From a virus: a stretch of DNA of 64,000 bases. Below, in pieces: positions 1-64,000 of the stretch. The notes beneath the pieces were generated by a model. It made no database searches. It was not told the origin of the DNA and worked only from the letters and a program-made list of their open reading frames with translations. Numbering within the stretch: the stretch's first letter is position 1; each line of letters begins with the position of its first letter. The DNA is taken from IMG/VR virus record IMGVR_UViG_3300031857_000091, positions 1 through 64,000 of that record; one strand, written 5' to 3'. The position numbers and the translations under genes are program-made.

Positions 1-3000
1 TTCTCTTTGAAAAAGTAAAAGGGTTCTTTCATCAACAAGAGCATTAATTTCTTTACTGTTATCTTCGCCTTCTTTTTTAGTTTCAATAGTCAGCCTATTA
101 ATGCGTGCCGTTTTTTGCTGAATTTCTTTCTCTAAGTCATCAACAGAAAGCCCTATGGTTTTTTGTAACTCTTCTATAGATTTAGCAATAGATTCTCTTC
201 TACGAAGCAACTTATCTTTGTTTGTTATAACAAAAGAATCTGCGGTTGCATCATTTTCTAGTGTAGGGAAAGGAAGGTTTAGTTTATCATCAACGGTCTT
301 AAGTTCTTTCTTCAATGTCTCTATCTGTGCTTCTAATGGAGTTAATCCAATCATCGTATCGCTACCTGGAGTTAATGCCCTTTGTTGCTCAAAGGAATTG
401 ATTTGAGACTGTAACTCTGCTCTACGTTGGTTTAAGCGCAGTTCTGTCTCCGTATAATCAATAGACTCAGCTCCCATCAATAAATTAATTACAGCACCGG
501 GTGCAGCTGATACCCCAGAACTTCCAGCACTTAATCCGGGAGTGTATTTAGAAATATCCCTAAACAACTTTACTGTTTCAACTAGACTTTCATTTAAACC
601 AGGTAAGTTTTCTTCTCCTCTAAACGCATTAGTCATTTGGTTAACGACTTGCCCTACAGAGCTTCTTTTGCCTAGTTTTTCTCGTTTTTGTTGAACATCA
701 GCTAATTGACTATCAACATCCCCTAGCTCATTTTTTAATCTTGTTAATTCATCAAAAGTGTTAGTTGTATCTAGTTGAAGATATAGTGTTAAATAATTTT
801 CTAAGCTTTTTCTTTCTTCAGCTAACTTATCTTTTAATGAAATTAACTCATCAAAACTCGTTGGTTGATTTTCTTTTCCTACTTGGCTGGTCAATACATT
901 CCCAAGACCAGATAAATTCCCCTGGTCAAATAAAGAGCCTCTAGACTCACTAAAGTTATCTGGCAACAAAGGCAAATCTCTACGATAAGCAGTAGAATCT
1001 ATCCGTTTTTGAATCATGCGGATAACGTCATCAGTAGTAAATTTTTCCTGGTCTTTAGCTCTCCAAAAGGTTAAATTTAATCCTTTGTCTTGGAACGGAG
1101 TATCTCTGACTCCAGCTTGGTCTAATTGAATAATCTCAGTAGTAATCTCTATTTTTCTATTAGTCAGATTATCTAGATTTTTATTTAGCCCTTCTAATGC
1201 TTTAACACTGTTGCTTAACTGACTAAGGAAACTATTTGTACTGGTTGATTTAAACGCCATCAACACTACCAAGGTAGCTAATCCTGCTAATAATAGATTT
1301 AATCCAGAGAACCCTAGGGTCAACATACTTAAAATAGACTTTCCGGTTTTCATGCTTATTAAAGCAGCCTTGAATTTTCCTCCAAATACTTTAAAGGCTT
1401 CACCCGCTTTAAATACTTGTTCTCCAATTATTCTTAATAAAACCATTGTTTGTATCATAATTGCAAACAATGAGAAGAATTCTAAACTTGCACGAGCGAT
1501 CGCTTTTCCATTAAAGATAGAAGCAAATCCGTTATCATTACTAGATTCTCCCTTGGTTGCTGTCTGAGGAGTTTCTGCTTGAGGTGCGTAAATTTTACTT
1601 ATACTATTGTCAGCAAGTTTATTAATAAGTCGTTCAGCATCTCCTAGCTTTTTAATAAACCAAGTTAACTCGTCTACTCCCTCACCAATGTTAGAACGAA
1701 TGGCTATACCAAGATTTAAGAATGCTTCTGCCGCGCTTTTTACCCCTATTGATATTGAGCGAACAATATTAATTATTCCTTCCATGACTTGTTTAGGGTC
1801 TTTAGACAAGTCTATATAGGTTTGAATAACACGCCCTACAAGAGTACTGAAAAACCCAGTAAGCATCTCGACTGCGTTATTGATTTCAACTCCCAATATT
1901 TTGGCTAAAACCGTTCCTATGATTTCTTGGAACAATCCAAATACAAACGGGATAAGTACTAAAGACATCTTGCCGTATCCACCAGATAACGCTTTAGCAA
2001 GAGCCATAGATAAATCTAGTTTACTGAAGATAAAAGCAGTTCCTGCGACAATTTGTGCTTGTATTCCCAGAATGGCATTAAACATTAATCCGCTTTTGAG
2101 TAAAACATTGTCCATCAGCCAAAGAACTGCATCTAATGCTGTTGCTGCTGCGTTGGCAATTCCGGCAACGATTCCACCAAATTCGTCGGTCATTAATCGA
2201 CGGAAGTTGAATAATGAGTTTTCTATCTTATTTAATGTCCCCAAGAAACCCTTACTAGCTGCTTTTGCTCCTGCTCCATATTCTTCCTGGAATGCTTTAG
2301 CTAGTTTAGGTAGCAAGATATTAGAGGAAATTTCTCCTCTATCCAGAGTTGCGCTAAAATCAGCAACAGTCATACCCATTGATTTAGCTGCTAACTGAAT
2401 AGCCCCAGGTAATCTCTCCCCTATTTGACCTCTCAATTCTTCTGCTGCTACCTTTCCTTTAGAGATAACCTGTTGAAATGCTAGGAATATTAAGGAAGCA
2501 TCTTGGGCATTTAATCCCAGTGCAGCCATGGCTTGAGACACCCCTTTAAATAATTCCTCTGTATCTTGTCCCTCTAACTTACTTCCCTTGGAAGCTGCTG
2601 CTAATCGAGAAAAACCTTCAATACTAGCTAGTAAAGGCGTATTGTATTCTTGTGCTACTTGTGCTGCAAAGTCAAGCATCTGTTGCCCACTTTCTGGATT
2701 TCCCCCAATAGTCTCAAATCTGGTTTGAATAGGAGTCATGGTGCGCATTGTGTCAGCAAGCATTTGCCCAATAGGAGCTAGTTGGTTAACTGCTGCTGCT
2801 ATGGGAATTCCTAAAGCCGAAACAGAAGCAATCACTGGCGCTAACGCAACACCTATCGCCCCGGCTGGGAAGAAAGCAGAAAGATTAGCAAACATATAGC
2901 CACCAGCTTGGTCAGCTAAACCTCTAATATCATCCTCACTCATTCCAGCGTCTTGCATTTTTTTGTTAAGCCGGGATTGCATATTATCTATTGCGTTCTC

Positions 3001-6000
3001 AAGCTTTGTCCCTATCTTTTCTCCAATAATGACAGCTCTCGTTTTTTCTTTTTCCCCACCCTGTTCTTTTTTAGTTTTTTTGTTGTCTTCGGTAACACCT
3101 CTATATAAACTGTCTATAGTAGACATAGATTCTGCCCCTAGATTTAACTCTGGGCTTACAGATGCTCCTAATTGTGCAGCTATGTTATCCAATAAAACAG
3201 TAATTCTTTCAACGCTAGCCTTAATTGCTTGTAATATGGTTTGTGCCTTATCTCCCATGCCAGAATCTGCGAACAGAACAGAGTCATCTTGCTGATTATC
3301 TGAAGCAATAGTAGGCAAGGGAAAGCTTGTGTCTGGAGATAAGGGAGGTTCAATGGAAAGACTAGAAAGTGAAGTATCTAGTAACTCAGGAGTTTCTTTA
3401 GTAATTATGTCTGGGGTATCAATTGTTACCAGACTTGCCAAGTTAGTGTTAGTCGCTTGGGATGAGATAGTTTTATATGTTTTCCCTAAATCCTTAATCC
3501 CTTTATCTAGGCTTGATATTGTTTTTTCCTTGACAGCCGTACGAGAATCTAGAGATTTATCAGAATTTGCTACATTAGCTCGAGGGAGAATATCTGGTAC
3601 TTTTTCGCTTAACCCATAAAACACATCAGCTAAATTTTGAGCAAACACTTCAGCGTCTACCTCAAGTGCTTCAATCCCTTTGGATAAAGCCCCCGGTTGA
3701 GTCATTGCCAAGCTAGCGTCTACTTGTTTGCTGACTTGTTCTGCTTTGGATGGGTCAAGTAAGTTTCTCTCTGTTTTAAGATCAATTTTTGCATTTTTTC
3801 CAATGGGGAGAGAACTACTATCTTGTGCTATTGCAGCAACAGCATTGATATTATTTTTCCCAAAGGATAACTGCATAGCGTGTCGTAATTCATGCGCTAT
3901 GGTAGTAAATGCTTCTTTTGAAACGCCTTTGGATGAAGACACCATTTTGGCGATATCTGAGCTTAATGTGACCTGATTATCTTTAACAGAATAGGCACTA
4001 GCCCCTTTCAATTTATTTTCAGAGTCAATACTTACCTGTGGGAATAATCCTGCTTTGTCTATTTTGGATGGATTTAACCCAGATACTCTAAAGACTTCAT
4101 CAGCGATCGCTTTAAAGTTTTTATTTAACTGTTCCATTTCTGTTGTAGCAGAAGTATTCCCACTGTTTTTGGCACTAGCCTCTGCAAAAGCTTGTGGATT
4201 AGAAACGTATAAATCGATAAAATCTAGTTCTGCTTGTTTTTGCTCTTCTTTAGATAATCCGGAATCTTTTGTTACTTGTTGAGCTAATTTAGTAACAGAC
4301 TCCAAATCTACAGCATTTTGTGAAGGATTTATAACTTTTTTTATATCAGTTTTATTTTTTTCTCTACCAATAAGAGATGATTTTTGGGACAAGTCAACAG
4401 AATCTATCCCAGAACTAGAAGAGCTTTGTTTGAACCCGTCTACTATTTTGGGGACAACATCTGCAATTAGTCTGCCAATAATAAGACCAGTCAATAATAC
4501 TGGAAGCTTGGAGAATAAAGATTCAAACAGCCCCCCACCGGATATATCTTCACCCTCGCGTTTTTTGCCAGTATAACGAGCAAATCCTTCATCTATTTGC
4601 CGTCCTTTGGCTCTAGTTTGATTTGTTAAGCTTTCAAATAATCCTCTAACTATTTTTTCTTCTAGGGGCTTTTGACGAGTGTCGCCTTGTATTGATGATT
4701 TTATAACACCTTTAGAAAAATTAATAGCAAATCGTTCTAATAAACCTTTAAACATTTTTCCTACAAAAGATTCTTGATTGTCTTTGTTGGAATTTAATTT
4801 AAATGTGGATTTTATAACATTTGTAGCTAAATTACTAGCTACCTGCTCAAGTGCTCTTTTAAATACTTTTTCTGGAAAAGATTCTTGAGTTTCTTCACTG
4901 GATCTAGACCGTCCTGGAAATTTCATCAAATTTTCTGATAAAACTCCAACAGCAGACCCGCCAAGTAATTTTAATAAATTTATCCCACTTGATTTTAAGC
5001 TTTCTGAAATATTACCTGATGCAAAACTTTCTTTAGCTTTGTCCACAATGGCATTATTGCCTAAAGATGGTTTTTCGCCTGGAATCGGGGATCTAAATAA
5101 CTTAGCTAAGTCTTCATCAGAAAGACTTGCGTAAGGACTTGGTTGAGATTCGGAAGAAACTTTAGTAGAGTTATTGACACTTAAGTTTTCTATTAACTGA
5201 GCAAGTTCTTCATTAGAAAGACTTGCGTAAGGACTTGGCTCAGGCTGGGGAGGGACATTGGCAGGGTTACTGAATAGAGACTTAACCCTATCGCTTAAGG
5301 TCACATTTTTATCAGTTGTAAAAACTTTACTTAGCTGAGGAGCTAGTTTTTGCCCTATCGCAACAGTTACAGCTCCAATTAGAGCCTTAGTTAAGGTAGA
5401 TTGCAAACTGTCAACAGAGACCTTTCTCTCAATATTTGATTTCCCCGGGAAAACATTATTTAATAACGAAGTTCCTAGCTTAGCTACAACCAATCCGGCA
5501 ACAGCAATGGGTAAAGCTTTTTGGATAAATGTAGCCAAATCGACTTGTACTTTATCTTGCCCCTTATTGTCTTCGCCTGAGAGTTTTTGCTCACTTGCCT
5601 TACTTGGTTTTTCTAATTCAGCCCATGGGTCTGGGATATCAATTGAAGAGTCACCCATCATGTTTAGAGGAGAGATGGTGACGAAATCTTGCGCATCAAA
5701 TGCAAATTCAGGAGACGCTTGGGTTAACTTATCATCCCATATATCTGGAAGCATATCAGCCCTAAACAAAGACTCATTATTTGATGGATTAGTTCTGGCA
5801 TTAATTTCTGTTTGAACATTTCCTAAGAAGTCTTTAACTGCGGGTACAGATTCTCCACTATTAATCAACCCTCCCATAGTATTAATTAACTGTCCTATGG
5901 ATGCAAGTAGTTGCCCTCCTAGGTTGTTGACTTTTTCTAACACGGATTGGAGGCTATCTATTGCACCGCTATTATTTACTTGTTGTTGAAGGGATTGGAG

Positions 6001-9000
6001 TTGACTTATTAACTCAGGAGGGATAGCATCTATGATTCTATTTTTTGCTGCACCAACAGCATCCCTGCCTTGACTTATTAACCCAGGAGGGATAGCATCT
6101 ATGATTCTATTTTTTGCTGCACCAACAGCATCCCTGCCTTGACTTATTAACCCAGGAGGGATAGCATTTATGATGCTATTTTTTGCTGCATTAATAAAAT
6201 CTCGACCTTGATTAATTCTGTTTGCAATAGCATCTCTTTGTAGGTTGGGGTTAGACCGTACCTGATTATAAAACTCTGTACCTGTTCTGGCTATCCCTTC
6301 CATTCCTTGAGCAGCAAAACGAACACTATCATTAGCTGCTGTTTTACCAATATTTCTAAATGAATCAGCTAACTCAGGATTTATAACTTTTAATAAATTT
6401 GCAAAAACATCAAGATATTGAACAAAATTAGTTACATTATTAATCCACCCAGTATCAGGAACTCCTACAGCCTTTGAAGCATTAATTGCAAAATCTTTTA
6501 ATCTAGTATCAAATATATTAGAAAAATCTTTATTAAAACTAGCTCCAAATCCCTTTATTTCATTAACAATTCCTTCTATTTTGCTAGACACTGGATCTCC
6601 GCCTAGTTGCGATGATGACTCGTTGACAAACTTGTCTCCACTTAATCTCTCAATATTTGTTCTGTCTCCCTGAATTCCTTCTCTGAGCAAGACATTAGAT
6701 TCATCGGAAGATTGAATTAACTCTGTAAGCAATGACTCTGTTTTGTTTTTTGACTCTTTGCCTGTATTGCCACCACCGGAAGCTCTAAATAATTGGTCAA
6801 TCTCAGGAATATCAATGGGAGTACTAAAAAGTTTATCTGCTAGATTTTGAGCAAATACTTCAGCATCAGTATTAGCTGCTGTAAACCCTTTTACAGTAGT
6901 ACTTGACATCTTATTATTTGTTTCTTCGTATATAGCGTCTCCAATGTTGTTTTTGACTTCAGATAGCTTTGGCTGCGACTTATCTATCAAATCGTCTTGT
7001 ATTAGTCGAGGTATTTTTACTCCCTGAAACATAAAGCCTTTGTTTGTATTGGCTCTGTTTTGTTTTCTTCGATAATCTTTATCGGTAAACTCACTTTGAA
7101 TAGCTTTTCGTAATTCCCTAACAATTGGGATAAATGAATCTTTACTAATATTATTCCCAGAAGATAAATCTTTAGCTATACTTTCTGAAACAGCGATTTT
7201 ATTAGCTTTGCGATTATATTTACTGCCTCTTGGCAGGTTTTCGTCAGTATCAATATCTAGCTGAGGTAATTTTCCTGCTTTAGCAATTTGTTGTAATGAA
7301 ATACCTATTTCATTAAAAACGTCTTCAATTATGCGAGTAAAGTTGCTTGCTAATTTGTCAGGTTCAATCTTAGGTATTTCAATTGGGGTAGATGGAACTA
7401 TTTGAGCAATAATATCTTCAAAAGATACGTCTGTATAGTCTGATGCTGACGGTAATAAATTATCTAAACTTTGTCTTGATACAGTTTGTCCTTCATCATC
7501 AAATGATATCAATGATACTTCTGCTTGTATTTCTTCTAATATCTGGTTTGTTGTCTCTATTTTGTCTGCAACGTATTCTAAGACTGCAATCATCTTAATA
7601 GGTTCTGCTAGCCCACCTTCTAATTGCCGTTGCTGGTTACTGCCTCCTAAGCGCCGTTGTTCAGTTATATCTTGATCGCCTGCCTCGATAGCCCCTACGA
7701 TTTTATCCAAGATAATATTAGATGCAGAAATATTCCCTGCTATAGTTTCCAGAACAGCAGTCATCCGTATTGTTTCTACTTCAGGAGCTGAATCAAGTTG
7801 TGCTTGAGCACTAGGTTCAGCGATCGCTGGATTTAAAACATCTAATTTTTTACTGATTTGAGATAGTGTAGACCCCAGTAAAGCCGGATCGTTAGCAGCA
7901 AACCCTTCTCCAAAAGCCGTCGTAGCAGCCGATGCCGGGTCTGATTGTCTAAACACATTGCCAGTAATTACTCCCTCAGCTAACTTGGCAGCTCCACCAG
8001 CAGACTGGTTAATTAATACAGCTCCCAATTTTTCTACCGCGCCGCCTATTAAAGATTTAAAAAAATCAAATTGCAGTTGTGCAATAACTTCTGGGAATAG
8101 TTGCCCGGTTATTTGTCCTAGTTGCGTTGTCAAGACTTCTTGTAGTCTGACAATCACGGAAATTAACGAAGATATGCCAGAAGATATGGTACTTCCATTG
8201 TTGTTTCCACCATCTTTTTCCCCTGTATTCTTTTGACTATTATTTGAAATATTGTCTAAAATTTGTTTAGTTAAATTTGCTAAAGCAGTTTCTAATAGTT
8301 CAATAACAGAATCTTGTATCTCTGTTAATATTTCATCTAATGAATTAGCAATAATTTTAGTAATATCTAATGATACTGATTCTATTATGGCTTTTGTTGT
8401 AGAAACTAATTCCGTAAAAGAATTATTAGCAATATCTGTAATTTCTTGAATACCAGAAAATTGATTATCAAGTGATTCTATCGATTGATTAATATTTGTG
8501 CTTATTTTATCAATAGCATCTTGCACTAATGGAACAATATCAGTAGAATTTTCACTTACAGACTGATTTGTTCCTGCAGTTGCTTTAGCTCCAGATATTG
8601 TTGTCTCACCAGATAAGTTGGTTGGAGTTAATGGCTCTTTCTTTTCTGATAATTGATCAGAGATAGTAGATAATACTGCAACAATATCTGTTAATTGATT
8701 AGTAATTTTTTCTCCAGATTCTTTGACTACAGTATCTAATGTTGAGTTTATTGGAGCTGAGCTTACTTGCTCGCCTTCTTGTGTTTTTGAAGCTGGAGAT
8801 AATCCGTCTAATGCGCCACGGATTGCCTTTACTTCCCCCAAGATTTCAATCAAGTTATCATTGACAACATCTATTAACCCAAATGTTTGATTAAATTTTT
8901 CATTTGCTAAATCAGATAAAACCCCAAAATCTATATTTTCTTCATTTTCTGGACTTTCAAAAGATTTAGGAGATGATTTATCGGATGACTGCTTAGATTC

Positions 9001-9144
9001 AGTGTCTTGCGTTAATTGCTCTCTGTCTACTCCAATCTTAAGCTTATAAGCATCAAGCTCTTTTTGCATTTCTTGAAGTTGCTTGTCAATGTCAGACTTG
9101 TCTAATTGAACCCCTAGAGTAATTTTTACTGAACTTTCTGGCAT
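1..9144 (-). CDS. Tape measure protein (tail length, partial at 3' end)
   Basis: The reading frame stays open from an ATG at 9144 to the window edge, giving 3048 visible codons. The N-terminus is a coiled coil. Around residues 2136-2285 is the classical tape-measure domain (QTRFETIGG, then an EELRGQIGERLPGA-type segment), followed by hydrophobic segments and a further coiled coil. Two paralogous blocks near residues 620-700 and 1690-1770 resemble a zincin metallopeptidase; the second keeps HELRH at 1751-1755 and the first has RELRK at 676-680. The motif PSPYASLS occurs twice near residues 1300-1350. Tape measure proteins set tail length and are ejected with the DNA. Its size suggests a long siphovirus-type tail. 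The C-terminus is outside the window. Confidence 0.93.
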   Translation of the reverse strand, partial: MPESSVKITLGVQLDKSDIDKQLQEMQKELDAYKLKIGVDREQLTQDTESKQSSDKSSPKSFESPENEENIDFGVLSDLANEKFNQTFGLIDVVNDNLIEILGEVKAIRGALDGLSPASKTQEGEQVSSAPINSTLDTVVKESGEKITNQLTDIVAVLSTISDQLSEKKEPLTPTNLSGETTISGAKATAGTNQSVSENSTDIVPLVQDAIDKISTNINQSIESLDNQFSGIQEITDIANNSFTELVSTTKAIIESVSLDITKIIANSLDEILTEIQDSVIELLETALANLTKQILDNISNNSQKNTGEKDGGNNNGSTISSGISSLISVIVRLQEVLTTQLGQITGQLFPEVIAQLQFDFFKSLIGGAVEKLGAVLINQSAGGAAKLAEGVITGNVFRQSDPASAATTAFGEGFAANDPALLGSTLSQISKKLDVLNPAIAEPSAQAQLDSAPEVETIRMTAVLETIAGNISASNIILDKIVGAIEAGDQDITEQRRLGGSNQQRQLEGGLAEPIKMIAVLEYVADKIETTNQILEEIQAEVSLISFDDEGQTVSRQSLDNLLPSASDYTDVSFEDIIAQIVPSTPIEIPKIEPDKLASNFTRIIEDVFNEIGISLQQIAKAGKLPQLDIDTDENLPRGSKYNRKANKIAVSESIAKDLSSGNNISKDSFIPIVRELRKAIQSEFTDKDYRRKQNRANTNKGFMFQGVKIPRLIQDDLIDKSQPKLSEVKNNIGDAIYEETNNKMSSTTVKGFTAANTDAEVFAQNLADKLFSTPIDIPEIDQLFRASGGGNTGKESKNKTESLLTELIQSSDESNVLLREGIQGDRTNIERLSGDKFVNESSSQLGGDPVSSKIEGIVNEIKGFGASFNKDFSNIFDTRLKDFAINASKAVGVPDTGWINNVTNFVQYLDVFANLLKVINPELADSFRNIGKTAANDSVRFAAQGMEGIARTGTEFYNQVRSNPNLQRDAIANRINQGRDFINAAKNSIINAIPPGLISQGRDAVGAAKNRIIDAIPPGLISQGRDAVGAAKNRIIDAIPPELISQLQSLQQQVNNSGAIDSLQSVLEKVNNLGGQLLASIGQLINTMGGLINSGESVPAVKDFLGNVQTEINARTNPSNNESLFRADMLPDIWDDKLTQASPEFAFDAQDFVTISPLNMMGDSSIDIPDPWAELEKPSKASEQKLSGEDNKGQDKVQVDLATFIQKALPIAVAGLVVAKLGTSLLNNVFPGKSNIERKVSVDSLQSTLTKALIGAVTVAIGQKLAPQLSKVFTTDKNVTLSDRVKSLFSNPANVPPQPEPSPYASLSNEELAQLIENLSVNNSTKVSSESQPSPYASLSDEDLAKLFRSPIPGEKPSLGNNAIVDKAKESFASGNISESLKSSGINLLKLLGGSAVGVLSENLMKFPGRSRSSEETQESFPEKVFKRALEQVASNLATNVIKSTFKLNSNKDNQESFVGKMFKGLLERFAINFSKGVIKSSIQGDTRQKPLEEKIVRGLFESLTNQTRAKGRQIDEGFARYTGKKREGEDISGGGLFESLFSKLPVLLTGLIIGRLIADVVPKIVDGFKQSSSSSGIDSVDLSQKSSLIGREKNKTDIKKVINPSQNAVDLESVTKLAQQVTKDSGLSKEEQKQAELDFIDLYVSNPQAFAEASAKNSGNTSATTEMEQLNKNFKAIADEVFRVSGLNPSKIDKAGLFPQVSIDSENKLKGASAYSVKDNQVTLSSDIAKMVSSSKGVSKEAFTTIAHELRHAMQLSFGKNNINAVAAIAQDSSSLPIGKNAKIDLKTERNLLDPSKAEQVSKQVDASLAMTQPGALSKGIEALEVDAEVFAQNLADVFYGLSEKVPDILPRANVANSDKSLDSRTAVKEKTISSLDKGIKDLGKTYKTISSQATNTNLASLVTIDTPDIITKETPELLDTSLSSLSIEPPLSPDTSFPLPTIASDNQQDDSVLFADSGMGDKAQTILQAIKASVERITVLLDNIAAQLGASVSPELNLGAESMSTIDSLYRGVTEDNKKTKKEQGGEKEKTRAVIIGEKIGTKLENAIDNMQSRLNKKMQDAGMSEDDIRGLADQAGGYMFANLSAFFPAGAIGVALAPVIASVSALGIPIAAAVNQLAPIGQMLADTMRTMTPIQTRFETIGGNPESGQQMLDFAAQVAQEYNTPLLASIEGFSRLAAASKGSKLEGQDTEELFKGVSQAMAALGLNAQDASLIFLAFQQVISKGKVAAEELRGQIGERLPGAIQLAAKSMGMTVADFSATLDRGEISSNILLPKLAKAFQEEYGAGAKAASKGFLGTLNKIENSLFNFRRLMTDEFGGIVAGIANAAATALDAVLWLMDNVLLKSGLMFNAILGIQAQIVAGTAFIFSKLDLSMALAKALSGGYGKMSLVLIPFVFGLFQEIIGTVLAKILGVEINNAVEMLTGFFSTLVGRVIQTYIDLSKDPKQVMEGIINIVRSISIGVKSAAEAFLNLGIAIRSNIGEGVDELTWFIKKLGDAERLINKLADNSISKIYAPQAETPQTATKGESSNDNGFASIFNGKAIARASLEFFSLFAIMIQTMVLLRIIGEQVFKAGEAFKVFGGKFKAALISMKTGKSILSMLTLGFSGLNLLLAGLATLVVLMAFKSTSTNSFLSQLSNSVKALEGLNKNLDNLTNRKIEITTEIIQLDQAGVRDTPFQDKGLNLTFWRAKDQEKFTTDDVIRMIQKRIDSTAYRRDLPLLPDNFSESRGSLFDQGNLSGLGNVLTSQVGKENQPTSFDELISLKDKLAEERKSLENYLTLYLQLDTTNTFDELTRLKNELGDVDSQLADVQQKREKLGKRSSVGQVVNQMTNAFRGEENLPGLNESLVETVKLFRDISKYTPGLSAGSSGVSAAPGAVINLLMGAESIDYTETELRLNQRRAELQSQINSFEQQRALTPGSDTMIGLTPLEAQIETLKKELKTVDDKLNLPFPTLENDATADSFVITNKDKLLRRRESIAKSIEELQKTIGLSVDDLEKEIQQKTARINRLTIETKKEGEDNSKEINALVDERTLLLFQRE
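6001..6207 (-). repeat. Three tandem 69-bp repeats inside the tape measure gene
   Basis: Three direct units occupy 6001-6069, 6070-6138 and 6139-6207. The first two are almost identical and the third has diverged. Each unit encodes 23 residues beginning GRDAVGAAKNRIIDAI and ending PPGLISQ, so the frame is kept. In-frame duplications in a tape measure gene would be expected to lengthen the tail slightly. Confidence 0.95.
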
Positions 9145-9261
9145 CTCTTATATCCCGCAGCGCATTACTTACCAGTATAAATTACCTATAAATATTTAGC
9201 ACTTCTATATCATGTTTTAGATAAAATAGTGAAAACAAAAATAATTACACCGACTAAAACA

Positions 9262-9789
9262 ATGTTCACATCAATGAAATTAAAATTAGCTTCTTTAGTT
9301 ATTGCCAGCCTTTTGATTGAATGGGGGTCAAACAAAGTCTGTGCACAATATCCTCAGCAAGACTCAATTAGCAATAAACAGGAAGCTGTGAATTATCAAA
9401 CTATTGGATTTGGTAAGGCGATCGCATTGGGATTAGAAAAAGTTTCTTATGATTATGCAGATTACTGGATGAGTTATGTAGAGTCTCAAAACAAAGACGG
9501 TAATCTTAATGAAAGTGTGTTAGAAGATTTCGCAAGAAGAGCTTGTAATGAAGCAGGAGAAACTATTGACATTGCTGAAGTCGATAAACATTTCTCCCTT
9601 CTTTATGTAAGTTTTGTAATGGGATATACCTCTGACCTTGATATTCAAGCTTATCGGCTTGGCATTACTTCCAGAAGTTCACAGGTTAACCCGGAAGAGA
9701 TTTATGGGTTAGTACTTCAGGAAGCAGTTACCATTAAATGCCCAGAAAAACAAATCACCGGAGTCTTAAACCTAAACCGATACCATTAA
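9262..9789 (+). CDS. Secreted hypothetical protein
   Basis: About 175 residues. The N-terminus has lysines followed by a hydrophobic run (LASLVIASLLI) and a CAQ site, which looks like a cleavable signal peptide, so export is likely. The mature part is acidic and helical with no motif I recognise. The start is uncertain: GTG at 9229, ATG at 9262 and ATG at 9274 are all in frame and none has a clear Shine-Dalgarno sequence. The middle one is used here. It lies between the divergent tape measure gene and the convergent helicase gene. Function unknown. Confidence 0.6.
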   Translation: MFTSMKLKLASLVIASLLIEWGSNKVCAQYPQQDSISNKQEAVNYQTIGFGKAIALGLEKVSYDYADYWMSYVESQNKDGNLNESVLEDFARRACNEAGETIDIAEVDKHFSLLYVSFVMGYTSDLDIQAYRLGITSRSSQVNPEEIYGLVLQEAVTIKCPEKQITGVLNLNRYH

Positions 9790-9814
9790 AAGTTACGGCT
9801 AGAACATTGCAATT

Positions 9815-11701
9815 TTAGCGACTGTGTTTGTGAGTTTCCGGCTCTGATAGAGCGTGTTTCATAAAATCAAAGTCAACGATTGTAGATATATTGGCAGGAA
9901 TCGCCTCAATCTCTACCTTTTCTAGCTTAAAGAGAGGAGAATCGACAAGAAATAGATTCTTTTTTGCCCGAGATAATGCCACGTAAATTAAATTCTGCTC
10001 TTGTTGTAATTCCCAATCAGATACGGCTTTATTGGTATAGGGCAGATTAGTATAGCCCAAAACATAAAGCGTATCTGCTTCATCCCCCTTGGCTCGATGA
10101 ATAGAGCTGAGAATGATTCCACCGTCAGACTCATCGGTAAATAGTTCTTTGACTGATTCCTCAAACATGACAAAAGACCTGCATTTATCTCCAATATCAT
10201 TCATCAGGATACAAATACATTCAGCCTTGTCTGCCAATATTTCTGCTAACGATTCTTGACCATTATCTTTTAACTCTTGAATCTTCTTATTAGTCGCCTG
10301 ATTCCAGTTATTAAAGCCCTTTTGCCCGTCCCAATCATCTTGCGTCTCATGGTAAGGCTTTAACATATTAATTAATTCCCAGAATAAGTCTGCACGCCCT
10401 CTTATTTTGGCTGGCTTCTTATGCAAGTACAAGGAAACACATAACCTTACTAATGGCGCATTCATTCTTGAAACTACTAAGTCTCCGGCTTGCAGTCTCC
10501 AAATTAATGAAGTTTGCTTTATGTGCTCAACATACCCTTGACTATTTTTCTCGTAGGCAACAAAATTATTGTGATATCCTTTATCAACGATGTAATTGAC
10601 AATATTTTTACCGCAGCGATAGGTATAGCTCATGTCTATCTCAATCAAATTAAAGCGCCTTTTTAACTCATCCCAACAGTCTGGCACTGCATACTGAAAC
10701 CCATAAATACTTTGGCGAGGATCTCCTACAGCTATTATTCTTGCTCCCAACTTATAATGTTTTTCGATTAATGTTATCTGGGCATTGTTTAAATCTTGAC
10801 ATTCATCTACGAGCAAAACATTTTTACTTGTAGCAGGTAAATCTAACTTGTTAGGGAGATAAACCATGTCATCAAAATCGATTAAATTCTGTTTAATATA
10901 AATCTGATCGTTTTTCTCTAATACGTCTGGGATTGCTAATAAAATAGCTTGTTCCAGTATTTTTTGAAGAGGACCCCAGTAGACCTCTGCCTTTAATAAC
11001 AACAAATTCAATTTGTAAGTACTAATCAAGCTTTCTAGATTTTCTAAGGTGGGAGATGTTAGGGTTTTCTTGCAAGCCCCTACTATTTCTGTTTGCCAGT
11101 CTATTAAAGCTTGTTTGTTTAATGGCTTCTTTTCTCCTTTAACTGGTGTTTTGAGAAAATCAAAGAATTTACCTAGAGAGTCTAATGTCTCGGATGATAA
11201 GTATTTTACATAAATAGACATATTCCTCTTTTCCTGGTCTTCGGAAAAAAGTAAATCTATCTCGTTTGTTATTATTTTGCGGACCTTAGACTCTTCAACC
11301 TTGGGCTTTCTTCCATAACTATTTTTTATCAGCAGCGAATAACCTAATCCGTGGGAAGTTGATGCCTTTTGATTGCTTCCATCTAATACCCCGGATTGTA
11401 TCAACACATCTTTAATATGCTGATTAAAAGCAACAATTAAGATTTTAGAGCCTTTTAAGAAAAGAAATATTAACGCCTTTAATAAGGTAGTTTTTCCCCC
11501 TCCGGCTTTAGCGTTGACAATATAGTTGCTTTGAGTTTCAGCTATTGCCTCAAATATTTTTAACTGTTCATGATTCCATGGGAATTCTTTGCAATAAAAC
11601 CACCAGCTAGACGGAGTAAAAGGGTATTTACTAGATTTTCTGGGAAATGAATAATTAAAATATTTATCAAAATAAGTAGGCGGGAATAAAAAAGTATTCA
11701 T
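9815..11701 (-). CDS. UvrD/PcrA-like superfamily 1 DNA helicase
   Basis: 628 residues with the SF1 helicase motifs in order: Walker A AKAGGGKTT (residues 64-72), Walker B DECQD near 300, motif III VGDPRQSIYGFQYA, motif IV with TYRCGKNI, motif V SSIHRAKGDEADTLYV and motif VI YVALSRAKKNLFLV. The protein should be an ATP-driven 3'-5' DNA translocase or helicase acting in phage replication, recombination or repair. It is shorter than host UvrD (about 720-780), mainly in the C-terminal part. It is transcribed alone; a strong intrinsic terminator separates it from the gene upstream. Confidence 0.9.
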   Translation of the reverse strand: MNTFLFPPTYFDKYFNYSFPRKSSKYPFTPSSWWFYCKEFPWNHEQLKIFEAIAETQSNYIVNAKAGGGKTTLLKALIFLFLKGSKILIVAFNQHIKDVLIQSGVLDGSNQKASTSHGLGYSLLIKNSYGRKPKVEESKVRKIITNEIDLLFSEDQEKRNMSIYVKYLSSETLDSLGKFFDFLKTPVKGEKKPLNKQALIDWQTEIVGACKKTLTSPTLENLESLISTYKLNLLLLKAEVYWGPLQKILEQAILLAIPDVLEKNDQIYIKQNLIDFDDMVYLPNKLDLPATSKNVLLVDECQDLNNAQITLIEKHYKLGARIIAVGDPRQSIYGFQYAVPDCWDELKRRFNLIEIDMSYTYRCGKNIVNYIVDKGYHNNFVAYEKNSQGYVEHIKQTSLIWRLQAGDLVVSRMNAPLVRLCVSLYLHKKPAKIRGRADLFWELINMLKPYHETQDDWDGQKGFNNWNQATNKKIQELKDNGQESLAEILADKAECICILMNDIGDKCRSFVMFEESVKELFTDESDGGIILSSIHRAKGDEADTLYVLGYTNLPYTNKAVSDWELQQEQNLIYVALSRAKKNLFLVDSPLFKLEKVEIEAIPANISTIVDFDFMKHALSEPETHKHSR

Positions 11702-11763
11702 TGTTTTTGATTTATGTTTGTTGTAATTTATTTATATCAGCATTGGTGCTTTTTATTTTTAAA

Positions 11764-11789
11764 CAAAAAAACCCGGTTATCAACCGGGG
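11764..11789 (-). terminator. Intrinsic terminator
   Basis: Read on the minus strand, CCCGGTT-gat-AACCGGG is followed at once by seven T residues. This is a strong rho-independent terminator for the small gene ending at 11823. Confidence 0.9.
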
Positions 11790-11822
11790 TAAATAGAAAA
11801 TGGAAAAGCAAACTAGTTAATT

Positions 11823-12179
11823 TTAATACTGTCTGCCGTAATTAAATTGTAAATAATACTGTTTTATTGCATCTAAAACCTTGTTTATTTTTTCATGTAA
11901 TTTATTTAATTCTGTATTTTTCTCTCCAAAAATAGCATCAAACATTGGCTTCGTTGATAAATGAACTGCGATTAATTCCACAACATCATCTTTTGAAACA
12001 ATTACTCCATGCGCTCTCATTTGCAACCACACAATTAATTCATCAACAGTTTCTCGCACATTTGAATCTTTTAAAATCAAAAAATGAATACTCTGTTCTT
12101 TCTTTGTCAGCTCTTCGTCCCAATCTATTTTTTGTAATTGTCTAAGCAAATCATTGATGTTGTAATTACTGTCATTCAT
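11823..12179 (-). CDS. Hypothetical protein
   Basis: 118 residues from the ATG at 12179. It is acidic and helical, with a C-terminal segment rich in N, K and I (TELNKLHEKINKVLDAI) that could form a short coiled coil. A TTG 57 bases further upstream would extend it, but that extension overlaps a GC-rich hairpin downstream of the BRO gene, so the ATG is preferred. No clear Shine-Dalgarno sequence is seen. No family recognised. A strong terminator follows. Confidence 0.6.
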   Translation of the reverse strand: MNDSNYNINDLLRQLQKIDWDEELTKKEQSIHFLILKDSNVRETVDELIVWLQMRAHGVIVSKDDVVELIAVHLSTKPMFDAIFGEKNTELNKLHEKINKVLDAIKQYYLQFNYGRQY

Positions 12180-12210
12180 ATTAGTTAAGGAGATTTTGTG
12201 GTACTTAAAT

Positions 12211-12229
12211 CCCCGGGGAATGCCCGGGG
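12211..12229. terminator. GC-rich hairpin downstream of the BRO gene
   Basis: CCCCGGG-gaatg-CCCGGGG forms a seven-pair stem just past the end of the BRO gene. It lacks a T tract on the minus strand, so it may be an imperfect terminator or a 3' stabilising hairpin. Confidence 0.4.
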
Positions 12230-12277
12230 TAATCAAAAAATGGAAACAATTGAATTAGATATTTATCTGCAATCAGG

Positions 12278-13000
12278 TTAAACAAATAATGCAATTACGT
12301 CTTCTGGATATGTGTTCACCAGCCCAAATCTTGGATCGGCTACCGGACTAACAGTGATACCATGATTCTTGCAATAAGCCGTGGCTTTTTTCCCAATAAC
12401 CGCAGCTTGTTGAACAGGAATCGCCCCAAGATTATGTTTTCTGTAGTAACCAACTACAGCTAAATAATGTCCGTTTGGATTAAATATGCGGTCAATTTCG
12501 GCATCATGTTGATGAGTTAATAATTCTAGTTCAGCTAACTTTTGTGATTGCAATTGCTGTTCAAGTTCTAACCGCTGCTGTCTTTGTTCGAGAGCGATAA
12601 TAGCTTCAGCCTGAATTTTTAGTAATTCGCCGGGAGTTAATGGCTTGGGTTCGTATTTACCTGTCTTACGAATTTGGGGAAGTACTTCACTTGTTACCCA
12701 TTTTTTAAAGGCTTTGGCTGATGGTTTTGTACTGCCAAAAATAACAGCGTATAATCCTGACTCGTTAATAATCGAAACTTTGAAAGTATTGCTACTAAAG
12801 GATTCGGCTATTTTCGCCGCTTCTATTTTTTGTGGGTTAATGACTTGCTTATCTTCTTCATCAACCAAGTCAAGCATTCGACGATTATCGACGTATTCCA
12901 GCACTTGTGCCACGTCTTTGGCAACAAACCATGGTTCATTGTCAAGAACTAAGATGCGGACTTGATTAGACTGAAAAGCAAACTGTGCTAAAATGCTCAT
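12278..13000 (-). CDS. BRO-family (Bro-N) antirepressor-like protein
   Basis: 240 residues. Residues 1-115 form a Bro-N domain (PWFVAKDVAQVLEY, then NESGLYAVIFGSTK and WVTSEVLPQIRKTGKY), followed by a Gln/Leu-rich coiled coil (about 125-165) and a C-terminal domain as found in phage antirepressors. BRO proteins bind DNA and usually act as regulators or antirepressors. A paralogue with a very similar N-terminus starts at 28069 and has been split by a mobile element. Both share the same hairpin leader directly upstream, so they are probably controlled together. Confidence 0.88.
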   Translation of the reverse strand: MSILAQFAFQSNQVRILVLDNEPWFVAKDVAQVLEYVDNRRMLDLVDEEDKQVINPQKIEAAKIAESFSSNTFKVSIINESGLYAVIFGSTKPSAKAFKKWVTSEVLPQIRKTGKYEPKPLTPGELLKIQAEAIIALEQRQQRLELEQQLQSQKLAELELLTHQHDAEIDRIFNPNGHYLAVVGYYRKHNLGAIPVQQAAVIGKKATAYCKNHGITVSPVADPRFGLVNTYPEDVIALFV

Positions 13001-13020
13001 TGTTGATCCTGTGCTATAGG

Positions 13021-13057
13021 GTTGACTGCCCCTGGGTGCTCCTACACCGCGAGGGGC
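13021..13057 (-). promoter_or_regulatory. Conserved 5' leader hairpin (copy 1)
   Basis: On the minus strand CCCCTCGCGGTG and CACCCAGGGG are separated by six bases and followed by CAGTCAAC. The two arms pair as CCCCT/AGGGG and GGTG/CACC with CGC opposite C. A candidate -10 box (GATAAT) lies about 11 bases before the hairpin, so the transcript probably begins with it. Copies lie upstream of 25279 and 28069. Confidence 0.7.
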
Positions 13058-13197
13058 TTTTTCTCATATTATCATATTTGTGATTTTACAAACTAAAAAA
13101 AGATAAAATAGAAATTAAATCCTAGTGTTGTGCCTTTTGTGCTTCCTTTCATCGATTGGGTACGAGCTCAAGGAATTTGACAACACAAGGTCAACAT

Positions 13198-13584
13198 CTA
13201 ATTTATTTTCACAATTCGGTCTGCAATAATTGATTTAACTCCTGGTAGATTCACGGCTTCTACAATTTGTGACTTTAGACCTTTGGCTACTAAAGCTCCA
13301 CTAGTTTCCCCTTGCCATTGAATATCTATCGACAAATTCTGCAAAGCTGTTACGGTTTGTTCTACCGTTATTGCCAATTGCTGTTTTGTATGTTCAATCA
13401 ATGCTTTACGATATTCAGTGCGAGAGGGAAACTCACTAGGTAAAATTTGATTAGTGGAAGATGCCTCTAGATTATCTTCTTGTAAGATAATAATTACTTG
13501 TAATTGTTCATCTTTCCCTGCATTAGTTAAGACTTCTCGCAATAAAGGATCGATTTTAGCTTGTTGAAAAGGAGTAAGATTCAT
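13198..13584 (-). CDS. Inhibitor I9-like (subtilisin prodomain-like) protein
   Basis: 128 residues. The order of likely elements is strand (LQVIIILQED), long helix (about residues 52-80), strands (IDIQWQGETSGALVAKG), helix, and a final strand ending in ADRIVKIN. This resembles the I9 fold, the prodomain and inhibitor of subtilases. There is no catalytic domain. A subtilase at 41266-42654 begins directly at its catalytic domain with no prodomain, so this could be an inhibitor or chaperone acting in trans. That link is inference; the genes are 28 kb apart. Confidence 0.5.
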   Translation of the reverse strand: MNLTPFQQAKIDPLLREVLTNAGKDEQLQVIIILQEDNLEASSTNQILPSEFPSRTEYRKALIEHTKQQLAITVEQTVTALQNLSIDIQWQGETSGALVAKGLKSQIVEAVNLPGVKSIIADRIVKIN

Positions 13585-13657
13585 GATTTAATTGGTTTTA
13601 ATTTATTTACAATTAATAATATTCTATTTTTGAATCTTTTAATAGTCGGGGAATTCG

Positions 13658-13876
13658 TCAAATAAGTATCAATTCTTGTTCATTATTTTGCTCATCTTTA
13701 ATCATTAGTTTTTTGCCTGTACCCTTTAATCCTGCGTATAGCTGCATTACTTGAACACCTCTGATTATAACTTCATCAGGTCTTATTCCAAGCTTCTTAG
13801 CTAAATCTTTAATTATGTCGTTGTCCGGTGCTGTGACTGTATAATTAATAATTTTGTTTTTGGTTTTAGTTGCCAT
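13658..13876 (-). CDS. Small basic protein, possibly DNA-binding
   Basis: 72 residues from the ATG at 13876, which opens with a Lys-rich tail (MATKTKNKI). The middle (DIIKDLAKKLGIRPDEVIIRGVQVM) has the helix-turn-helix spacing seen in small ribbon-helix-helix or CopG-like regulators, but the assignment is weak. A longer form starting at 13930 is possible. It lies between the pyrG gene and the I9-like gene on the same strand. Confidence 0.6.
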   Translation of the reverse strand: MATKTKNKIINYTVTAPDNDIIKDLAKKLGIRPDEVIIRGVQVMQLYAGLKGTGKKLMIKDEQNNEQELILI

Positions 13877-13945
13877 GAAATTTACTTTAACAGACTTTAA
13901 ATAAAAGCTAAAACTGCTTAAACCATGCAAAAAATAAATTTATTT

Positions 13946-15583
13946 TCAACTATTTAGTAAAATAAAATTTAAACAAGCTTGAATCAATCCAAGAAATAGA
14001 GGATGAGGTTTATTAGGGCGAGATAAAAACTCAGGATGAAACTGCGTGCCAATAAAAAAAGGATGAGCCGGATACTCTATAATCTCTACTAGATTTTCAG
14101 TAGGGGAAACTCCACTAACCTTGTATCCACTAGCGTTAAACAATCGCAAAAATTTATTATTAAATTCATACCTGTGACGATGACGCTCATAGATACTTTC
14201 ACATTGATAAAGCAATTGAGCTTGAGTATCGTCTCTCAGTAAACATTTATAAGCCCCTAGCCTCATTGTCCCACCTATAAAATTTTGTTTTTGTTGGTTG
14301 GGAGATAAAGTAATTACTTTATTTGGCGACATACTATCCCACTCTTCACTGGTGGCGTTAGTCATCCCCATTATGTTTCTAGCCCATTCTACAACTGCGC
14401 ACTGCATTCCCAAGCAAATTCCCAGAAAAGGGATTTTAGTCTCTCTAGCATATTGAATTGCCTTGATTTTGCCTTCTATTCCCCTAGTCCCAAACCCTCC
14501 TGGAACTATTACTCCATTAACTCCCTCTAGCAACATCTGAGCGCCTCGTTTCTCGATTTCCTCTGAATCTACCCAATCAATAGTCAAGTTAGTGTCAAGT
14601 TTGGCAGCAGCATGATTTAAAGCCTCGGAAATAGACAGATAGGCTGATGGGAGCTTTACATATTTTCCTACAATAGCTATATCTATACGATGTGTTGTAG
14701 TCTTTATCCTTTGAACATAGTCAGTCCATTGAGTTAAGTTTGTATCAAATTTTGCCAATCCCAACTGGGTTAATTTTTCCAATCCCATTAAGGTTATAGC
14801 TTGACGGGCTAAACCAGCTTTTTCTAGTAGCAATGGAACTTGATAAATACTGGTTGCGTCTAAAGCGTTAATAATAGAATCTATAGGAACATCACAGAAT
14901 CCTGATAGCTTTTCTTTAACATCATCCGATATTGGGCGATCGCTTCGACAAACCAAGATATCTGGTTGAATACCTAAAGACCTTAATTCTTTTACCGAGT
15001 GTTGCGTTGGCTTTGTTTTCGTTTCTCCAGCGGTACGAATCCATGGGATTAAAGTGACATGAAGATAAAGAACATTTTCTTTTCCCACTTCCTTTTTATA
15101 TTGCCGAATCGCTTCTAAGAAAGGGAAAGACTCAATATCCCCTACAGTCCCACCGACTTCTACCAAGATAATGTCTGCATTGCTTGACTCGGCTAAACAA
15201 GTAATTCTTCTTTTTATTTCGTCGGTAACGTGAGGAATTACTTGAACCGTAGCACCGTCATATTTTCCAGCTCTTTCATTTTCTATAACTTGCGAGTAGA
15301 CTTGTCCCGTGGTGACATTATTTAATTGACTCGTAGGAATATCCGTAAATCGCTCATAATGTCCTAGATCTAAATCTGTTTCCGCACCATCTTCTGTGAC
15401 AAAAACTTCGCCATGCTGTATGGGACTCATTATGCCGGGGTCAACGTTAATATAAGGGTCAAGCTTTAGGATTGAGATTGAATACCCTCTTGCCTTTAAT
15501 AAAGCCCCTAAACTTGCAGTAACTATCCCCTTTCCTATGCTAGAGACAACGCCCCCTGTCACAAAAATAAATTTAGTAATCAT
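13946..15583 (-). CDS. pyrG: CTP synthase
   Basis: 545 residues, full length for the family. The N-terminal amidoligase domain begins [17 protein letters not shown] with the P-loop and has GGTVGDIES and HVTLIPW motifs. The C-terminal class I glutamine amidotransferase domain has the nucleophile Cys390 in GICLGMQ and His516/Glu518 in QFHPEF. It converts UTP to CTP with glutamine as nitrogen donor. All key residues look intact, so it should be active. Phage-encoded CTP synthase is uncommon; here it fits with the NrdB, Dcd, ThyX and Tmk genes elsewhere in the window. Its start overlaps the upstream gene in an ATGA, which implies translational coupling. Confidence 0.97.
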
Positions 15584-16023
15584 CTTAAAACCTCAAATAC
15601 TCTATTAGTCTGTATTGGACTATCATCCGAGATGATTTTTTCTATTTGGAAGGGAAGCACTTTTAACCCATGGTAGTCTTTAAAGCATTTATTTGGTCTG
15701 GGTTTAGCCGTGAAAGAGATACAGCATTCTTTTCTTTTTGCCTTGTAAATTTCGGCAATATATTCTTGTCTGGTTTCTTCTCCAGTTAATAAGCCCATAG
15801 CCGGGACAATAAAAGAAAAAGTTAACAAGCCACAGTTTCTCTCCTGCATTACTTGTATTAAGCTAGAATCAACCTTGAAAAAACAAGGGGAAGCATCTTT
15901 AAATTTTGTCACATATACATACCCAAAGCATGGTATAAACCCTTCATACTTTAGATAATCCGTCGGAACTTCTCTAGGCAATCCCTTATCTTTTATGTCT
16001 TTCCAGCTTTTGCTTTTTCCCAT
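15580..16023 (-). CDS. Hypothetical protein upstream of pyrG
   Basis: 147 residues, basic, with six cysteines scattered through the chain (including KECC). It begins [20 protein letters not shown]. No family recognised. It overlaps the pyrG start by four bases (ATGA), so the two are co-transcribed and translationally coupled, and it may act in the same pathway or simply be the first gene of the operon. Confidence 0.75.
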
Positions 16024-16096
16024 TGATTTGTTTTATTAAGCTTGTTTTTAATAGTTTACCTTTATATTTTGTAGTGAAAGCCTTTAAATATAAACT

Positions 16097-16130
16097 CTCC
16101 AAACAAGATTAAAACTTTTCTTGTTTGGAG
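16097..16130. repeat. Perfect inverted repeat (hairpin)
   Basis: CTCCAAACAAGA and TCTTGTTTGGAG form a perfect 12-bp inverted repeat with a ten-base loop. Its right half, plus about 25 bases beyond, recurs at about 16820-16855 beside the parA fragment, so it has taken part in a local rearrangement. Confidence 0.8.
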
Positions 16131-16179
16131 ATAGATTAAATTATATGTGTGGAGATTAAAAATTTTTTATATTTATTTA

Positions 16180-16197
16180 GCCCTATTTGCATAGGGC
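16180..16197. terminator. Hairpin at the 3' end of the 16207-16596 gene
   Basis: GCCCTAT-ttgc-ATAGGGC lies ten bases past the stop codon. The minus strand then runs into A/T-rich sequence with a T run further on; the plus strand has TTTT directly after. It probably terminates transcription of the minus gene. Confidence 0.6.
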
Positions 16198-16206
16198 TTT
16201 TCAGCC

Positions 16207-16596
16207 TTATTTACCGAATTTCTCGGTAAAATAAACGTCTCGCATCCAATCCCAAGCGTCTCCACTTGTAAAGCTTTTGTCCACTTTTTTAAGTGCTTTG
16301 GCGCACGGTAAGATTATTTCCTTAAAGACTTGCTTGTTAGTCATGGTTTTGACGTGGTTATAAGCCGTCCCAGAAATGCGACCAGTAGCTATGCCGTGGT
16401 ATAAGCCATATAGCAACTCGCTATAACCATACTCATAACCGTTATCGGGTAATCGTTTTAAAGCTCTGTATAATGGAGCATAGTCAAAATCAACTCGGAT
16501 AACTTCATTTAGCGTTTTTTCGCTAATGTAGCAAAGCTCTTTGAGAGCTTTGAGCGTAGGAACAGAGGTAATGGAAGCGGTAAAAAAAGTAGCCAT
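16207..16596 (-). CDS. Hypothetical protein
   Basis: 129 residues. The central part is rich in Tyr and Gly (LPDNGYEYGYSELLYGLYHG) and the C-terminus has a GDAWDWMRDVYF segment. No family recognised. It has its own promoter of the TTGACA/TTTTAAAA family about 55 bases upstream and a hairpin directly downstream, so it is an independent unit. Confidence 0.7.
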   Translation of the reverse strand: MATFFTASITSVPTLKALKELCYISEKTLNEVIRVDFDYAPLYRALKRLPDNGYEYGYSELLYGLYHGIATGRISGTAYNHVKTMTNKQVFKEIILPCAKALKKVDKSFTSGDAWDWMRDVYFTEKFGK

Positions 16597-16649
16597 GAGA
16601 GAAACTCCTAAAAGAAAGGTTTAAGTATTGGCTCTCAACCAACTCTTTT

Positions 16650-16678
16650 ACTATAGTTGATACTTTTAAAAATGTCAA
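16650..16678 (-). promoter_or_regulatory. Promoter of the TTGACA/TTTTAAAA family
   Basis: Minus strand: TTGACA, 17-base spacer containing TTTTTAAAAGTATC, then TATAGT. AGTAC precedes the -35 box. It faces the gene starting at 16596 and is the copy identical in -35 box and spacer to the promoter at 17365-17393. Confidence 0.8.
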
Positions 16679-16817
16679 GTACTTTTAAGGAAAAGTTTGT
16701 GAATAAACTTTTGAGCCTAATAAGATAGATATTAATCTTAAAAATCACTAAAGAACAATAGGGACAGTTATAACAATCGCTTCACTTTCGTGTTAGCAAG
16801 GGAAAACTACTATAAGC
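16653..16817 (+). repeat. Duplicated parA promoter/5' region (decayed copy)
   Basis: This block is nearly identical to 17368-17533, which spans the parA upstream region and its first twenty codons. It includes the minus-strand promoter, the AAGTTT...AAACTT palindrome and the start of the coding region. Differences are a few substitutions and one small indel. Confidence 0.9.
16758..16817 (+). pseudogene. parA 5' fragment (pseudogene)
   Basis: Twenty codons homologous to the start of parA at 17474. The start codon has become ATA, the two Gly codons of the P-loop have become TGT and TAG, and homology stops after the codon matching residue 20, where an unrelated repeat joins. It cannot encode ParA. 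Confidence 0.9.
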
Positions 16818-16877
16818 CTTTTCTTGTTTGGAGGTTAAATTATGTGTGTGGAGATTAGCGATCGCTTTTTATTTTAA

Positions 16878-16949
16878 TGGCAAAGACTGGAATCGAACCA
16901 GCTACCTGCGGGGTATGAACCCGCCGAGCTACCATTGCTCCACTTTGCT
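16878..16949 (-). tRNA. tRNA-Met (CAU), initiator-like
   Basis: 72 nt folding as a complete cloverleaf: acceptor AGCAAAG/CTTTGCC, D stem GAGC/GCTC, anticodon stem GCGGG/CCCGC with loop TTCATAC (anticodon CAT), five-base variable loop, T stem GCTGG/CCAGT with loop TTCGATT, discriminator A. CCA is not encoded. Several traits match initiator tRNA: an unpaired first position (A1 with C72), three consecutive G:C pairs (GGG/CCC) at the base of the anticodon stem, and the A11:U24 pair in the D stem. A tRNA-Ile with modified C34 or an elongator Met tRNA is the alternative. Confidence 0.9.
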
Positions 16950-16990
16950 ATTTCTAGTATACCGTAACTTATTTCACGAAATATAAAAAT

Positions 16991-17011
16991 AAAAAAAGCC
17001 CCTTTCGGGGC
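16991..17011 (-). terminator. Intrinsic terminator
   Basis: Minus strand GCCCCGAAAGGGGC followed by TTTTTTT, just past the stop of the gene ending at 17018. Confidence 0.93.
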
Positions 17012-17017
17012 GGTTGA

Positions 17018-17332
17018 TTATTTTGTTAAAAACTTGAGGTTAAACTTTTTCCAGATATCTTGAGGATTATACTGTTTGCTTTTTATAGCATTGATTACGT
17101 TTTCCGCGTCATAATCTGTTAGTTTCCACTTAACTTCAGTAATGGTGTAGGTCTCGGTTTCGAGGTCAAACTCAACCTCACCTTGTTTCCAGATAACGAG
17201 ATTGCCTTTTGTATCTCTTTCTGCTTTGATTTGAGCAAACTTATAGTGAGACTCAATAAATTCTAATAAAACTTTTATTTCAGACTCGGTGCTGTAGTAG
17301 TTGTTTAGGTAGCTGGTAGGTTGTGCAATCAT
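17018..17332 (-). CDS. Hypothetical protein divergent from parA
   Basis: 104 residues, with a strongly beta-type middle section (GNLVIWKQGEVEFDLETETY) and a basic C-terminus. No family recognised. It is transcribed divergently from parA from a promoter of the shared family and ends at a strong terminator, so it is monocistronic. Confidence 0.72.
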   Translation of the reverse strand: MIAQPTSYLNNYYSTESEIKVLLEFIESHYKFAQIKAERDTKGNLVIWKQGEVEFDLETETYTITEVKWKLTDYDAENVINAIKSKQYNPQDIWKKFNLKFLTK

Positions 17333-17364
17333 GTCAGTTATTCCTGTTTTGTCTTTACTCTTCT

Positions 17365-17393
17365 ATCATAGTTGATACTTTTAAAAATGTCAA
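17365..17393 (-). promoter_or_regulatory. Promoter of the TTGACA/TTTTAAAA family
   Basis: Minus strand: TTGACA, 17-base spacer with TTTTTAAAAGTATC, TATGAT. AGTAC precedes the -35 box. It drives the gene starting at 17332 and lies back to back with the parA upstream region. Confidence 0.85.
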
Positions 17394-17410
17394 GTACTTT
17401 TAGAAAAAAA

Positions 17411-17457
17411 GTTTGTGAATAAACTTTTGAGCCTAATAAGATAGATATTAATCTTAA
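17411..17457. promoter_or_regulatory. parA upstream palindromes (candidate operator)
   Basis: Two short palindromes, AAGTTT-gtgaat-AAACTT and AAGAT-agatatta-ATCTT, sit between the divergent promoter and the parA start. Both are conserved in the decayed copy at 16.7 kb. They are candidates for autoregulation by the partition proteins. Confidence 0.5.
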
Positions 17458-17473
17458 AAATCACTAAAGAACA

Positions 17474-18253
17474 ATGGGGACAGTTATAACAATCGCCTCA
17501 CTTTCGGGCGGGCAAGGGAAAACTACTATAAGCTTCTTCCTGAGTAAATATCTGGCAACTAGAGGAAAAGTATTAGCCTGTGATATTGACCCCCAAGCTA
17601 ATCTAACTTTCTTTTTGGGCTACGACCTTGGCAGTACTGAAGCAAGTGCCTACGAGTTAATCACAGGAGAGGTAGAGCCTCACCACTGTATCTACTGGTC
17701 TCACAATAATGCGCAGCTGCATATTATTCCCACTGATGATGGCTTAGCAAAAGCCCAAGAATTCTTATCATCTAGTGGGATGGGCGCACTAGTCCTTAAA
17801 TCTCGCATTGCCCAGATAAAAGAGCAATTTGATTTCATTATTATTGACTCGCCACCATCTCGGACTCAACTAGCATTAACTACCCTAGGTGCGGCAGACG
17901 TGGTCATTATCCCCGTCGAAACCCACGTTAAAGGAATTAACTCATTACTTAGGACATTAGAGCTATTAGACGGCTTAAACACGTTAGGGCAGGTGACTCC
18001 AAAAATACTAGGGGTGATTCCTTTTAGAGATAGATGGATAGGGCGTACTCAACAAAGACAGTCAAGAGAGGCGATCGCCATCATGAGGGAAATTGCCTTA
18101 GAACGTGGTTTTACTGTTTTTAATTCCCTGATAGAGTCTGAGCGCTACAAGCAAGCAATAGACAAAGGGATACTGTTAGACGCTCTTGGATATCCTGAGT
18201 TAATGATTCCGTTCCAACAAATAGAGGTAGCCTTATGTCAGATTCAGCATTAA
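17474..18253 (+). CDS. parA: ParA-family partition ATPase
   Basis: 259 residues. Walker A is SGGQGKTT (residues 11-18), with Ser where most ParA proteins have the signature Lys. ACDIDPQANLTFFLG and the DFIIIDSPPS Walker B follow, as does the GVIPFRDR region typical of ParA/Soj. ParA ATPases position plasmids and phage-plasmids by pattern formation on the nucleoid. The gene overlaps the next small gene by 19 bases and is followed by an array of repeats, the classic parA-parB-parS order. The 5' region is duplicated and decayed just upstream. Confidence 0.9.
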   Translation: MGTVITIASLSGGQGKTTISFFLSKYLATRGKVLACDIDPQANLTFFLGYDLGSTEASAYELITGEVEPHHCIYWSHNNAQLHIIPTDDGLAKAQEFLSSSGMGALVLKSRIAQIKEQFDFIIIDSPPSRTQLALTTLGAADVVIIPVETHVKGINSLLRTLELLDGLNTLGQVTPKILGVIPFRDRWIGRTQQRQSREAIAIMREIALERGFTVFNSLIESERYKQAIDKGILLDALGYPELMIPFQQIEVALCQIQH

Positions 18254-18579
18254 ACCGCTTAAACGAGAAACGCAAAATGGTTAACGAAAGAAAAGATAGC
18301 TTGTTTGATAATGCGATCGCTGACAAGCAAGAAGAATACCCAGAATACTCTAGAGTCACTATCAAAATGGAAGTAGGGATAGATTCTCGGGTACGAACTA
18401 TTTGTTCAAATGAAAAGCTAAGTAAAGAAGCTTTTATCGAGGCTACCTGTGATTGGCTCTTGGATAAGCCGGAAATTATAGAAGAAATTTTATTACTGGC
18501 AAGAAAAAAGGCTTTTTACAGGAAGCAAGTAGGAACTAAGCGCAGGGCTAAAACAATGGTGCAAAAATTCTGCGAGTAA
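18235..18579 (+). CDS. ParB-like small partition partner
   Basis: 114 residues, highly charged. The N-terminal 30 residues are a basic arm and the middle (RVTIKMEVGIDSRVRTICSN) has a strand-helix pattern compatible with a ribbon-helix-helix centromere-binding protein, ending in a basic tail. The role rests on position: directly downstream of and overlapping parA, and upstream of the repeat array. In type Ib systems the small partner binds direct repeats and stimulates ParA. Sequence similarity alone would not settle it. Confidence 0.6.
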   Translation: MSDSALNRLNEKRKMVNERKDSLFDNAIADKQEEYPEYSRVTIKMEVGIDSRVRTICSNEKLSKEAFIEATCDWLLDKPEIIEEILLLARKKAFYRKQVGTKRRAKTMVQKFCE

Positions 18580-18600
18580 CAAACCAAGTCCAAAACTCTT

Positions 18601-18627
18601 CGCTCTTTAATTAGAGCGATTTTTTAT
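18601..18627 (+). terminator. Intrinsic terminator of the parAB operon
   Basis: CGCTCT-ttaatt-AGAGCG followed by ATTTTTTATT about 20 bases after the stop codon. Confidence 0.88.
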
Positions 18628-18665
18628 TAATAAATATATATGTAATTATACCCTAAAATCTTTGA

Positions 18666-19159
18666 CGCATCCGTCAACCACGCAGGTTCTAGCTTGCTAC
18701 AAGTCTTGTTTTATTTTTAAACGCATTCTAATAGAAACTCTCAAACCCTTATAAAATAACAATTTTTAAAATTAGTAGTATAATAATTTTAAGCTTTTTA
18801 AACTTAAACGCATCCGTCAACCATGCAAATTTCAGCCTATTTTAACGTTATAATACAGCAGAACCTATCAAATTTAATAAAAAGCCGTTTCATCCCTTAA
18901 CCGTGCGGGTTTAAAGACTTTTTTACTAACCAATCACTAACATTAGCTGTCGGAAAAAGGTTAGGCAAAAATCGCTATCATCCCTTAACCATAATAGTTT
19001 TAACCTCTTTTCTACCCTTATCAAAAAACCGACACCCTCGCGCATCCGTCAACCATGCGGGTTTTAGGGGTTTAAAACTTTAGGTTACTTTAGCTTAATA
19101 GCTATCTTACTTTTGATATGCAAAAATTGCTATCATCCGTTAACCACAATACTTTTGGC
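18666..19159 (+). repeat. Six iteron-like direct repeats
   Basis: Copies begin near 18666, 18809, 18889, 18979, 19041 and 19134. The core is CATCCGTCAACCATGCGGG with a TTTTAG-type tail. Copies 1, 2 and 5 share CGCATCCGTCAACCA. Copies 3, 4 and 6 have CATCCSTTAACC-type cores, and copies 4 and 6 also share a CTAT prefix. Spacing varies from about 60 to 145 bp. All face the same way. They are candidates for binding sites of the ParB-like protein or a replication initiator. Confidence 0.85.
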
Positions 19160-19370
19160 AATTAGTAATATATTTGTGAGTGCTGTTTAAAAAACAAGAG
19201 GTAGGTAAAATTTTTACCCCCCCATCTATATATAAGAAGATATTTTTTTTAAACAAATAACTGGTTTATTTATTTCTAACTATCTGGTTTGGATGTTTAA
19301 AAAAAATTAATAAATTCCGGAGTGCGCGCAAATGCGCGAGAGCGTGTTTATTTTTTTTTCGGATTGGAAA

Positions 19371-19445
19371 CCTAACAGCCAGGCGACCGCAAGTCTCAGG
19401 ATGAGGGAAACTACCGATAGCAGTTGGATTTGAGTAATTTTCTCT
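19371..19445 (+). ncRNA. Candidate structured RNA (unassigned)
   Basis: A GC-richer block in AT-rich DNA, rich in GAAA/GGAAA and short complementary segments (CCT...AGG, CTC-aggat-GAG, CTACCGATAG). It does not encode a plausible peptide. One segment (CAGCCAGGCGACCGC) faintly recalls a cobalamin-riboswitch B12 box, but the remaining conserved parts are missing, so no family is assigned. Confidence 0.25.
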
Positions 19446-19729
19446 TTAGCCGGAAATAGTTTGTTTTTTTATTTAGCCTAAAAGTTTTGCTCCAGAGGGC
19501 GCGTGAGGCTCGAAAAAATGGATAAATGAATAATCCTATTAACTGGGTAGTAAAGTGTCTAGAATTTGACGCTAGAGGTCTCTGAGAGAATATTTGCTAT
19601 TGAGTAGGGGTGTACCCAAACAGAAAAATATCAAGCCTAACTTGCTGTAGCAAAAATATGTTTAATTAATAAAACATTTAAAAAATTAGCAAAAAGCTTA
19701 TCAGTTATGGATTGCAGTCATGTTAACAA

Positions 19730-19794
19730 TTGTCCCTCGCACCGTATTACTTTAAAGTATACTTGTCCCTCGCGTCGTATTGCGTTAAATGTAT
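19730..19794 (+). repeat. Two direct repeats upstream of the exonuclease gene
   Basis: TTGTCCCTCGCACCGTATTA and TTGTCCCTCGCGTCGTATTG, each followed by a TTTAAAGTAT-like tail, start at 19730 and 19763 (33-bp period). Tandem sites at this distance upstream of a gene suggest an operator. Confidence 0.75.
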
Positions 19795-19812
19795 AGATAG
19801 TTGTAATAAAAT

Positions 19813-19862
19813 TTGTCTGGTAAAAATTGATTAAATTAATAAATTGCCAGACAATTTTTTTA
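19813..19862 (+). terminator. Terminator-like hairpin before the exonuclease gene
   Basis: TTGTCTGG and CCAGACAA pair across a 26-base AT-rich loop and are followed by seven T residues. It lies between the tandem repeats and the start codon at 19905, so it could be an attenuator for the downstream gene or the terminator of a short upstream RNA. Confidence 0.55.
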
Positions 19863-19904
19863 AAAATTACTGTTAAGCTAAGAGACAAAATCAACATAAT
19901 TTTA

Positions 19905-20612
19905 ATGAAGAATAAAACAAAGTTAAAAGACGGTGACCATGTCTGGGAAGAATGGGGAAGGGGGTATTACTTTGAAGATAATATATATCCCGGCATTAGT
20001 TCTATTTTGTCTAAGACTATGCCCGAATCAAAGAAAAAGGCTTTAGCTAGTTGGAGAGCAAGAGTCGGAGATGCAGTCGCTGAAGAAATCTGTAATGAAG
20101 CTCGAAGCACTGGTACTCGGTGGCATAATTTCCTAGATTCATTTGCCAAAAAAGACTATATTTCGGCACAAAGAATACTGTTTCCTGATACTGATGTGCA
20201 GGATTATTATGCTCAAGCTAAAGATTTTTTGTTGAAATTTGCTTCAACAACATCAGATGTTTTAACGGAATTGCCTATATATAGCCATAAGCATGGTTAT
20301 GCGGGTACTTTCGATTGCATGGTTACAGCTGGTGGAAAAAAAATACTGCTTGACTGGAAAACGTCTATGAAAAAAAAGAAGCGGGAATGGATAGATGATT
20401 ATTTTCTTCAAGTAGCAGCCTATGCTCATGCACTGAGAGAAACAAAGGGCATAGCTGTTGACCGAGCTTCTATAGTTATTTTCTACTCTTTTCAAGAGCC
20501 AGATATTTATAAGCTCAGCAAAGATGACCTTACTGAGCAATTTGAGATATTTAAAGAGCGGTTAAAGTTGTTCTATGAATTATTTCCGTCGTCAACGCCT
20601 ATACTAAGCTAG
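19905..20612 (+). CDS. PD-(D/E)XK exonuclease (RecB/Cas4-like fold)
   Basis: 235 residues. The nuclease core is visible: Glu/His-rich GTRWHNFLDSF near 70-80, Asp137 in GTFDCMV, Asp150-X-Lys152 in LLDWKTS, and Gln169 in YFLQVAAYAHAL, the DWKTS...Q..AY pattern of RecB-type nucleases. Proteins like this act in phage recombination and DNA processing. The start is taken as the ATG at 19905, because an upstream extension would be read through a terminator-like hairpin. It is convergent with the tail gene that follows and overlaps it by four bases. Confidence 0.85.
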   Translation: MKNKTKLKDGDHVWEEWGRGYYFEDNIYPGISSILSKTMPESKKKALASWRARVGDAVAEEICNEARSTGTRWHNFLDSFAKKDYISAQRILFPDTDVQDYYAQAKDFLLKFASTTSDVLTELPIYSHKHGYAGTFDCMVTAGGKKILLDWKTSMKKKKREWIDDYFLQVAAYAHALRETKGIAVDRASIVIFYSFQEPDIYKLSKDDLTEQFEIFKERLKLFYELFPSSTPILS

Positions 20613-22975
20613 GCAAAAATTGACGATCGCCCGTTAGAGCCATTGACATCATTCCGTCTATAGCGAGTCATTGAAACTGATTGTGTAGGTATTGCAGATA
20701 GAGAGAGAGTCATTTCATCAGGACAATAGTATAACCCATCCTGTAGCTGTTTTAAGTTATAGGAAATGTTAGTAATAATATATTCTTGCCCGTCTACCGT
20801 ACATTTAACCCCTTCCTTAAGAACTTTATAGTAACGGAAAAACATTACTCTAATTTGAGTTGTATGGACATCCATTGACTTTTTAATTAGAGAGTTTAAG
20901 GCAGCTTTTTTGCCATCATTAGGAGTCACTGCACCACTAAAACTAACTGAAGAATAAGGAACGGGACTATTAAAATCGCTTCCACTACTTGAGACTGCGG
21001 TGGGAGTGTTATTAGGCTCTTCGGATTCTTCTGGAATGCTTCTCAAAAAATATCTGTAAGTTCTATCTTCTGCATACCCACTGGGTAAATCTATACTTTC
21101 TCTATCAGGGTCAGGTAACTTGGTGTGCACCGAAGGGCGGCCGCTGTACTGAGTGGAACTTCCAATCATAATTGAAGATGATGAATGATCGCCTTCAACA
21201 GAATGAGAATAATCTGTAGTGGTAAATAATTCTGGAGTTTTTTTATCAGCTCCTACAGCTTGAGGGATTAGTATCTGTGTTTGACTGGAGTCTTTTCTCT
21301 CTTTATGGGCAATCAGTGGTGGGTAGGGAGACCCAGGGTCATTTGGATCGTCTTTGGGATTCGGTTGTAATTCTTGTATATTAGAATAGGATGATGTGTT
21401 ATAAACAAATTTATTAGGAGCACTATTTCTGGGTATTTCTATATCATCGTAATAATCTGCCATATCTGCCAATAAATACCCAGTCCTTTCAAAAATATTG
21501 TACCTAAATAATGGTGGAGAGCTAGTACTGTTTATATCTGGGAAAACAGGGTTATCGCCTGCATATTGAATTGGATTATAGAAAGTATAGGCATTATATT
21601 CTCTGGCTTTAGCTTTCCATTCCGGAGGCGGTCCATTTTCTGTATTGGTGGTAGTAGTAGTAGTCGCTGAATTGTAAAAAGTATCAATCCACAGATTAGC
21701 AGCTTCGTAGTCTCCCGATTCTCTTTTTAATCTTCCTAGTTTCCATCCAGTTTTTCTGGAGCTAGTTAAATAGCCGTCTGAGTCATAGTAATACAAAGTA
21801 GTTGTTTGTTCGACCTGTTTCCAATAATTAGAAACAGATCCTACTGCGAAAGAATTAAAGTTTAAGGGCCATTTCCCCCCATTTTCTACCATTTCGTCGT
21901 AGGCTGCACCGTTTTCGGGAAGAGTAAACAGTTGAGAAGATACAAAAACATATCCCCAGATTTGTTCCTGTACTTCTAAGGGGTTTCCGTCTTTTTCTTT
22001 TATTATTCTTGCGGTTTTAGTTCTGCCTCCATTGTCAAACACATTGCCAGGGTCTTTGAGGTCATCAGCATAATTACTGAGTAATATTATTCCTTCTGAC
22101 CCGCCGGGATGCTGTAAACTTGCAAAGCTTGTGCAATTTTCATATTCATATCTAGTGGTAACTTCTCCTTCGTTTGAACTTTCCCCAGAAATGTCTTCTA
22201 GCTCTAGCTCGGTATTTTGATAGATGGGAATCTCTTTTACTGATACTTGCATGGTTTCATCAAGAATATAAATTCTATCTATTTCAATAGAACCTATTCC
22301 CGTAACCAAAGAAACTCCTCTAATTGTAGGCTCTGAATACATTAGACATTGATTGTCACTTAGTAACAAGGCTGCTTCTAATTCTGACCGAGGAGTTATT
22401 ATTACTTCGGAGTCAGGAGCAAAATATTTTGTATAAGCCGATTCTCCGATAGAGATTGGAGTAGATAGCCTTGATTGAACGCTTCTCCAAGTTATTCTAG
22501 TAGTTTCAGAAGAAAATCTAATGGGTATATCTAATTCATGCAATGGAGTTTCTGCCCCTCTCGGTGCGTGCTCTCCCGTTAATGAAAGAGTGACTGAATA
22601 GGCAGTTTCAACAGTCGATATATATTGAGTAATGGTGTAGCTAGAAATAATAAAGTTTATCTCCATTAATCTAACTGGGCTACCAATGGTAACAGATGGA
22701 GCATCGTAACTATAAAAAGTAGCTGTAGCTGAAGGGTGCTGATCTAACCCTCTACTAATTTGGATGTCGGTAAAGTCATAATCTCCTACTTCGTCTAGCT
22801 CTTTAACTTCTCGTAAAAGTAAAGCCGTGTTGTCAAAGTTTCCTGTAGGGACTGTAGCGATCGCCCCACCATTAAACTCAGGCTGTATTGTTATTAAAGC
22901 TCCTCCATAAGTTTCCGTCTCTGTTATAGTCTCTGGAGAAATATTTAAGGTACTGAAATCAATTATGGATGCCAT
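20609..22975 (-). CDS. Tail structural protein, probably baseplate hub
   Basis: 788 residues, mostly beta-rich, starting with a domain containing ISRGLDQHPSATATF and a later SLTGEHAPRG segment, as in hub proteins where a beta barrel carries the tail tip. The middle (about residues 420-700) is low in hydrophobicity and rich in Ser, Thr, Asn and Pro. The C-terminal GQEYIITNISYNLKQLQDG region resembles the end of hub-type proteins. The role is inferred from composition and pattern. It is directly followed in the operon by no other gene, and the 129-residue gene lies just upstream. Confidence 0.6.
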   Translation of the reverse strand: MASIIDFSTLNISPETITETETYGGALITIQPEFNGGAIATVPTGNFDNTALLLREVKELDEVGDYDFTDIQISRGLDQHPSATATFYSYDAPSVTIGSPVRLMEINFIISSYTITQYISTVETAYSVTLSLTGEHAPRGAETPLHELDIPIRFSSETTRITWRSVQSRLSTPISIGESAYTKYFAPDSEVIITPRSELEAALLLSDNQCLMYSEPTIRGVSLVTGIGSIEIDRIYILDETMQVSVKEIPIYQNTELELEDISGESSNEGEVTTRYEYENCTSFASLQHPGGSEGIILLSNYADDLKDPGNVFDNGGRTKTARIIKEKDGNPLEVQEQIWGYVFVSSQLFTLPENGAAYDEMVENGGKWPLNFNSFAVGSVSNYWKQVEQTTTLYYYDSDGYLTSSRKTGWKLGRLKRESGDYEAANLWIDTFYNSATTTTTTNTENGPPPEWKAKAREYNAYTFYNPIQYAGDNPVFPDINSTSSPPLFRYNIFERTGYLLADMADYYDDIEIPRNSAPNKFVYNTSSYSNIQELQPNPKDDPNDPGSPYPPLIAHKERKDSSQTQILIPQAVGADKKTPELFTTTDYSHSVEGDHSSSSIMIGSSTQYSGRPSVHTKLPDPDRESIDLPSGYAEDRTYRYFLRSIPEESEEPNNTPTAVSSSGSDFNSPVPYSSVSFSGAVTPNDGKKAALNSLIKKSMDVHTTQIRVMFFRYYKVLKEGVKCTVDGQEYIITNISYNLKQLQDGLYYCPDEMTLSLSAIPTQSVSMTRYRRNDVNGSNGRSSIFA

Positions 22976-23365
22976 CTACAGATTATATCTCCGAGTAACT
23001 TCAATTAGTTTAACTGTTGTCCCTTTGCTCAATGATTGATTTCCAATTCTTGCGCTACTACCTACTTGCTTAAGGTCAGCAATATACATTTGCCTAATAG
23101 TCATATCGCCATCATCTGGATTAATATAATCTTCTACGGTTAATCCAAGAGGAAATTGGTTTTCACTCATAGCCAGTAATCGAGTATAGATTGTCCTGCG
23201 ACCATCATTAACGGTTATCTCGCAACCAAATCTTTTTGGAAGTTTTAAGACTTGTACACTGCTACTCCCTGTAAATTGAATTTCTTCCCCTTCCCATATC
23301 TGGTTATAACCTCCTAACCATGGGATTAATTCTACATCTTCAACGACTATTTTATTAAAACTCAT
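22976..23365 (-). CDS. Hypothetical tail-associated protein
   Basis: 129 residues, beta-rich (GCEITVNDGRRTIYTRLLA). It abuts the hub-like gene with no gap, so the two are co-translated, and a role in the tail tip or as a hub partner is likely from context only. No family recognised. Confidence 0.7.
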   Translation of the reverse strand: MSFNKIVVEDVELIPWLGGYNQIWEGEEIQFTGSSSVQVLKLPKRFGCEITVNDGRRTIYTRLLAMSENQFPLGLTVEDYINPDDGDMTIRQMYIADLKQVGSSARIGNQSLSKGTTVKLIEVTRRYNL

Positions 23366-23446
23366 TTTAGTTAATTTTTAAGATTAGAAAATTAAAGTAT
23401 TATTTATCATGTTGACTTATTTAAACACAAACAATAAACAAAAAAT

Positions 23447-24634
23447 ATGGAAAACGCTTTTTTATTTGCAATACAGTGCGAGAAAAATGTTTTAATGGAC
23501 GCGGTTAAATTTGCTAGTGGGTTTATTGCTGCTAGACCTAGTCATCCTATCTTAGGGGGAATGCTATTTAAGGCTCAAGATGAATTCTTAGAAATAGAAT
23601 CAACGAATTTAGACCAGGGTTGCAAAATTAAAATACCTTGCACCACTACAATCAAGGGGGGAGTCGTTTTACCAGGAAAACAGTTAAACTCTCTACTTAA
23701 TAATCTAGTGGGAGATACTATTAGTATCTATTTAACTGAAGTAAATACTAAACAAGGCATAGTATCTAATAATGATTATATAGCAGTTATCCGTTGTGGT
23801 CAGCAAGAAGCAGCATTAGTAACTAGTTCTATCAATGAATATCCTGAGATTAACTATAGTGGAGAATCAAAATTAGAGATAGATGCCCAGTTATTTAGCT
23901 CTTCTATCCTAAAAACAATTCACTGTACTTCGTCAGATTCATCCAAGATGGTGCTATGTGGAATCAACATAGCATCTTCTCCACGCGGGTTAACTTTTTC
24001 TGCAACCAATGGACATTATCTGGCTACAGCAACTATCCCCGGTCATTACGAGCAGGGTATTAGCTTAACTGTTCCAGGTGTGTTTTTGTCTAGGGTGCAA
24101 AAATTGTTGAAAACTGCTGAAACATTGACTTTTGCTATTAAGGAGAATGATTTAATTGCTGAGTTAACTACTAATCTAGGTAAAGGAGGTATTGTCGATA
24201 TTGCATTATACTCTAGACTGCTGAATGGGAATTTCCCACAATGTGAGAAGCTAGTTCCAGCTACTTTTAAAAGAGAAGTTTTATTCTCTAAAGAACAGTT
24301 AGCCCAAGCTCTAAATTTAATTGGCTGTTGCGATAGCGATGATTCACGCACAGAATATACTTGCTCGTTTGAGATACAGGATGAACAGACAAAAATCACT
24401 AAGTCTGGCTCTTCGGTTTTAAATGTTTGTCAATTAACAAGCTCAACACTGTTAGTGGGAAATGGTTTAACTATTGGGTTCAATTACCTTTATTTTAAGA
24501 ATCATCTATCGGCTTTATCTAGCGATGACGTGGTACTGAAGTTTAACAATGAGCGTAGCCCTGTGATTATGCAAGGGCAAGATGAAGCTCTAGATTCCAC
24601 TCTTTTAATTATGCCAGTGCAGTTAAAATCATGA
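23447..24634 (+). CDS. dnaN: DNA polymerase III beta sliding clamp
   Basis: 395 residues, close to the bacterial clamp length (about 370). Features include SHPILGGMLF near residue 32, PGKQLNSLLNNL, the internal ATNGHYLATATIPG segment and a C-terminal LLIMPVQL that matches the conserved clamp end. It should form the ring that tethers the replicative polymerase to DNA. A phage-encoded clamp suggests that the phage redirects the host replisome or uses its own polymerase. It overlaps the next gene by an ATGA. Confidence 0.88.
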   Translation: MENAFLFAIQCEKNVLMDAVKFASGFIAARPSHPILGGMLFKAQDEFLEIESTNLDQGCKIKIPCTTTIKGGVVLPGKQLNSLLNNLVGDTISIYLTEVNTKQGIVSNNDYIAVIRCGQQEAALVTSSINEYPEINYSGESKLEIDAQLFSSSILKTIHCTSSDSSKMVLCGINIASSPRGLTFSATNGHYLATATIPGHYEQGISLTVPGVFLSRVQKLLKTAETLTFAIKENDLIAELTTNLGKGGIVDIALYSRLLNGNFPQCEKLVPATFKREVLFSKEQLAQALNLIGCCDSDDSRTEYTCSFEIQDEQTKITKSGSSVLNVCQLTSSTLLVGNGLTIGFNYLYFKNHLSALSSDDVVLKFNNERSPVIMQGQDEALDSTLLIMPVQLKS

Positions 24635-24924
24635 ACACTAGTGACTTACTTAATTGCAATTTAGCGATCGCTGTTCCATTGGCAACAAAGGAATACAAGC
24701 AATTCCCGGAAAAATGGGAGGCTGATAGGGAATTAATTGTTAGTTATGCTGATGTTTTTGCACATCAAGGTGATGAGTTGTTATTTTACCAAAAAGGGGT
24801 AAGCGGTCAACTATTTGTAAAATTAGCCAGAGCCTTGGCATGGGCATCTTTTTTGCCTGGTGGAGTTAGATTTAATGGTGTGCTATACGAGGCTAATTTA
24901 ACTAACATGAACAAATCTCTGTAA
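24631..24924 (+). CDS. Hypothetical protein downstream of dnaN
   Basis: 97 residues. It starts inside the dnaN stop (ATGA overlap), so it is translationally coupled to the clamp. The sequence has a GELLFYQKG-like middle and ends in a helix (KLARALAWASFLPGGV). No family recognised. Its 3' end overlaps the convergent nuclease gene by 23 bases. Confidence 0.65.
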   Translation: MNTSDLLNCNLAIAVPLATKEYKQFPEKWEADRELIVSYADVFAHQGDELLFYQKGVSGQLFVKLARALAWASFLPGGVRFNGVLYEANLTNMNKSL

Positions 24925-25192
24925 TCAATTCCACGTGCTCTGGTGTCAATTTAAACCATTCCCCACTAGGGCTGCACCGATGAAACATTAATAATCGATG
25001 CAGTCTTTTTTCTATGGCATGGGCATTAGCTACAGGAAAAACTTTAATTAGATGTAGCCTAGCATTATTCCCTGTTTGTAGTTGCTTTACTCTCTTCAAT
25101 GGGTTGTCAGAGATACCAATTTTGTAGATAGCTTCTGTGTTTTTCTGGATTAAATAAATATATTGAGGTTTAATCTCTGTTTGTTTTTTCAT
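24902..25192 (-). CDS. GIY-YIG-like (T5orf172/MUG113-type) nuclease domain protein
   Basis: 96 residues. The GIY-YIG-like core reads YIYLIQ...YKIGISDNPLKRVKQLQTGN, followed by ...AIEKRLHRLL...GEWFKL, the pattern of the short T5orf172-type domains. GIY-YIG proteins cut DNA with Tyr, Arg and Glu residues. The gene is small and encodes only that domain, so it may be a nicking or homing-type nuclease. It is transcribed on the opposite strand to its neighbours. Confidence 0.8.
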   Translation of the reverse strand: MKKQTEIKPQYIYLIQKNTEAIYKIGISDNPLKRVKQLQTGNNARLHLIKVFPVANAHAIEKRLHRLLMFHRCSPSGEWFKLTPEHVELITEICSC

Positions 25193-25220
25193 AAAATTGA
25201 CATGGTATTATAAGTAAATA

Positions 25221-25248
25221 CCCCTCGCGGTGAGCAAACACCCAGGGG
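25221..25248 (+). promoter_or_regulatory. Conserved 5' leader hairpin (copy 2)
   Basis: CCCCTCGCGGTG-agcaaa-CACCCAGGGG, the same hairpin as at 13021-13057 and 28008-28035. A candidate -10 (TATTAT) lies about nine bases before it. It precedes the 25279 gene. Confidence 0.75.
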
Positions 25249-25278
25249 TCATACATACTCATTAGCAAGTAATGCACT

Positions 25279-25587
25279 ATGACAAATTTAGCACAGAATA
25301 CCCAGGAGATTTGGCGCAAGATTATCGATCATTTAGAGCCACTTACAACTAGAGAGTTGTTAAAATATCAATGCACATTAATTGAGTTTGACGGTGAAAG
25401 CGCTCGTATTGGGATTAGTTCTGAAAACCTATTGAAACTAGTTCAAGGGAAACTGACTAATTTACAAGCAGCTTTTACCACTACTTTTCAACGTCAAATC
25501 AAAGTAACTCTAGAAGTAGCACCCATTGGGTTTGAAAAGAAAAATAACCTTCCTCCCCCCTTACCTTCTTCTGTAGCAACTGATTAA
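25279..25587 (+). CDS. DNA polymerase III tau C-terminal domain-like protein
   Basis: 102 residues. After the short MTNLAQ start the protein reads like the C-terminal region of cyanobacterial DnaX (tau): ...TRELLKYQCTLIEFDGE, then ARIGISSENLLKLVQGK and NLQAAFTTTFQRQIKVTLEV. The ATPase part is absent. It might bind polymerase or DnaB in place of host tau, which would fit a nearby phage clamp and a phage DnaB. The similarity is recalled by pattern, not searched. It shares its leader and first codons with two BRO genes. Confidence 0.55.
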   Translation: MTNLAQNTQEIWRKIIDHLEPLTTRELLKYQCTLIEFDGESARIGISSENLLKLVQGKLTNLQAAFTTTFQRQIKVTLEVAPIGFEKKNNLPPPLPSSVATD

Positions 25588-25591
25588 AGTA

Positions 25592-25657
25592 TTGAAACAC
25601 CTAGACTTATTCTCGGGAATCGGTGGCTTTAGTCGAGCTGCTGATTTTCTTGATTAG
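25592..25657 (+). pseudogene. C5-cytosine methyltransferase N-terminal remnant
   Basis: Twenty-one codons (plus a TAG stop) starting at a TTG match the start of C5-cytosine DNA methyltransferases (KHLDLFSGIGGFSRAA, motif I). The frame then meets TAG and the sequence beyond, although open for some 40 codons, has no methyltransferase motif. It follows the tau-like gene by four bases. This is the relic of a lost dcm-type gene. Confidence 0.75.
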
Positions 25658-25753
25658 AAACCCCAGGATGTAAATACTCCACAACAAGCTTATGTGGCGC
25701 TAAAAGTTTTAGACTTTTGGTTAAAGTGTGTTTTAAAAAATCTCAAAAAGTAC

Positions 25754-25782
25754 TTGACATTTTTAAAAGTGTCTGTTAACTT
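25754..25782 (+). promoter_or_regulatory. Promoter of the TTGACA/TTTTAAAA family
   Basis: TTGACA with a TTTTTAAAAGTGTC spacer of 17 bases and a weak -10 (TAACTT), preceded by AAGTAC. It faces the gene starting at 25815. Confidence 0.75.
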
Positions 25783-25814
25783 AGAGAAGTAAGCAAAACA
25801 AAGGAAAATAAGCC

Positions 25815-26534
25815 ATGGAATGTATTCAAATTATTGTCAAAATCGAGTCACAAGAAATCGTAAAACTTTTAAAAGAGAAAGGAAATGAGCTTGACAATCT
25901 TATTTCTTTGCATGGGCAGTACGCAACTTTCGCGGGAGATTCCACTTTTTCTTGGAAATGGTTAGCTGATAACCTTCTCTTCATGAACGATTGGTATGAT
26001 GCTGATTGCATCGAATTTCGTGAAGATAATGCTCTTATTGTAGCTGCTTTATGGCAGCATGATGGCGAAGAAGGTATTACCAAGTGGTATGCCTGCAATG
26101 GATGTAGCGACGATTTTATCGTTGACAACGAGTTTATTAGTAAAGTCATTGCAAAGATTTGGATTGAAGAAACGGATATAACTTATTTTAACTTTGACAG
26201 AACAAAATGGCTTAACGCGCGTGCTCAAAAAGCTAAGCCAGTTTCTAATAAAATTGATGTCCCTTCACGGGAACAAATTACAAGAGATTGGCTGGTGTCA
26301 TTGACTATTGCTGACTGGCAAGATTTGCTAAAGCAGCAAGTTGTCAAAACTAAGATACTAGATGACTGGGAAAATCCTATATTTAAAAAACTCCAGCTTG
26401 AGTATAAAGGATTATCTTATGAGTTTCCTAAATTGGCTTTACAAGCCATTGAAGAAGGTAAAGGATGGATTGGAGTTGAAGCTATCAAAGCCAAGCCCGT
26501 TCTCAGAGCAAAACCAGTATTAAATAAAAAATAG
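25815..26534 (+). CDS. Hypothetical protein
   Basis: 239 residues. The first 130 residues are acidic, with Trp-rich segments (FSWKWLADNLLFMNDWYDADC and CNGCSDDFIVDN), followed by a basic-acidic helical region and a C-terminal repeat of KAKPVLRAKPVLNKK. No family recognised. AAGGA precedes the ATG. It is the first gene of a two-gene unit with its own family promoter and a terminator after the second gene. Confidence 0.75.
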   Translation: MECIQIIVKIESQEIVKLLKEKGNELDNLISLHGQYATFAGDSTFSWKWLADNLLFMNDWYDADCIEFREDNALIVAALWQHDGEEGITKWYACNGCSDDFIVDNEFISKVIAKIWIEETDITYFNFDRTKWLNARAQKAKPVSNKIDVPSREQITRDWLVSLTIADWQDLLKQQVVKTKILDDWENPIFKKLQLEYKGLSYEFPKLALQAIEEGKGWIGVEAIKAKPVLRAKPVLNKK

Positions 26535-26544
26535 GAGAATAGAT

Positions 26545-26784
26545 ATGTTTGAGAATTTGTTGATTTGGTTTGACGTCATTAGAGGGGCACGTCCCCGCCG
26601 TCATTTATGGCAGGCTCTTAGTAATTTCACCGAGAACAATGTTAGCTCACCATGGGCAAAAACTTTTAAAAGATATATCGATGATACCTATGTTTATTAC
26701 GGGGAAAGCGATATTTCTTATCGAGAATGGTTAGGGAGACATTTTTGGGCAGAATTAAATCTTGATGATTTTGAAGAGATTTAA
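26545..26784 (+). CDS. Hypothetical protein
   Basis: 79 residues, Trp- and Tyr-rich and acidic at the C-terminus (FWAELNLDDFEEI). It follows the 25815 gene by ten bases with an AGGAGA Shine-Dalgarno, so the two are one operon. No family recognised. A strong hairpin terminator lies 18 bases beyond. Confidence 0.72.
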   Translation: MFENLLIWFDVIRGARPRRHLWQALSNFTENNVSSPWAKTFKRYIDDTYVYYGESDISYREWLGRHFWAELNLDDFEEI

Positions 26785-26801
26785 TTTACTGCTTCAAGAA
26801 T

Positions 26802-26839
26802 AAAAAGCACTTAAGTTTGTTACAGCTTAAGTGCTTTTT
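26802..26839. terminator. Bidirectional terminator hairpin
   Basis: AAAAAGCACTTAAG and CTTAAGTGCTTTTT pair over a ten-base loop, giving A and T runs on both sides. It can end the two-gene unit on the plus strand. Confidence 0.92.
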
Positions 26840-26881
26840 ATATTGGATAAAATAAATAATAGTTACTAATATAGGTTAAAC

Positions 26882-27007
26882 ATGATTATTTTATACTGCT
26901 TAAGTTTTTTGGGGATATTCTTTTTATTACTATTGTGGCGGACTGGATTATTGAATATTTTTTTTATTGCCTTTATCTGCCAATTTGAAAACCTATTGAC
27001 AAAATAA
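26882..27007 (+). CDS. Small membrane protein (candidate)
   Basis: 41 codons, almost all hydrophobic (LSFLGIFFLLLLWRTGLL then IFFIAFI), as expected for one or two membrane spans. There is an AGG a few bases before the ATG. It may be a tiny membrane protein such as a holin-like factor, but composition is the only evidence. Confidence 0.35.
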   Translation: MIILYCLSFLGIFFLLLLWRTGLLNIFFIAFICQFENLLTK

Positions 27008-27017
27008 GTAAGATTAA

Positions 27018-27260
27018 TTATTCTCCTAAAGAAAAATTGTTAATTAAAAAAGCGGTAGAAATGCGATAAAGTTGATTATTTAACCGTCTGAGATAAGAAT
27101 AATCACCGTCACATTCAGTCAAGAAAAAAGTTTCGTAAACAGAAGAATCAAAATAATCAGGATAATTGCTGTAGTAAGAAAAAATATTACAGTCAGATAA
27201 TACTAATGCTCCTTGACATTTGACCTTTTGCCCTATCAACATTTCGACGTTGTACAACAT
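27018..27260 (-). CDS. Hypothetical protein coupled to the PEP-CTERM gene
   Basis: 80 residues, Tyr-, Ser- and Asp-rich, starting inside the stop of the upstream PEP-CTERM gene (TAATG overlap), so its translation is coupled. No family recognised. A function related to the secreted protein is possible from context only. Confidence 0.6.
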   Translation of the reverse strand: MLYNVEMLIGQKVKCQGALVLSDCNIFSYYSNYPDYFDSSVYETFFLTECDGDYSYLRRLNNQLYRISTAFLINNFSLGE

Positions 27261-27895
27261 TATTTAGTTTTGAGGGATTTGTTGATTGACTTTGATAAAA
27301 ATAAGCCAGTGATTCCTAAAATAGATGAGATAACAGTGGTAGGCTCTGGAACAGTTGTAGGCTCAAATTCTACAGGAGAGCTTGCTATCCCACTTAGAGA
27401 AAAGCTTTGATTATTTGGTATCCCTTGAGCAGAGATACTGACTTGCCCAGGTAATATATAAGTGCCGTTAGAAACAGGAACGCGCCACTGTCCATTAAAT
27501 GTTGCCCCAGTAAACCGCTGAGCACCGGACCTAAAGTTACTGCCATCTTCGCCAGGATTGTTTGGATAAAAAATAATTTTATTTGTAATTAAAGGGCTAG
27601 GAGCAGTAGGTTGCCCATTTCCAATAGTTCCTAGTGGAGAAAGATTAATAGGTTGAATATCAACAGGTCCATTAAGCCCTAAATTTGGTAACGGATTCCC
27701 ATCAGTATCTATTCCCCCAGAGAAAAAGGTAGATGTTAGGATTGCTGAATTGTTGGCAAATTTTAATTGTGTATTGCTTAAGCTTGCATCTCCGGCAATA
27801 GTAATGCGACCAACCGTGGCAGCAGATGCCATAGCAAAACTAAGATTAGCAACAGCCCCAGTCAGTAACGCAGTTAATTTAAGAATATTTTTCAT
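27260..27895 (-). CDS. PEP-CTERM sorted exported protein
   Basis: 211 residues. It has an N-terminal signal peptide (lysine then a long hydrophobic run ending in SAA) and a C-terminal PEP-CTERM sorting tail: VPEPTTV followed by a hydrophobic span and a basic end. In bacteria the signal is handled by an exosortase, which anchors or secretes the protein. The central part (residues 25-180) is Gly/Asn-rich beta sequence. Cyanobacteria carry many such proteins, so the gene was probably acquired from a host. It is transcribed as a pair with the 80-residue gene. Confidence 0.85.
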   Translation of the reverse strand: MKNILKLTALLTGAVANLSFAMASAATVGRITIAGDASLSNTQLKFANNSAILTSTFFSGGIDTDGNPLPNLGLNGPVDIQPINLSPLGTIGNGQPTAPSPLITNKIIFYPNNPGEDGSNFRSGAQRFTGATFNGQWRVPVSNGTYILPGQVSISAQGIPNNQSFSLSGIASSPVEFEPTTVPEPTTVISSILGITGLFLSKSINKSLKTK

Positions 27896-28007
27896 TAGCT
27901 TTAATTTTAAAAATATATCTCATTTAAAATTTAACATATTTTTTAATACGCTACCTTGATTAACTCTTTTTTTGTTTACAGAATAACGTACAATGGCAAT
28001 AGAAACA

Positions 28008-28042
28008 CCCCTCGCGGTGCGCAAACACCCAGGGGCAGTCAA
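28008..28042 (+). promoter_or_regulatory. Conserved 5' leader hairpin (copy 3)
   Basis: CCCCTCGCGGTG-cgcaaa-CACCCAGGGG followed by CAGTCAACC. A -10-like TACAAT lies about a dozen bases upstream, so the hairpin would be at the 5' end of the transcript of the split BRO gene. An AGAGG Shine-Dalgarno follows before the start codon. Confidence 0.75.
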
Positions 28043-28068
28043 CCTACTTCACAGACAAGAGGTTAACA

Positions 28069-29202
28069 ATGAGTAATTTAGCACAATTTGCCTTTGGAAA
28101 CAATCAAGTTCGAGTTGTTTTGATTGATGGTCAACCATGGTTTGTGGCAGCTGATTTGGCAAAAATTCTAGAATATGCCAACACAGGGAAAATGCTTCAA
28201 ATTGTGGACAAAGAAGATTCCGTAGAAATTAACCCGCAAAAGTTGGATAATGCCAAAATGGTACTATCCTTTAATAGCAATACTTTCAGGGTTTCATTGA
28301 TTAACGAATCTGGGTTATATTCCGTGATTTTTAATAGTACTAAGTCGGAAGCCAAAACTTTTAAACGGTGGGTAACTAGTGATGTCCTTCCCCAAATTAG
28401 AAAAACGGGAAAATATGAACCCCAGTCAAAACTAAATATCTACGCCCGTCGAGTACAGATAGCTTCTAAATGGGAAATACCTAAAGGTTATTGGTGCGTT
28501 TTTCATGAAATATCCTTACTAGCCAATAAAGTAGGGGAGACCTATCAAGTCGGCGAGTTTGACACTCCACTACCTAAAGGTGAGTGGATTCTTTAGAGGA
28601 GATAACTAACAAATGCTAGTCATTGCTCGAAGCAACCACATTGTCATATCGTGCCTTAGCACTAATACAACAGCAGTTCACAAGGCGGTGTCAATTGCCT
28701 TTATCCTGTCAGCTATTGCTTTCAGGTTACTTTTTGCTTACGTTTTTTCACTCGCTTACAGTCTTTCTTTATGGGGGCTGAGGCTGTAGTGCATAGCACC
28801 GAGTACCATTTCGGTTACTCATTTTTTCAACAGGTGTCCCGCCACAGGGTGTTTCACCCTACCAGTAAGGTCTTAGTTGCGTACTTTTATTTTACACTAA
28901 TTTCGACAAAATATAAAGCCGTCCTCAAGGACGGGGTTTCTACCCATTTTTCTGATGACTTGATCGACGGCAGTGTAGGTCAATGTTGGAGCAAGTATCG
29001 TAAGGCTTTTGATTGGATTCAGCCCACTATATTGTTTCCCATCTTTTTTGGTGATTCTCGAGACGCTGCTCATGTGCAGGTTCATGGGTACAAGAATAGC
29101 GAGTTACCCCACTTCCGTGATTGGCTAGAAAATATCTACACACTAGAGCGATTGCCAAAATATCTAACTGGCAAATATGGGCAATTGATGAAGCGAGATT
29201 GA
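28069..29202 (+). pseudogene. BRO-family gene split by a MITE
   Basis: The first 165 codons encode a Bro-N domain close to the 12278-13000 protein (PWFVAADLAKILEY; INESGLYSVIFNSTK; WVTSDVLPQIRKTGKY), then a stretch leading to GEFD. Then the mobile element sits in the coding region. Downstream of it the same frame resumes at SDDLIDGSVGQCWSK and runs to a stop at 29202. Deleting 28564-28950 (387 bases) would restore a single 248-codon gene, similar in length to the intact paralogue (240). As it stands it gives a truncated protein ending in element-derived residues. Confidence 0.9.
28564..28952 (+). mobile_element. IS200/IS605-type MITE, copy 1
   Basis: A 389-base element inserted 3' of TTGAC. 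It has no transposase gene. The left end carries an imperfect hairpin (CCACTACC/GGTGAGTGG) and the right end a hairpin CCGTCC-tcaa-GGACGG followed by GGGTTTCTACCC, the subterminal structures of IS200/IS605 elements, and there is no target duplication. About eight mismatches separate it from the inverted copy at 47829-48217. The right boundary is uncertain by a few bases (28950-28953). Confidence 0.88.
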
Positions 29203-29203
29203 A

Positions 29204-29240
29204 AATAACATAAAATAGCAACAAAACCTCCCTCGCGGTG
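29204..29240 (+). promoter_or_regulatory. Partial copy of the leader cassette
   Basis: AATAACATAAAATAGCAACA followed by CTCCCTCGCGGTG resembles the AATAACGTACAAT...CCCCTCGCGGTG block upstream of 28069, but the second arm of the hairpin is missing and no start codon follows. It looks like a leader left behind after a rearrangement. Confidence 0.55.
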
Positions 29241-29243
29241 TTT

Positions 29244-29627
29244 TTAGCCATGTTTTTCAATATCTAGTATCCATTGCGGTGTGTGTGAGGTTTCTTTCGT
29301 AAAATACTTTTGACGGTCTAATTCGTCGATTATGTATTTCAATAATTCTTCCATGATGTCATAAAATTCCTGATAATCCATATCCCAGTAAGGAAGTGAT
29401 ACAGACAAAGCATCTGGATTGTATGGAGGTATAAACTTATCTCCATATAAGATTCTGTAAAAACCGTTTTTCAATCCATCCCCATCAATGACTTTGTAAT
29501 CATTTTCAGTAAAAACAACGTATGCTCCACACTTATATTGATTTGATGTCTCGTAAATAGCTTCCTCGATAAAAGGTTTGTTGTCAAGAAAGCTTAAGAT
29601 GGTATCAAGTAATTTATTTTTATCCAT
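29244..29627 (-). CDS. Hypothetical acidic protein
   Basis: 127 residues from the ATG at 29627, which follows GAGGTAAAC, a clear Shine-Dalgarno. It is strongly acidic, with DYKVIDGDGLKNGFYRILYG and a C-terminal helix of Tyr/Glu/Asp (DYQEFYDIMEELLKYII). No family recognised. An upstream 10-codon extension starting at 29657 is less likely. Confidence 0.7.
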   Translation of the reverse strand: MDKNKLLDTILSFLDNKPFIEEAIYETSNQYKCGAYVVFTENDYKVIDGDGLKNGFYRILYGDKFIPPYNPDALSVSLPYWDMDYQEFYDIMEELLKYIIDELDRQKYFTKETSHTPQWILDIEKHG

Positions 29628-29792
29628 GTTTACCTCATGAGTTGCAATACAAAACATGGTACAGCAAAAAGAATCTAGGTAAACAGATAGTGCTTTAGAG
29701 CAAATCTATTTTTGGAGATATAAATTACTAAAATCCATATATATCAAGGTTTAATGTGCTTCAGAGCAAATCCTGGGGATAGCTCCAAACAC

Positions 29793-29831
29793 AAAAAACA
29801 CCTAGGAATAAATCTTCTTAGGCGTTTTTTG
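29793..29831. terminator. Bidirectional terminator hairpin
   Basis: AAAAAACACCTAGGA and TTCTTAGGCGTTTTTT pair (with a few wobbles), giving T runs on both strands. It lies downstream of the capsid operon on the minus strand. Confidence 0.85.
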
Positions 29832-29864
29832 TATCAATAATCATTGAACTAACACTGTATCAAG

Positions 29865-30074
29865 TTAAGCCAACTCTGCATCAAGCAAATTTTTAAATTC
29901 ATCTGGGGCTATTGATTCCCAATCCTCAGCGATCGCTTTAAGATCCGCTTCGGTGATATTGGATAAACTATTATAGTTCGCTTCAGACAACGGTTCGCCC
30001 ATGATCATAATCTTGGGAGTTAAGTCAGGGCTAGGAGGTGGGAGAGTTATCGCTTGATCCACTTGATTTTTCAT
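29865..30074 (-). CDS. Small protein at the end of the capsid operon
   Basis: 69 residues, acidic (DAELA end, LPPPSPDLTP near the start). It overlaps the preceding 126-residue gene by 44 bases in another frame. No family recognised. A head-completion or connector role is possible from its position. Confidence 0.55.
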   Translation of the reverse strand: MKNQVDQAITLPPPSPDLTPKIMIMGEPLSEANYNSLSNITEADLKAIAEDWESIAPDEFKNLLDAELA

Positions 30075-30411
30075 CTACTTGAACCTCATTGGATAAATCG
30101 GCTTTTTTTCTACTTGTTTTTGTAGGATTTGTCGGAATAAACGTAGAAAGGTCAATGGGATCATCTTTCTTTAAAGTTTTTTCTAATGGGTCACTAGGCT
30201 GTGTCAAGAAAAGTGGTAAAGGTTCTGCTGTGGGGGTAATCGCCCCCCATTCTAGGTACTTTTGATAATCAGGGTGTTTCTTTAGCCGGGTAAACTCTTC
30301 ATGAGTTAGATTATTTGTTCCCGGCTCTAGATTCACCCCATCAAAAGTAGTTGCACCTTTACGAGGGTTGGGCTTTTCTTTTCCAGGATAATAGAAAAGA
30401 GTAGTAATCAT
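30031..30411 (-). CDS. Hypothetical capsid-operon protein
   Basis: 126 residues. The N-terminal half (YYPGKEKPNPRKGATTFDGVNLEPG) is compact and the C-terminal half is Ser/Thr/Lys-rich and probably disordered. Its start overlaps the stop of the major capsid gene by one base (TAATG). Likely a head-completion or adaptor protein by position only. Confidence 0.65.
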   Translation of the reverse strand: MITTLFYYPGKEKPNPRKGATTFDGVNLEPGTNNLTHEEFTRLKKHPDYQKYLEWGAITPTAEPLPLFLTQPSDPLEKTLKKDDPIDLSTFIPTNPTKTSRKKADLSNEVQVDEKSSGSSDNSPTS

Positions 30412-31358
30412 TAGTTATTGGTTATTGCTATAGGAAAATCTGCATACCTGATAGTTCTAGGATAATCAGCTTGAACACTAGAAACGCTCTTATATCCGTA
30501 GACATTATATTTCATTCCTTCTTGTACTGGAGACATGACGTACAATGGGGCAAAATGTCTAACTACGTTTTTGGATTGTAGATTTAAAAAGACTAATCTG
30601 TCTTTTCCTGTTCCAGATGATTGGACTCCATTAGCTTCAAGCTCTGCACTAGCTAACTCTGGCATAGGAACAACTATAGAAAGACTTGGTAAAGTTTTCT
30701 TTAGTGTATCCATGAGAGTATCCCCCACATTATCGCTACGAAAAGTCGTATTTAGCAACTTAAATAAAGTAGGAGGGACGTATAATGCGTTGGGCATCTC
30801 TACAAAGTTAGTAGAAGTCCACACTGCATAATATTCATTGGCAATAAAGTCAATGATGTTTTTTGAAGTTGCGTTCCCAGCGTATAGCTTGTAAGTAGAA
30901 GTGTTGCTTAATGTCACTTCTGGGTGATTGAGCAAGCCGTGCACTTGATGGGAGGGTAAACCGTAAGCGCATAACTGGTGGGATTTCACATCAATCATGC
31001 GACGCATTCCCATTAATCTCTCATCCTTGAAATTAGTCACTAATTGACCATTCTTAGAGGCAAATTCACTGGCTCTGAGTTCTGGGTCAGTATAAGAACA
31101 ACCTCCAAAAATATGAACGATACGGTATATATCTTTGCCTACAGTGACTTCAGACATGGGAATATCTTGAGCTGAGCCAGTCATAATAGATGCTTGACCG
31201 TAATGCCGAACTGTTTCTACAGTGATTGTTTCTGCCCCTACTGAGATATCTCCAATTTGAGGGCAGTACAATCCGTTATCTAAATACAGTTCTGGAAGTC
31301 TTTCGCGAAGTACGATAGGGAGCTTTTGCTCTAAATAATTTGATAAAATTGCTGACAT
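30411..31358 (-). CDS. Major capsid protein (DUF2184-like)
   Basis: 315 residues, matching the general pattern of the DUF2184 HK97-fold capsid proteins: an N-terminal arm, ...VGKDIYRIVHIFGG, an ELRASEFASKNG segment, then GLLNHPEV and a C-terminal VYGYKSVSSVQADYPRTI strand pattern. It sits between the cement-like protein and the head-completion genes, downstream of the protease and scaffold genes, as expected for the shell subunit. Confidence 0.75.
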   Translation of the reverse strand: MSAILSNYLEQKLPIVLRERLPELYLDNGLYCPQIGDISVGAETITVETVRHYGQASIMTGSAQDIPMSEVTVGKDIYRIVHIFGGCSYTDPELRASEFASKNGQLVTNFKDERLMGMRRMIDVKSHQLCAYGLPSHQVHGLLNHPEVTLSNTSTYKLYAGNATSKNIIDFIANEYYAVWTSTNFVEMPNALYVPPTLFKLLNTTFRSDNVGDTLMDTLKKTLPSLSIVVPMPELASAELEANGVQSSGTGKDRLVFLNLQSKNVVRHFAPLYVMSPVQEGMKYNVYGYKSVSSVQADYPRTIRYADFPIAITNN

Positions 31359-31372
31359 TTATTTAAGTAGTC

Positions 31373-31873
31373 CTATGGTAAGTTGATTTGAAGTTTTGCG
31401 ATTCCAGCTCCGGTTGTCGAGCTAAGCCATCTTGCTTGAGGAATAGCTACGGCTTTATCTACTGTTGAAACGGTGTCAGCAGTTTTAAGGAATTTGCCTA
31501 CAATAGAAGCTGTTCCTGCTGCGACTCGGAAAAAGACTGGGTCTCCAGGCGCTACGGCTACTTCTGTCTCTACCCAGATATCGCCTTGAATTAATACATC
31601 CATCTCTCTTTTGTCCCCATAGCCATCCACGCCGTCAGCAGTATTTGTGTCTTCATAGATGTAACTACGGACTGCAATACCGACAAGACTAGTTTTATTG
31701 GCTGCGGGTAATATTACGTCTTGATCTCCTGTTCCTTGTACTACTGCACGACCAAAAGCTAAAACGCCACCACTGGCATTAGTTTTGGAACGAATAGAAC
31801 AAGAATCAATCCCAGATGCAATAGCCCCAGGAATTCCAGGAGTTTGAGACAAAGAATAGTTAGTAATAGGCAT
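31373..31873 (-). CDS. Head decoration/cement-like protein
   Basis: 166 residues, Gly/Ala/Val-rich beta sequence (SGGVLAFGRAVVQG, VLIQGDIWVETEVAVAPGDPVFFR). This pattern, located directly before the major capsid gene, fits structural cement proteins (DUF2190/gp24-like). It shares the operon with the capsid genes, with 14 bases between it and the next gene. Confidence 0.65.
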   Translation of the reverse strand: MPITNYSLSQTPGIPGAIASGIDSCSIRSKTNASGGVLAFGRAVVQGTGDQDVILPAANKTSLVGIAVRSYIYEDTNTADGVDGYGDKREMDVLIQGDIWVETEVAVAPGDPVFFRVAAGTASIVGKFLKTADTVSTVDKAVAIPQARWLSSTTGAGIAKLQINLP

Positions 31874-31876
31874 GAT

Positions 31877-32608
31877 TTAAGCTCTTATGATTGATTTGTG
31901 TGCATTTTCGATTAACTCAATGTATTCACGTTGAGCCGCTTTTAATGAGTCAGCGCGATCATTTGTGGCGACTGCGGTTGGCAGTACTACTTTTTCTCTG
32001 GCTGAATCGGATTGGGAATGTTTAACAGCAATCTCAAACATTGCGTTAATAGCCTCGTCTGAGCGAGTACCTAAAGATTCAATGGAGTCCCCGTATCTTT
32101 TTGTAATTACTTCTTCTTTTAGTTGGCGATTGCTCATTTTCTCTAGCACCTCTTCTTGAGCATCTAGTAGGGGGAATACTTGGCGCTCTAGCTTGCGTCT
32201 TTGAGAAACTCTTTCGTCGATTGAATCGGTAATGGCAGATGATTTAGCTTCAATCTCTTTAAGTAGTGCTTCTTCTTTGGCTTGCAGTTGTTCAACTTGC
32301 CCGCGTAACTCAGTCAATTCTTTTTGTGTCTCAGAATCAATGGAGTCTTGTACCGTCGTTTCTTTTTGTTCTAACTTTTCTATCTGATTGGTTAATTCAT
32401 TAACTTTATTTGTTAATTCACAAACTTTAGTAGATACAAAAGAATCTGCTAAATATTTTTTTCCGTCTAAAGCAATGGTTTCTAGCCCGTCTAACTTTCC
32501 TTGCAGTTCTGTTATCTTGCTATCAGCTTTATCAAAACTAATTTTAAGCAAAGCTAACTGAGATTCTGGAACGTCTAAAGCTACGCCATCACGTACAAAG
32601 TTCGCCAT
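31877..32608 (-). CDS. Scaffolding protein
   Basis: 243 residues. It is strongly charged and forms a long coiled coil (about residues 60-140, LTNKVNELTNQIEKLEQKE type heptads), with a C-terminal basic/helical tail (LKAAQREYIELIENAHKSII). Such proteins chaperone capsid assembly and are removed by the protease. The start overlaps the protease gene by 28 bases in the -1 frame, with an AGAGGA Shine-Dalgarno just upstream. Confidence 0.75.
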   Translation of the reverse strand: MANFVRDGVALDVPESQLALLKISFDKADSKITELQGKLDGLETIALDGKKYLADSFVSTKVCELTNKVNELTNQIEKLEQKETTVQDSIDSETQKELTELRGQVEQLQAKEEALLKEIEAKSSAITDSIDERVSQRRKLERQVFPLLDAQEEVLEKMSNRQLKEEVITKRYGDSIESLGTRSDEAINAMFEIAVKHSQSDSAREKVVLPTAVATNDRADSLKAAQREYIELIENAHKSIIRA

Positions 32609-33180
32609 AGTTTTTCTTCCTCTGATTTAATTGACTGTATATTTTTTGTCCCAATATTGTAACTATCGAGATTTAATTTTAATTGCTCTCCACCTCTAGC
32701 TTTATCGACAATAGCGATATGATTGCCCACACGCTTTGTCTGAATAAATGTTTTAGGCTTGCTAGGGTGTGGAGTTAACTCTGCCCAGTACCCCATGCTT
32801 AGTTGATTAATACCTTCTTGAGTAACAGCTTTTATCGCTTTCGCGTCTCCCACTGTGAAGATTACTTCAACCAATCCTTTATTAAGGTTTGCGGTTACTC
32901 TGTCTCCCACAGACCCTATAGCATATTGACTATAATTCTCTGGGATAACAAGCTCTTCAGGGTGATTCAATGTGACTGGCAAGCCAGCGATACTCTCTAA
33001 GTGCTCCGAGTCAAACAAAGTATCAGGAGGCACGTATTGATAATAGACCTCTCCATCATTGGTTACATATTCCATTTCTCCGGCGCGAGCTATCGCCCCC
33101 TTGACTCTTAGTAAACCTGATTTAGTAAATGAAAATTCTGCTGTTCCTTTTGTGGCAAAATCCAGAAAGTATTGTAACAA
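32581..33180 (-). CDS. Prohead protease (DUF2213-like)
   Basis: 199 residues. DUF2213-type motifs are visible: GLPVTLNHPEE, then QLSMGYWAEL (candidate catalytic Ser) and KRVGNHIAIVDKARGG (candidate His). These proteins cleave scaffold and capsid during maturation. It precedes the scaffold gene and overlaps it by 28 bases; the overlap geometry would allow a -1 frameshift fusion, although no canonical slippery heptamer was seen there. Confidence 0.8.
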   Translation of the reverse strand: MLQYFLDFATKGTAEFSFTKSGLLRVKGAIARAGEMEYVTNDGEVYYQYVPPDTLFDSEHLESIAGLPVTLNHPEELVIPENYSQYAIGSVGDRVTANLNKGLVEVIFTVGDAKAIKAVTQEGINQLSMGYWAELTPHPSKPKTFIQTKRVGNHIAIVDKARGGEQLKLNLDSYNIGTKNIQSIKSEEEKLWRTLYVMA

Positions 33181-33182
33181 AA

Positions 33183-33680
33183 TTACACCTCACATTTTTT
33201 TACAGAGTTTCCTACCAAGTTTTGAAGAATACACCGTACCCGAGAAAAAGGAATTTTTAATGTTCTGGCAATTTCTGCCATTGATACTCCTTCTGAATGA
33301 AGATAAACTACCTCAGCACTTATTCCTATCTGATTCTCTTTGCTCAACTTTGACCAATTAAACCCGCGTCTTTTGTTTCTACACGGAACATTCATTTTAG
33401 CCAAAATAACATAAAGAGTAGTGCTACTTATATTATGCACTCTTAATATAGTATTTGTCGATAAACCAGCTAAATAATCTGTGACTATCGCATTAAATTC
33501 ATCCTGTGACAAATTATTAATCGAGCATCTGATTTTTTTTAATTGAACATTAATTAATCCCACTTGGTACAATATACGATATACCCAGCTATAAGAGTAA
33601 TTAAGTTCTTTAGCAGTCTCTTTGACACTATTAGTTATTAGGTATGTGGCAATAACAGTCTTTTTTGTACTTTGCAACAT
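33183..33680 (-). CDS. Three helix-turn-helix DNA-binding protein
   Basis: 165 residues containing three successive resolvase-like helix-turn-helix units: SVKETAKELNYSYSWVYRIL, LSTNTILRVHNISSTTLYV and VSMAEIARTLKIPFSRVRCI. The repeats are spaced by about 45-60 residues. It could be a small terminase-type DNA-binding subunit or a late gene regulator; position, directly upstream of the protease in the capsid operon, favours neither. It starts divergently from the 33726 gene. Confidence 0.7.
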   Translation of the reverse strand: MLQSTKKTVIATYLITNSVKETAKELNYSYSWVYRILYQVGLINVQLKKIRCSINNLSQDEFNAIVTDYLAGLSTNTILRVHNISSTTLYVILAKMNVPCRNKRRGFNWSKLSKENQIGISAEVVYLHSEGVSMAEIARTLKIPFSRVRCILQNLVGNSVKKCEV

Positions 33681-33725
33681 AGCTTTAAACCTTTTTACTC
33701 CTATTTACATTTTAACGATTTAAAT

Positions 33726-34100
33726 ATGAACGGTATCCTCCAATCACATTTAGCTGCAACAATTAAATTATTTGAGATTTTAAAAACTTATATTGAATGT
33801 AAGAACTATGGCATTCATGGCTTTTTTATTACAACTGCCAACAAAACGTTAAATGATTTGATGGCTGAGATTTTCTATCTTCAGTGTATCGAAAAATATT
33901 TAAACAATAGCCCCTATGAGTTAAGGAGACAAATAAAAGAAGTGCCTGTTTCTCTACAATTTAGGACACTTTCTGAGGGTTTGGTTAAAGAAATTAGAAA
34001 TGAAGCTTATAACCAGTATTTGACCTACGCACAATTCCCTCAATCCTGCTGCGTCAAAAATGTAAAATATGTTTTGGAGACACTAGAGAAAGATGCTTAG
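33726..34100 (+). CDS. Hypothetical protein upstream of the tail fibre
   Basis: 124 residues from the ATG at 33726; a longer form starting at 33672 would run into the divergent gene. Helical, with several cysteines near the C-terminus (QSCCVKN). It overlaps the next gene by eight bases. No family recognised; chaperone or base of a tail fibre operon is possible. Confidence 0.65.
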   Translation: MNGILQSHLAATIKLFEILKTYIECKNYGIHGFFITTANKTLNDLMAEIFYLQCIEKYLNNSPYELRRQIKEVPVSLQFRTLSEGLVKEIRNEAYNQYLTYAQFPQSCCVKNVKYVLETLEKDA

Positions 34101-37100
34101 TCAGTACGGTTCTTTTCGTCAACAATTAGCTGCTGCTGATTGGAATCTATCGGTAATGTCAGGTGGAGACTTAACATCTAATGACACAATAGAGTTTTTT
34201 GTGCAAGCTCATAACAGAGTAGGGCTAAACAAGTTATCTACTGGCAAATCAATCACCACCGGGACAGGAAGCAAGATTAGATTAACCATTAATTCTTTAG
34301 CGATCGCTTCTGGGGAAGATACTTTTAAATTTGTTATTTCGGCTCGTCGAGGTTTAGACACACCTAAGCAAATAGCAGAAATATATATCAGGGAGTCTAA
34401 CCAGTACACATTCAAGCAATTGCCTATTAGTCTTGACTTTACTAAACCTGCTCACGTCTCAACGAATCTAACCCAAGCATTATCGACAGGGAATGACCGG
34501 ATTAATGGGCAAATAAGAATAGTAGAAGGGGTATCTTATCGCTACGATAGTTTGGCAACTACCGGGGCATTCCAATCATCTCCAGGTTATTGGGTCATAG
34601 ATAGTCGTGCTGGAATTGTAAATATTATCAATACAAAAGGGCAATATGGAGCAGACCAAAGAACATCGACGGCTAATTTAGTAATTCCAGCCAAATTAAA
34701 TACTGAGGGAGATATAAAAACAGAGCCTATTGTTTTTTGGTGGAGTAATAACTTAGATTCAAATCTAGGCAACTTTTCTCCCGCCGGAATGGGCTTGAAT
34801 TTAAAGATATATTTGAATGGTGCATTAACTAATAGCCAAAATATTCCTTATGCAAACTTATTTAGCAACTTAATTACAATCAGGTTTTTAGGTTACGTAA
34901 ATTTGGCTACAGGGGTAATTAATGCTTCGTTGCCAGATGTTAATGTAGAAAAACAATGGACTCCTACAGCTAGTGGGATAACTTTACCTGCCAATCTCGA
35001 CCCCGGCTATGCAGCTGCTTATGCTATATCTGTAGAATTTAGTGGCGACTTACTAGATACAATGATTGCTACAGCAGGAACAGTAGGAATCGAATTAACT
35101 AGAGAACCTACTCCTGGTGTTTACGAACCATCCACCGGAGTATTAGGGGATAGCGTATTAGAAGGTCTTTATGTATTGCCAGAGCAAATGTTGCCAGGAG
35201 TTGCGACACTAGCTAATTATCGAGTAACTTACCGGACTCCTAGCTTTTTTATTGGGTTAGAGCCTGATGCAGCTAACCAAAAAGTAGTAATAACTAATTC
35301 CCCTACAGGATTAGCAAGAGTTAGACAAGGGGACTTAGCCAATGGGCAATACTTAAGAGCAATAGTAGGGACATTACCAGGAACTCAAACAATTAGTTCT
35401 TTTTCAAGCATACAAGGAATATCTACCAATAATTCTATAGAGTTAACTATTAATTACCCAGTCAATTCAACTAATGGGTTAGCCACGGTAAGAGGGGATT
35501 ATCCTGATGTAGTAGCAGGGAATAATCAAGCAACATTTAACGTGCCGGAAATAATTATTTATCTGCATGATACAGCTAACAATATTTACTATAAGCTGCC
35601 ATCTATTCCAGTCATTGCTGGAGCTTCTCAACAAATAACTATTAGTAATTTAAATAATGCAACACAAATTAACTCCAATAATCTCCCATCCTCTAGTAGT
35701 AGCTTTGGTTTATTTGGTTATCTTAGTCCTACTATCGCAGTTAGTGGTGTTCTGGGTAATTTTCCTTTTACTCTCTTTCGCTTAGCGATCGCTTATCATT
35801 ATCCTGAAGATAATTTGGCTATTACTTCTGTTTCTCATGCAGCTAGCCAAGGGTGTTTACCGCAGGTTAGAAGCGCTTTAGTTGATTCCCTTGAAAATAA
35901 TCTGTACTGGTTGACTCCCGCTGCTACTGTAGCCATAGCTAGACAAATTAGTGCAGATAAACTTATTGATGGTGCGGTTTTATTAGTAATAGGAACTGAA
36001 ACACTTTATCGATATGATAGTTATTCTAGTGCTACTGATGATGGGGAATTGGTACTTAAACCTAATGCTCTTACTGGTGCAGGTAGATTTATTGCCCTTG
36101 CTAGTGGAGTAGGAAGCGGTGGGCTTGATGATTTAGGGTGGAGTACATCAGCTAAGGGTGAGTTAATAAGTTGGACGGGGAGCGCAATAACTATAGTTCC
36201 TAGAGGGCAAAATGGGTATTACTTAAAAAGCGATAATTCCTCCCCTAGTGGACTTTCTTGGGCAGAAGTTACGGTAAGTCCAGGCGTACTGTTTCCTTTT
36301 GAAGAGATAGCAAACCAAGTAGCTTATAATACCCCCACAGGGGGAATTGACGTTAGACCAATGTGGAATGAAGACACAATGGATCTTTCTCCATCTCGGT
36401 ATTGCTTGGCATATTCTAATGGAGGAACTTCTTTAGATTCTTATTTTGAGTTAATTCCTACACCATCTGGAACTACAAAAAAAGTTTTAATGTTTGACCC
36501 TGCAACAACTACGTATAGTTGGGTGAATTTTACTATTGCAGGTTTGCTAGATAGTTATGGAACTAGTACCGTCGTCCCACATAACAGTCAGTTATTTTAT
36601 GATGCGTCAATCAGTAAATGGAGTCCTAGAACAGAAAAAACTGAAATAAGATTACCTAATTTAGCAGACACTTTTATAGATTCTCCCGCCAATAATTATC
36701 CTTTGATTTGGGATAATACCATGAGAAAATTTATAGTAGGAATGCCAGAATTGAGCGAAATTCAAGGGTTAAAATACACTTCTAGTACTATCCCTATTCC
36801 TGGTGACAGCTTATGGAATAACACAAAAGTCTTAGTTAGCGCCAGAAACCTAGGACAAAACCTTCGTAGCACGCAAGATTCAATTGCTGTTATTAATGCC
36901 ACGATTTCTAGCTTATCTCCTTATATTACGGGAATATCTTCTTATCAATTCACTACAGCAAGTCTAAATACCAACAGACAATTTATCCAAATAGCAACTA
37001 CTTTAAATACTATTATTGGGGGGAATGTTTTTGCTTTAGAGTTATTTTTTAGACCTGAAGAACTTAGCTCAGGGAAGACTTATGCTTTAGCATCAAGAAA

Positions 37101-38679
37101 TAATGATGTTGAAGTAGAATTTGATTTATTGATAACTGAGACATCTCCCAATATTTTTAATGTCAAATTTTTTGGATATTCAAGTGGGGGTACAATTCAA
37201 GTTGAATTAACAAGTACTGTTTCTGGTGGTCTTTTAATTAATACTTGGTATCATCTTGCTGTCACACGCAATGGAAATGATTGGAGACTATTTATTAATG
37301 GGACGATACAAGAATTAATTACGTCCTCAGCAAATCTTTTTTCTGCTTTTGCTAATCCATCTCAAATATTTCTCACGTTAGGTAGAATTAATGACCTTCC
37401 TGTTAATGACTCCACTCAATATAAAGGACTTATAGAAGATTTTCGGTTAACACTAGGGAATGCTAGATACTTTGCAAACTTTACCCCACCAACATCTCCA
37501 TTACCCGCAACAAGTGGAACAACCAGAAATGTCAAAGACTATTTTATTAGCTTTTCTGGGCTAACTGATGTTGATAACACGGTAACTCCTCAACAAGATT
37601 GGGTCCCTGCATGGTCTACTAATCAAAATAAATATATTCCTAAACCCATTGGAGCTGGGGGGAGTGTTGTGTCGTTATCTTTGAATCAGATAACAGACGT
37701 CAATGTATCTAATTCAACGACAAATCATGTTTTAGCTAAAGATGCTGATGGTGTTTGGAGGGGTAGAGCTATTGGGTCTGGGGTCACTTCCGTCAATGGG
37801 CTATCAGGCGTTGTGACTTTGAATAGTGACCAAATCATTCAAGGGACAACTAACTTATTTTTGACTCCAGGTGCGTTCGCTACTCAATTAGCAGCTGCAA
37901 ATCTTGAACAATTAGCCAACGTACAAGACAGTGTTGCAAATAATTTATACTTGCAAAAAGTTAACGGAGTCTGGCAAGGATCAAGTATTTCGTTTCCAGT
38001 TACCGGAGTAAATAATAAAACGGGCAATGTTACTTTATCTACTACTGATATTGGCGAGGGAACTCGCCTTTATTACAGTAATGAGCGGGTAGCTACACAC
38101 GTCAATACTCTTACTATTTCCAATTTTGGAGGAGTATTTACTGGGACTCCCACCACAGGTAAAATAGTATCTGTTTCTGCTGGAAAACTAACCTTTATTG
38201 ATGCACCTTCAGGATCTTTAGTTAATACAGATGGTTTAGCAGAAGGAGCTACTCGCTTTTATTACACTAATGAGCGGGTAGCTACGCACGTCAATACTCT
38301 TACTATCTCCAACTTTAGTGGGGTATTCACAGGGACTCCCACTACTGGGGCTATTCCGTCTGTAGATGCTAATGGTAAATTAGCTTTTGGTAATCCTGTC
38401 CCATTGCAAGAATTTAAAGCAGTTACGGGTAGTTACTCCGTACTTGCTGATGATCATGGAAAAATGGTAAGAATCACCAATGCAAGTACCGTAACATTAC
38501 CCACGGGATTATCTACAGGATTTCAAGTTACGTTTTTCAATGAAACTAACAGTACTATTACTTTTTCCAGTCCCGGAACAATTAAGGCTAAAGCTTTGAC
38601 GTGCTCCAATCAATACGGGGCTGTCTACGCAACACATCAAGGTAGCAATGTATGGATTTTACTAGGGGACTTGGGCTAA
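34093..38679 (+). CDS. Large tail fibre with LamG-like domain
   Basis: 1528 residues, beta-rich with many short Ser/Thr/Asn repeats and low hydrophobicity. A concanavalin A/LamG-like domain (about residues 975-1140) has FALELFFRPEELSSGKTY and GLLINTWYHLAVTRNGNDWRLF. Close to the C-terminus two copies of a segment with NERVATHVNTLTISNF and VFTGTPTTG occur, coding DNA about 38070-38170 and 38250-38350. The architecture suits a receptor-binding fibre with carbohydrate-binding modules. It is the largest gene on the plus strand and is followed by linked genes. Confidence 0.82.
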   Translation: MLSQYGSFRQQLAAADWNLSVMSGGDLTSNDTIEFFVQAHNRVGLNKLSTGKSITTGTGSKIRLTINSLAIASGEDTFKFVISARRGLDTPKQIAEIYIRESNQYTFKQLPISLDFTKPAHVSTNLTQALSTGNDRINGQIRIVEGVSYRYDSLATTGAFQSSPGYWVIDSRAGIVNIINTKGQYGADQRTSTANLVIPAKLNTEGDIKTEPIVFWWSNNLDSNLGNFSPAGMGLNLKIYLNGALTNSQNIPYANLFSNLITIRFLGYVNLATGVINASLPDVNVEKQWTPTASGITLPANLDPGYAAAYAISVEFSGDLLDTMIATAGTVGIELTREPTPGVYEPSTGVLGDSVLEGLYVLPEQMLPGVATLANYRVTYRTPSFFIGLEPDAANQKVVITNSPTGLARVRQGDLANGQYLRAIVGTLPGTQTISSFSSIQGISTNNSIELTINYPVNSTNGLATVRGDYPDVVAGNNQATFNVPEIIIYLHDTANNIYYKLPSIPVIAGASQQITISNLNNATQINSNNLPSSSSSFGLFGYLSPTIAVSGVLGNFPFTLFRLAIAYHYPEDNLAITSVSHAASQGCLPQVRSALVDSLENNLYWLTPAATVAIARQISADKLIDGAVLLVIGTETLYRYDSYSSATDDGELVLKPNALTGAGRFIALASGVGSGGLDDLGWSTSAKGELISWTGSAITIVPRGQNGYYLKSDNSSPSGLSWAEVTVSPGVLFPFEEIANQVAYNTPTGGIDVRPMWNEDTMDLSPSRYCLAYSNGGTSLDSYFELIPTPSGTTKKVLMFDPATTTYSWVNFTIAGLLDSYGTSTVVPHNSQLFYDASISKWSPRTEKTEIRLPNLADTFIDSPANNYPLIWDNTMRKFIVGMPELSEIQGLKYTSSTIPIPGDSLWNNTKVLVSARNLGQNLRSTQDSIAVINATISSLSPYITGISSYQFTTASLNTNRQFIQIATTLNTIIGGNVFALELFFRPEELSSGKTYALASRNNDVEVEFDLLITETSPNIFNVKFFGYSSGGTIQVELTSTVSGGLLINTWYHLAVTRNGNDWRLFINGTIQELITSSANLFSAFANPSQIFLTLGRINDLPVNDSTQYKGLIEDFRLTLGNARYFANFTPPTSPLPATSGTTRNVKDYFISFSGLTDVDNTVTPQQDWVPAWSTNQNKYIPKPIGAGGSVVSLSLNQITDVNVSNSTTNHVLAKDADGVWRGRAIGSGVTSVNGLSGVVTLNSDQIIQGTTNLFLTPGAFATQLAAANLEQLANVQDSVANNLYLQKVNGVWQGSSISFPVTGVNNKTGNVTLSTTDIGEGTRLYYSNERVATHVNTLTISNFGGVFTGTPTTGKIVSVSAGKLTFIDAPSGSLVNTDGLAEGATRFYYTNERVATHVNTLTISNFSGVFTGTPTTGAIPSVDANGKLAFGNPVPLQEFKAVTGSYSVLADDHGKMVRITNASTVTLPTGLSTGFQVTFFNETNSTITFSSPGTIKAKALTCSNQYGAVYATHQGSNVWILLGDLG

Positions 38680-39864
38680 ATGAGCAAAGAAATTGGCATA
38701 GGCAAGGCAGCCAAACTAGCCAGAGTAGGGGAGATGGTTAGTGTTTCGATAGATGGGAAAACTATTACAGCAAAAGTCGCGACAAACTTATCTAGCACCA
38801 AAGTACTTGTTTTATTTGATGGTCGTACCTATCATGCTTACCCAGAAAGTCAAAGAACTATTCTTAAAAGTCAAAAAACAGTATTAGCTAAGCATGAAAG
38901 AAGAAAGCAATCATCAAAAGTCACTATAAGTACTGCTATATTGTTCGAGGTTGCGAATTATAATCTTTCTCGCCCTCCTAGAGAAAATGATTCTTGCAGT
39001 TATTACGTTTCTGTAGACGGAAAAACTCCGAGACACATTCTTACAACTTCTGTCGTGATTACCGCTCCAATCCCAGGTGCTGGAGGTGGAAATGGTCTAT
39101 ATAGAATAAATCCAATTTTTACAGCTACTTTAACTTATTTTGGAAATGGTCGTTATAGGGGATCTATAAAATATGGAATACGCCCAACGCAACGAGAAAT
39201 AAATGGTAAGTTTTATATCATAAATTTTGCTGCAAACATGGTGGTTTTTACTGAATCATCCACGATAACTTATGGGCTTGGTGCAAGCATTCCGCCTGCA
39301 CCAGAAGACTGGCAAGATATGCACCTTAGAGATAGGTTTGTTGGAAGTTATAGTAACGAACGGTTTCTTTATGATAGTACAAGGGGCACAGTTGCTCAAT
39401 CGGGAGACCGGAATTATCTAAGGAATCTATATATTGGAAACGTAGGGGATATTGATACTGTTCATCCTTGTTTTTGGTCTGACTTTGGTGGAAATCAGAG
39501 TCCGATTGGTTCATTCGGCACGTTGTTTGACAAATTTTTACCACAAACAACAGGAACTGCCGGAAGCGCTCATTATAACATTGATGTAAAAAATCAAATT
39601 ATATTTTCTGTAATTGCAAATATAAGTTATATTGACTATACAACAACAGGCGCTTCGTTAGGAATTCAAGCTTGGAACTATAGCAAAATTTTATCGGAAG
39701 TATATGACAGAGACGTTTGTACCATGTCTAGTCGTTATATTAAAGATAGCTTTTTTGCTGATTATATTTTCCCGAAAATAGAAATATCGTCTGGGTCAAT
39801 AATTGGGCACGCCATTGCAGGTTTTGTTACTTGGTCAAATTATAAAGTTACTAAGATAGTATGA
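38680..39864 (+). CDS. Tail-associated hypothetical protein
   Basis: 394 residues, starting directly after the fibre stop codon. N-terminal region (about residues 1-80) is a small beta/basic unit (VSVSIDGKTITAKVATN), followed by a compact beta-rich segment and a C-terminal half with several aromatic-rich blocks. No family recognised. Position suggests a fibre chaperone, fibre tip or accessory structural protein. Confidence 0.6.
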   Translation: MSKEIGIGKAAKLARVGEMVSVSIDGKTITAKVATNLSSTKVLVLFDGRTYHAYPESQRTILKSQKTVLAKHERRKQSSKVTISTAILFEVANYNLSRPPRENDSCSYYVSVDGKTPRHILTTSVVITAPIPGAGGGNGLYRINPIFTATLTYFGNGRYRGSIKYGIRPTQREINGKFYIINFAANMVVFTESSTITYGLGASIPPAPEDWQDMHLRDRFVGSYSNERFLYDSTRGTVAQSGDRNYLRNLYIGNVGDIDTVHPCFWSDFGGNQSPIGSFGTLFDKFLPQTTGTAGSAHYNIDVKNQIIFSVIANISYIDYTTTGASLGIQAWNYSKILSEVYDRDVCTMSSRYIKDSFFADYIFPKIEISSGSIIGHAIAGFVTWSNYKVTKIV

Positions 39865-40490
39865 ATACTTATAAATGGGATGGTCAGGTACAGCGCTATC
39901 GAAATAAGGAGACGGGACGGTTTGTCAAAACAGAAACAATCTTAAAATTAACTGAACAAAATATGCAACAAAAAACAGAGAGGATGTTGCAATCTTTTGA
40001 AGATGTTAAATCTGGGAGAATAAGCTTAAGTGAATATCAAAGAGAAAACCTAGAAATAATTAAGTATCTCCATACTCAGCAATATCTAGTGGCTAAAGGG
40101 GGATTTAGAACTACTACCCCGGAAGATTATCTAGAAATAGCCAGGGAGTTAAAGAATCTGCACTACCCATCTTTTAGGAGGTTTACGGAAGACCTAAGAA
40201 ACGGGGCATTAACAGAAGGTCAAGCAAGGGCGCGTATTCGCAGCTTTGGCAAAGCGTCTGAAACCCTAGCAGATTTAGGGCATCGCTCCAGCGCTAAACA
40301 AAACGGACTTACTTGGGCAAGAAGGTATTTAAGCGCCGTTGAGCATTGCTCTGATTGCCCTATTTATGCAGCTATGGGAGCAGTCACTATAGATAACCTG
40401 ATTCTTCCGGGAAGACAGTGTGAATGTAGGTTCAACTGCAAGTGTTACGTGAGATATTTTAAAACCAGAGAAGAAGCTTTGAGGAGCTGA
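39861..40490 (+). CDS. Phage head morphogenesis (Mu gpF/SPP1 gp7-like) protein
   Basis: 209 residues. The C-terminal third has the pattern of gpF-like minor head proteins: WARRYLSAVEHCSDCPIY, then LPGRQCECRFNCKCYVRY, with a Cys cluster that may bind metal. The N-terminal two-thirds is helical. It overlaps the preceding gene by four bases. It is unusual to find this close to tail fibre genes; normally it follows the portal gene. Confidence 0.6.
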   Translation: MNTYKWDGQVQRYRNKETGRFVKTETILKLTEQNMQQKTERMLQSFEDVKSGRISLSEYQRENLEIIKYLHTQQYLVAKGGFRTTTPEDYLEIARELKNLHYPSFRRFTEDLRNGALTEGQARARIRSFGKASETLADLGHRSSAKQNGLTWARRYLSAVEHCSDCPIYAAMGAVTIDNLILPGRQCECRFNCKCYVRYFKTREEALRS

Positions 40491-40493
40491 TGG

Positions 40494-41213
40494 TTAGCTA
40501 AACCCAGCAGCCTTATTAGCTGTAAAATTCGTAGTATAATAACAAACACTAGCTAAATGAAAATGGGCTAATTTAAAAGAACTTCTCGCAGCCTCTACGG
40601 TTGTTCCATAAGCTTTAACACCTAAATATAATTCAGAAAAACTGGTGTTATCTCTTGTATAAGCTCCACTAAAAAATTGAGTTCCATTTCTAAACATTTT
40701 AATGGTATTGTCGTTTTGGCGACAAATTGCTAGGTGTACCCATGAATTTTGAGTTACATTGCTAATCGTTCTAGTACTGCCATTATGTTCCCAAAAAGAT
40801 AAATCAGCAGCAAAACCATTTAACATGGGCTGAAATGTATATAAAGATCCATTTGGAGATGGTGGTAAAAAAGTTAAAACGCTCATTCTAACGTCTGTTC
40901 CTAGTCTTTTTATCCACATTTCCATAGTCCAAGGCGCATTCCCTAAACTAACATTAGAAATTCTTGCTGACCATTTTTGATAGGAAGACGTGCTAGATGG
41001 AAAAACCATACTGGCATTTGATCCATAGATAGAATCTCCTGTATCAAAAGTAATTGTGTTCTCAGCGTGACTTGCTCCTGTTATTGATTTTGGAGTTCGA
41101 CTTCTATCAATTAAGTCGTCCCCTCTAAGATATAAAATTGTACTAGTTGGAGTAATAGGCGCAATAGGCGGAATAATTCTTGATTGAGATATAATTCCTG
41201 GACGATTAAACAT
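40494..41213 (-). CDS. LamG/concanavalin A-like domain protein
   Basis: 239 residues, almost entirely one jelly-roll domain (PWTMEMWIKRLG, then NSWVHLAICRQNDNTIKMFRNG, ending FKLAHFHLASVCYY). It resembles the LamG domain in the large fibre. It is transcribed on the opposite strand and convergent with the gpF-like gene, so it may be an adhesin or a lectin-like tail accessory protein. Confidence 0.72.
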   Translation of the reverse strand: MFNRPGIISQSRIIPPIAPITPTSTILYLRGDDLIDRSRTPKSITGASHAENTITFDTGDSIYGSNASMVFPSSTSSYQKWSARISNVSLGNAPWTMEMWIKRLGTDVRMSVLTFLPPSPNGSLYTFQPMLNGFAADLSFWEHNGSTRTISNVTQNSWVHLAICRQNDNTIKMFRNGTQFFSGAYTRDNTSFSELYLGVKAYGTTVEAARSSFKLAHFHLASVCYYTTNFTANKAAGFS

Positions 41214-41265
41214 TTTAGTACTATCAGAAGATTAATATTCTGATAGTAGCTTTTAAAGTTTAAGT

Positions 41266-42654
41266 TTAGTTGAAGATAAAGTTATTGAGATTATTGATTG
41301 TCCCTGCATTAGTATTTACCAAGGTGGCTAATACCTGAGGTTGCCCAGCTCCTATTCCATCTCTATCAATACTGATGACAGTATTTGTGACATCAGACAC
41401 CCCTATTCTAATTATTTGGTCTGCAAGAGGGTTACCGCCTTTATATCCTATTCCCTGTAATAGTTTCGAGACATTCATTTTATCTTTACCCGGAGTAAAG
41501 TTTAGTATTTCGTCATGCCCTTCAGAAATACTATTATAAGTAAAAATGTTTTGCCCTGTTCCACCTACAAGTAAGTCATTGCCGATTCCCCCGCCATTTG
41601 CAAAAGTATTAGAAACAGTAGATCTTCCTGTTAAAACATCAAATTGAGGTCTATCAAGAAAAGATTGAGCGCTTTGTAATGGAGTTGGAGAAGACAGATA
41701 GGATGGATTTGTTAAAAGTCCAGAGCCTAAAGTGTTGGGAATTGCTCCCACTGCAATATTGTAAATTCTATCAGCAGCATTATATACATTAATTTGGTCA
41801 TATCCCCCCATCGTTTGTGCTAATCGAGTATCTGTTCGAGTTATTAAATTTTTCATTTCTAAAGGAGTCAGTTCTCTGTTTAAATATCTTTTAGCGACTC
41901 CTTGTAGTAATGCTATTGACCCTGATACAAAAGGAGCAGCAAAACTAGTACCTGCACCTCTCGTGACTGAATTAGCTCCATCGAAAATAGAAATATTAGA
42001 CCCAGGGGCGGCAGTTAAATCTATGCGACGTTGGCTAGAATCTCTAAGGGAAAGGGAATCTGATACCCCGTCTCCATTTGTACTCATGACCCCGATAACA
42101 TTATTCAATCCGCCTATTGCGCTTGCCCCTTGAGAACGATTATAATTTTGATAAAAATTTCCGGCAGATGCAACAACAGTAATTCCTTTTTGTTCAGCAT
42201 TTCCTATTGAACTATAAATCGGATTGATTGTTGAAGTAGGCATATTATTTAAAGTGTTGGAGCTATCACCTAAAGAAATATTTACTGTGCTTATTTTGTA
42301 TCTTTCTTTATTTTGAGCTACCCAGTCTATGGCTGATGCTATAGCAGAAGTGGTTAATACTTGTACAGGAATAATTTTTATTCCTGGCGCAACATTGAAC
42401 GCTACACTAGCTACTCTTGTTCCGTGAAGATTTCCATCACTGACAGAGTTGTTAGCCATAGTAAAATCTAGGTCTTTTCTGACAAAAACATCTTTAACCC
42501 CGTCATTATTGCTGTCTGCTCCAAATCCTGAATGGTTAAGGTTAAATCCTACGTCAATTACAGCTATAGTTTGTTCTTGCCCTTTGATGTTTAAGAACCG
42601 AGAATCGGCATAAAATTGTTTTAATCCATTACTGGTATAATTAATAGTATTCAT
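41266..42654 (-). CDS. Subtilase (S8) with RTX-like C-terminal domain
   Basis: 462 residues. The S8 catalytic residues are present: Asp34 (TIAVIDVGF), His77 (DGNLHGTRV), Asn166 (VASAGNFY, oxyanion) and Ser237 (GAGTSFAAPF). It starts immediately at the catalytic domain without prodomain or signal peptide. Residues about 340-462 form a Gly/Asp/Asn-rich RTX-like domain (GGGIGNDLLVGGTG) as in type I secreted proteins. It may be secreted through a host type I system or act on cell surfaces. Subtilases are rare in phages; a host origin by transfer is likely. Confidence 0.85.
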   Translation of the reverse strand: MNTINYTSNGLKQFYADSRFLNIKGQEQTIAVIDVGFNLNHSGFGADSNNDGVKDVFVRKDLDFTMANNSVSDGNLHGTRVASVAFNVAPGIKIIPVQVLTTSAIASAIDWVAQNKERYKISTVNISLGDSSNTLNNMPTSTINPIYSSIGNAEQKGITVVASAGNFYQNYNRSQGASAIGGLNNVIGVMSTNGDGVSDSLSLRDSSQRRIDLTAAPGSNISIFDGANSVTRGAGTSFAAPFVSGSIALLQGVAKRYLNRELTPLEMKNLITRTDTRLAQTMGGYDQINVYNAADRIYNIAVGAIPNTLGSGLLTNPSYLSSPTPLQSAQSFLDRPQFDVLTGRSTVSNTFANGGGIGNDLLVGGTGQNIFTYNSISEGHDEILNFTPGKDKMNVSKLLQGIGYKGGNPLADQIIRIGVSDVTNTVISIDRDGIGAGQPQVLATLVNTNAGTINNLNNFIFN

Positions 42655-42847
42655 TTTATATAGCTCATGAAAGCTCTTTTCTTTAGTTTAATCAAGCTAT
42701 ATCTCTTGTTATTTAAGTGGTATAGGGGGTTTATTCATCAGTAAAATTACTTAGAAAAGAGTTTAAGGGATTTTATTGAATATTCTTATTGTTTTTGAGT
42801 AATGTTTAATTGTTAAAAAAATATTAAGATTTTTCTTGTCAAAGTAC

Positions 42848-42876
42848 TTGACACTTTTAAAAAGATAAGCTACTGT
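42848..42876 (+). promoter_or_regulatory. Promoter of the TTGACA/TTTTAAAA family
   Basis: TTGACA with a 17-base spacer (CTTTTAAAAAGATAAGC) and TACTGT; AAGTAC precedes the -35. It faces the gene starting at 42905. Confidence 0.75.
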
Positions 42877-42904
42877 AGAGAAGTAAACCAAACAGGTAAT
42901 CTTC

Positions 42905-43294
42905 ATGGAAAACTTAACAGACCGTTTAGTCACAGCTACATCTCGCCATATTTTAAGTTTGCTAGAACCTATGTCTCCTCTATGGATGGTAGGGCTAGAA
43001 ATCGTCAAAGACGGAGAAAGTTTACCGGAATGTAATTTTGACGAAAACGACCTAATCACAATATTGATTGACCACTTAGAAGACTTTTTATGGAATCAGT
43101 GGAGTGGAGCACAACCATTTAATCCCTCTACGTTTACCGCTTTATGCGTTTTACTGGATGATGTGGAATGGGAAGTGATTCTGTATGAGTTAATTCCTCA
43201 GTGGCACTATTATCTTGAGTGCAAAAAAGAAGAAATAGCTCAACAAAGATTGCTTCAATTATTTGCAGATGGTGCAGCTGCTTGTGAGTTTTAA
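42905..43294 (+). CDS. Hypothetical protein
   Basis: 129 residues, acidic and helical (NDLITILIDHLEDFLW), rich in Trp and Leu. Single-gene unit with its own family promoter and terminator. No family recognised. Confidence 0.72.
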   Translation: MENLTDRLVTATSRHILSLLEPMSPLWMVGLEIVKDGESLPECNFDENDLITILIDHLEDFLWNQWSGAQPFNPSTFTALCVLLDDVEWEVILYELIPQWHYYLECKKEEIAQQRLLQLFADGAAACEF

Positions 43295-43327
43295 ATCATT
43301 TAAATCGCTGAAAATTTAATCAAATAC

Positions 43328-43361
43328 AAAACCCCTTAAAACTATTGCTTTAAGGGGTTTT
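43328..43361. terminator. Bidirectional terminator hairpin
   Basis: AAAACCCCTTAAA and TTTAAGGGGTTTT pair over an eight-base loop, 30 bases after the stop codon of the 42905 gene. Confidence 0.92.
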
Positions 43362-43461
43362 AAATTCTATGAGCCTCAATAACCATTTTTAGTTTAGCGC
43401 GATCGCTCTATTTATTTTGTTAGGATAAAAATCAGTTTATTGGCAGTCAGTAAATAATTAG

Positions 43462-44496
43462 ATGCTAATCAATAACGCAATCTTCAACCCCAATGGAAAC
43501 GATAGTACAGAGCATCGGTCAATCTGGTTTGGAGACACTACCAACTTGATGCAATTAAACGATGTGAAGTATTTATGGGCAGTAGGGCTATATAACCAGT
43601 TGAGAGAAAACTTTTGGATACCTCAAAAGCTTGATGTTACTCAAGACGTTACCGATTATAAGCTGCTCACAACAGAAGAGCGCCGGGCATTTGATGGCAT
43701 CCTCTCTTATTTAACCTTTCTTGATTCAATTCAAACCTGCAATTTGCCACACCTAAAGAATGCGGTAACAGCTCCAGAGGTTAGTATGTGTTTAGTTGAG
43801 CAGCTATCCCAAGAAGCTATGCACAATGCCAGCTATCAGTATATGATTGAGACAATTATTCCCTCAGATAGACGGAATAGCGTGTATGACTTTTGGAGAG
43901 AGGATAAAATACTCGCTAATCGTTGTAATTATATTGCGGGACAATACCAAGCTTATCTAGAAAACCCTAGTGGAGAAACTTACTTTATCTCGTTATTGGC
44001 AGACTATATCCTAGAATCTTTGCTATTTTATAACGGCTTTACGTATTTTTATACTTTGTCCTCTCGGATGTTAATGGCAGGGAGCTCAGATATATTCAAG
44101 ATGATTAATCGAGACGAATTAAGTCACGTGAGGTTATTTCAGAAGATGTTGCCAGAAGCTATGGAAACGTTTACCCATTCTAAAGAACAAGTCTATGAGA
44201 TGTTTGACACCGCGGTACAAAATGAGATTCTATGGACTAATCATATTATTGGGACAGATATCTTGGGAATCACAGAAGAAAGTACCGAACAATATACCAA
44301 ATATCTGGCAAATATTAGATTGAAAGCAATAGGGCTAAACTACTTGTATGATGAAGAAAAATTCAGAAAATCTCCCTATACTCACTTAGAAAGATTTGCA
44401 GATACAAAAGCCGAAGGGAATACTAAAGCTAATTTCTTTGAGGCTGGAGTCACTAGCTATAGTATGTCTTCTGGTATTTCCGGTTGGGAGTTTTAA
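43462..44496 (+). CDS. nrdB: Ribonucleotide reductase class I beta subunit
   Basis: 344 residues. All metal ligands of the class I beta subunit can be placed: Asp88, Glu118 and His121 (QEAMH), Glu185 (ADYILES), Glu219 and His222 (RDELSHV), together with the radical Tyr125 (four residues after His121). It should make the tyrosyl radical for ribonucleotide reduction. No alpha subunit (nrdA) is visible in the window, so the enzyme needs a partner elsewhere in the phage or in the host. It belongs with the other nucleotide genes of this phage. Confidence 0.94.
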   Translation: MLINNAIFNPNGNDSTEHRSIWFGDTTNLMQLNDVKYLWAVGLYNQLRENFWIPQKLDVTQDVTDYKLLTTEERRAFDGILSYLTFLDSIQTCNLPHLKNAVTAPEVSMCLVEQLSQEAMHNASYQYMIETIIPSDRRNSVYDFWREDKILANRCNYIAGQYQAYLENPSGETYFISLLADYILESLLFYNGFTYFYTLSSRMLMAGSSDIFKMINRDELSHVRLFQKMLPEAMETFTHSKEQVYEMFDTAVQNEILWTNHIIGTDILGITEESTEQYTKYLANIRLKAIGLNYLYDEEKFRKSPYTHLERFADTKAEGNTKANFFEAGVTSYSMSSGISGWEF

Positions 44497-44542
44497 ACAT
44501 AACAGCGATGGGGATTTTGAATAGTTAATTTGAAGCCGATAG

Positions 44543-44838
44543 TATTTTTCCGCATAGGAGTTTTAAATTTTTTGGGTTTAAATCAACTATTTCCTTTAAG
44601 AGTTTTAAACGGTTGAACTAGTACCATTTTTTCTAGAGTTTCAAAAACTAGCTTAGGTTTTTCTTTAAGAGTTTTAAATATTTTACCTAGAGTGCTAAAA
44701 TTTAATTCCTGACAAGAGTTTTTTAGAATTTTCTAGGATGTCTTTGTAAGGGTTTAAAACATCCTGCCGCCAAAATCTTGCTAAGGGTTTTTGCGGCTTT
44801 TAAGGATTCTAAAGGTTTTTACTTTTCCTTTTAGGGTT
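44543..44838 (-). repeat. Degenerate repeat array upstream of the portal gene
   Basis: About ten copies of a motif close to TTYCTTNTAAGRGTTTT, spaced 21-42 bases apart. Read on the minus strand they match the AAACCCTTACTAGGAATAAA motif of the array at 57218-57680. The intervening bases are not conserved and there is no ORF. The array fills nearly all the space between nrdB and the portal gene. Function unknown; candidates are DNA packaging or regulatory protein binding. Confidence 0.75.
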
Positions 44839-44888
44839 TTTCATTCTGTCGCATTTACCTATAAAATTGTTTAATCAGGACTAACACA

Positions 44889-46130
44889 ATGTCAGAAAAT
44901 AGTAAGAAATATAGAATAAATAAAGACAGTCTAAGTCGGTTATTGTCTGAGTCTGGTGGGCTAGGGAATGGGCAGTATGACCCTCTAGAATCAATTATTA
45001 TTAATAAACCAAGAAAGTATACCGCAACAGAGTTAACTGATGCCTATAGAAGTATTTGGGCTTGTCGAAAGGTTTGTGACTTCTTGCCACGGATGATGGC
45101 GCGCGGATGGGGTAAGATAAACCTAAACCTCCCAACAAATATTGAACTAGAAAACAAGTTGAATAAGGATTTATCTTTACTTCGCCACAAATATAGAGAA
45201 GGGCAACGATTAGCTAATTTATATGGCGGTGCAGTAATTATCCGTATAGTGGAAGATGGGCGGGAATACTCTGCACCAATAAATAAGGAAATAACAAACC
45301 TGCGCTACTCTCGCGTTTTTACCCCGTGGGAAATATACCCTAGATTGGATGAAAGTGAAGATATTTACTCTCCTGAATATTATGAAATGAGTGCTTCTAT
45401 CGAGGGGCAAAAAACGGTATTTAAAATTCACAGCGATCGCATTATTCGCTTCAGTGGAGCGACTACAGATTACGAGTCAATGAGACTTAATCGTGGCTAC
45501 GAAGATTCTCTCTTAGTTCCATTCCTAGACCCTTGCCTAAGATATTTAACCGCAGTTAGTTATGTTGGCGCTTCGGTTAGTAGTTTTGAGTTTGTTATTC
45601 ATAAGCTACAAAATCTGTTCACCGAGTTGGAAAATGAAGAATCTCAGTTACATCTAGCAGAACGGTTAAGGGTTGCACATAACTCTCTTAGTGCGTTAAG
45701 GGGAATGGTTGTAGATAAAGAAGAAGAAGACGTGGCTGTGGTAAGCAGAAACTATGCGGGAGTCACGGAAATTATCGCTACACTGCGAGATGAAATGATA
45801 GCTGCTTCAGGGTTGACTAAACCTCAATTCATTCAAGAGCATCCCTCTGGATTAGCTGCTACAGGACAAAGCGAGAGGCTAGCTGAGGCAGATAATATTA
45901 GAGCTTTGCAAGAAGAAAAATGGGGACAATTGATAGAGGAAGATTGCCGATTGGTGTTGAAGAAGCATAAATACTCTTACAACAATTGGAAATGGGAATG
46001 GGCTAATCTCTTTCAATTGAGCCCGTTAGAAGAAGCAGAATTACATCAAATGGAGGCTAATTCAGATGCTATCAGGATTAGCTCAGGAGTTTTGACCCCA
46101 GAAGAAATAAAGAAACGGAGAGACCTTTGA
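44889..46130 (+). CDS. Portal protein (DUF1073-like)
   Basis: 413 residues. The N-terminal SIWACRKVCDFLPRMMARGWGK segment and the NLYGGAVIIRIVEDGREYS region match the DUF1073 portal family (HI1409-like). The protein ends in acidic helices. Portals form the dodecameric ring at the head vertex through which DNA is pumped. AGGA precedes the start codon. It is separated from the terminase by 11 kb, unlike most tailed phages. Confidence 0.8.
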   Translation: MSENSKKYRINKDSLSRLLSESGGLGNGQYDPLESIIINKPRKYTATELTDAYRSIWACRKVCDFLPRMMARGWGKINLNLPTNIELENKLNKDLSLLRHKYREGQRLANLYGGAVIIRIVEDGREYSAPINKEITNLRYSRVFTPWEIYPRLDESEDIYSPEYYEMSASIEGQKTVFKIHSDRIIRFSGATTDYESMRLNRGYEDSLLVPFLDPCLRYLTAVSYVGASVSSFEFVIHKLQNLFTELENEESQLHLAERLRVAHNSLSALRGMVVDKEEEDVAVVSRNYAGVTEIIATLRDEMIAASGLTKPQFIQEHPSGLAATGQSERLAEADNIRALQEEKWGQLIEEDCRLVLKKHKYSYNNWKWEWANLFQLSPLEEAELHQMEANSDAIRISSGVLTPEEIKKRRDL

Positions 46131-46169
46131 TTTATGTGACAATAAAAGAAACGCGCTTTTCTGCCTGCA

Positions 46170-46643
46170 ATGAAGCCCATAAATATCAAAACTTTAAATA
46201 CTTTATTTAGCTTGTTGACCGAAGAAGAGTTGAGTACTGACTTTGGGAAGTTTAAGCTTAAACACAAATTGATTTTAATTAAGCAATTATCTAATGGAGA
46301 TGAAACTATTGCAACAGGCGTTGATTATTTGTTAAATAACGTTCTGGCAGAAACTTTTATTGCTGATGTTGATAATCAAATACTTTTAAGCATCCATTAT
46401 TCTCCCATAGAGATTCAAGATATCAATTTAATCTTAGGACTCCCGGAAACTAATTTAGTGCTATCTGAGAACTTGTTAAATAGTGTCTACAATAAGAACC
46501 ATGATGTCCCCAAGGTTCAGGAATTATATTATCAGTTAAAAGCTAAACACTTCAAACCACCTAAATATTATCTTGACAATAAATATCAAGGGCTAACCAA
46601 TGTGGCAGATAGGTTGCAATATGAACAGGAGATGAGCAAATGA
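46170..46643 (+). CDS. Hypothetical protein downstream of the portal
   Basis: 157 residues, helical, with an acidic N-terminal half (LLTEEELSTDFGKFKLKHKL) and a basic C-terminal part. Its stop overlaps the next start (ATGA). By position between portal and other structural genes it could be a head-completion or connector protein. No family recognised. Confidence 0.65.
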   Translation: MKPINIKTLNTLFSLLTEEELSTDFGKFKLKHKLILIKQLSNGDETIATGVDYLLNNVLAETFIADVDNQILLSIHYSPIEIQDINLILGLPETNLVLSENLLNSVYNKNHDVPKVQELYYQLKAKHFKPPKYYLDNKYQGLTNVADRLQYEQEMSK

Positions 46644-47107
46644 ATTACGATAATTTGCCAGAGATTAATCGAGAATACCGTATACAAGAGCTTGTTTCAC
46701 CGCCTTTGTGGTTTGAAGGATACTCAATTTATCGAACTGCGTGGTGTAAAAAATGGGTGGCGCTAGTCATTCTAGACCCTGGGTTTGCGCAAAAAGATTT
46801 ATCGATTGACGAGCTATATCAGTCAATTCTTTATGAATGGGAGTTACATCATTATCCCAATGACATCCGAGGTATTCCCGTCCCAAACCCTCCTCGGCTT
46901 TATCAACTAGAGGATGCAGTCAAATATTTTTATTACAAGCAAGTAGTAATTGAGTCTGTTAAACCTAGTACAAAATATATTTCTTCAGCTTATCCTCTTA
47001 AGTTACCTTCTCGAACACAAAGCACCCCACCAAAACAAGCTAATAGGGTGCTTTCTACTATTTCCTCTATACTGAGGAGTTTGACCGGGAATGAGTCTAG
47101 GTATTGA
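46640..47107 (+). CDS. Hypothetical structural-operon protein
   Basis: 155 residues, Trp/Tyr-rich, with a C-terminal basic Ser/Thr-rich tail (about residues 118-155) that is probably disordered. It is translationally coupled to the preceding gene. No family recognised; possible head-tail adaptor by context only. Confidence 0.65.
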   Translation: MNYDNLPEINREYRIQELVSPPLWFEGYSIYRTAWCKKWVALVILDPGFAQKDLSIDELYQSILYEWELHHYPNDIRGIPVPNPPRLYQLEDAVKYFYYKQVVIESVKPSTKYISSAYPLKLPSRTQSTPPKQANRVLSTISSILRSLTGNESRY

Positions 47108-47391
47108 ATTAGCGATCGCTCACCGGAATTCTTAAAATTCTTAATGATTGCTGTACCGCTGCTATTGGGTGAAGATTATCTAGTTTTATTAAGCGAGCAG
47201 CAAAATCTTTTACTTCCGCTAAAAGAAATAATTATTTTGTTTGTAGGCAGTTAAGAGTAGTTCACGCCATTTGATATCTGTAGCGACATCAGTAGCTTGC
47301 CACTACTTTTGTTCGCGGTGATTAACAAATAGTAACACTAAAACTCTTCTTGTTTAATTCAAAAAGAAGAGTTTTAGTAAAATTAGCTAAA
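47108..47391. other. Intergenic region with terminator
   Basis: A 284-base stretch without a gene. On the minus strand a fragment reading ...VKDFAARLIKLDNLHPIAAV... has an open frame of about 40 codons but no start codon and no recognised match, so it may be a gene remnant. A short hairpin plus TTGTTCGCGG (47291-47320) resembles 61527-61554. The rest is AT-rich and ends in a strong terminator. Confidence 0.5.
47337..47382. terminator. Bidirectional terminator hairpin
   Basis: ACTAAAACTCTTCTT and AAGAAGAGTTTTAGT pair over a 12-base loop between the convergent genes ending at 47107 and 47392. Confidence 0.9.
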
Positions 47392-47658
47392 TTAGCTAAA
47401 GCATTGATTTATCAATAGGCTATCTGACCCCATCCAGTCAGCTACATTGCTGGTTTCTTTTGCGATATACCATTCTTTTTTAGAATTCGTAGTGTAAGTG
47501 TAAACACGATAACAAGTTTTTAGATAGACATTTTCTTCGTCGGTTAAATCAGGATCTGGCAATACTAAATAAAAATCACTGCACTTAATGCTTGTTTGAT
47601 AATACTTGTCTATTATCTCCTGCATAGAATATGTGCCAACATAAGTTATTTTTTTCAT
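47392..47658 (-). CDS. Hypothetical protein
   Basis: 88 residues, with a Tyr-rich N-terminal half and acidic middle (LPDPDLTDEENVYLKTCYRVY). No family recognised. It is the last gene of a short minus-strand stretch. Confidence 0.65.
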   Translation of the reverse strand: MKKITYVGTYSMQEIIDKYYQTSIKCSDFYLVLPDPDLTDEENVYLKTCYRVYTYTTNSKKEWYIAKETSNVADWMGSDSLLINQCFS

Positions 47659-47712
47659 TTGTGTGCCTTCTTGTTAAAAAAAATTTTTTACTCTAAAAAA
47701 ATGGGAAAAACG

Positions 47713-47826
47713 TTAATGCGACAAACCGAAAATCAAATACAAAATTAGGAAAAGCAAGATAACGAGAGGGGCGAGAACAATTGCGGCAATTACTCCAGCG
47801 ATAAATCGAGCAAAAAAGGTAATCAT
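47713..47826 (-). CDS. Tiny membrane protein next to the MITE
   Basis: 37 codons, almost wholly hydrophobic (ITFFARFIAGVIAAIVLAP then LVILLFLILYLIFGL), consistent with one or two membrane spans. Its start codon is only two bases from the MITE, with no ribosome-binding site visible, so the element may have removed the original upstream part or control region. It may be a relic. Confidence 0.4.
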   Translation of the reverse strand: MITFFARFIAGVIAAIVLAPLVILLFLILYLIFGLSH

Positions 47827-47828
47827 TG

Positions 47829-48217
47829 GAAAAATGGGTAGAAACCCCGTCCTTGAGGACGGCTTTATATTTTGTCGAAATTAGTGTAAAATAAAAGTAC
47901 GCAACTAAGACCTTATTAGTACGGTGAAACACCCTGTGGCGGGACACCTGTTGAAAAAATGAGTAACCGAAATGGTACTCGGTGCTATGCACGACAGCCT
48001 CAGCCCCCATAAAGAAAGACTGTAAGCGAGTGAAAAAGCGTAAGTAAAAAGTAACCTGAAAGCAATAGCTGACAGGTTAAAGGCAATTGACACCGCCTTG
48101 TGAACTGCTGTTGTATTAGTGCTAAGGCACGATATGACAATGTGGTTGCTTCGAGCAATGACTAGCATTTGTTAGTTATCTCATCTAAAGAATCCACTCA
48201 CCTTTAGGTAGTGGAGT
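47829..48217 (-). mobile_element. IS200/IS605-type MITE, copy 2
   Basis: Inverted copy of the element at 28564-28952, about 98 percent identical by eye. It has the same flanking TTGAC at its left (48218-48222) and lies between a small hydrophobic ORF and the 48244 gene. It contains no transposase gene. Peptides that can be read from it are shared with copy 1 only because the DNA is shared. Confidence 0.88.
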
Positions 48218-48243
48218 GTCAATTGTTGTCTCTAAATTGAAAA

Positions 48244-48456
48244 CTAAATTGAAAATTCGCTAATTGCGGTAGACAATCGGTCTATTTCTGCCAATTTATA
48301 GTGAGGAATAACCAGAACAAGGTCATCCCCAGTTCCGCAGGTTTCTAGGCTTACTACCCAGTTTTTCCAAGTTCTTTGAACCAGTAAAATTCGGTCTGTA
48401 TCTATGTTTAGCTGGGTTGCAATAATTTGTTTTTGGAGATCTTGATTAATTTTCAT
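48244..48456 (-). CDS. Hypothetical small protein
   Basis: 70 residues, amphipathic, no recognised motif (RILLVQRTWKNWVVSLETCG). It lies between the MITE and the 48506 gene on the minus strand. Real gene status rests on a normal start, coding density and composition. Confidence 0.6.
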   Translation of the reverse strand: MKINQDLQKQIIATQLNIDTDRILLVQRTWKNWVVSLETCGTGDDLVLVIPHYKLAEIDRLSTAISEFSI

Positions 48457-48505
48457 AGTTTGCTGTGTTATTTGAAGAGACCCGCCGGAGATGGCGGGAA
48501 AAAGC

Positions 48506-48820
48506 TTACATGATAAACAAGTCTATTGCAGTTTGAATCCGGCTATGATAATTTTCTATTGCCGGAGTGTACTTGAAGCTTTCTATTGCCCCAATTTCCT
48601 TGTTGTTGTACAAGTCATAAATAAAAGCCGTGTAAACGCTGTAACTCGAACAATATCGCGTAGCCGGGAAATCTTTTCGGCTCAAGACTACCAAGTATTG
48701 CTCAGACAATTCTGAGCACAGAAGCCACTCGGGGTTGCTTATTGTTTGGCTAGGGCGAGGAGTTAAAGGGGGTAAATTTACTTTAGTTTGTGAAATAACT
48801 GGTAAAGCTGGTGAATTCAT
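48506..48820 (-). CDS. Hypothetical protein
   Basis: 104 residues, Pro/Ser-rich at the N-terminus (LPPLTPRPSQTI), then a more ordered helical region. It has a family promoter just upstream. A CCCGCC-aggcggg-like hairpin lies past its stop (48481-48500). No family recognised. Confidence 0.65.
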   Translation of the reverse strand: MNSPALPVISQTKVNLPPLTPRPSQTISNPEWLLCSELSEQYLVVLSRKDFPATRYCSSYSVYTAFIYDLYNNKEIGAIESFKYTPAIENYHSRIQTAIDLFIM

Positions 48821-48855
48821 TGATTTAATTTCCTGTTTTTTGGTTTACGCTTCCT

Positions 48856-48884
48856 ATCCTAATTTATCCTTTTAAAAATGTCAA
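48856..48884 (-). promoter_or_regulatory. Promoter of the TTGACA/TTTTAAAA family
   Basis: Minus strand: TTGACA, 17-base spacer with TTTTTAAAAGGATA, TAGGAT. Unlike most copies it lacks the AGTAC before the -35 box. It faces the gene starting at 48820. Confidence 0.7.
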
Positions 48885-49010
48885 CCAGATTGAGGAAAAT
48901 TTTTTTCTCTCTTATTTTTGGTAAAATAAAAGGATTCCTTGAATTCTCGAGTTAATCGAGATTCCTGTTTTGTTTACGATTTACGGCGATCGCTACAGCC
49001 GTTTCCTTTT

Positions 49011-49340
49011 TTACCATCGCAACTTAATCGCTTCATAGATAAGCTCTACCCATAACCCGTTTACCATTTTGCAGGATAACTGGAACACCAAATAGCCGTG
49101 ATATTGTGCAAGATTATATTTTTCATAGTCTCTGTCTAACCCTACTCCTGTCCCGTGGGCTTTGGGTGAGCGAGAATAAGTCCCCCCTTGTATCTCTACC
49201 GCTACTTGAGAAGGTAGATGAGCAAAATCAAATCTAAACTTTCTCCCGGTGATAAGCTGCACTTCTCTATCAAGGATTACTAGAGGGTATGTCTTCCCCC
49301 ATAATGTTAAAAATTTTTCTTCTATTTTTGATGAAGGCAT
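49011..49340 (-). CDS. PD-(D/E)XK endonuclease-like protein
   Basis: 109 residues: RKFRFDFAHLPSQVAVEIQGG supplies Asp and the E-X-Q of a PD-(D/E)XK-type active site, followed by a HGTGVGLDRDYEKYNLAQYHGYLVF pattern seen in small Vsr/DUF559-type or phage Holliday-junction-type nucleases. It is probably a small DNA nuclease of the phage. Single gene on the minus strand. Confidence 0.72.
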   Translation of the reverse strand: MPSSKIEEKFLTLWGKTYPLVILDREVQLITGRKFRFDFAHLPSQVAVEIQGGTYSRSPKAHGTGVGLDRDYEKYNLAQYHGYLVFQLSCKMVNGLWVELIYEAIKLRW

Positions 49341-49416
49341 GAATGTTTATTATTGTGATGATAATTTGCCAAAGTTACTATTAATATAACTTTGATAATA
49401 CTAAAACATCAACATC

Positions 49417-49713
49417 ATGATAATTAGAACTATTCAATTATTTGTTAAAACAACTAACTATCGATACATTACCGAGGTCTATAACCATTTATCTAAATCA
49501 TGGTCACCTATAGAAAAATGTCATTATCACTATAAAGATGCCAAGGTGCGAATTAACGAGGGCATTGTTTTTTTAGTGGGACATAGTATAGACAACGAAA
49601 CAGAGTTAAGTAATTTTACTGTTGATTTTTTGGGACAATCTATTGATTGGAATGATGATACAATAGTTTATAAATATATAGAATGGATTGATTATTTTAG
49701 TGCTTACTATTGA
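49417..49713 (+). CDS. Hypothetical protein
   Basis: 98 residues, Tyr/Trp/Ile-rich, with basic middle and acidic C-terminus (DDTIVYKYIEWIDYF). Transcribed alone on the plus strand and followed by a hairpin terminator. No family recognised. Confidence 0.65.
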   Translation: MIIRTIQLFVKTTNYRYITEVYNHLSKSWSPIEKCHYHYKDAKVRINEGIVFLVGHSIDNETELSNFTVDFLGQSIDWNDDTIVYKYIEWIDYFSAYY

Positions 49714-49775
49714 TGTCTTAGTAATGTTATATTTTTAAAAGCAATATTTGTTTAAATATAATCTTTTATTTTTTG

Positions 49776-49804
49776 CTCTCACAAAAAGCTTGTGGGAGTT
49801 TTAT
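49776..49804 (+). terminator. Intrinsic terminator
   Basis: CTCTCACA-aaaagct-TGTGGGAG (one G:T wobble) followed by TTTTATTATTT. Confidence 0.85.
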
Positions 49805-49955
49805 TATTTCACAAAAAAAATACCAAAATTCATTTAAAAATTAAGCTTAATTCGTTTAGTCGCTTAAACTGCTATTTATTCTGATTACGTCTTACTGCCT
49901 TTATTCGTAAGGATTCTTACAATTAGATGTGACATGATATTTAGGTGTTAAGCGT

Positions 49956-50417
49956 ATGGCTACTAATTTTTTGGTAGGGGGTGGCAACAAGGTAAGCGTC
50001 AAAGTAACGGCAATACCAGAAACTGTTGCAGAACCTCAAAATGGTGGATCTACTCTTTTATATGGTGGAACTCAAGCTGGATTCAATATCTCTGCTGACC
50101 AAACAGATTCTAAGGTTTTTGAAGACGAGCTAGGTTTTGCTTTTGGTGTAGTCACAGGTCAATCATGGGACGTTCCTTGGACAGCTAACCTTTTGACTGC
50201 TGACCCTGGGCATCAAATTTTAAAAGCAGCTGCAATCGGTGCTGTTTCTGGGAAAAAAGTCGGTATCACAGTTGAAGTCAAAAACCAAGCTCAGGCGACT
50301 ATTTCCAAGCTGGATGGAGTAGCTATAGTTACAAATTATTCAGAAGATTATCCTGCTGATGGAATCTTAACTTATAACTGCACCTTTACTGGTTACGGAA
50401 GTCCAACACTTAGCTAA
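49956..50417 (+). CDS. Major tail tube protein
   Basis: 153 residues with the beta-rich pattern of tail tube subunits: SVKVTAIPETVAEP at the start, ...GQSWDVPWTANLLTADPG, and GILTYNCTFTGYGSP at the C-terminus. The name is supported by pattern and by the presence of a tail. It is well away from the tape measure gene, which is unusual. Confidence 0.6.
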   Translation: MATNFLVGGGNKVSVKVTAIPETVAEPQNGGSTLLYGGTQAGFNISADQTDSKVFEDELGFAFGVVTGQSWDVPWTANLLTADPGHQILKAAAIGAVSGKKVGITVEVKNQAQATISKLDGVAIVTNYSEDYPADGILTYNCTFTGYGSPTLS

Positions 50418-50445
50418 TAAAACAGATAATAAAGAGGTGATTTAA

Positions 50446-50769
50446 ATGGCGGCTATTCAACCTACCGATATTTTTAGTGGTTACACTGCTGATGGAAACG
50501 GGCTTACAATTCCTTTTTCTTCAATTCCTGGACTTACTGCGGCAGAAGCTCATGCAGCAACTGGAGATGCTCGCGAAGTTTTACGTCTTATTTTAGAAAA
50601 GTATTTTGTTGCTATAGAAGCAATGCCTGCCAACGAAAAGCCTGCTTTTATGAGTATCTCTAGAGGCAGCTTAGTTGGTTTAACATCTAGTACAGTTCGC
50701 AGAAGTTACTCAATATCTTTTGATGAATCAGTTGGAGCTGTGGCAACTTCTATTAGACCAGAGCCTTAG
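50446..50769 (+). CDS. Tail-associated hypothetical protein
   Basis: 107 residues, with a perfect AGAGGTGA Shine-Dalgarno before its ATG. Ala/Ser-rich with a terminal beta segment (VRRSYSISFDESVGAVATS). Operon with the tail tube gene, terminator follows. Tail accessory role by context only. Confidence 0.65.
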   Translation: MAAIQPTDIFSGYTADGNGLTIPFSSIPGLTAAEAHAATGDAREVLRLILEKYFVAIEAMPANEKPAFMSISRGSLVGLTSSTVRRSYSISFDESVGAVATSIRPEP

Positions 50770-50805
50770 TTTTGATTGACACACATTATTTGTGAAAACA
50801 TAAAC

Positions 50806-50830
50806 CCCCTCTTTGTAAAAAAAAGAGGGG
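50806..50830 (+). terminator. Intrinsic terminator
   Basis: CCCCTCTTT and AAAGAGGGG pair over a short A-rich loop, 36 bases past the stop of the tail gene. Confidence 0.8.
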
Positions 50831-50850
50831 ATGTTTGGTAACTAAATTTT

Positions 50851-51114
50851 TTAGAATTCTACAGGCGGTTTGTCTGGGTAATAATCTATGTACTCGGTTA
50901 TAGGAACATTAATTGTTCTTGTTTTAACAACTTCGTAGCAAGTGTTAGACAAATAGCCTTCACTTTCGTCATGCTGAACCCAGTCGTATTCCTCAACTTG
51001 TTCTTGTATTTTGATACATTTTAACGCTTCATAGAAAGCGTCAAAAGATGTACGAAACAGACTCAATGCTTCTTCTATGTCGGTTACTGTTTGGCTGTTG
51101 GGTGTCATGTGCAT
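50851..51114 (-). CDS. Hypothetical protein
   Basis: 87 residues, acidic with Tyr-rich C-terminus (VPITEYIDYYPDKPP). ATG at 51114 or two codons later. It has a promoter of the shared family upstream. No family recognised. Confidence 0.65.
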   Translation of the reverse strand: MHMTPNSQTVTDIEEALSLFRTSFDAFYEALKCIKIQEQVEEYDWVQHDESEGYLSNTCYEVVKTRTINVPITEYIDYYPDKPPVEF

Positions 51115-51141
51115 TCATTGCTTGTTTTGTTTACTCATCTA

Positions 51142-51170
51142 CCTTAGCACGATACTTTTAAAACTGTCAA
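51142..51170 (-). promoter_or_regulatory. Promoter of the TTGACA/TTTTAAAA family
   Basis: Minus strand: TTGACA, spacer with GTTTTAAAAGTATC and a weak -10 (CTAAGG at 17 bases or TAAGGT at 18). It faces the gene starting at 51114. Confidence 0.7.
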
Positions 51171-51207
51171 GTAAATTTACAAACAAAACAAACATCCGCA
51201 AACAATC

Positions 51208-51621
51208 CTAAAAATTAAGTGATAGTTGAGTCACCCTTTCCTTTTTTTTAGCCAGTAAAGCAACAAGCGCAGTAATCAATCTAGCTGTTTCTTCATCAGT
51301 TAATGTATCAGCCTCTTCAATAGTTCTCTCAATCAATCCTGGCTTGTTTTTAGCTTCTTGTGTTTTTGTGTTGTTTAAATGAGCAATCAATTCATCTGGA
51401 GAAATCTGCATCAATTCAGCCATTTTGTAGATATGCTCGTTTTTTGGATAAGATTTAGCCTGTTCCCAGAATGTCACGGTGGATGTAACTACCCCAAACT
51501 TTTCTGCCATTATTCTACGTACCCAGTAACACTTTTCTCTTTCTTTATGGCAAATGATTCCCCATCTTTGGGCTGGGGTTTGCTGTTCGTACGGGATTTT
51601 TAACAAAGCATCTATCTTCAT
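51208..51621 (-). CDS. XRE-family transcriptional regulator
   Basis: 137 residues from the second ATG. A Cro/C1-type helix-turn-helix occupies about residues 35-75 (FGVVTSTVTFWEQAKSYPKN), followed by an acidic/helical C-terminus that may dimerise. Divergent from the 51812 winged-helix gene, with which it shares the intergenic region. A phage repressor role is plausible. Confidence 0.7.
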   Translation of the reverse strand: MKIDALLKIPYEQQTPAQRWGIICHKEREKCYWVRRIMAEKFGVVTSTVTFWEQAKSYPKNEHIYKMAELMQISPDELIAHLNNTKTQEAKNKPGLIERTIEEADTLTDEETARLITALVALLAKKKERVTQLSLNF

Positions 51622-51811
51622 CATGGCGGTTTCGTTATCTGTCAAACTAATCTTTTATTGTTTTTATTGTAACCAAAGTTTTGCAAAGTAAAAACAAATT
51701 ACTAAAAACTCATATATATAGGATACGGTTTAAAATATAAAGTTTGTTTGTAAATTGTTTAAAAAATAACCATCGTCGATTAAAATGTAAAAACGTCTAA
51801 GAGGAAAATTT

Positions 51812-52645
51812 ATGCTCTTCCAACTTAACCAATTGAAAATCACCCCTGATTCTTTTAGATTGCTTTATGCGATCATAACAGCCGCTTATCACTCCAAAGT
51901 ATTGGAAACTACTCACAAGAGTCTACAGAAAGACTCTAGACTTAGTGAGTATAAAGTGCGAAACTCTCTACTAGAACTAAAAAAAGAAAAACTTATTACA
52001 ACCAAAACAAGTACTGATGGCATAAAGATAGTTCTTGGACAACAAATAATTGAAATGATTTATCTAGACTATACAAAAAAAGGAGCTAGTCAACGAACAA
52101 GAAATATGGCTGAGATAAAAAAGTCTCAACCTCCCAAACAGGAGGTAGAAGCTACGAAGTGCCAGACATTATCGACGCAGAGCTTGACTCCATCGAACCG
52201 CCAGAATACTTCAAAGCCTTCTTTGCGAAGCACTTCCAAGAAAGGAATTTTGACGGAGACAGTGAGTCAAACTCCGAAACAAGTACAGACAGCACCAGAG
52301 AAGCCACCAACAAAACCAACAAAACCACCGACGACCAAACGCCCACCATCAAAACCACGAACAAGCCAAAAGCTAAAGGCTTCGGATAAAAAGCCTTATA
52401 TCACCACCAGAGGGACTCTCTACAAGTTTTTTGAGGAATGGCTCAAAAATTATGAGATTTTAAGCGAACTAGATATAGCTTGTCTTCTCAAGAAAGATGA
52501 TCAGAAAATGATGCGCTATTGGATAAACTTTCAGGACTATGCCCGTTGCTGGTTGAGCCGTAATCGGCAAATTGAAAGACCGGAGAGAGACTTAAACAAA
52601 ATCAAGGCGATGAAAAAATTCGCGGGATTAGCCAAAGCGAGTTAG
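51812..52645 (+). CDS. Winged-helix replication-associated protein
   Basis: 277 residues. The N-terminal 90 residues form a winged-helix-like domain (TPDSFRLLYAIITAAYHS...RLSEYKVRNSLLELKKEKLI), the middle (about 110-190) is Pro/Thr/Lys-rich and disordered, and the C-terminal 80 residues are helical with KKPYITTRGTLYKFFEEW. Position right before the DnaB-like helicase suggests a loader or initiator role. The disordered middle overlaps a second open frame (52159-52389). Confidence 0.6.
   Translation: MLFQLNQLKITPDSFRLLYAIITAAYHSKVLETTHKSLQKDSRLSEYKVRNSLLELKKEKLITTKTSTDGIKIVLGQQIIEMIYLDYTKKGASQRTRNMAEIKKSQPPKQEVEATKCQTLSTQSLTPSNRQNTSKPSLRSTSKKGILTETVSQTPKQVQTAPEKPPTKPTKPPTTKRPPSKPRTSQKLKASDKKPYITTRGTLYKFFEEWLKNYEILSELDIACLLKKDDQKMMRYWINFQDYARCWLSRNRQIERPERDLNKIKAMKKFAGLAKAS
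52159..52389 (+). CDS. Overlapping ORF within the winged-helix gene
   Basis: A GTG-started frame of 76 codons, +1 relative to the winged-helix gene. The N-terminal half (DIIDAELDSIEPPEYFKAFFAKHFQERNFDGD) looks like an ordinary protein sequence; the tail is Thr/Asn/Lys-rich. The GTG is preceded by AGGAGG at a longer than usual spacing of about 13 bases. It could be a dual-coding gene or only a coincidental open frame. Confidence 0.35.
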   Translation: MPDIIDAELDSIEPPEYFKAFFAKHFQERNFDGDSESNSETSTDSTREATNKTNKTTDDQTPTIKTTNKPKAKGFG

Positions 52646-52719
52646 CTTTTTTGACCAAGATAAGAGATAATATTTTCTTGTCTAAACAAGTTTGTGAATT
52701 AACAAATAAAGGAGTTTGT

Positions 52720-54075
52720 ATGACAACGCAAGGGAAGCTACCTCCAAATTCTCTATCAGGAGAAGAAAGTTTACTAGGGTTACTATTAATGAATAGCGAT
52801 AACCTTCTCGAAATTCTCCAAGAGCTGGATGTCAGCGATTTTTATTCTCCAGCTCATCAAAAAATCTTTGAAGCTATAAAGCAATTGCATCGAAAAAATA
52901 AACCAGTGGACTTGATTACAGTCACACTGGCTTTAGAAGACGTAAATCACTTAACAAGTGTGGGGGGAAGACCCAAGCTTGCTGATTTAATTGAAAAAGG
53001 ATATATGTGTTACAACCCAATGGAGGTTGTGAATGTTATTAAACATAATAGCATAAAACGCAAGATACTATCAATAACACATGAGATAGCAGGGCAATTG
53101 TATGACCCCAGCACAGAAGCTTTAGAAATAATTCAGGAATATACAGAGATTCTTTTAGGGTTGGGAGATAGACTGCGCCCTACGACTAATGGACTGCGAG
53201 ATATTCAAACAATCATGCCAAATGTTTTGGATGACATCGAAAAACTAAATAGTGAAGAGGATACCGTTTCATTAAATACAGGACTTTATGACCTTGATAA
53301 ATTAACTGGAGGGTTTCCAAGAGGTTCGTTTTCTGCTATAGTTGCTCGAGCTGGCATGGGAAAAACAACAACTGCCGTACAAATAGCAATGAATTTAGCC
53401 CAACAAGGCAAGAAAGTCTGTTACTTTTCTCTGGAGATGACTGAGGTTCAATTGGTCAAGAAAATAATGGCTCGAATAATAGCAAAAGAAGATCCTCATC
53501 CAAAACTTAATGCTTCAAATCTTTTCCGAAGCCAAGGACTAAAAGACGTGAGAGATTTAGAGCTTTTTATTTCTGCTATTCCAGCAGCAAGTGAATTAAG
53601 TTTTTTGATAGACGAGTATTCAAGTACAACAGTTGATCACATTCGCAACGAATTAACAAAACAAGTCCAGAAAGGACAGAAGCCGGATGTTGTTTTTGTT
53701 GATTATGTTGGGATCATGGATATTGAATCAAAATATCGAAACAGGGTATTAGAATTAGACCATACTCTCAAACAGTTGCGAGCAATTGCAAAAGATTTTG
53801 ATGTAGCACTAATTGGACTAGAACAAATTAATCGAGGAGTCGAATCTCAATCCGATAAACGTCCTGCAATGAAAGATATTCGGGGAACAGGCGGGTATGA
53901 ACAAGAAGCTGCCTTAATACTAGGTTTATATAATCCTGACTATTACAAACCCGAAGAAGCTCCACCCATGGGAATACTAGAGATAATTGTCCTTAAAAGC
54001 CGTTTTGGAAAGCCCGGAACGGTCAAGGTAGGGTTTGAACCTCAATACAATAGACTTCGTAATCTGGCTTTGTAA
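52720..54075 (+). CDS. dnaB: Replicative DNA helicase, DnaB-like
   Basis: 451 residues from the ATG at 52720 (AAGGAG Shine-Dalgarno at correct spacing; an in-frame TTG at 52651 is less likely). N-terminal helical domain (SGEESLLGLLLMNSDNLLEIL), Walker A AGMGKTTT, YFSLEMTEVQLVKKIMAR, Walker B VVFVDYVGIMD, and the arginine-finger type region GLEQINRGVESQSDKR. The hexamer should unwind DNA at the phage replication fork. No intein is present. Confidence 0.94.
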   Translation: MTTQGKLPPNSLSGEESLLGLLLMNSDNLLEILQELDVSDFYSPAHQKIFEAIKQLHRKNKPVDLITVTLALEDVNHLTSVGGRPKLADLIEKGYMCYNPMEVVNVIKHNSIKRKILSITHEIAGQLYDPSTEALEIIQEYTEILLGLGDRLRPTTNGLRDIQTIMPNVLDDIEKLNSEEDTVSLNTGLYDLDKLTGGFPRGSFSAIVARAGMGKTTTAVQIAMNLAQQGKKVCYFSLEMTEVQLVKKIMARIIAKEDPHPKLNASNLFRSQGLKDVRDLELFISAIPAASELSFLIDEYSSTTVDHIRNELTKQVQKGQKPDVVFVDYVGIMDIESKYRNRVLELDHTLKQLRAIAKDFDVALIGLEQINRGVESQSDKRPAMKDIRGTGGYEQEAALILGLYNPDYYKPEEAPPMGILEIIVLKSRFGKPGTVKVGFEPQYNRLRNLAL

Positions 54076-54084
54076 TATTGCCTT

Positions 54085-54136
54085 AAACTCATTTACTTGA
54101 TACTATTGAAAACAGCAAGTAAATGAGTTTTTATTT
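54085..54136 (+). terminator. Terminator after dnaB
   Basis: AAACTCATTTACTTG and CAAGTAAATGAGTTT pair over a 16-base loop, followed by TTATTT. The long open frame starting at 54123 overlaps it, so translation of the next gene probably starts at 54141. Confidence 0.85.
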
Positions 54137-54140
54137 AGCC

Positions 54141-54437
54141 ATGAAAAAAACAAGAAGACAACTAGAAACCTACCAAGCCGTTTATCAACGGAATAAGTAT
54201 GCTCCAGTAAAAAAGAAGCTGTGTGAAGAAAAAAAAGAAAGTTTTCTCGCTCGTTATCCTGACTGGGAAAAAAAGAAATCTCGTCTTACTAATGAAGAAA
54301 TATATATTATTAGTAGTTACTATGGTCTTAATGGACATAGAGAATTTAACAGAAAAATAGCCAAGGAACTTAATATAAGTACGCAATGGCTATACGAGAA
54401 AAGAAAAAAGATAGAAGCTAAACTAGATCAAGATTAG
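54141..54437 (+). CDS. Helix-turn-helix DNA-binding protein
   Basis: 98 residues, strongly basic. The C-terminal part (LTNEEIYIISSYYGLNG...REFNRKIAKELNISTQWLYEKRKKIE) resembles a sigma-70 region 4-like or related helix-turn-helix. Probably a regulator. The 3' end overlaps the convergent thyX gene by 20 bases. Confidence 0.65.
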   Translation: MKKTRRQLETYQAVYQRNKYAPVKKKLCEEKKESFLARYPDWEKKKSRLTNEEIYIISSYYGLNGHREFNRKIAKELNISTQWLYEKRKKIEAKLDQD

Positions 54438-55236
54438 CCTCGGTTAATCCAAAAGCTTCTAAAGATAACTGAAAAGGATTATCTGGAATACACTCAACCA
54501 AAGATAGCATCATTTGTGCTATCTTTTGTATTTCTAGTTGCGCATCGGAAGAATTTCGTAGTCGCTGGAAATGAACAAAACTTCTAAAGTTAAAAGTAAC
54601 ATCAAAATCTACTTGCTTGCAGTAAGGAAGAAAGTACCTGCTACATTCTTTTGCTCTTTTTCTTCCTACTACTGGAGTCAATCTAGAGCAAGTCAAATGA
54701 TATAACCTGTGCCCTAACTCGGCATAGGAATTAAGTAAATTAATAATATCTCCAGGCTCGTTAAATTCTGGATAATTGGCTAAAGTTTCTGATAAATCAT
54801 TTACTAGATGAATCTCTGTCCCGTCAAATGCAGCCCAGTCTGAGGGGAGATACCACTTATCAGGAAGTTCTTTGTATCTGGCAGATTCCGTGTTAATAGA
54901 CACACCAATACGATGTTTAAGAAAGTGGATATGACTAGCGATATCGGCTCGTACCTGAAAATGTAAGGTACTTTTTTCAAAGGGAGTATGATGACCTGCT
55001 CTAGCCAAAGAGAGTAACAATTCTTTCGGCGATCGCTTTCTATTTTTTTTTGTGTCTTCAAATAACGAATTAATCCAAGTCTTCCCTCCAGAACCATCAT
55101 TTACTGATTTTTCATAAAGAGATGATAGGGAGTCTATATTATCTAAACAGGTAGACTGCCAAGCTGATAAACAATGGGTTTCGTCCCCACCGTAGTAACC
55201 CATTAAAGCAACAAGATTTTGATGACGATATTTCAT
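54418..55236 (-). CDS. thyX: Flavin-dependent thymidylate synthase
   Basis: 272 residues. The ThyX signature appears as KHRIGVSINTES (RHRX7S with Lys for the first Arg) and the catalytic FLPYCKQVDFDVTFNFRSFVHFQ region follows near the C-terminal part. It makes dTMP from dUMP using FAD, NADPH and methylenetetrahydrofolate. The start overlaps the stop of dcd by one base (TAATG). dcd, thyX and tmk lie together and give a dCTP to dTTP route. Confidence 0.9.
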   Translation of the reverse strand: MKYRHQNLVALMGYYGGDETHCLSAWQSTCLDNIDSLSSLYEKSVNDGSGGKTWINSLFEDTKKNRKRSPKELLLSLARAGHHTPFEKSTLHFQVRADIASHIHFLKHRIGVSINTESARYKELPDKWYLPSDWAAFDGTEIHLVNDLSETLANYPEFNEPGDIINLLNSYAELGHRLYHLTCSRLTPVVGRKRAKECSRYFLPYCKQVDFDVTFNFRSFVHFQRLRNSSDAQLEIQKIAQMMLSLVECIPDNPFQLSLEAFGLTEANLDLV

Positions 55237-55850
55237 TAAACTTTTGAGAATATGACTGTTTGAGGTTGATTTTGATACTTGCCTTTTCTGTCAGAGTAAG
55301 ACGTTTGGCACGATTCCCCTTTGAAAAAAAGAACTTGAGCTATTCCTTCATTAACATACAATCGACATGGGGTGTTGGATGTATTAGCAAATTCTAGAGT
55401 AAGATAACCGCGCCAACCAGCTTCTAACGGCGTTATGTTGGCAATTATTCCAGCTCTAGCATAAGTTGATTTTCCCAAACATACCCCAGTCACATCCTCT
55501 GGCATATTAAAAGCTTCTACAGAGACTCCTAGAGCATAGCCATGAGCGGGGATAACGAAGAATTCGCCATACGAATCGACTATACTAGTTAATTGCTCGA
55601 CCGAATCCTCGTTAAAACACTTCGGGTTATTAATTTTTTTTGTTAGCAGAAAATTACCAGACTTTTTAGTTTTTCTACTCGTAAATATCCGAAAATCTTT
55701 TTCGGATAACCTGATATCATAGCCGTATGAACTTAACCCATAGCTAATTACTTTACGGTTATTTAGTCTAGAAACCAACTGCTTTTCAAACGGGGCAATC
55801 ATTCCTGCTGTATTAGCTAAGTGATTAATTTGTTTATCATTTAGAATCAT
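55236..55850 (-). CDS. dcd: dCTP deaminase
   Basis: 204 residues from the ATG at 55850 (GAGG Shine-Dalgarno). Motifs GLSSYGYDIRLSEKDFRIF, GKSTYARAGIIANITPLEAGW with the catalytic Glu, and LTLEFANTSNTPCRLY belong to the dCTP deaminase/dUTPase fold. It converts dCTP to dUTP, feeding ThyX after hydrolysis. Overlaps the upstream gene by 14 bases. Confidence 0.92.
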   Translation of the reverse strand: MILNDKQINHLANTAGMIAPFEKQLVSRLNNRKVISYGLSSYGYDIRLSEKDFRIFTSRKTKKSGNFLLTKKINNPKCFNEDSVEQLTSIVDSYGEFFVIPAHGYALGVSVEAFNMPEDVTGVCLGKSTYARAGIIANITPLEAGWRGYLTLEFANTSNTPCRLYVNEGIAQVLFFKGESCQTSYSDRKGKYQNQPQTVIFSKV

Positions 55851-56229
55851 CGCTAACCTCTGCTTCATTAACTAATTGACTAAATTGAGAAAACTTATCT
55901 CTTTTGTTTATTAATAGTTTTAATTTATTTGACTCCAGTAAAATATCTAGCCCATCATTAAATGATTCGGTTACCACTATTCCAAGCAACGTTATACAAG
56001 ATTGTTCTTTAATGTCAGGATAAGCCAATTTTAAAGCTTTGATTAAATAAGCGTAAATAGGCAATGGCTCGTATACTTGCATTTGAGTTATCCATTCTGG
56101 ACTTTTATAAAGCAGAATAATCTCAGGTATTCTGGGAGACTCCTTTAATAACTTTATTAAAGAAGTTAAGATGGCTTTATTCCCTGTATAAGTATCCTTG
56201 ATTTGCGATAATCTAATTTCTGTTATCAT
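55837..56229 (-). CDS. Hypothetical protein upstream of dcd
   Basis: 130 residues, helical and Leu/Ile-rich (AILTSLIKLLKESPRIPEIILLYKS), acidic C-terminus. First gene of the minus-strand dcd-thyX operon. No family recognised. Confidence 0.65.
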   Translation of the reverse strand: MITEIRLSQIKDTYTGNKAILTSLIKLLKESPRIPEIILLYKSPEWITQMQVYEPLPIYAYLIKALKLAYPDIKEQSCITLLGIVVTESFNDGLDILLESNKLKLLINKRDKFSQFSQLVNEAEVSDDSK

Positions 56230-56264
56230 CTCAATAATTACTCTAGTTGCGAGAAATGTATTAA

Positions 56265-56810
56265 ATGATTATAGCTGTAGAGGGAATCAATGGAAGTGGA
56301 AAAACAACTTTAATAAACAAACTAAAACAGACTTTAAAAAACCAAAACCCTATAATTACTCATCATCCTAATAACTATTCTTTTGAGGGAGAAAAAGCCT
56401 TAGATTATTTTGCAGAAAATAACAATTTACTAGGTGGGTTATGGGCACTAGAAGATATTAATCGTTCTTATGCGATTGCTCAGCAAAACCCCAAGAATTG
56501 TTACATCTGGTCTCGATGCCAAATGTCTGCACTAGTTTATAATGGCAAATTCCATAAAGACTTTACCGCATTAAAAAACAAGATTTTTAGAGACAAGTCT
56601 TACCCAGACTGCCTGATTTATTTAGATATTCCCCTTGAGACTTGTTGGGAAAGAGTAATTACTCGCAATCGAACCAGAGATGTAGATTTAACACTAGAAA
56701 AACTAAAACAAGATTATTTTCGGTATCAAGAGATAAAAAATATATTTAAAACTCTTCACCAAGAAAATAAAATCAAGTATTATTTTGAATATAAATTAAA
56801 AAATGATTGA
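56265..56810 (+). CDS. tmk: Thymidylate kinase-like protein
   Basis: 181 residues. P-loop VEGINGSGKTT near residues 5-15, lid/DRX-type region IYLDIPLETCWERVITRNRTRD, and a C-terminal helix. It phosphorylates dTMP to dTDP. Shorter than host Tmk (about 210), as is usual for phage versions. Divergent from the dcd-thyX operon. Confidence 0.8.
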   Translation: MIIAVEGINGSGKTTLINKLKQTLKNQNPIITHHPNNYSFEGEKALDYFAENNNLLGGLWALEDINRSYAIAQQNPKNCYIWSRCQMSALVYNGKFHKDFTALKNKIFRDKSYPDCLIYLDIPLETCWERVITRNRTRDVDLTLEKLKQDYFRYQEIKNIFKTLHQENKIKYYFEYKLKND

Positions 56811-56812
56811 TT

Positions 56813-57163
56813 ATGATATCTGAAGAAATATTTTACTGCAACATTCCTGCGGATAAAAATTATCCAGAAATTAAATTAAAATGTTCTGCTTTTCGATGTG
56901 ATGACCATAGTATGTTTGTCAATGGATACTATGAATTTTCCATTGATCAAAAAGAATACGAAACTTATCACGCAATTTGCCGGATAAAAACTAAAGACCA
57001 GGAAAATATCTGGGTGGAGAATTTATATTCTGCTGTTGCAAATGAAATTGAACACCAATATCAGTTGTCTGTTGAGATATTTGATGAACAAGGGTACTGG
57101 GATTTTGACTGTTTCCCAAGATTTGTGTTTAGCTATGTTTATGATGCTTATAATAAAATTTAA
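56813..57163 (+). CDS. Hypothetical protein downstream of tmk
   Basis: 116 residues, rich in Tyr, Asp and Glu (YYEFSIDQKEYETYHAICRI). The ATG at 56813 lies just after the tmk stop; a TTG four bases inside tmk would add two residues. No family recognised. Confidence 0.65.
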   Translation: MISEEIFYCNIPADKNYPEIKLKCSAFRCDDHSMFVNGYYEFSIDQKEYETYHAICRIKTKDQENIWVENLYSAVANEIEHQYQLSVEIFDEQGYWDFDCFPRFVFSYVYDAYNKI

Positions 57164-57706
57164 AAATCTAAAGCACGTTCAACTCTAAAAGATTTTTGTG
57201 GAGAAGCTATATTCTAAAAAACCCTTACTAGGAATAATATTGTTGATTATTTAAAAACTTTTAAAACCTCGGTTTTAAAAAACTCTTGCCAGAAATAAAA
57301 ATCAACAATGTTATTTAAAACTTTTGTTGTTAATACATAACCTCGATTGCAAACCCTATATTAGGAAAAGACATTACCAAAAATTATAAAAAACTCTGTT
57401 AAAAATAAGTTTAGCAGTTTATAATTATAGTTACCCTGAAAAAATCAAAAAAACTTTTACTAGAAATTAACTAATTATCAAAACCCTTACTAGGAATAAA
57501 AAATCAAAAGCTATAACAAAACTCTTATTAGAAATCAAATAATTATCAAAACCCTTAACAGGAATAAAATTTTATTAAAATAAAAAACTTTCATTAAAAT
57601 AAAATTTTGTCAACGGGTTAAACAAATCCTTTTAGGTATAAAATCAAGAACTGCTAAAACAAACTCTTTTTAGACACTGTTAATAAGTTATTATTTTTTA
57701 TTCATT
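57164..57706. other. AT-rich non-coding region upstream of the terminase
   Basis: 543 bases with no convincing gene. It is filled by the degenerate 20-bp repeat array described separately, ending about 25 bases before the terminase start codon. Confidence 0.8.
57218..57680 (+). repeat. Degenerate 20-bp repeat array upstream of terminase
   Basis: Eleven copies of a motif near AAACCCTTACTAGGAATAAA, starting at about 57218, 57280, 57351, 57391, 57451, 57481, 57519, 57549, 57585, 57624 and 57661. Intervals are 30-71 bases. The copies at 57481 and 57549 are closest to consensus. The same motif in the opposite direction fills 44543-44838 upstream of the portal gene. Confidence 0.8.
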
Positions 57707-59083
57707 ATGTTAATTCCCTCTATTGAAACTTTTGTTACCGAACCTTATCTAATAGGTAAAGATATCACCTTTCGCCCGATTCAAAAAGAAATAATATATG
57801 ACTTCTGGAATAAGCCCTACACAATGGGGGTATGGTGCTTAGGGAGAAGAAGCGGTAAAACCTTTTGTGCAGCGGCAAGCGCGGTTTATGCCTGTACAGC
57901 CTTAGCCCCTATCTTCAAGAAATATATTAGAGCCAATGAGAGTTATTATGTTTTATTCGTTGCCAATAATGAAGAGCAAGCAAAAATTGCTCTTGACCAA
58001 GTAAAAATATTCTTGGAGAATTCCCCTACACTGAAGATGCTGATAAAAAGCAATAACGCAACTTCAGTGACATTGAAGAATGGAGCTATTTTTAAAGCCG
58101 TCCCAAATACGGCTAAAGGTGTACGTGGTTACTCCGTGGCGTTGGCTATCTTTGATGAAGCTGCACACTATAGAACAGGATATGGGGAACAGACTGGGGA
58201 ACAACTTTATCAAGCGATCGCCCCATCTATAGCCCAGTTTGGTGACTATGGTCGGTTATTGATGATTAGTACCCCTTGGACCAAACAAGGGATATTTTAT
58301 GACAACTACCAAAAAGGTTTATCTGGACAATACCCAGAGATTCATGTAGCTAATTACCCAACATGGGAAGTCAACCCCACTATCTCGGAAGCTTTTCTAG
58401 CCTCAGCAAAAAAACGAGACCCTATCATGTATGAGGTTGAGTATGGAGCTAACTTCTCGGTAGACTTTGCTGCGTTCTTGGATGTAGATAAAATTAGGGA
58501 GTCAGTTACTTTATCTGGCACAACACCTCCTCAAAAAACTTATCGCAACAAGTATTTATTGGCTCTTGACCCTGCCTTATCTGGAGATGCTTTTACTGCG
58601 GCGATCGCCCATCAAGAAGGAACTAAGTTAGTTGTTGACTATCTCCATGAGTTTCTTCCATCATTTCATCAAGGGAGCAAGAAGGTAGTAGACATTAGCA
58701 AGGTAGAAGAATGGATTATGGCTCGACACCAGGATTACGGGTTTAAGAAGATAGTTTTAGACCAATTCCAGAGCGCTTCTACTATTCAGCGACTCAATGC
58801 AAAACTAGGCTCTAAAATTGCCGAATTAACCTGGACGCATAACAATAAAATCATTGCTTATGGCTATCTAAAGGAATTATTTAACCTCAATCAAATAGCT
58901 CTATACCCTCACGACAAAACTATTAGCCAGTTAACTAACTTGCAGGTTCATTACAATAAGTCGGGTTCTTGGACTGTATCTGGAGGAAGTGGACTGCAAG
59001 TAGATGATTATTGTTCGGTATTGGCTGCTCTAGCTTTCATTTCTAAGGACAGTAAGGATGTGGGGTGGTCAAAATATGCTTAA
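57707..59083 (+). CDS. terL: Terminase large subunit
   Basis: 458 residues. Walker A GRRSGKT (residues 46-52), Walker B AIFDEAAH (Asp150, Glu151) and the nuclease-domain Asp288 in LLALDPALSG are visible. The protein pumps DNA into the capsid and cuts it. No neighbouring small terminase is obvious, and no portal gene follows it directly. Confidence 0.93.
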   Translation: MLIPSIETFVTEPYLIGKDITFRPIQKEIIYDFWNKPYTMGVWCLGRRSGKTFCAAASAVYACTALAPIFKKYIRANESYYVLFVANNEEQAKIALDQVKIFLENSPTLKMLIKSNNATSVTLKNGAIFKAVPNTAKGVRGYSVALAIFDEAAHYRTGYGEQTGEQLYQAIAPSIAQFGDYGRLLMISTPWTKQGIFYDNYQKGLSGQYPEIHVANYPTWEVNPTISEAFLASAKKRDPIMYEVEYGANFSVDFAAFLDVDKIRESVTLSGTTPPQKTYRNKYLLALDPALSGDAFTAAIAHQEGTKLVVDYLHEFLPSFHQGSKKVVDISKVEEWIMARHQDYGFKKIVLDQFQSASTIQRLNAKLGSKIAELTWTHNNKIIAYGYLKELFNLNQIALYPHDKTISQLTNLQVHYNKSGSWTVSGGSGLQVDDYCSVLAALAFISKDSKDVGWSKYA

Positions 59084-59113
59084 TTGGCTTTAATTGGCTG
59101 TTTAATTGGACAA

Positions 59114-59148
59114 GAAAAAAACCGCTAACCAAGAGTCAGGTTAGCGGG
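59114..59148 (-). terminator. Intrinsic terminator
   Basis: Minus strand: CCGCTAACC and GGTTAGCGG pair with TTTTTTT after the second arm. It ends transcription of the 59170 gene and separates it from the terminase. Confidence 0.88.
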
Positions 59149-59169
59149 AAAAAGAAGCTTTAGCCGTAG

Positions 59170-59820
59170 TTAGTTCATGCGGTTAATGCAACGGCGCATA
59201 GCTTCATAAGGTTCTAGTCCCATTTCGATAGCTAATCCGATAGATTCTTGAGTAGTTGTCAGCTTTACTAGCGTCTCATTATCTAAATCATCTCGCGTGC
59301 CATCTTCAATTCCTAGCCCGGCTTGCATCTCATGGATGAATTTACCGTACTGCCAATTTTCTGTGTACCCATAAGCTTTTAGAGAATCAGTCAGATATTT
59401 TTTGAATGTTGTCTTTGAGCGATCGCGGTTGAATATCCATGCTTGACGCTCTTCTGTTTCAAATTTGACATGAAAAGCATCTGAGAATAATTGCTGGAGA
59501 GAAAGTCCCATCAAAGTCCTTGAAAGGTCAATAGCGATTGGGTTTTGTTTAATAGCTAGCTCAAAAAGTACTAACTCAAAATTAGATAGAAGCAATACGT
59601 TAACGGCTTTTGGGTTTAGAGTAGTATTCCACTTGTCGAACTGGAAAGATGCGCCCATTATAGATTTAATAGCTCTAGAAGCTTGGTTTTTGTCGAACTG
59701 AAAAAGACTACAAATTTGTGGCACTGCAATCCCAAAAGTTCCATTTTCAATCATTAAGCCTTCTAGTTTTAAACTGCCAATGCAAACTGTCGCCAATTCA
59801 GCGCGTGGATATGATACCAT
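59170..59820 (-). CDS. BRO/KilA-like accessory protein
   Basis: 216 residues from the ATG at 59820. Pattern in the first half: GTFGIAVPQICSLFQFDKNQASRAIK, then NVLLLSNFELVLFEL and a C-terminal acidic/helical part. It resembles phage antirepressor-type (BRO/KilA-related) proteins seen near such genes, but the match is not strong. Confidence 0.55.
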   Translation of the reverse strand: MVSYPRAELATVCIGSLKLEGLMIENGTFGIAVPQICSLFQFDKNQASRAIKSIMGASFQFDKWNTTLNPKAVNVLLLSNFELVLFELAIKQNPIAIDLSRTLMGLSLQQLFSDAFHVKFETEERQAWIFNRDRSKTTFKKYLTDSLKAYGYTENWQYGKFIHEMQAGLGIEDGTRDDLDNETLVKLTTTQESIGLAIEMGLEPYEAMRRCINRMN

Positions 59821-59946
59821 TTCAGAATCCTCAAGTTGTGTTTGGGGTCGCCGACGGTAAAACAAAGTTGAAGTGTTTCGAGCATTTCTTCTTTGTGTCG
59901 GTGTTACTATTTTGGTTAACGGTTTTTTGGATTTACCTTACGTCAT

Positions 59947-60627
59947 CTAACATTCTCCTGATTCCTCTTGCTCTAATGTCTTTTCCAAAACTTCAATAAC
60001 TTGCATTGCTATCTTCTTCCAATCAAAAAAGTTTCCCTTCTCTATGTGCAACCGAAATTTATTGATAAAAAATATCTGTACTACACCGTGAATGCTTTTC
60101 ATCTTGTTAGCTAGTGCAATCATTTTTTCATCCTGATAATTTTCATATAAAAGGATGTTTGTGTCAAGAAAAGCACAATCTCTGCCTAAAGAATCGTTTT
60201 TGATTATTTCTAATTGAAATTTTTTCCCAGACAAAGAGGTGTACTCAAACCTTTCTTCTAAAAGATTCCGAATTTGCTCAGCTATTTCTGACCATTCAAA
60301 CAAATCCCCTTTTTGTAAATACACTCGGTATTTATGAATAAAAGATACAATCGCTATCCCTTTGATATTGTTTATTTTTTCGGATAATTTACCCATCTGT
60401 TTGTCTCCGTATTCGACAAATAAAGCTGTTGTTGTATCAAGATAGGCACAATCTCTGCCTAAAGGATCGTTTTTGACTCTTTGTAGTCTAAATTTTTCCC
60501 CAGAAGATGATGTGTAATCGAATATTGTCAAAAATGTAGTATCAATACTTTGGTTTAGGCTGATTGTATCTTGATGTAAGTTCATTGGTTTTTGAGGTAA
60601 ATTCATTGCTTCTTGAAGTAAATTCAT
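59947..60627 (-). CDS. Protein with two tandem repeat domains
   Basis: 226 residues. The region from about residue 33 contains two related units of about 88 residues: FDYTSSSGEKFRLQRVKNDP...LGRDCAYLDTT and FEYTSLSGKKFQLEIIKNDS...LGRDCAFLDTN, then AMQVIEVLEKTLEQEE. No family recognised. A tandem duplication is evident. The N-terminus has the start-rich MNLLQ, MNLPQ and MNLHQ, so the start site is uncertain. Confidence 0.75.
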   Translation of the reverse strand: MNLLQEAMNLPQKPMNLHQDTISLNQSIDTTFLTIFDYTSSSGEKFRLQRVKNDPLGRDCAYLDTTTALFVEYGDKQMGKLSEKINNIKGIAIVSFIHKYRVYLQKGDLFEWSEIAEQIRNLLEERFEYTSLSGKKFQLEIIKNDSLGRDCAFLDTNILLYENYQDEKMIALANKMKSIHGVVQIFFINKFRLHIEKGNFFDWKKIAMQVIEVLEKTLEQEESGEC

Positions 60628-60665
60628 TGTTTTTTATGATGGTATTTGTTAGGATTGAGTACTTA

Positions 60666-61421
60666 CTAGCTTAGCTCAACGCGGTAAGACCGAAATGCTT
60701 TTGATACGCAGTAGTCAAGTACCGCACCTTCAACTTCAGGATTGTTGGCGGGATACATAGTCGCTGGAATCTGCTTCGCTGAAGCATTTGAGTAGCGTTG
60801 ACCTGTTCCTTCAATAAGATGGGCACAACGAGATTTAACGTATTTTCCAAGTGTGCACCCAAAATTCCTGGGAACTTGGAATCCTAAGCGGATAGCAACA
60901 TCCACTGCACCTTCTAATAGCGGTGCAGTAGTTCCAGGTAACATTTGCTGTTCAGCTAGTAGGGCATTACCTAGTTTATTTTTAAGAAGCTGGGCTAACT
61001 GCAAATCTCCACAATCAGTAAAATACTTAATAGTGGAAGCTTGTACACGGATATCTTCAGTGGTAACCGTTATTACTGGTTGAGGTTGTGGTTGTGCTGA
61101 TTGCTCTATCAAATGTTTAATATGCAAATTGCACCACACATGGAACTCAGGGGATAACCATTGAGCAAAGGCGATCGCTATCAATGGATGTGCCCACGTT
61201 CCCTGTTCAAAGTTTCCAGAATTTCCTTTCAAGCTAACTAATAATTGTGATGCCGGAATTCCGGTTTCACTCGAAACGGCTTCTATATATGCTTTTGAGT
61301 TATTTGTGTCTAGCCAATGGTTTACTTTTTTACTGAAAATCGTAGCCATTTGAGTAAGACAAACAAAATCGTCCTTATCTCGCTACTCAAATGTACTGCC
61401 TTTCCAAGTTAATTCAGTCAT
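60666..61421 (-). pseudogene. KilA-N protein interrupted by an amber codon
   Basis: The frame starts at ATG 61421 with an excellent Shine-Dalgarno (TAGGAGAAAAT) and would give 251 codons, but codon 13 is TAG (61383-61385). After the stop the same frame reads RDKDDFVCLTQMATIFSKKV, the start of a KilA-N domain, with GTWAHPLIAIAFAQWL further on. So the ATG at 61349, giving 227 residues, lies inside the domain. Either a nonsense mutation or a suppressible amber. A second, C-terminal part (about 150-251) resembles phage antirepressor tails. Confidence 0.75.
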
Positions 61422-61603
61422 ATTTTCTCCTAGATTTTTATTGGAGAACAAGCAAACGCGCCAAAAATTGTTAAAATTTTAAACGTCGGCTAGTCCTTTT
61501 AGCTGGCTGCGCTGAATGCGATAGGCGGTAGCGCTAACTACCCCTTGTTCGCGGCGCATGAAAGTATCTTAGCAAAGATTTGTAAATAAATAAACTAAAT
61601 TAG

Positions 61604-61912
61604 TTAATTCGTAATAATCTTTAACCAAGTTTTCCGTAACTGCTTTGCCCCTGGGGAAAAGTTTTTATCATCTGCCAAAACATACTCCTCAATTAGAAAC
61701 TTGATTTGTTCTATGGCTTCACGCAATAACTTTTCTTTGGTGTGAGCAAAAACCGATAGCTCTAATCTTGGCTGATGAATAATCAACAAGGGGAGTCTTT
61801 TTTGATTATTATTTTCAACTTGCAGAAATAGCTCTAGTTCCGGCTTAAAAACATAAGTTTTGCCTTGTAGCTTGACACGGTCAATAGTAATGCAATCATT
61901 CTTGTCTAGCAT
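61604..61912 (-). CDS. Hypothetical protein after the tail chaperones
   Basis: 102 residues, basic and helical (HTKEKLLREAIEQIKFLIEEYVL). It overlaps the end of the T-frame by 17 bases. Likely part of the tail operon by position; no family recognised. Confidence 0.6.
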   Translation of the reverse strand: MLDKNDCITIDRVKLQGKTYVFKPELELFLQVENNNQKRLPLLIIHQPRLELSVFAHTKEKLLREAIEQIKFLIEEYVLADDKNFSPGAKQLRKTWLKIITN

Positions 61913-62603
61913 TAGGTAACCCTCTTACGACATTTGTCATCACCAAGTAATAGTTAGAGTAACTCATGGTAACGATGTTAGAGTCACTCTCTGGAGTAAT
62001 AACCCGAATAATGTTATCTGGATTATCAACAGATTTAAGTAACATAGATGTGTGTTCTTTTCTGTTGACTTCCCAAATAACCAAAAATCCACAAAAAAGT
62101 TTATAGCCTATTACCAGAGGGCACAAAACTAATATATTACAATCAACTCCGACAAACGCCCTGCTTTTGGCTATTCTTCCTTTATCTTTTAGCGCACTTA
62201 GTTCCTTGATAGGTAACACCCCAACCGCCCAATTAGATAACAGCTGATCTTTGACCAAAGAGAAAAAGGTAGTAGCTACATCTGGGCTAATATCTGAGGA
62301 GGAATCAGGTTTAAAGTAGAAGAAATCGGACGGCGTAACCCCAGAACCCTTCTTCGGGTCTCTGTTGGCATTAACAAAATAGCTGGTGAGTGTTGCCATA
62401 CCAAGCTCCTGGTAATGCAAGTCTTCCTTGTAAAATCTGTGTCCATATTCTAGTGCCTGAAAAATAATATTAATAGGTGTGTTGCCAAAGTTTTCATGGT
62501 TGAACCTAGAATCGTGAGGAAAGTACTTATGTACTCTCCAGAAAATCTCGACCCAATCAATATCTACGCTGCTGCTTCCTCCTCTACTTTCACCCCTTTG
62601 ATT
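61896..62603 (-). CDS. Tail assembly chaperone, T-frame (frameshift extension)
   Basis: This frame is open from the slippery site at 62602-62609 to a stop at 61896. In the first 68 codons it reads VDIDWVEIFWRVHKYFPHD, RFNHENFGNTPINIIFQALE and YGHRFYKEDLHYQELGMATL, all coding-like with no start needed. Expressed by -1 frameshifting it extends the 62564-63139 product to about 414 residues, as in the G/GT pair of lambdoid siphophages. Internal ATG at 62399 could also start a separate 167-residue protein, but the conserved part begins upstream of it. Confidence 0.75.
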   Translation of the reverse strand, partial: NQRGESRGGSSSVDIDWVEIFWRVHKYFPHDSRFNHENFGNTPINIIFQALEYGHRFYKEDLHYQELGMATLTSYFVNANRDPKKGSGVTPSDFFYFKPDSSSDISPDVATTFFSLVKDQLLSNWAVGVLPIKELSALKDKGRIAKSRAFVGVDCNILVLCPLVIGYKLFCGFLVIWEVNRKEHTSMLLKSVDNPDNIIRVITPESDSNIVTMSYSNYYLVMTNVVRGLPNARQE

Positions 62604-63139
62604 TTTTTTACTGTCACCGCTTCTTCAATATCATCCGTGTCTAACTCTTCTAGAGGGAGTCTTCCTCTATTCATTTCTTTTATGCAGAATATCTCTAAAT
62701 GTCTCAATAACCGAGTTGGGACTAAGTCAGGATTTCCTACGTCTTTTATTGTCCATTCTGCACACTCAGGACATCTGAACCTTAACATAACATATGCGTA
62801 AATAAGTCGTTTAATCCCTGCGTTTTCTTCTTGGACTCGGCGTAATCCCATTAGTCCTTCCATATCGCCTTTCATCAGTTTGGAAGCGTCGTTATTGCGA
62901 ACGGAATCCCAAACCTCTTCTACAGGAGTTCCCGTCTTTTCCGAAATATTATTTACCAACTTAATGAGCATTTGCTCAGTATCTGGCAATTCTTTTATTT
63001 CTTCATCAATCTTCATTTTCTCATTAGGAGTAAGGTCATCGTAACGAGGTAATGCAATTGTCCCAGACCGTTCATCTCCAATAATCACTAAATCTTGTTT
63101 AACAGGCTTAGTGACAAAAGGAAGTGATTTAACTGTCAT
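62564..63139 (-). CDS. Tail assembly chaperone, G-frame
   Basis: 191 residues, charged, with acidic helices (DEEIKELPDTEQMLIKLVNN and RVQEENAGIKRLIY) and a Cys-Pro-Glu-Cys segment (FRCPECAEW). The C-terminal VTVKKIKGVKVEEEAAA region contains the frameshift heptamer. In siphophages the G protein and its GT extension assist tape measure and tube assembly. The tape measure gene is not next to it, unlike most phages. Confidence 0.75.
   Translation of the reverse strand: MTVKSLPFVTKPVKQDLVIIGDERSGTIALPRYDDLTPNEKMKIDEEIKELPDTEQMLIKLVNNISEKTGTPVEEVWDSVRNNDASKLMKGDMEGLMGLRRVQEENAGIKRLIYAYVMLRFRCPECAEWTIKDVGNPDLVPTRLLRHLEIFCIKEMNRGRLPLEELDTDDIEEAVTVKKIKGVKVEEEAAA
62602..62609 (-). other. -1 ribosomal frameshift site (A AAA AAA)
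   Basis: Minus strand run of eight A residues read GTA AAA AAA ATC in the G frame. Slipping one base back lets the ribosome enter the open T frame, which has no stop before 61896. This is the canonical arrangement for tail assembly chaperones. Confidence 0.8.
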
Positions 63140-63215
63140 AAGAAAACATCTCCAATAAGATTAGTTATAATAAAAACAAACTATGTATATATTAATTTAA
63201 TAAAATAAAAATAAA

Positions 63216-63785
63216 ATGTTATCTAACGAAGCTTTTGAAGATCTGGTAGAAGGTCTCATCTTTCAACAAAAAACTCGAGAAGAGATTTATAAAAAAACTA
63301 AAGCAAGTAAAGAAAAGATTGCTGAGACAACTAGGAATCTCCGTGATAGATGGTTAGACGAGTCTAGTCATAATTACAGCCTACAGTCTAATCTTGCTTA
63401 CACAGAAGCACAGATTAATTATTTAATCAAAGTAGCTTTTCATTCTTTCTTGCTCAGTCAACGAAGAAAAGTTGTTGTTTATAAGAACGATGTCACCAAT
63501 CAAAAAGGTCCTACAATAGAAACTCACCGAATTGAGCCTACTAATGCTGGCGATGTTTCTTTCTTGAGATTAATTCATGAACTTATTAAGCAAAGAATTA
63601 CACTTAACAAGTTAGATAAAATTAATTATGAGGGGAACGATTTAGACCCAGAAACACTCATGGAATTTTTTGAGTGGAAGGCGTTGGCTAGAAAGTCACA
63701 AGAGTTGGGAATTAAACAAGATTTAACTCCTCAGTTGTTAGAAGAATTTTTAACATGGCATCATCAACAACAAAATGCAAAGTAA
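63216..63785 (+). CDS. Hypothetical protein, possibly terminase-related
   Basis: 189 residues, basic and helical; the N-terminal half has a helix-turn-helix-like pattern (LIFQQKTREEIYKKTKASKEKIAETTRNLRD). It could be a DNA-binding protein; a small terminase is one option. It overlaps the next gene by 11 bases. Confidence 0.55.
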   Translation: MLSNEAFEDLVEGLIFQQKTREEIYKKTKASKEKIAETTRNLRDRWLDESSHNYSLQSNLAYTEAQINYLIKVAFHSFLLSQRRKVVVYKNDVTNQKGPTIETHRIEPTNAGDVSFLRLIHELIKQRITLNKLDKINYEGNDLDPETLMEFFEWKALARKSQELGIKQDLTPQLLEEFLTWHHQQQNAK

Positions 63786-63960
63786 TTACGAAATTCAACA
63801 AGCAATCAAAAGAATCTTAGACGCAAGAACTCCTAAAATACAGCGGTCTTATGATTCTAATTTGGGTAAAAATTTAAAAGTGACAATTAAAAACAAGACA
63901 ATCAATGTCTCGACGGAGATGAATTCTCTAAAAATAAATAAACGAGGAAGTTTTAGATAA
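63775..63960 (+). CDS. Small hypothetical protein
   Basis: 61 residues, basic (RTPKIQRSYDSNLGKNLKVTI). It overlaps both neighbours, and its stop shares the TAATG with the next start, so it is part of the operon. No family recognised. Confidence 0.55.
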   Translation: MQSNYEIQQAIKRILDARTPKIQRSYDSNLGKNLKVTIKNKTINVSTEMNSLKINKRGSFR

Positions 63961-64000
63961 TGGATGAAATTGAGAAACTAATTGAGGAAGCATTTGGTCA
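63960..64000 (+). CDS. Start of the next gene (partial)
   Basis: ATG in a TAATG overlap with the preceding stop, followed by MDEIEKLIEEAFG before the window ends. Translationally coupled to the 63775 gene. Too little sequence to name it. Confidence 0.6.
   Translation, partial: MDEIEKLIEEAFG

Follow-up and report, generated by a model that had tools for sequence, protein, structure and literature searches.

The sar RNA of Salmonella phage P22 blocks translation of the antirepressor gene ant and was long regarded as a curiosity of Salmonella phages. The c4 RNA is located upstream of ant within the same transcript and not opposite the start codon. P22 sar (RF00262) is antisense to ant, has a length of 68–70 nt, comprises two hairpins and covers the ribosome-binding site (literature cited in PMC12197685 and PMC13397905). 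c4 of phages P1 and P7, also small and structured, acts at the ribosome-binding site to block translation of the antirepressor (PMC12197685). CfrI of cyanophage S-PM2 is an antisense RNA beside a homing endonuclease gene (PMC12197685). In the annotation of P22, the end of the sar RNA is flush with the start of ant, its promoter lies within ant and its terminator at the far end.

We analyzed a stretch of 64,000 nt of viral DNA (positions 1 to 64,000 of IMG/VR record IMGVR_UViG_3300031857_000091, referred to as the window) with three loci, each of which is very probably a sar-type antisense switch. The hairpin CCCCTCGCGGTG-N6-CACCCAGGGG, here called P1, occurs in exactly three copies in the window, at 13029–13056 (minus strand), 25221–25248 (plus strand) and 28008–28035 (plus strand) when read on the sense strand of the gene that follows. 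The number expected by chance is zero (0 in 100 dinucleotide shuffles, with three mismatches tolerated), and a fourth copy was not found across the whole 83,430-base record. Between P1 and the AUG sits a second, covarying hairpin (P2). The first target gene (12278–13000, minus strand) encodes a Bro-N antirepressor-like protein of 240 residues (PF02498, E = 2.7e-24; PHROG annotation anti-repressor Ant). The second (25279–25587, plus strand) encodes a DnaX/tau-like protein of 102 residues with a DnaX/tau-related domain (PF23007, E = 4.3e-11), and the third (28069–28596, plus strand), which starts at 28069, another Bro-N antirepressor-like protein of 175 residues (PF02498, E = 1.4e-23). The coding starts of the three genes are similar (ATGAGCATTTTAGCACA, ATGACAAATTTAGCACA and ATGAGTAATTTAGCACA). 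Both the common hairpin and the alike coding starts had been pointed out in a first-pass annotation of this DNA, and both were borne out. P2 and the opposite-strand signals described below did not figure in that annotation.

That annotation had also placed a −10-like box 9–12 nt before each hairpin. Such boxes are indeed present upstream of P1 and enriched over shuffled sequences; their distances to the CCCC of the hairpin are 9, 9 and 13 nt. They are the predicted mRNA promoters of the three genes: TAATAT at 13066–13071 (minus strand, TGA extension, read directly, 9 nt before CCCC), TATTAT at 25206–25211 (plus strand, TGG extension, seen in the sequence, 9 nt) and TACAAT at 27989–27994 (plus strand, 13 nt).

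Here and in other phages the unit precedes genes of at least eight protein families, including Bro-N, KilA-N, Rha, AntA, GIY-YIG, HNH, the tau-like gene and unrelated unknown proteins, and several copies occur per phage. Some of the targets are of the antirepressor type (Bro-N, AntA, Rha, Ant-like), others are not (GIY-YIG, HNH, tau-like). Promoter and hairpin form a block of 55 identical nucleotides before the KilA-N gene of L101 and the phrog_32599 gene of phage PaV-LD, and one of 57 identical nucleotides before the Ant-like gene of L342 and the phrog_32599 gene of L045. In the cultured cyanophage PaV-LD, which served as a held-out test, five matches were found, and for four of these a start codon is annotated at the site. 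The earlier view of a unit of expression signals rather than a gene family thus survived the check in relatives with other neighbors, where the cassette is present. Common descent, with an old N-terminus and upstream region shared by duplication and the hairpin as a passive intergenic terminator, would suit the two Bro-N genes among the three in the window as well as the fact that one strand of P1 also reads like a terminator. It is largely refuted by the diversity of the downstream families (KilA-N, Rha, AntA, GIY-YIG, HNH, unknowns); moreover, two covarying hairpins reach the start codon at every locus, and the hairpin is separated from any upstream gene by sense −10 boxes. We regard this explanation as extremely improbable.

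No related phage was found by megablast of 20–32 kb of the window or by blastn of a single leader. The pattern scan of genome contigs was too loose for GC-rich genomes, and Crocosphaera locus L233 was the sole match used among the matches listed. Seven matches in actinobacterial chromosomes were not counted; their internal loop differs from that of the leaders, and most of them lack a convincing antisense −10 box. Leader model R2 gave no matches in two sets of 349 genomes each, one from the Pseudomonas and one from the Alicyclobacillus phylum, which does not imply absence of sar-type RNAs there, because the strict filters used for these large sets would also miss P22 sar.

The structure is under selection. 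Double changes occur in 12 of 16 base pairs, and the 53 double-change cells compare with 14.5 in shuffled alignments, a value reached by none of 500 shuffles. Anchoring of the alignment (A2) involved trimming 0–2 nt between CAC and ATG, one spacer nucleotide in one row, and substituting ATG for the TTG start codon of L171; the strand and −10 tests described below were run on the unedited sequence. Since the leaders are not independent lineages, all p-values are too optimistic. The possibility that hairpin and codons are a DNA-level recombination or homing site for the insertion of mobile genes, with the RNA being incidental, would account for the attachment of the unit to genes of mobile type (GIY-YIG, HNH, KilA-N, Bro-N) and for the 55–57 nt blocks shared by unrelated genes. 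A recombinase site, however, has no need of compensatory changes, the promoters are placed for transcription, and the unequal numbers of G·U and A·C pairs described next single out one strand. We therefore consider a DNA-level role very unlikely.

Read on the sense strand, the stems of 42 leaders (less than 90% identical) contain 622 Watson-Crick cells, 63 A·C cells and only 3 G·U cells. Even without a single conserved A·C column, 26 A·C cells face 3 G·U cells. On the opposite strand every A·C becomes a G·U wobble, and the excess of A·C on the sense strand thus identifies the opposite strand as the structured RNA. In line with this, the antisense fold is the more stable one in 39 of 41 leaders, with a mean gain of 5.9 kcal/mol (2.8 kcal/mol for shuffled sequence), and the tract past P1 on the antisense strand is rich in T (5.7 out of 9 positions versus 2.4). 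Covariation, G·U asymmetry, T-tract and folds all fit a two-hairpin RNA about 70 nt long whose distal hairpin is a terminator, as in P22 sar. The asymmetry also took away the reason for considering the A·C mismatch in P2 as a ligand or protein site of a sense leader, and on the same ground a riboswitch, a ribozyme and a ribosomal-protein operator were dropped. The G/GCG internal loop is conserved, as is one wobble pair; that they contact a protein or chaperone is a guess.

The first codons shared by the target genes, ATGA..AATTTAGCA, form an extended −10 element, TGCTAAATT, when read on the opposite strand. An antisense −10 box within sense positions 4–14 was observed in 34 of 41 relatives, while control ORF starts taken from these contigs had one in 15 of 150 cases (p = 3e-19, an optimistic value given the related lineages) and AT-matched controls in 10 of 79. 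The best position was 7, 8 or 10 in 34 of 41 leaders and scattered in the controls. These values were obtained with a hand-set −10 matrix based on E. coli-like frequencies. The best antisense score was below 2.5 in 3 of 41 leaders (negative for L064), the TG extension is missing from about half of the predicted antisense promoters, and no −35 element was established for them. A Bro-N homolog of phage CL131 without a detectable element still has a TGATATATT-like antisense box, which counts against the proposed link. In PaV-LD the antisense −10 boxes include TGCTAAAAT and TGTTAAAAT. We attribute the conservation of the codons to the antisense −10 element that occupies them and not, as had been supposed, to a translation-initiation region. 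If this reading holds, the constraint from an opposite-strand promoter explains the common M-S/T-N-L-A start of unrelated proteins, and start-codon conservation may mislead annotation.

These data bear on an explanation close to the first-pass annotation, in which P1 and P2 act within the mRNA, stabilizing its 5' end or controlling translation, possibly with a protein or ligand attached, while the first codons extend the structure or aid initiation. The sense −10 box upstream of P1 and the Shine-Dalgarno region inside P2 agree with such a leader, and both hairpins also fold in the sense strand, albeit more weakly. It leaves A·C pairs where G·U pairs are expected, the T-tract on the wrong side and the antisense −10 box at a specific position in the first codons, and appears unlikely. 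The data do not support a role of the hairpin as the 5' end of an mRNA. The structure is that of the opposite strand, on which the hairpin forms the terminator of a predicted antisense RNA. Sense and antisense roles can nevertheless both be partly true, because the mRNA leader necessarily folds as a mirror image and loop-loop contacts need both partners.

All three copies in the window contain the extended antisense −10 TGCTAAA(A/T)T. At the first locus, the predicted antisense promoter (plus strand) has its −10 box TAAAAT at 12989–12994, inside codons 3–4 of the Bro-N gene, and the TGC extension at 12986–12988; its position matches that of TGCTATACT, the annotated sar promoter in ant. The predicted antisense RNA of about 63 nt (13001–13063, plus strand; CM score 58 bits) comprises P2 (13002–13026), P1 (13029–13056) as terminator with the conserved asymmetric G/GCG internal loop, and a U-run (13058–13062). 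Its calculated folding energy is −28.2 kcal/mol (sense strand −20.9 kcal/mol). The second promoter (minus strand, TAAATT at 25285–25290, TGC at 25291–25293, codons 3–4) would yield an RNA of about 66 nt (25213–25278, minus strand) with P2 at about 25252–25276 and the exact hairpin copy P1 (25221–25248) as terminator. This locus matched the CM with 53.3 bits (E = 1.2e-13) although it was outside the R1 training set; the fold is at −22.5 kcal/mol versus −17.9 kcal/mol for the sense strand. The third promoter (minus strand, TAAATT at 28075–28080, TGC at 28081–28083, codons 3–4) is predicted to produce an RNA of about 69 nt (28000–28068, minus strand; 65.4 bits) with P2 at 28038–28067 and P1, again an exact copy, as terminator at 28008–28035 (−28.5 versus −20.2 kcal/mol). 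When the three RNAs were paired with the three leaders, matching partners gave predicted P2-half duplexes of −55 to −65 kcal/mol, non-matching ones of −10 to −31 kcal/mol.

The arrangement resembles P22 sar in several respects: an opposite-strand promoter in the first codons of the target, with the extended −10 TGCTATACT of sar at the same codon positions, an RNA start at the base before the AUG, a terminator hairpin at the far end and, at some loci, an antirepressor target. P22 sar was the top match of the leader models in the 8-kb region of P22 that was searched (E = 5.5e-4 with R1 and 2.7e-4 with R2). The similarity is low (17.6–21.8 bits), however, and P22 sar does not have the G/GCG internal loop in P1. 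Unlike in P22, several copies occur per phage, and genes for nucleases, KilA-N, Rha and tau-like proteins are among the targets. No Rfam family matched the leaders at gathering or permissive thresholds. RF00262 itself gave no match up to E = 5 in the window leaders and up to E = 10 in twelve relatives, whereas the same library found P22 sar with 97.8 bits as a positive control. Like c4, the predicted antisense RNAs are small and structured and would act on antirepressor translation at the ribosome-binding site, and the c4 layout is resembled by the relatives in mycobacteriophages Abrogate and JC27, in which the P2 loop TCTGTGG is complementary to a hairpin loop, CCACAGA, before an HNH start. 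CfrI differs in its length (about 225 nt), its linkage to psbA and F-CphI, and in not forming a counter-transcript of two hairpins across a start codon. Rfam RNA leaders such as DUF3800 are likewise structured RNAs on genes associated with mobile DNA; the leaders described here match none of these families.

Based on these observations we propose the following mechanism. The target gene would be transcribed from the mRNA promoter upstream of P1. A second promoter, with its extended −10 element in codons 3–5 of the target, would fire in the opposite direction, starting beside the start codon, and its transcript would run through P2 and then P1, which together with the T-rich tract behind it may act as an intrinsic terminator. 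The resulting antisense RNA of 60–70 nt with two hairpins would be complementary throughout to the mRNA leader and also to the ribosome-binding site of the target within it, as follows from the overlap of RNA and leader. Pairing with the mRNA probably prevents initiation of translation on the overlapping gene, whether an antirepressor or another mobile gene, as long as the mRNA has not outpaced the antisense RNA; the effect would be like that of P22 sar on ant. What the sequences show directly is the anatomy of the loci, covariation, strand asymmetry, the position-specific antisense −10 box, the T-tract and the distribution, while production of the RNA, its exact ends, repression and its timing are inferred.

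Judged by their sequences, the leaders appear to be a new, widespread variant of sar-type control. We give about an even chance to a more general proposal, in which the unit is an antisense off-switch that can be moved between genes. Phages of distant hosts would have placed a single conserved RNA module of two hairpins on genes that are selfish or risky, whatever their family (homing nucleases, antirepressors, replication factors), and the target's first codons would have been bent to carry the antisense promoter. The mycobacteriophage form would be the same fold in the leader of an HNH mRNA, pairing with a hairpin beside the ribosome-binding site. PaV-LD, which is culturable and carries five copies, offers a direct and cheap test. 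If the reading as sar-type switches holds, antisense control of this type would be a recurring means for phages to hold down the expression of mobile and regulatory genes.

The three hairpins, their positions ahead of the Bro-N gene at 13000, the DnaX/tau-like gene at 25279 and the Bro-N gene at 28069, and the alike coding starts behind them were found as the first-pass annotation had described them when the window sequence was re-read. The gene behind the hairpin copy at 13029–13056 lies on the minus strand. No further copy of the hairpin was found in the whole 83,430-base virus record. This hairpin (P1) is identical in all three copies except for its loop. A second hairpin (P2), which terminates at the start codon, differs between the copies.

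A search with the exact hairpin pattern, which imposed no downstream requirement, matched ten other viral loci. A start codon is located at a fixed distance behind the hairpin at all of these except L006 and L007, and the encoded proteins differ. An alignment of 21 leaders made both hairpins evident. In P1 the outer and inner stems vary, and the CGC/C internal loop between them is invariant. Covariation in P1 and P2 is strong: 92.8% of the cells are paired, and 53 cells carry double changes compared to 14.5 in shuffled alignments (0 of 500 shuffles reached 53; p-values are indicative only, as the leaders share ancestry). The signal is lost once the pairing partners are slid. The covariance model R1, built from leaders, retrieved every window copy; the one at the tau-like gene, absent from the training set, scored 53.3 bits (rough E-value 1.2e-13). 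The model matched about 45 distinct loci among the sequences searched and had hits in 6 of 386 cyanobacterial genomes. Three elements, L006:10957–11024 (−), L007:4781–4848 (−) and L028:3250–3320 (+), have no intact gene behind them (the start codon is absent, or a stop follows after 7 codons); they are possibly remnants or chimeric joins.

RNA tolerates G·U pairs but not A·C. Read in gene direction, the paired columns of 42 leaders (<90% identical) contain 622 Watson-Crick, 63 A·C, 3 G·U and 11 other cells; on the complementary strand, G·U accounts for 63 cells and A·C for 3. Omitting the one column that is nearly always A·C leaves 26 versus 3. The opposite-strand fold is also more stable in 39 of 41 leaders, beyond the effect of composition. 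By both measures the structured RNA is the one read against the gene.

The opposite-strand reading of ATGAGTAATTTAGCACA is TGTGC-TAAATT-ACTCAT and forms an extended −10 box. A good antisense −10 is present at sense positions 4–14 in 34 of all 41 leaders that possess a start codon, compared to 15 of 150 other ORF starts from the same contigs (Fisher p 3e-19, indicative given the relatedness of the leaders) and 10 of 79 AT-matched control starts. The best-scoring position falls at 7, 8 or 10 for 34 of the 41 leaders and is scattered in the controls. The hexamer varies (TAAATT, TAATAT, TAAACT, TATAGT, TATAAT, TACAAT), with codons and proteins changing along with it, so the first codons conserve the antisense promoter and not a peptide. 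The predicted start, ~7 nt past the −10, falls at the start codon, where P2 begins. Behind P1 the opposite strand carries a T-rich, terminator-like tract (5.7 T in 9 nt versus 2.4 in a control stretch); in the window, TTTTT at 13058–13062 immediately follows GAGGGGC. Structure, strand, position-specific −10, terminator-like end and target range are established at the sequence level; transcription of the antisense RNA, its exact ends, translational repression and its timing are inferred, as is any function of the invariant internal loop and of the conserved wobble pair.

In Salmonella phage P22, sar RNA is annotated at 15021–15090, facing the start of ant at 15091; the sar promoter lies within ant (15097–15125) and the terminator at 15021–15058. 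The RNA base-pairs with ant mRNA and halts antirepressor translation (PMC12197685, PMC13397905). The ant start ATGAATAGTATAGCA carries TGC-TATACT at codon positions matching the antisense −10 of the window genes. P22 was excluded from R1 training, and sar is R1's top match in 8 kb (17.6 bits, rough E-value 5.5e-4); R2, a second leader model, gives 21.8 bits at this locus. P1 of sar has tandem wobbles where the leader family has a G/GCG internal loop. The Rfam sar model RF00262 scores 97.8 bits on P22 sar and matched none of the leaders tested. A mycobacterial study reports expression of a low-homology Sar RNA, predicted through Rfam, within a prophage region (PMC6582537). The literature search covered open-access papers, and the wider family could already have been described elsewhere.

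In the mycobacteriophages Abrogate, DreamCatcher, JC27 and Peterson the same two-hairpin RNA precedes an HNH gene in sense direction. Its P2 loop, TCTGTGG, is complementary to CCACAGA, the loop of a hairpin adjoining the HNH ribosome-binding site. In the related contig L139 both loop sides are altered together (CTGTGAA with TTCACAG), a 7-nt co-change seen in two sequence types only. RNAs of this type in HNH sense leaders lie at L176:604–668 (−), L148:1042–1105 (−) and L139:1138–1205 (+). Leaders from actinobacterial chromosomes (L357, L358, L360, L361, L362) have a similar stem with a single bulged C and precede HTH-type and other genes. No convincing antisense −10 was found in these five, which are possibly another leader family.

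The targets include Bro-N, Rha, AntA/AntB, Ant (phrog_63), the DnaX/tau-like protein (PF23007), KilA-N with T5orf172/MUG113 or with ParB_N, GIY-YIG with NUMOD3, HNH of several families, and unknown families such as phrog_32599. The latter recurs behind the element (L003, L086, L137, L181, L233, L022, PaV-LD ORF068R and ORF028L), has the pattern DGYxLPxGEFRVG close to its N-terminus and looks like an antirepressor-kind regulator. The cultured Planktothrix phage PaV-LD (L366/L367) contains five elements according to a model built without it, four of them at annotated starts. The fifth lies at ORF105L (KilA-N), whose annotated start codon falls within P1 and was probably placed 17 codons too far upstream. 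Several phages have three copies, as in the window.

Other features were observed in the window. Just past the predicted mRNA promoter of the Bro-N gene at 13000, positions 13104–13205 (+) match Rfam DUF3800-V RNA below its gathering threshold (29.7 bits against 37.4; rough E-value 2.2e-4 in 301 nt). An inverted repeat of 400 nt, 98% complementary, occupies 28559–28958 and 47823–48222. One arm starts in the Bro-N gene at 28069, within its final 38 nt, so a mobile or duplicated segment may have taken the place of the original gene end. A pair of adjacent direct repeats (53 and 136 nt, 89–93% identical) at 16642–16826 and 17357–17542 flanks a 104-residue ORF at 17018–17332.

The first-pass annotation had regarded the leader as a movable unit. 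This is supported by blocks of promoter plus P1, 55 and 57 nt long, that are identical ahead of unrelated genes; the identity breaks off within P2, which changes with the target. In the related sequence G003 the P2 stems are similar between copies, so separate action is no general rule, and the window copies could cross-pair via their common P1. For the P2 halves of the window, the duplex of a matching pair is predicted at −55 to −65 kcal/mol and that of a non-matching pair at −10 to −31 kcal/mol, so the three switches may act independently of one another.

Follow-up and report, generated by a model that had tools for sequence, protein, structure and literature searches.

Near its 3' end, an open reading frame (G) on the minus strand of a viral genome is overlapped by a long -1 frame (T) entered at a run of eight A residues, raising the question of whether T is expressed as a frameshifted extension of G or by another route. 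The locus belongs to the virus record IMGVR_UViG_3300031857_000091 (83,430 bases in total), of which bases 1–64000 were analyzed here (hereafter the window; Table 1). A sequence-only reading had compared the arrangement with the G/GT tail assembly chaperones of phage lambda. In the G/GT class, tail assembly requires a fusion made at low ratio; G binds the tape measure protein, T the tail tube, and neither product is present in the virion; the genes usually lie between or beside those of the major tail protein and the tape measure protein, although this is not required.

Table 1. Features of the G/T locus and of the presumed partner genes (positions are those of the window).
Feature	Position	Strand	Description
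G ORF	63139–62564	-	191 aa / 191 codons; predicted tail assembly chaperone from normal reading
Eight-A run	62602–62609	-	slippery heptamer A AAA AAA at 62609–62603, in the G frame
G/T overlap after slip	62564–62603	-	T frame reads as Gly/Ser-rich linker NQRGESRGGSSS; in L002, STQSSGGSGGNSS
T frame via -1 slip	61896–62603	-	235 codons + stop; ATG/GTG/TTG absent upstream of 62420
Small ORF	61604–61912	-	102 aa; overlaps the T end by 17 bases; present in L001 and L002
Major tail (tube) protein	49956–50417	+	PHROG 1407, E=4.4e-8; expected partner of the T domain
Tape measure protein	1–9144	-	PF20155 TMP_3, E=6.7e-29; runs off the record start; expected partner of G

The slip site and the start-less T frame

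The motif GTA AAA AAA ATC had been placed in the G frame at positions 62601–62612; its sequence and frame were borne out, and direct reading puts it one base away at 62611–62600 (minus strand), where it encodes V177-K178-K179-I180. The pure A AAA AAA heptamer is present as described, near the 3' end of G as is characteristic of the G/GT class and 12 codons ahead of the G stop. In the predicted structure of G (pLDDT 76, moderate confidence, with residues 160–191 at <50), the slip site sits within a disordered acidic C-terminal tail. As the AT-rich window of 64 kb contains 15 runs of at least eight A or T, the A8 run alone proves nothing.

A -1 slip after K179 enters the T frame, which is free of stops over the whole interval claimed and gives a fusion of 414 aa (179+235), as had been calculated; the remaining two frames across this stretch contain many stops. 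The earliest ATG, GTG or TTG in the T frame of the window is a TTG located 61 codons in, 47 codons after the G stop. The window was compared with two environmental relatives from other records, L001 (G 96% identical in the best segment) and L002 (79%). L001 contains none of these start codons until 112 T codons past the G stop, and in both the window and L001, T is a -1 extension of G lacking a start of its own, another trait of the class. The T frame had also been read as good protein sequence ahead of any possible start, and this was confirmed by codon-position comparison across the 48 T codons that immediately follow the G stop, where differences at first, second and third positions numbered 3/0/18 between the window and L001 and 4/1/21 between L001 and L002 (18–21 third-position against 0–1 second-position changes). 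NG86 estimates for the T codons just past the G stop gave dN 0.02 and dS 3.3 for the window and L001, and dN 0.03–0.04 for both comparisons with L002, for which dS was saturated and not computable. Strong purifying selection therefore acts on the T frame before any start codon is reached, and the sequence coding for conserved T protein lies out of reach of ordinary starts (over 112 codons in L001).

Between the slip site and the T domain, the -1 frame of L002 encodes SSGGSGGNSS, and the Gly/Ser-rich stretches of both sequences (Table 1) look as a linker joining two domains should. The predicted model of T (pLDDT 80, moderate confidence) has a beta-rich C-terminal half and opens with a helix at residues 17–27, which is encoded ahead of any start codon. 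Downstream, the small ORF (99–102 aa) that overlaps the end of T is possibly translated in step with GT; a search for a family match to it returned none.

A homologous family in cyanobacterial phages

A tblastn search of a phage collection with T matched eight records from Synechococcus and Prochlorococcus phages, namely S-CRES1, S-CRES2, S-CRES3, S-CBS2 (two records) and PSS2 (three records); G alone gave no match in the same collection, and no T homologues were found in species-representative bacterial genomes. In these isolates, homologous G and T genes (including gp015/gp016 of S-CBS2 and gp064/gp065 of PSS2) are related by the same -1 frame with a heptamer in the overlap; their annotations list two distinct proteins, hypothetical or tail assembly, and place the T start internally. 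The alignments of T to S-CRES1/2/3, S-CBS2 and PSS2 start upstream of those annotated T starts, which fall inside the homology region. In S-CBS2, S-CRES1 and S-CRES3, a G-like ORF comes first, followed by T, the gene of the major tail protein and that of the tape measure protein, interspersed with an HNH endonuclease and small genes.

The T-protein alignment recruited 46 viral loci, giving a testable set of 49 loci in 35 clusters with the window included (an alignment of G was dropped as a query on viral contigs, G being too divergent for patterns). All 49 loci and all 35 clusters have the -1 frame relation, and the G/T overlap of each contains an X XXY YYZ heptamer in frame, the frame change thus being kept in homologues as in the G/GT class. 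By cluster, the heptamers were AAAAAAG (18), GGGAAAG (13), AAAAAAA (2) and GGGAAAA (2); S-CBS2 and S-CRES1 use AAAAAAG and S-CRES3 and PSS2 use GGGAAAG, in contrast to A AAA AAA in the window. The pure-A form occurs only in the small lineage of the window, L001 and L002, with A8 also present in L001 and seven A residues followed by G in L002. In-frame heptamers occupied 53 of 811 positions in the overlaps as compared with 14 of 7761 (0.18%) in the body of G, a rate about 36-fold higher, and at the G-body rate a heptamer would be expected by chance in only ~3% of overlaps of such length. Together with purifying selection on the T frame, the in-frame heptamer at every locus is therefore above chance, unlike the A8 run taken alone. 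In 20 of the 35 clusters (L006, L008 and L011, for example) the heptamer abuts the G stop codon, A AAA AAG or G GGA AAG being followed by TAA or TAG, so that slippage would compete directly with termination.

The 33 T homologues all fall in PHROG 34388, listed as of function unknown, and two of them also match phrog_5297 (“tail protein”). In a comparison of T with tail chaperone families, the kind of check proposed in the sequence-only reading, weak matches to Pfam PF06223 Phage_tail_T (lambda gpT) were obtained for 8 of the 33 homologues (best E 0.0023); the window T scored 13.2 bits, below the curated cut-off of 25.9, and hhalign against the single lambda gpG and gpT sequences was not significant (E 0.51 and 0.34), with no demonstrable relation. 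Given these weak Pfam scores and the null lambda comparison, we do not place the pair in the sequence family of lambda gpT; it would work in the manner of G/GT, and its cyanophage homologues occupy the customary position. Fold searches of the PDB with the G and T models gave no significant match (a designed-protein match of G was discarded as a chance helical match), and the best viral fold match to the T model was C7F4B1 (177 aa), which we tentatively take to be the PSS2 homologue. No account of frameshifting in cyanophage tail chaperones was found in the titles and abstracts searched, which cover the literature in part.

Routes from G to T

The start-less T frame, its conservation at the protein level, the cyanophage homologues beside tail genes and the heptamer found throughout the family support the lambda-type proposal, and we estimate a probability of about 0.9 that G and T encode G/GT-type tail assembly chaperones, expressed by programmed -1 frameshifting in a siphovirus-like phage of cyanobacteria. 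From these features we infer slippage, its ribosomal origin, its rate and the chaperone roles as follows. Most ribosomes would read G and terminate at 62564, while a minority would slip back by one base on A AAA AAA, with lysyl-tRNAs on AAA AAA, and continue into T, yielding a 414-residue GT fusion joined by the flexible linker. On the lambda model, G would form a coat on the tape measure protein, and the T domain carried by the small number of GT molecules would bring in subunits of the tail tube.

The heptamer is most simply read as a site where two lysyl-tRNAs slip in tandem, but stuttering of RNA polymerase on A8 could also yield GT, through normal translation of mRNAs carrying an extra A. 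Bacterial polymerase slips efficiently on runs of nine A or T (PMC5009743), a length that A8 approaches, and the window site lacks both a stable structure downstream and a strong Shine-Dalgarno (SD) sequence upstream: folding downstream of the slip site did not exceed that of shuffled sequences (z -0.46; -0.43 for L002), and upstream SD pairing was unremarkable. Across the family, the mean downstream fold z was -1.34 and upstream SD pairing averaged -5.0 kcal/mol as compared with -2.65 kcal/mol in the body of G, a stimulator signal that is suggestive only, because the acidic G tails are rich in GAG/GAA codons. Against polymerase stuttering, however, the close relative L002 carries just seven A residues, and distant homologues have AAAAAAG or GGGAAAG in the exact phase for tandem slippage, where stuttering is not expected. 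Because homologues carry these two heptamers, a ribosomal mechanism is much more likely, and we regard transcriptional slippage as improbable. Similarly small odds are given to a combined scenario, in which, with the change from AAAAAAG/GGGAAAG to an unstimulated A8 in this lineage, transcriptional slippage accounts for some or all of the GT made, and the pair has left the tail operon to be expressed as a divergent unit of its own.

It is very unlikely that T is a separate protein made from its own internal start, with the A run being incidental. Database annotations do assign T a start of its own, and an AGGAGG-like stretch lies 10 nt upstream of a T-frame ATA in L001 and L002 or GTA in the window; yet initiation at ATA or GTA is very poor and the codon is unconserved, the window and L001 have no ATG, GTG or TTG before the conserved T codons, and the starts annotated in the isolates lie within the region of homology. 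Homologues with a conserved T ATG, the finding named beforehand as contrary to frameshifting, were looked for and none were seen; the homologues share no T start, yet all retain the heptamer. A homopolymer error of sequencing or assembly, with G and T really being one unbroken gene or two unrelated genes, is hardly credible and already contradicted since, error-prone as such runs are, L001 and L002 from other records differ in sequence and run length but show this frame relation, and the 46 further, mostly distant loci keep it too, many with the G stop directly after the heptamer.

Programmed frameshifting of the G/GT type is known from lambda, and the present case is ordinary but well supported in a family that is unannotated, its interest lying in a family-wide annotation correction and in the displaced position of the pair. 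The results point to a likely function and a corrected gene structure for PHROG 34388 and its G partner, which are at present recorded as unknown and with misplaced T starts, a correction that spans cyanophage isolates and environmental contigs (35 clusters in total). Within this one set of homologues, the slip site, the distance to the stop codon and the possible stimulators all vary naturally, which is useful for studying what determines the G:GT ratio.

Comparison with lambda and genomic setting

In lambda, G binds the tape measure protein and GT links it to tail tube subunits (PMC5009743). As in lambda gpG/gpGT, the window pair consists of two overlapping ORFs, the part of G that encodes its C-terminal tail carries, close to the 3' end, an X XXY YYZ heptamer for a -1 slip, and T would be expressed as an extension of G; the lambda heptamer itself, GGGAAAG, is also used by members of the cyanophage family. 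The window pair differs in that sequence homology to gpG/gpT was not detectable in the comparisons run, that its slip site is A AAA AAA inside an A8 run with the G stop 12 codons past the heptamer (5 in lambda), that T is 235 aa with the predicted beta-rich C-terminal half (the lambda T ORF having 144 codons), and that neither the tail tube gene nor the tape measure gene is near the pair.

This last difference also sets the window apart from S-CBS2, S-CRES1 and S-CRES3, where the pair immediately precedes the genes of the major tail and tape measure proteins, at or close to the position usual for the class. The window pair lies on the minus strand between terL (57707–59083) and a divergent small gene at 63216, a location between the terminase genes. 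The tail tube gene is ~12 kb away and the ORF with the PF20155 domain ~53 kb, in agreement with the earlier remark that the tape measure gene is far away. L001 and L002 have the same local order, with a tail tube gene in the same records at ~11–12 and 8.5 kb, respectively, which shows that the pair genuinely lies apart from the tail tube gene and was not misplaced in assembly. No tape measure homologues were found in the viral contigs; L001 and L002 have no tape measure match, which is uninformative as both fragments are incomplete. The window shows chaperone genes lying apart from those of their presumed partners. In the window and L004, genes for the head, the tail and packaging are dispersed over both strands and intermingled with genes of nucleotide metabolism and replication (tape measure at 9144, major head protein at 31358, portal at 44889, tail tube at 49956 and terL at 57707), with no single morphogenesis operon.

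Beyond the window, the same virus record carries a type I-B-like Cascade set (L004:8424–11916, minus strand; record bases 72424–75916) consisting of Cas6, Cas8b-like, Cas7b and Cas5b genes, with no Cas3, Cas1/2 or CRISPR array noticed nearby. Near these Cas genes, within L004:7509–8002, are three copies of a ~42-nt repeat, 64–100% alike and each ending in a GTTGACGGATGCG-like sequence, and a second repeat pair of 41 nt at L004 positions 7509 and 7664. Large proteins with repeated “ITGTPAQNNTLTATVSDVDG...YQWQSS” modules, which are probably virion surface proteins, are encoded after a small tail-terminator-like gene at L001:1–1500, L002:2–2530 and L004:830–3094.
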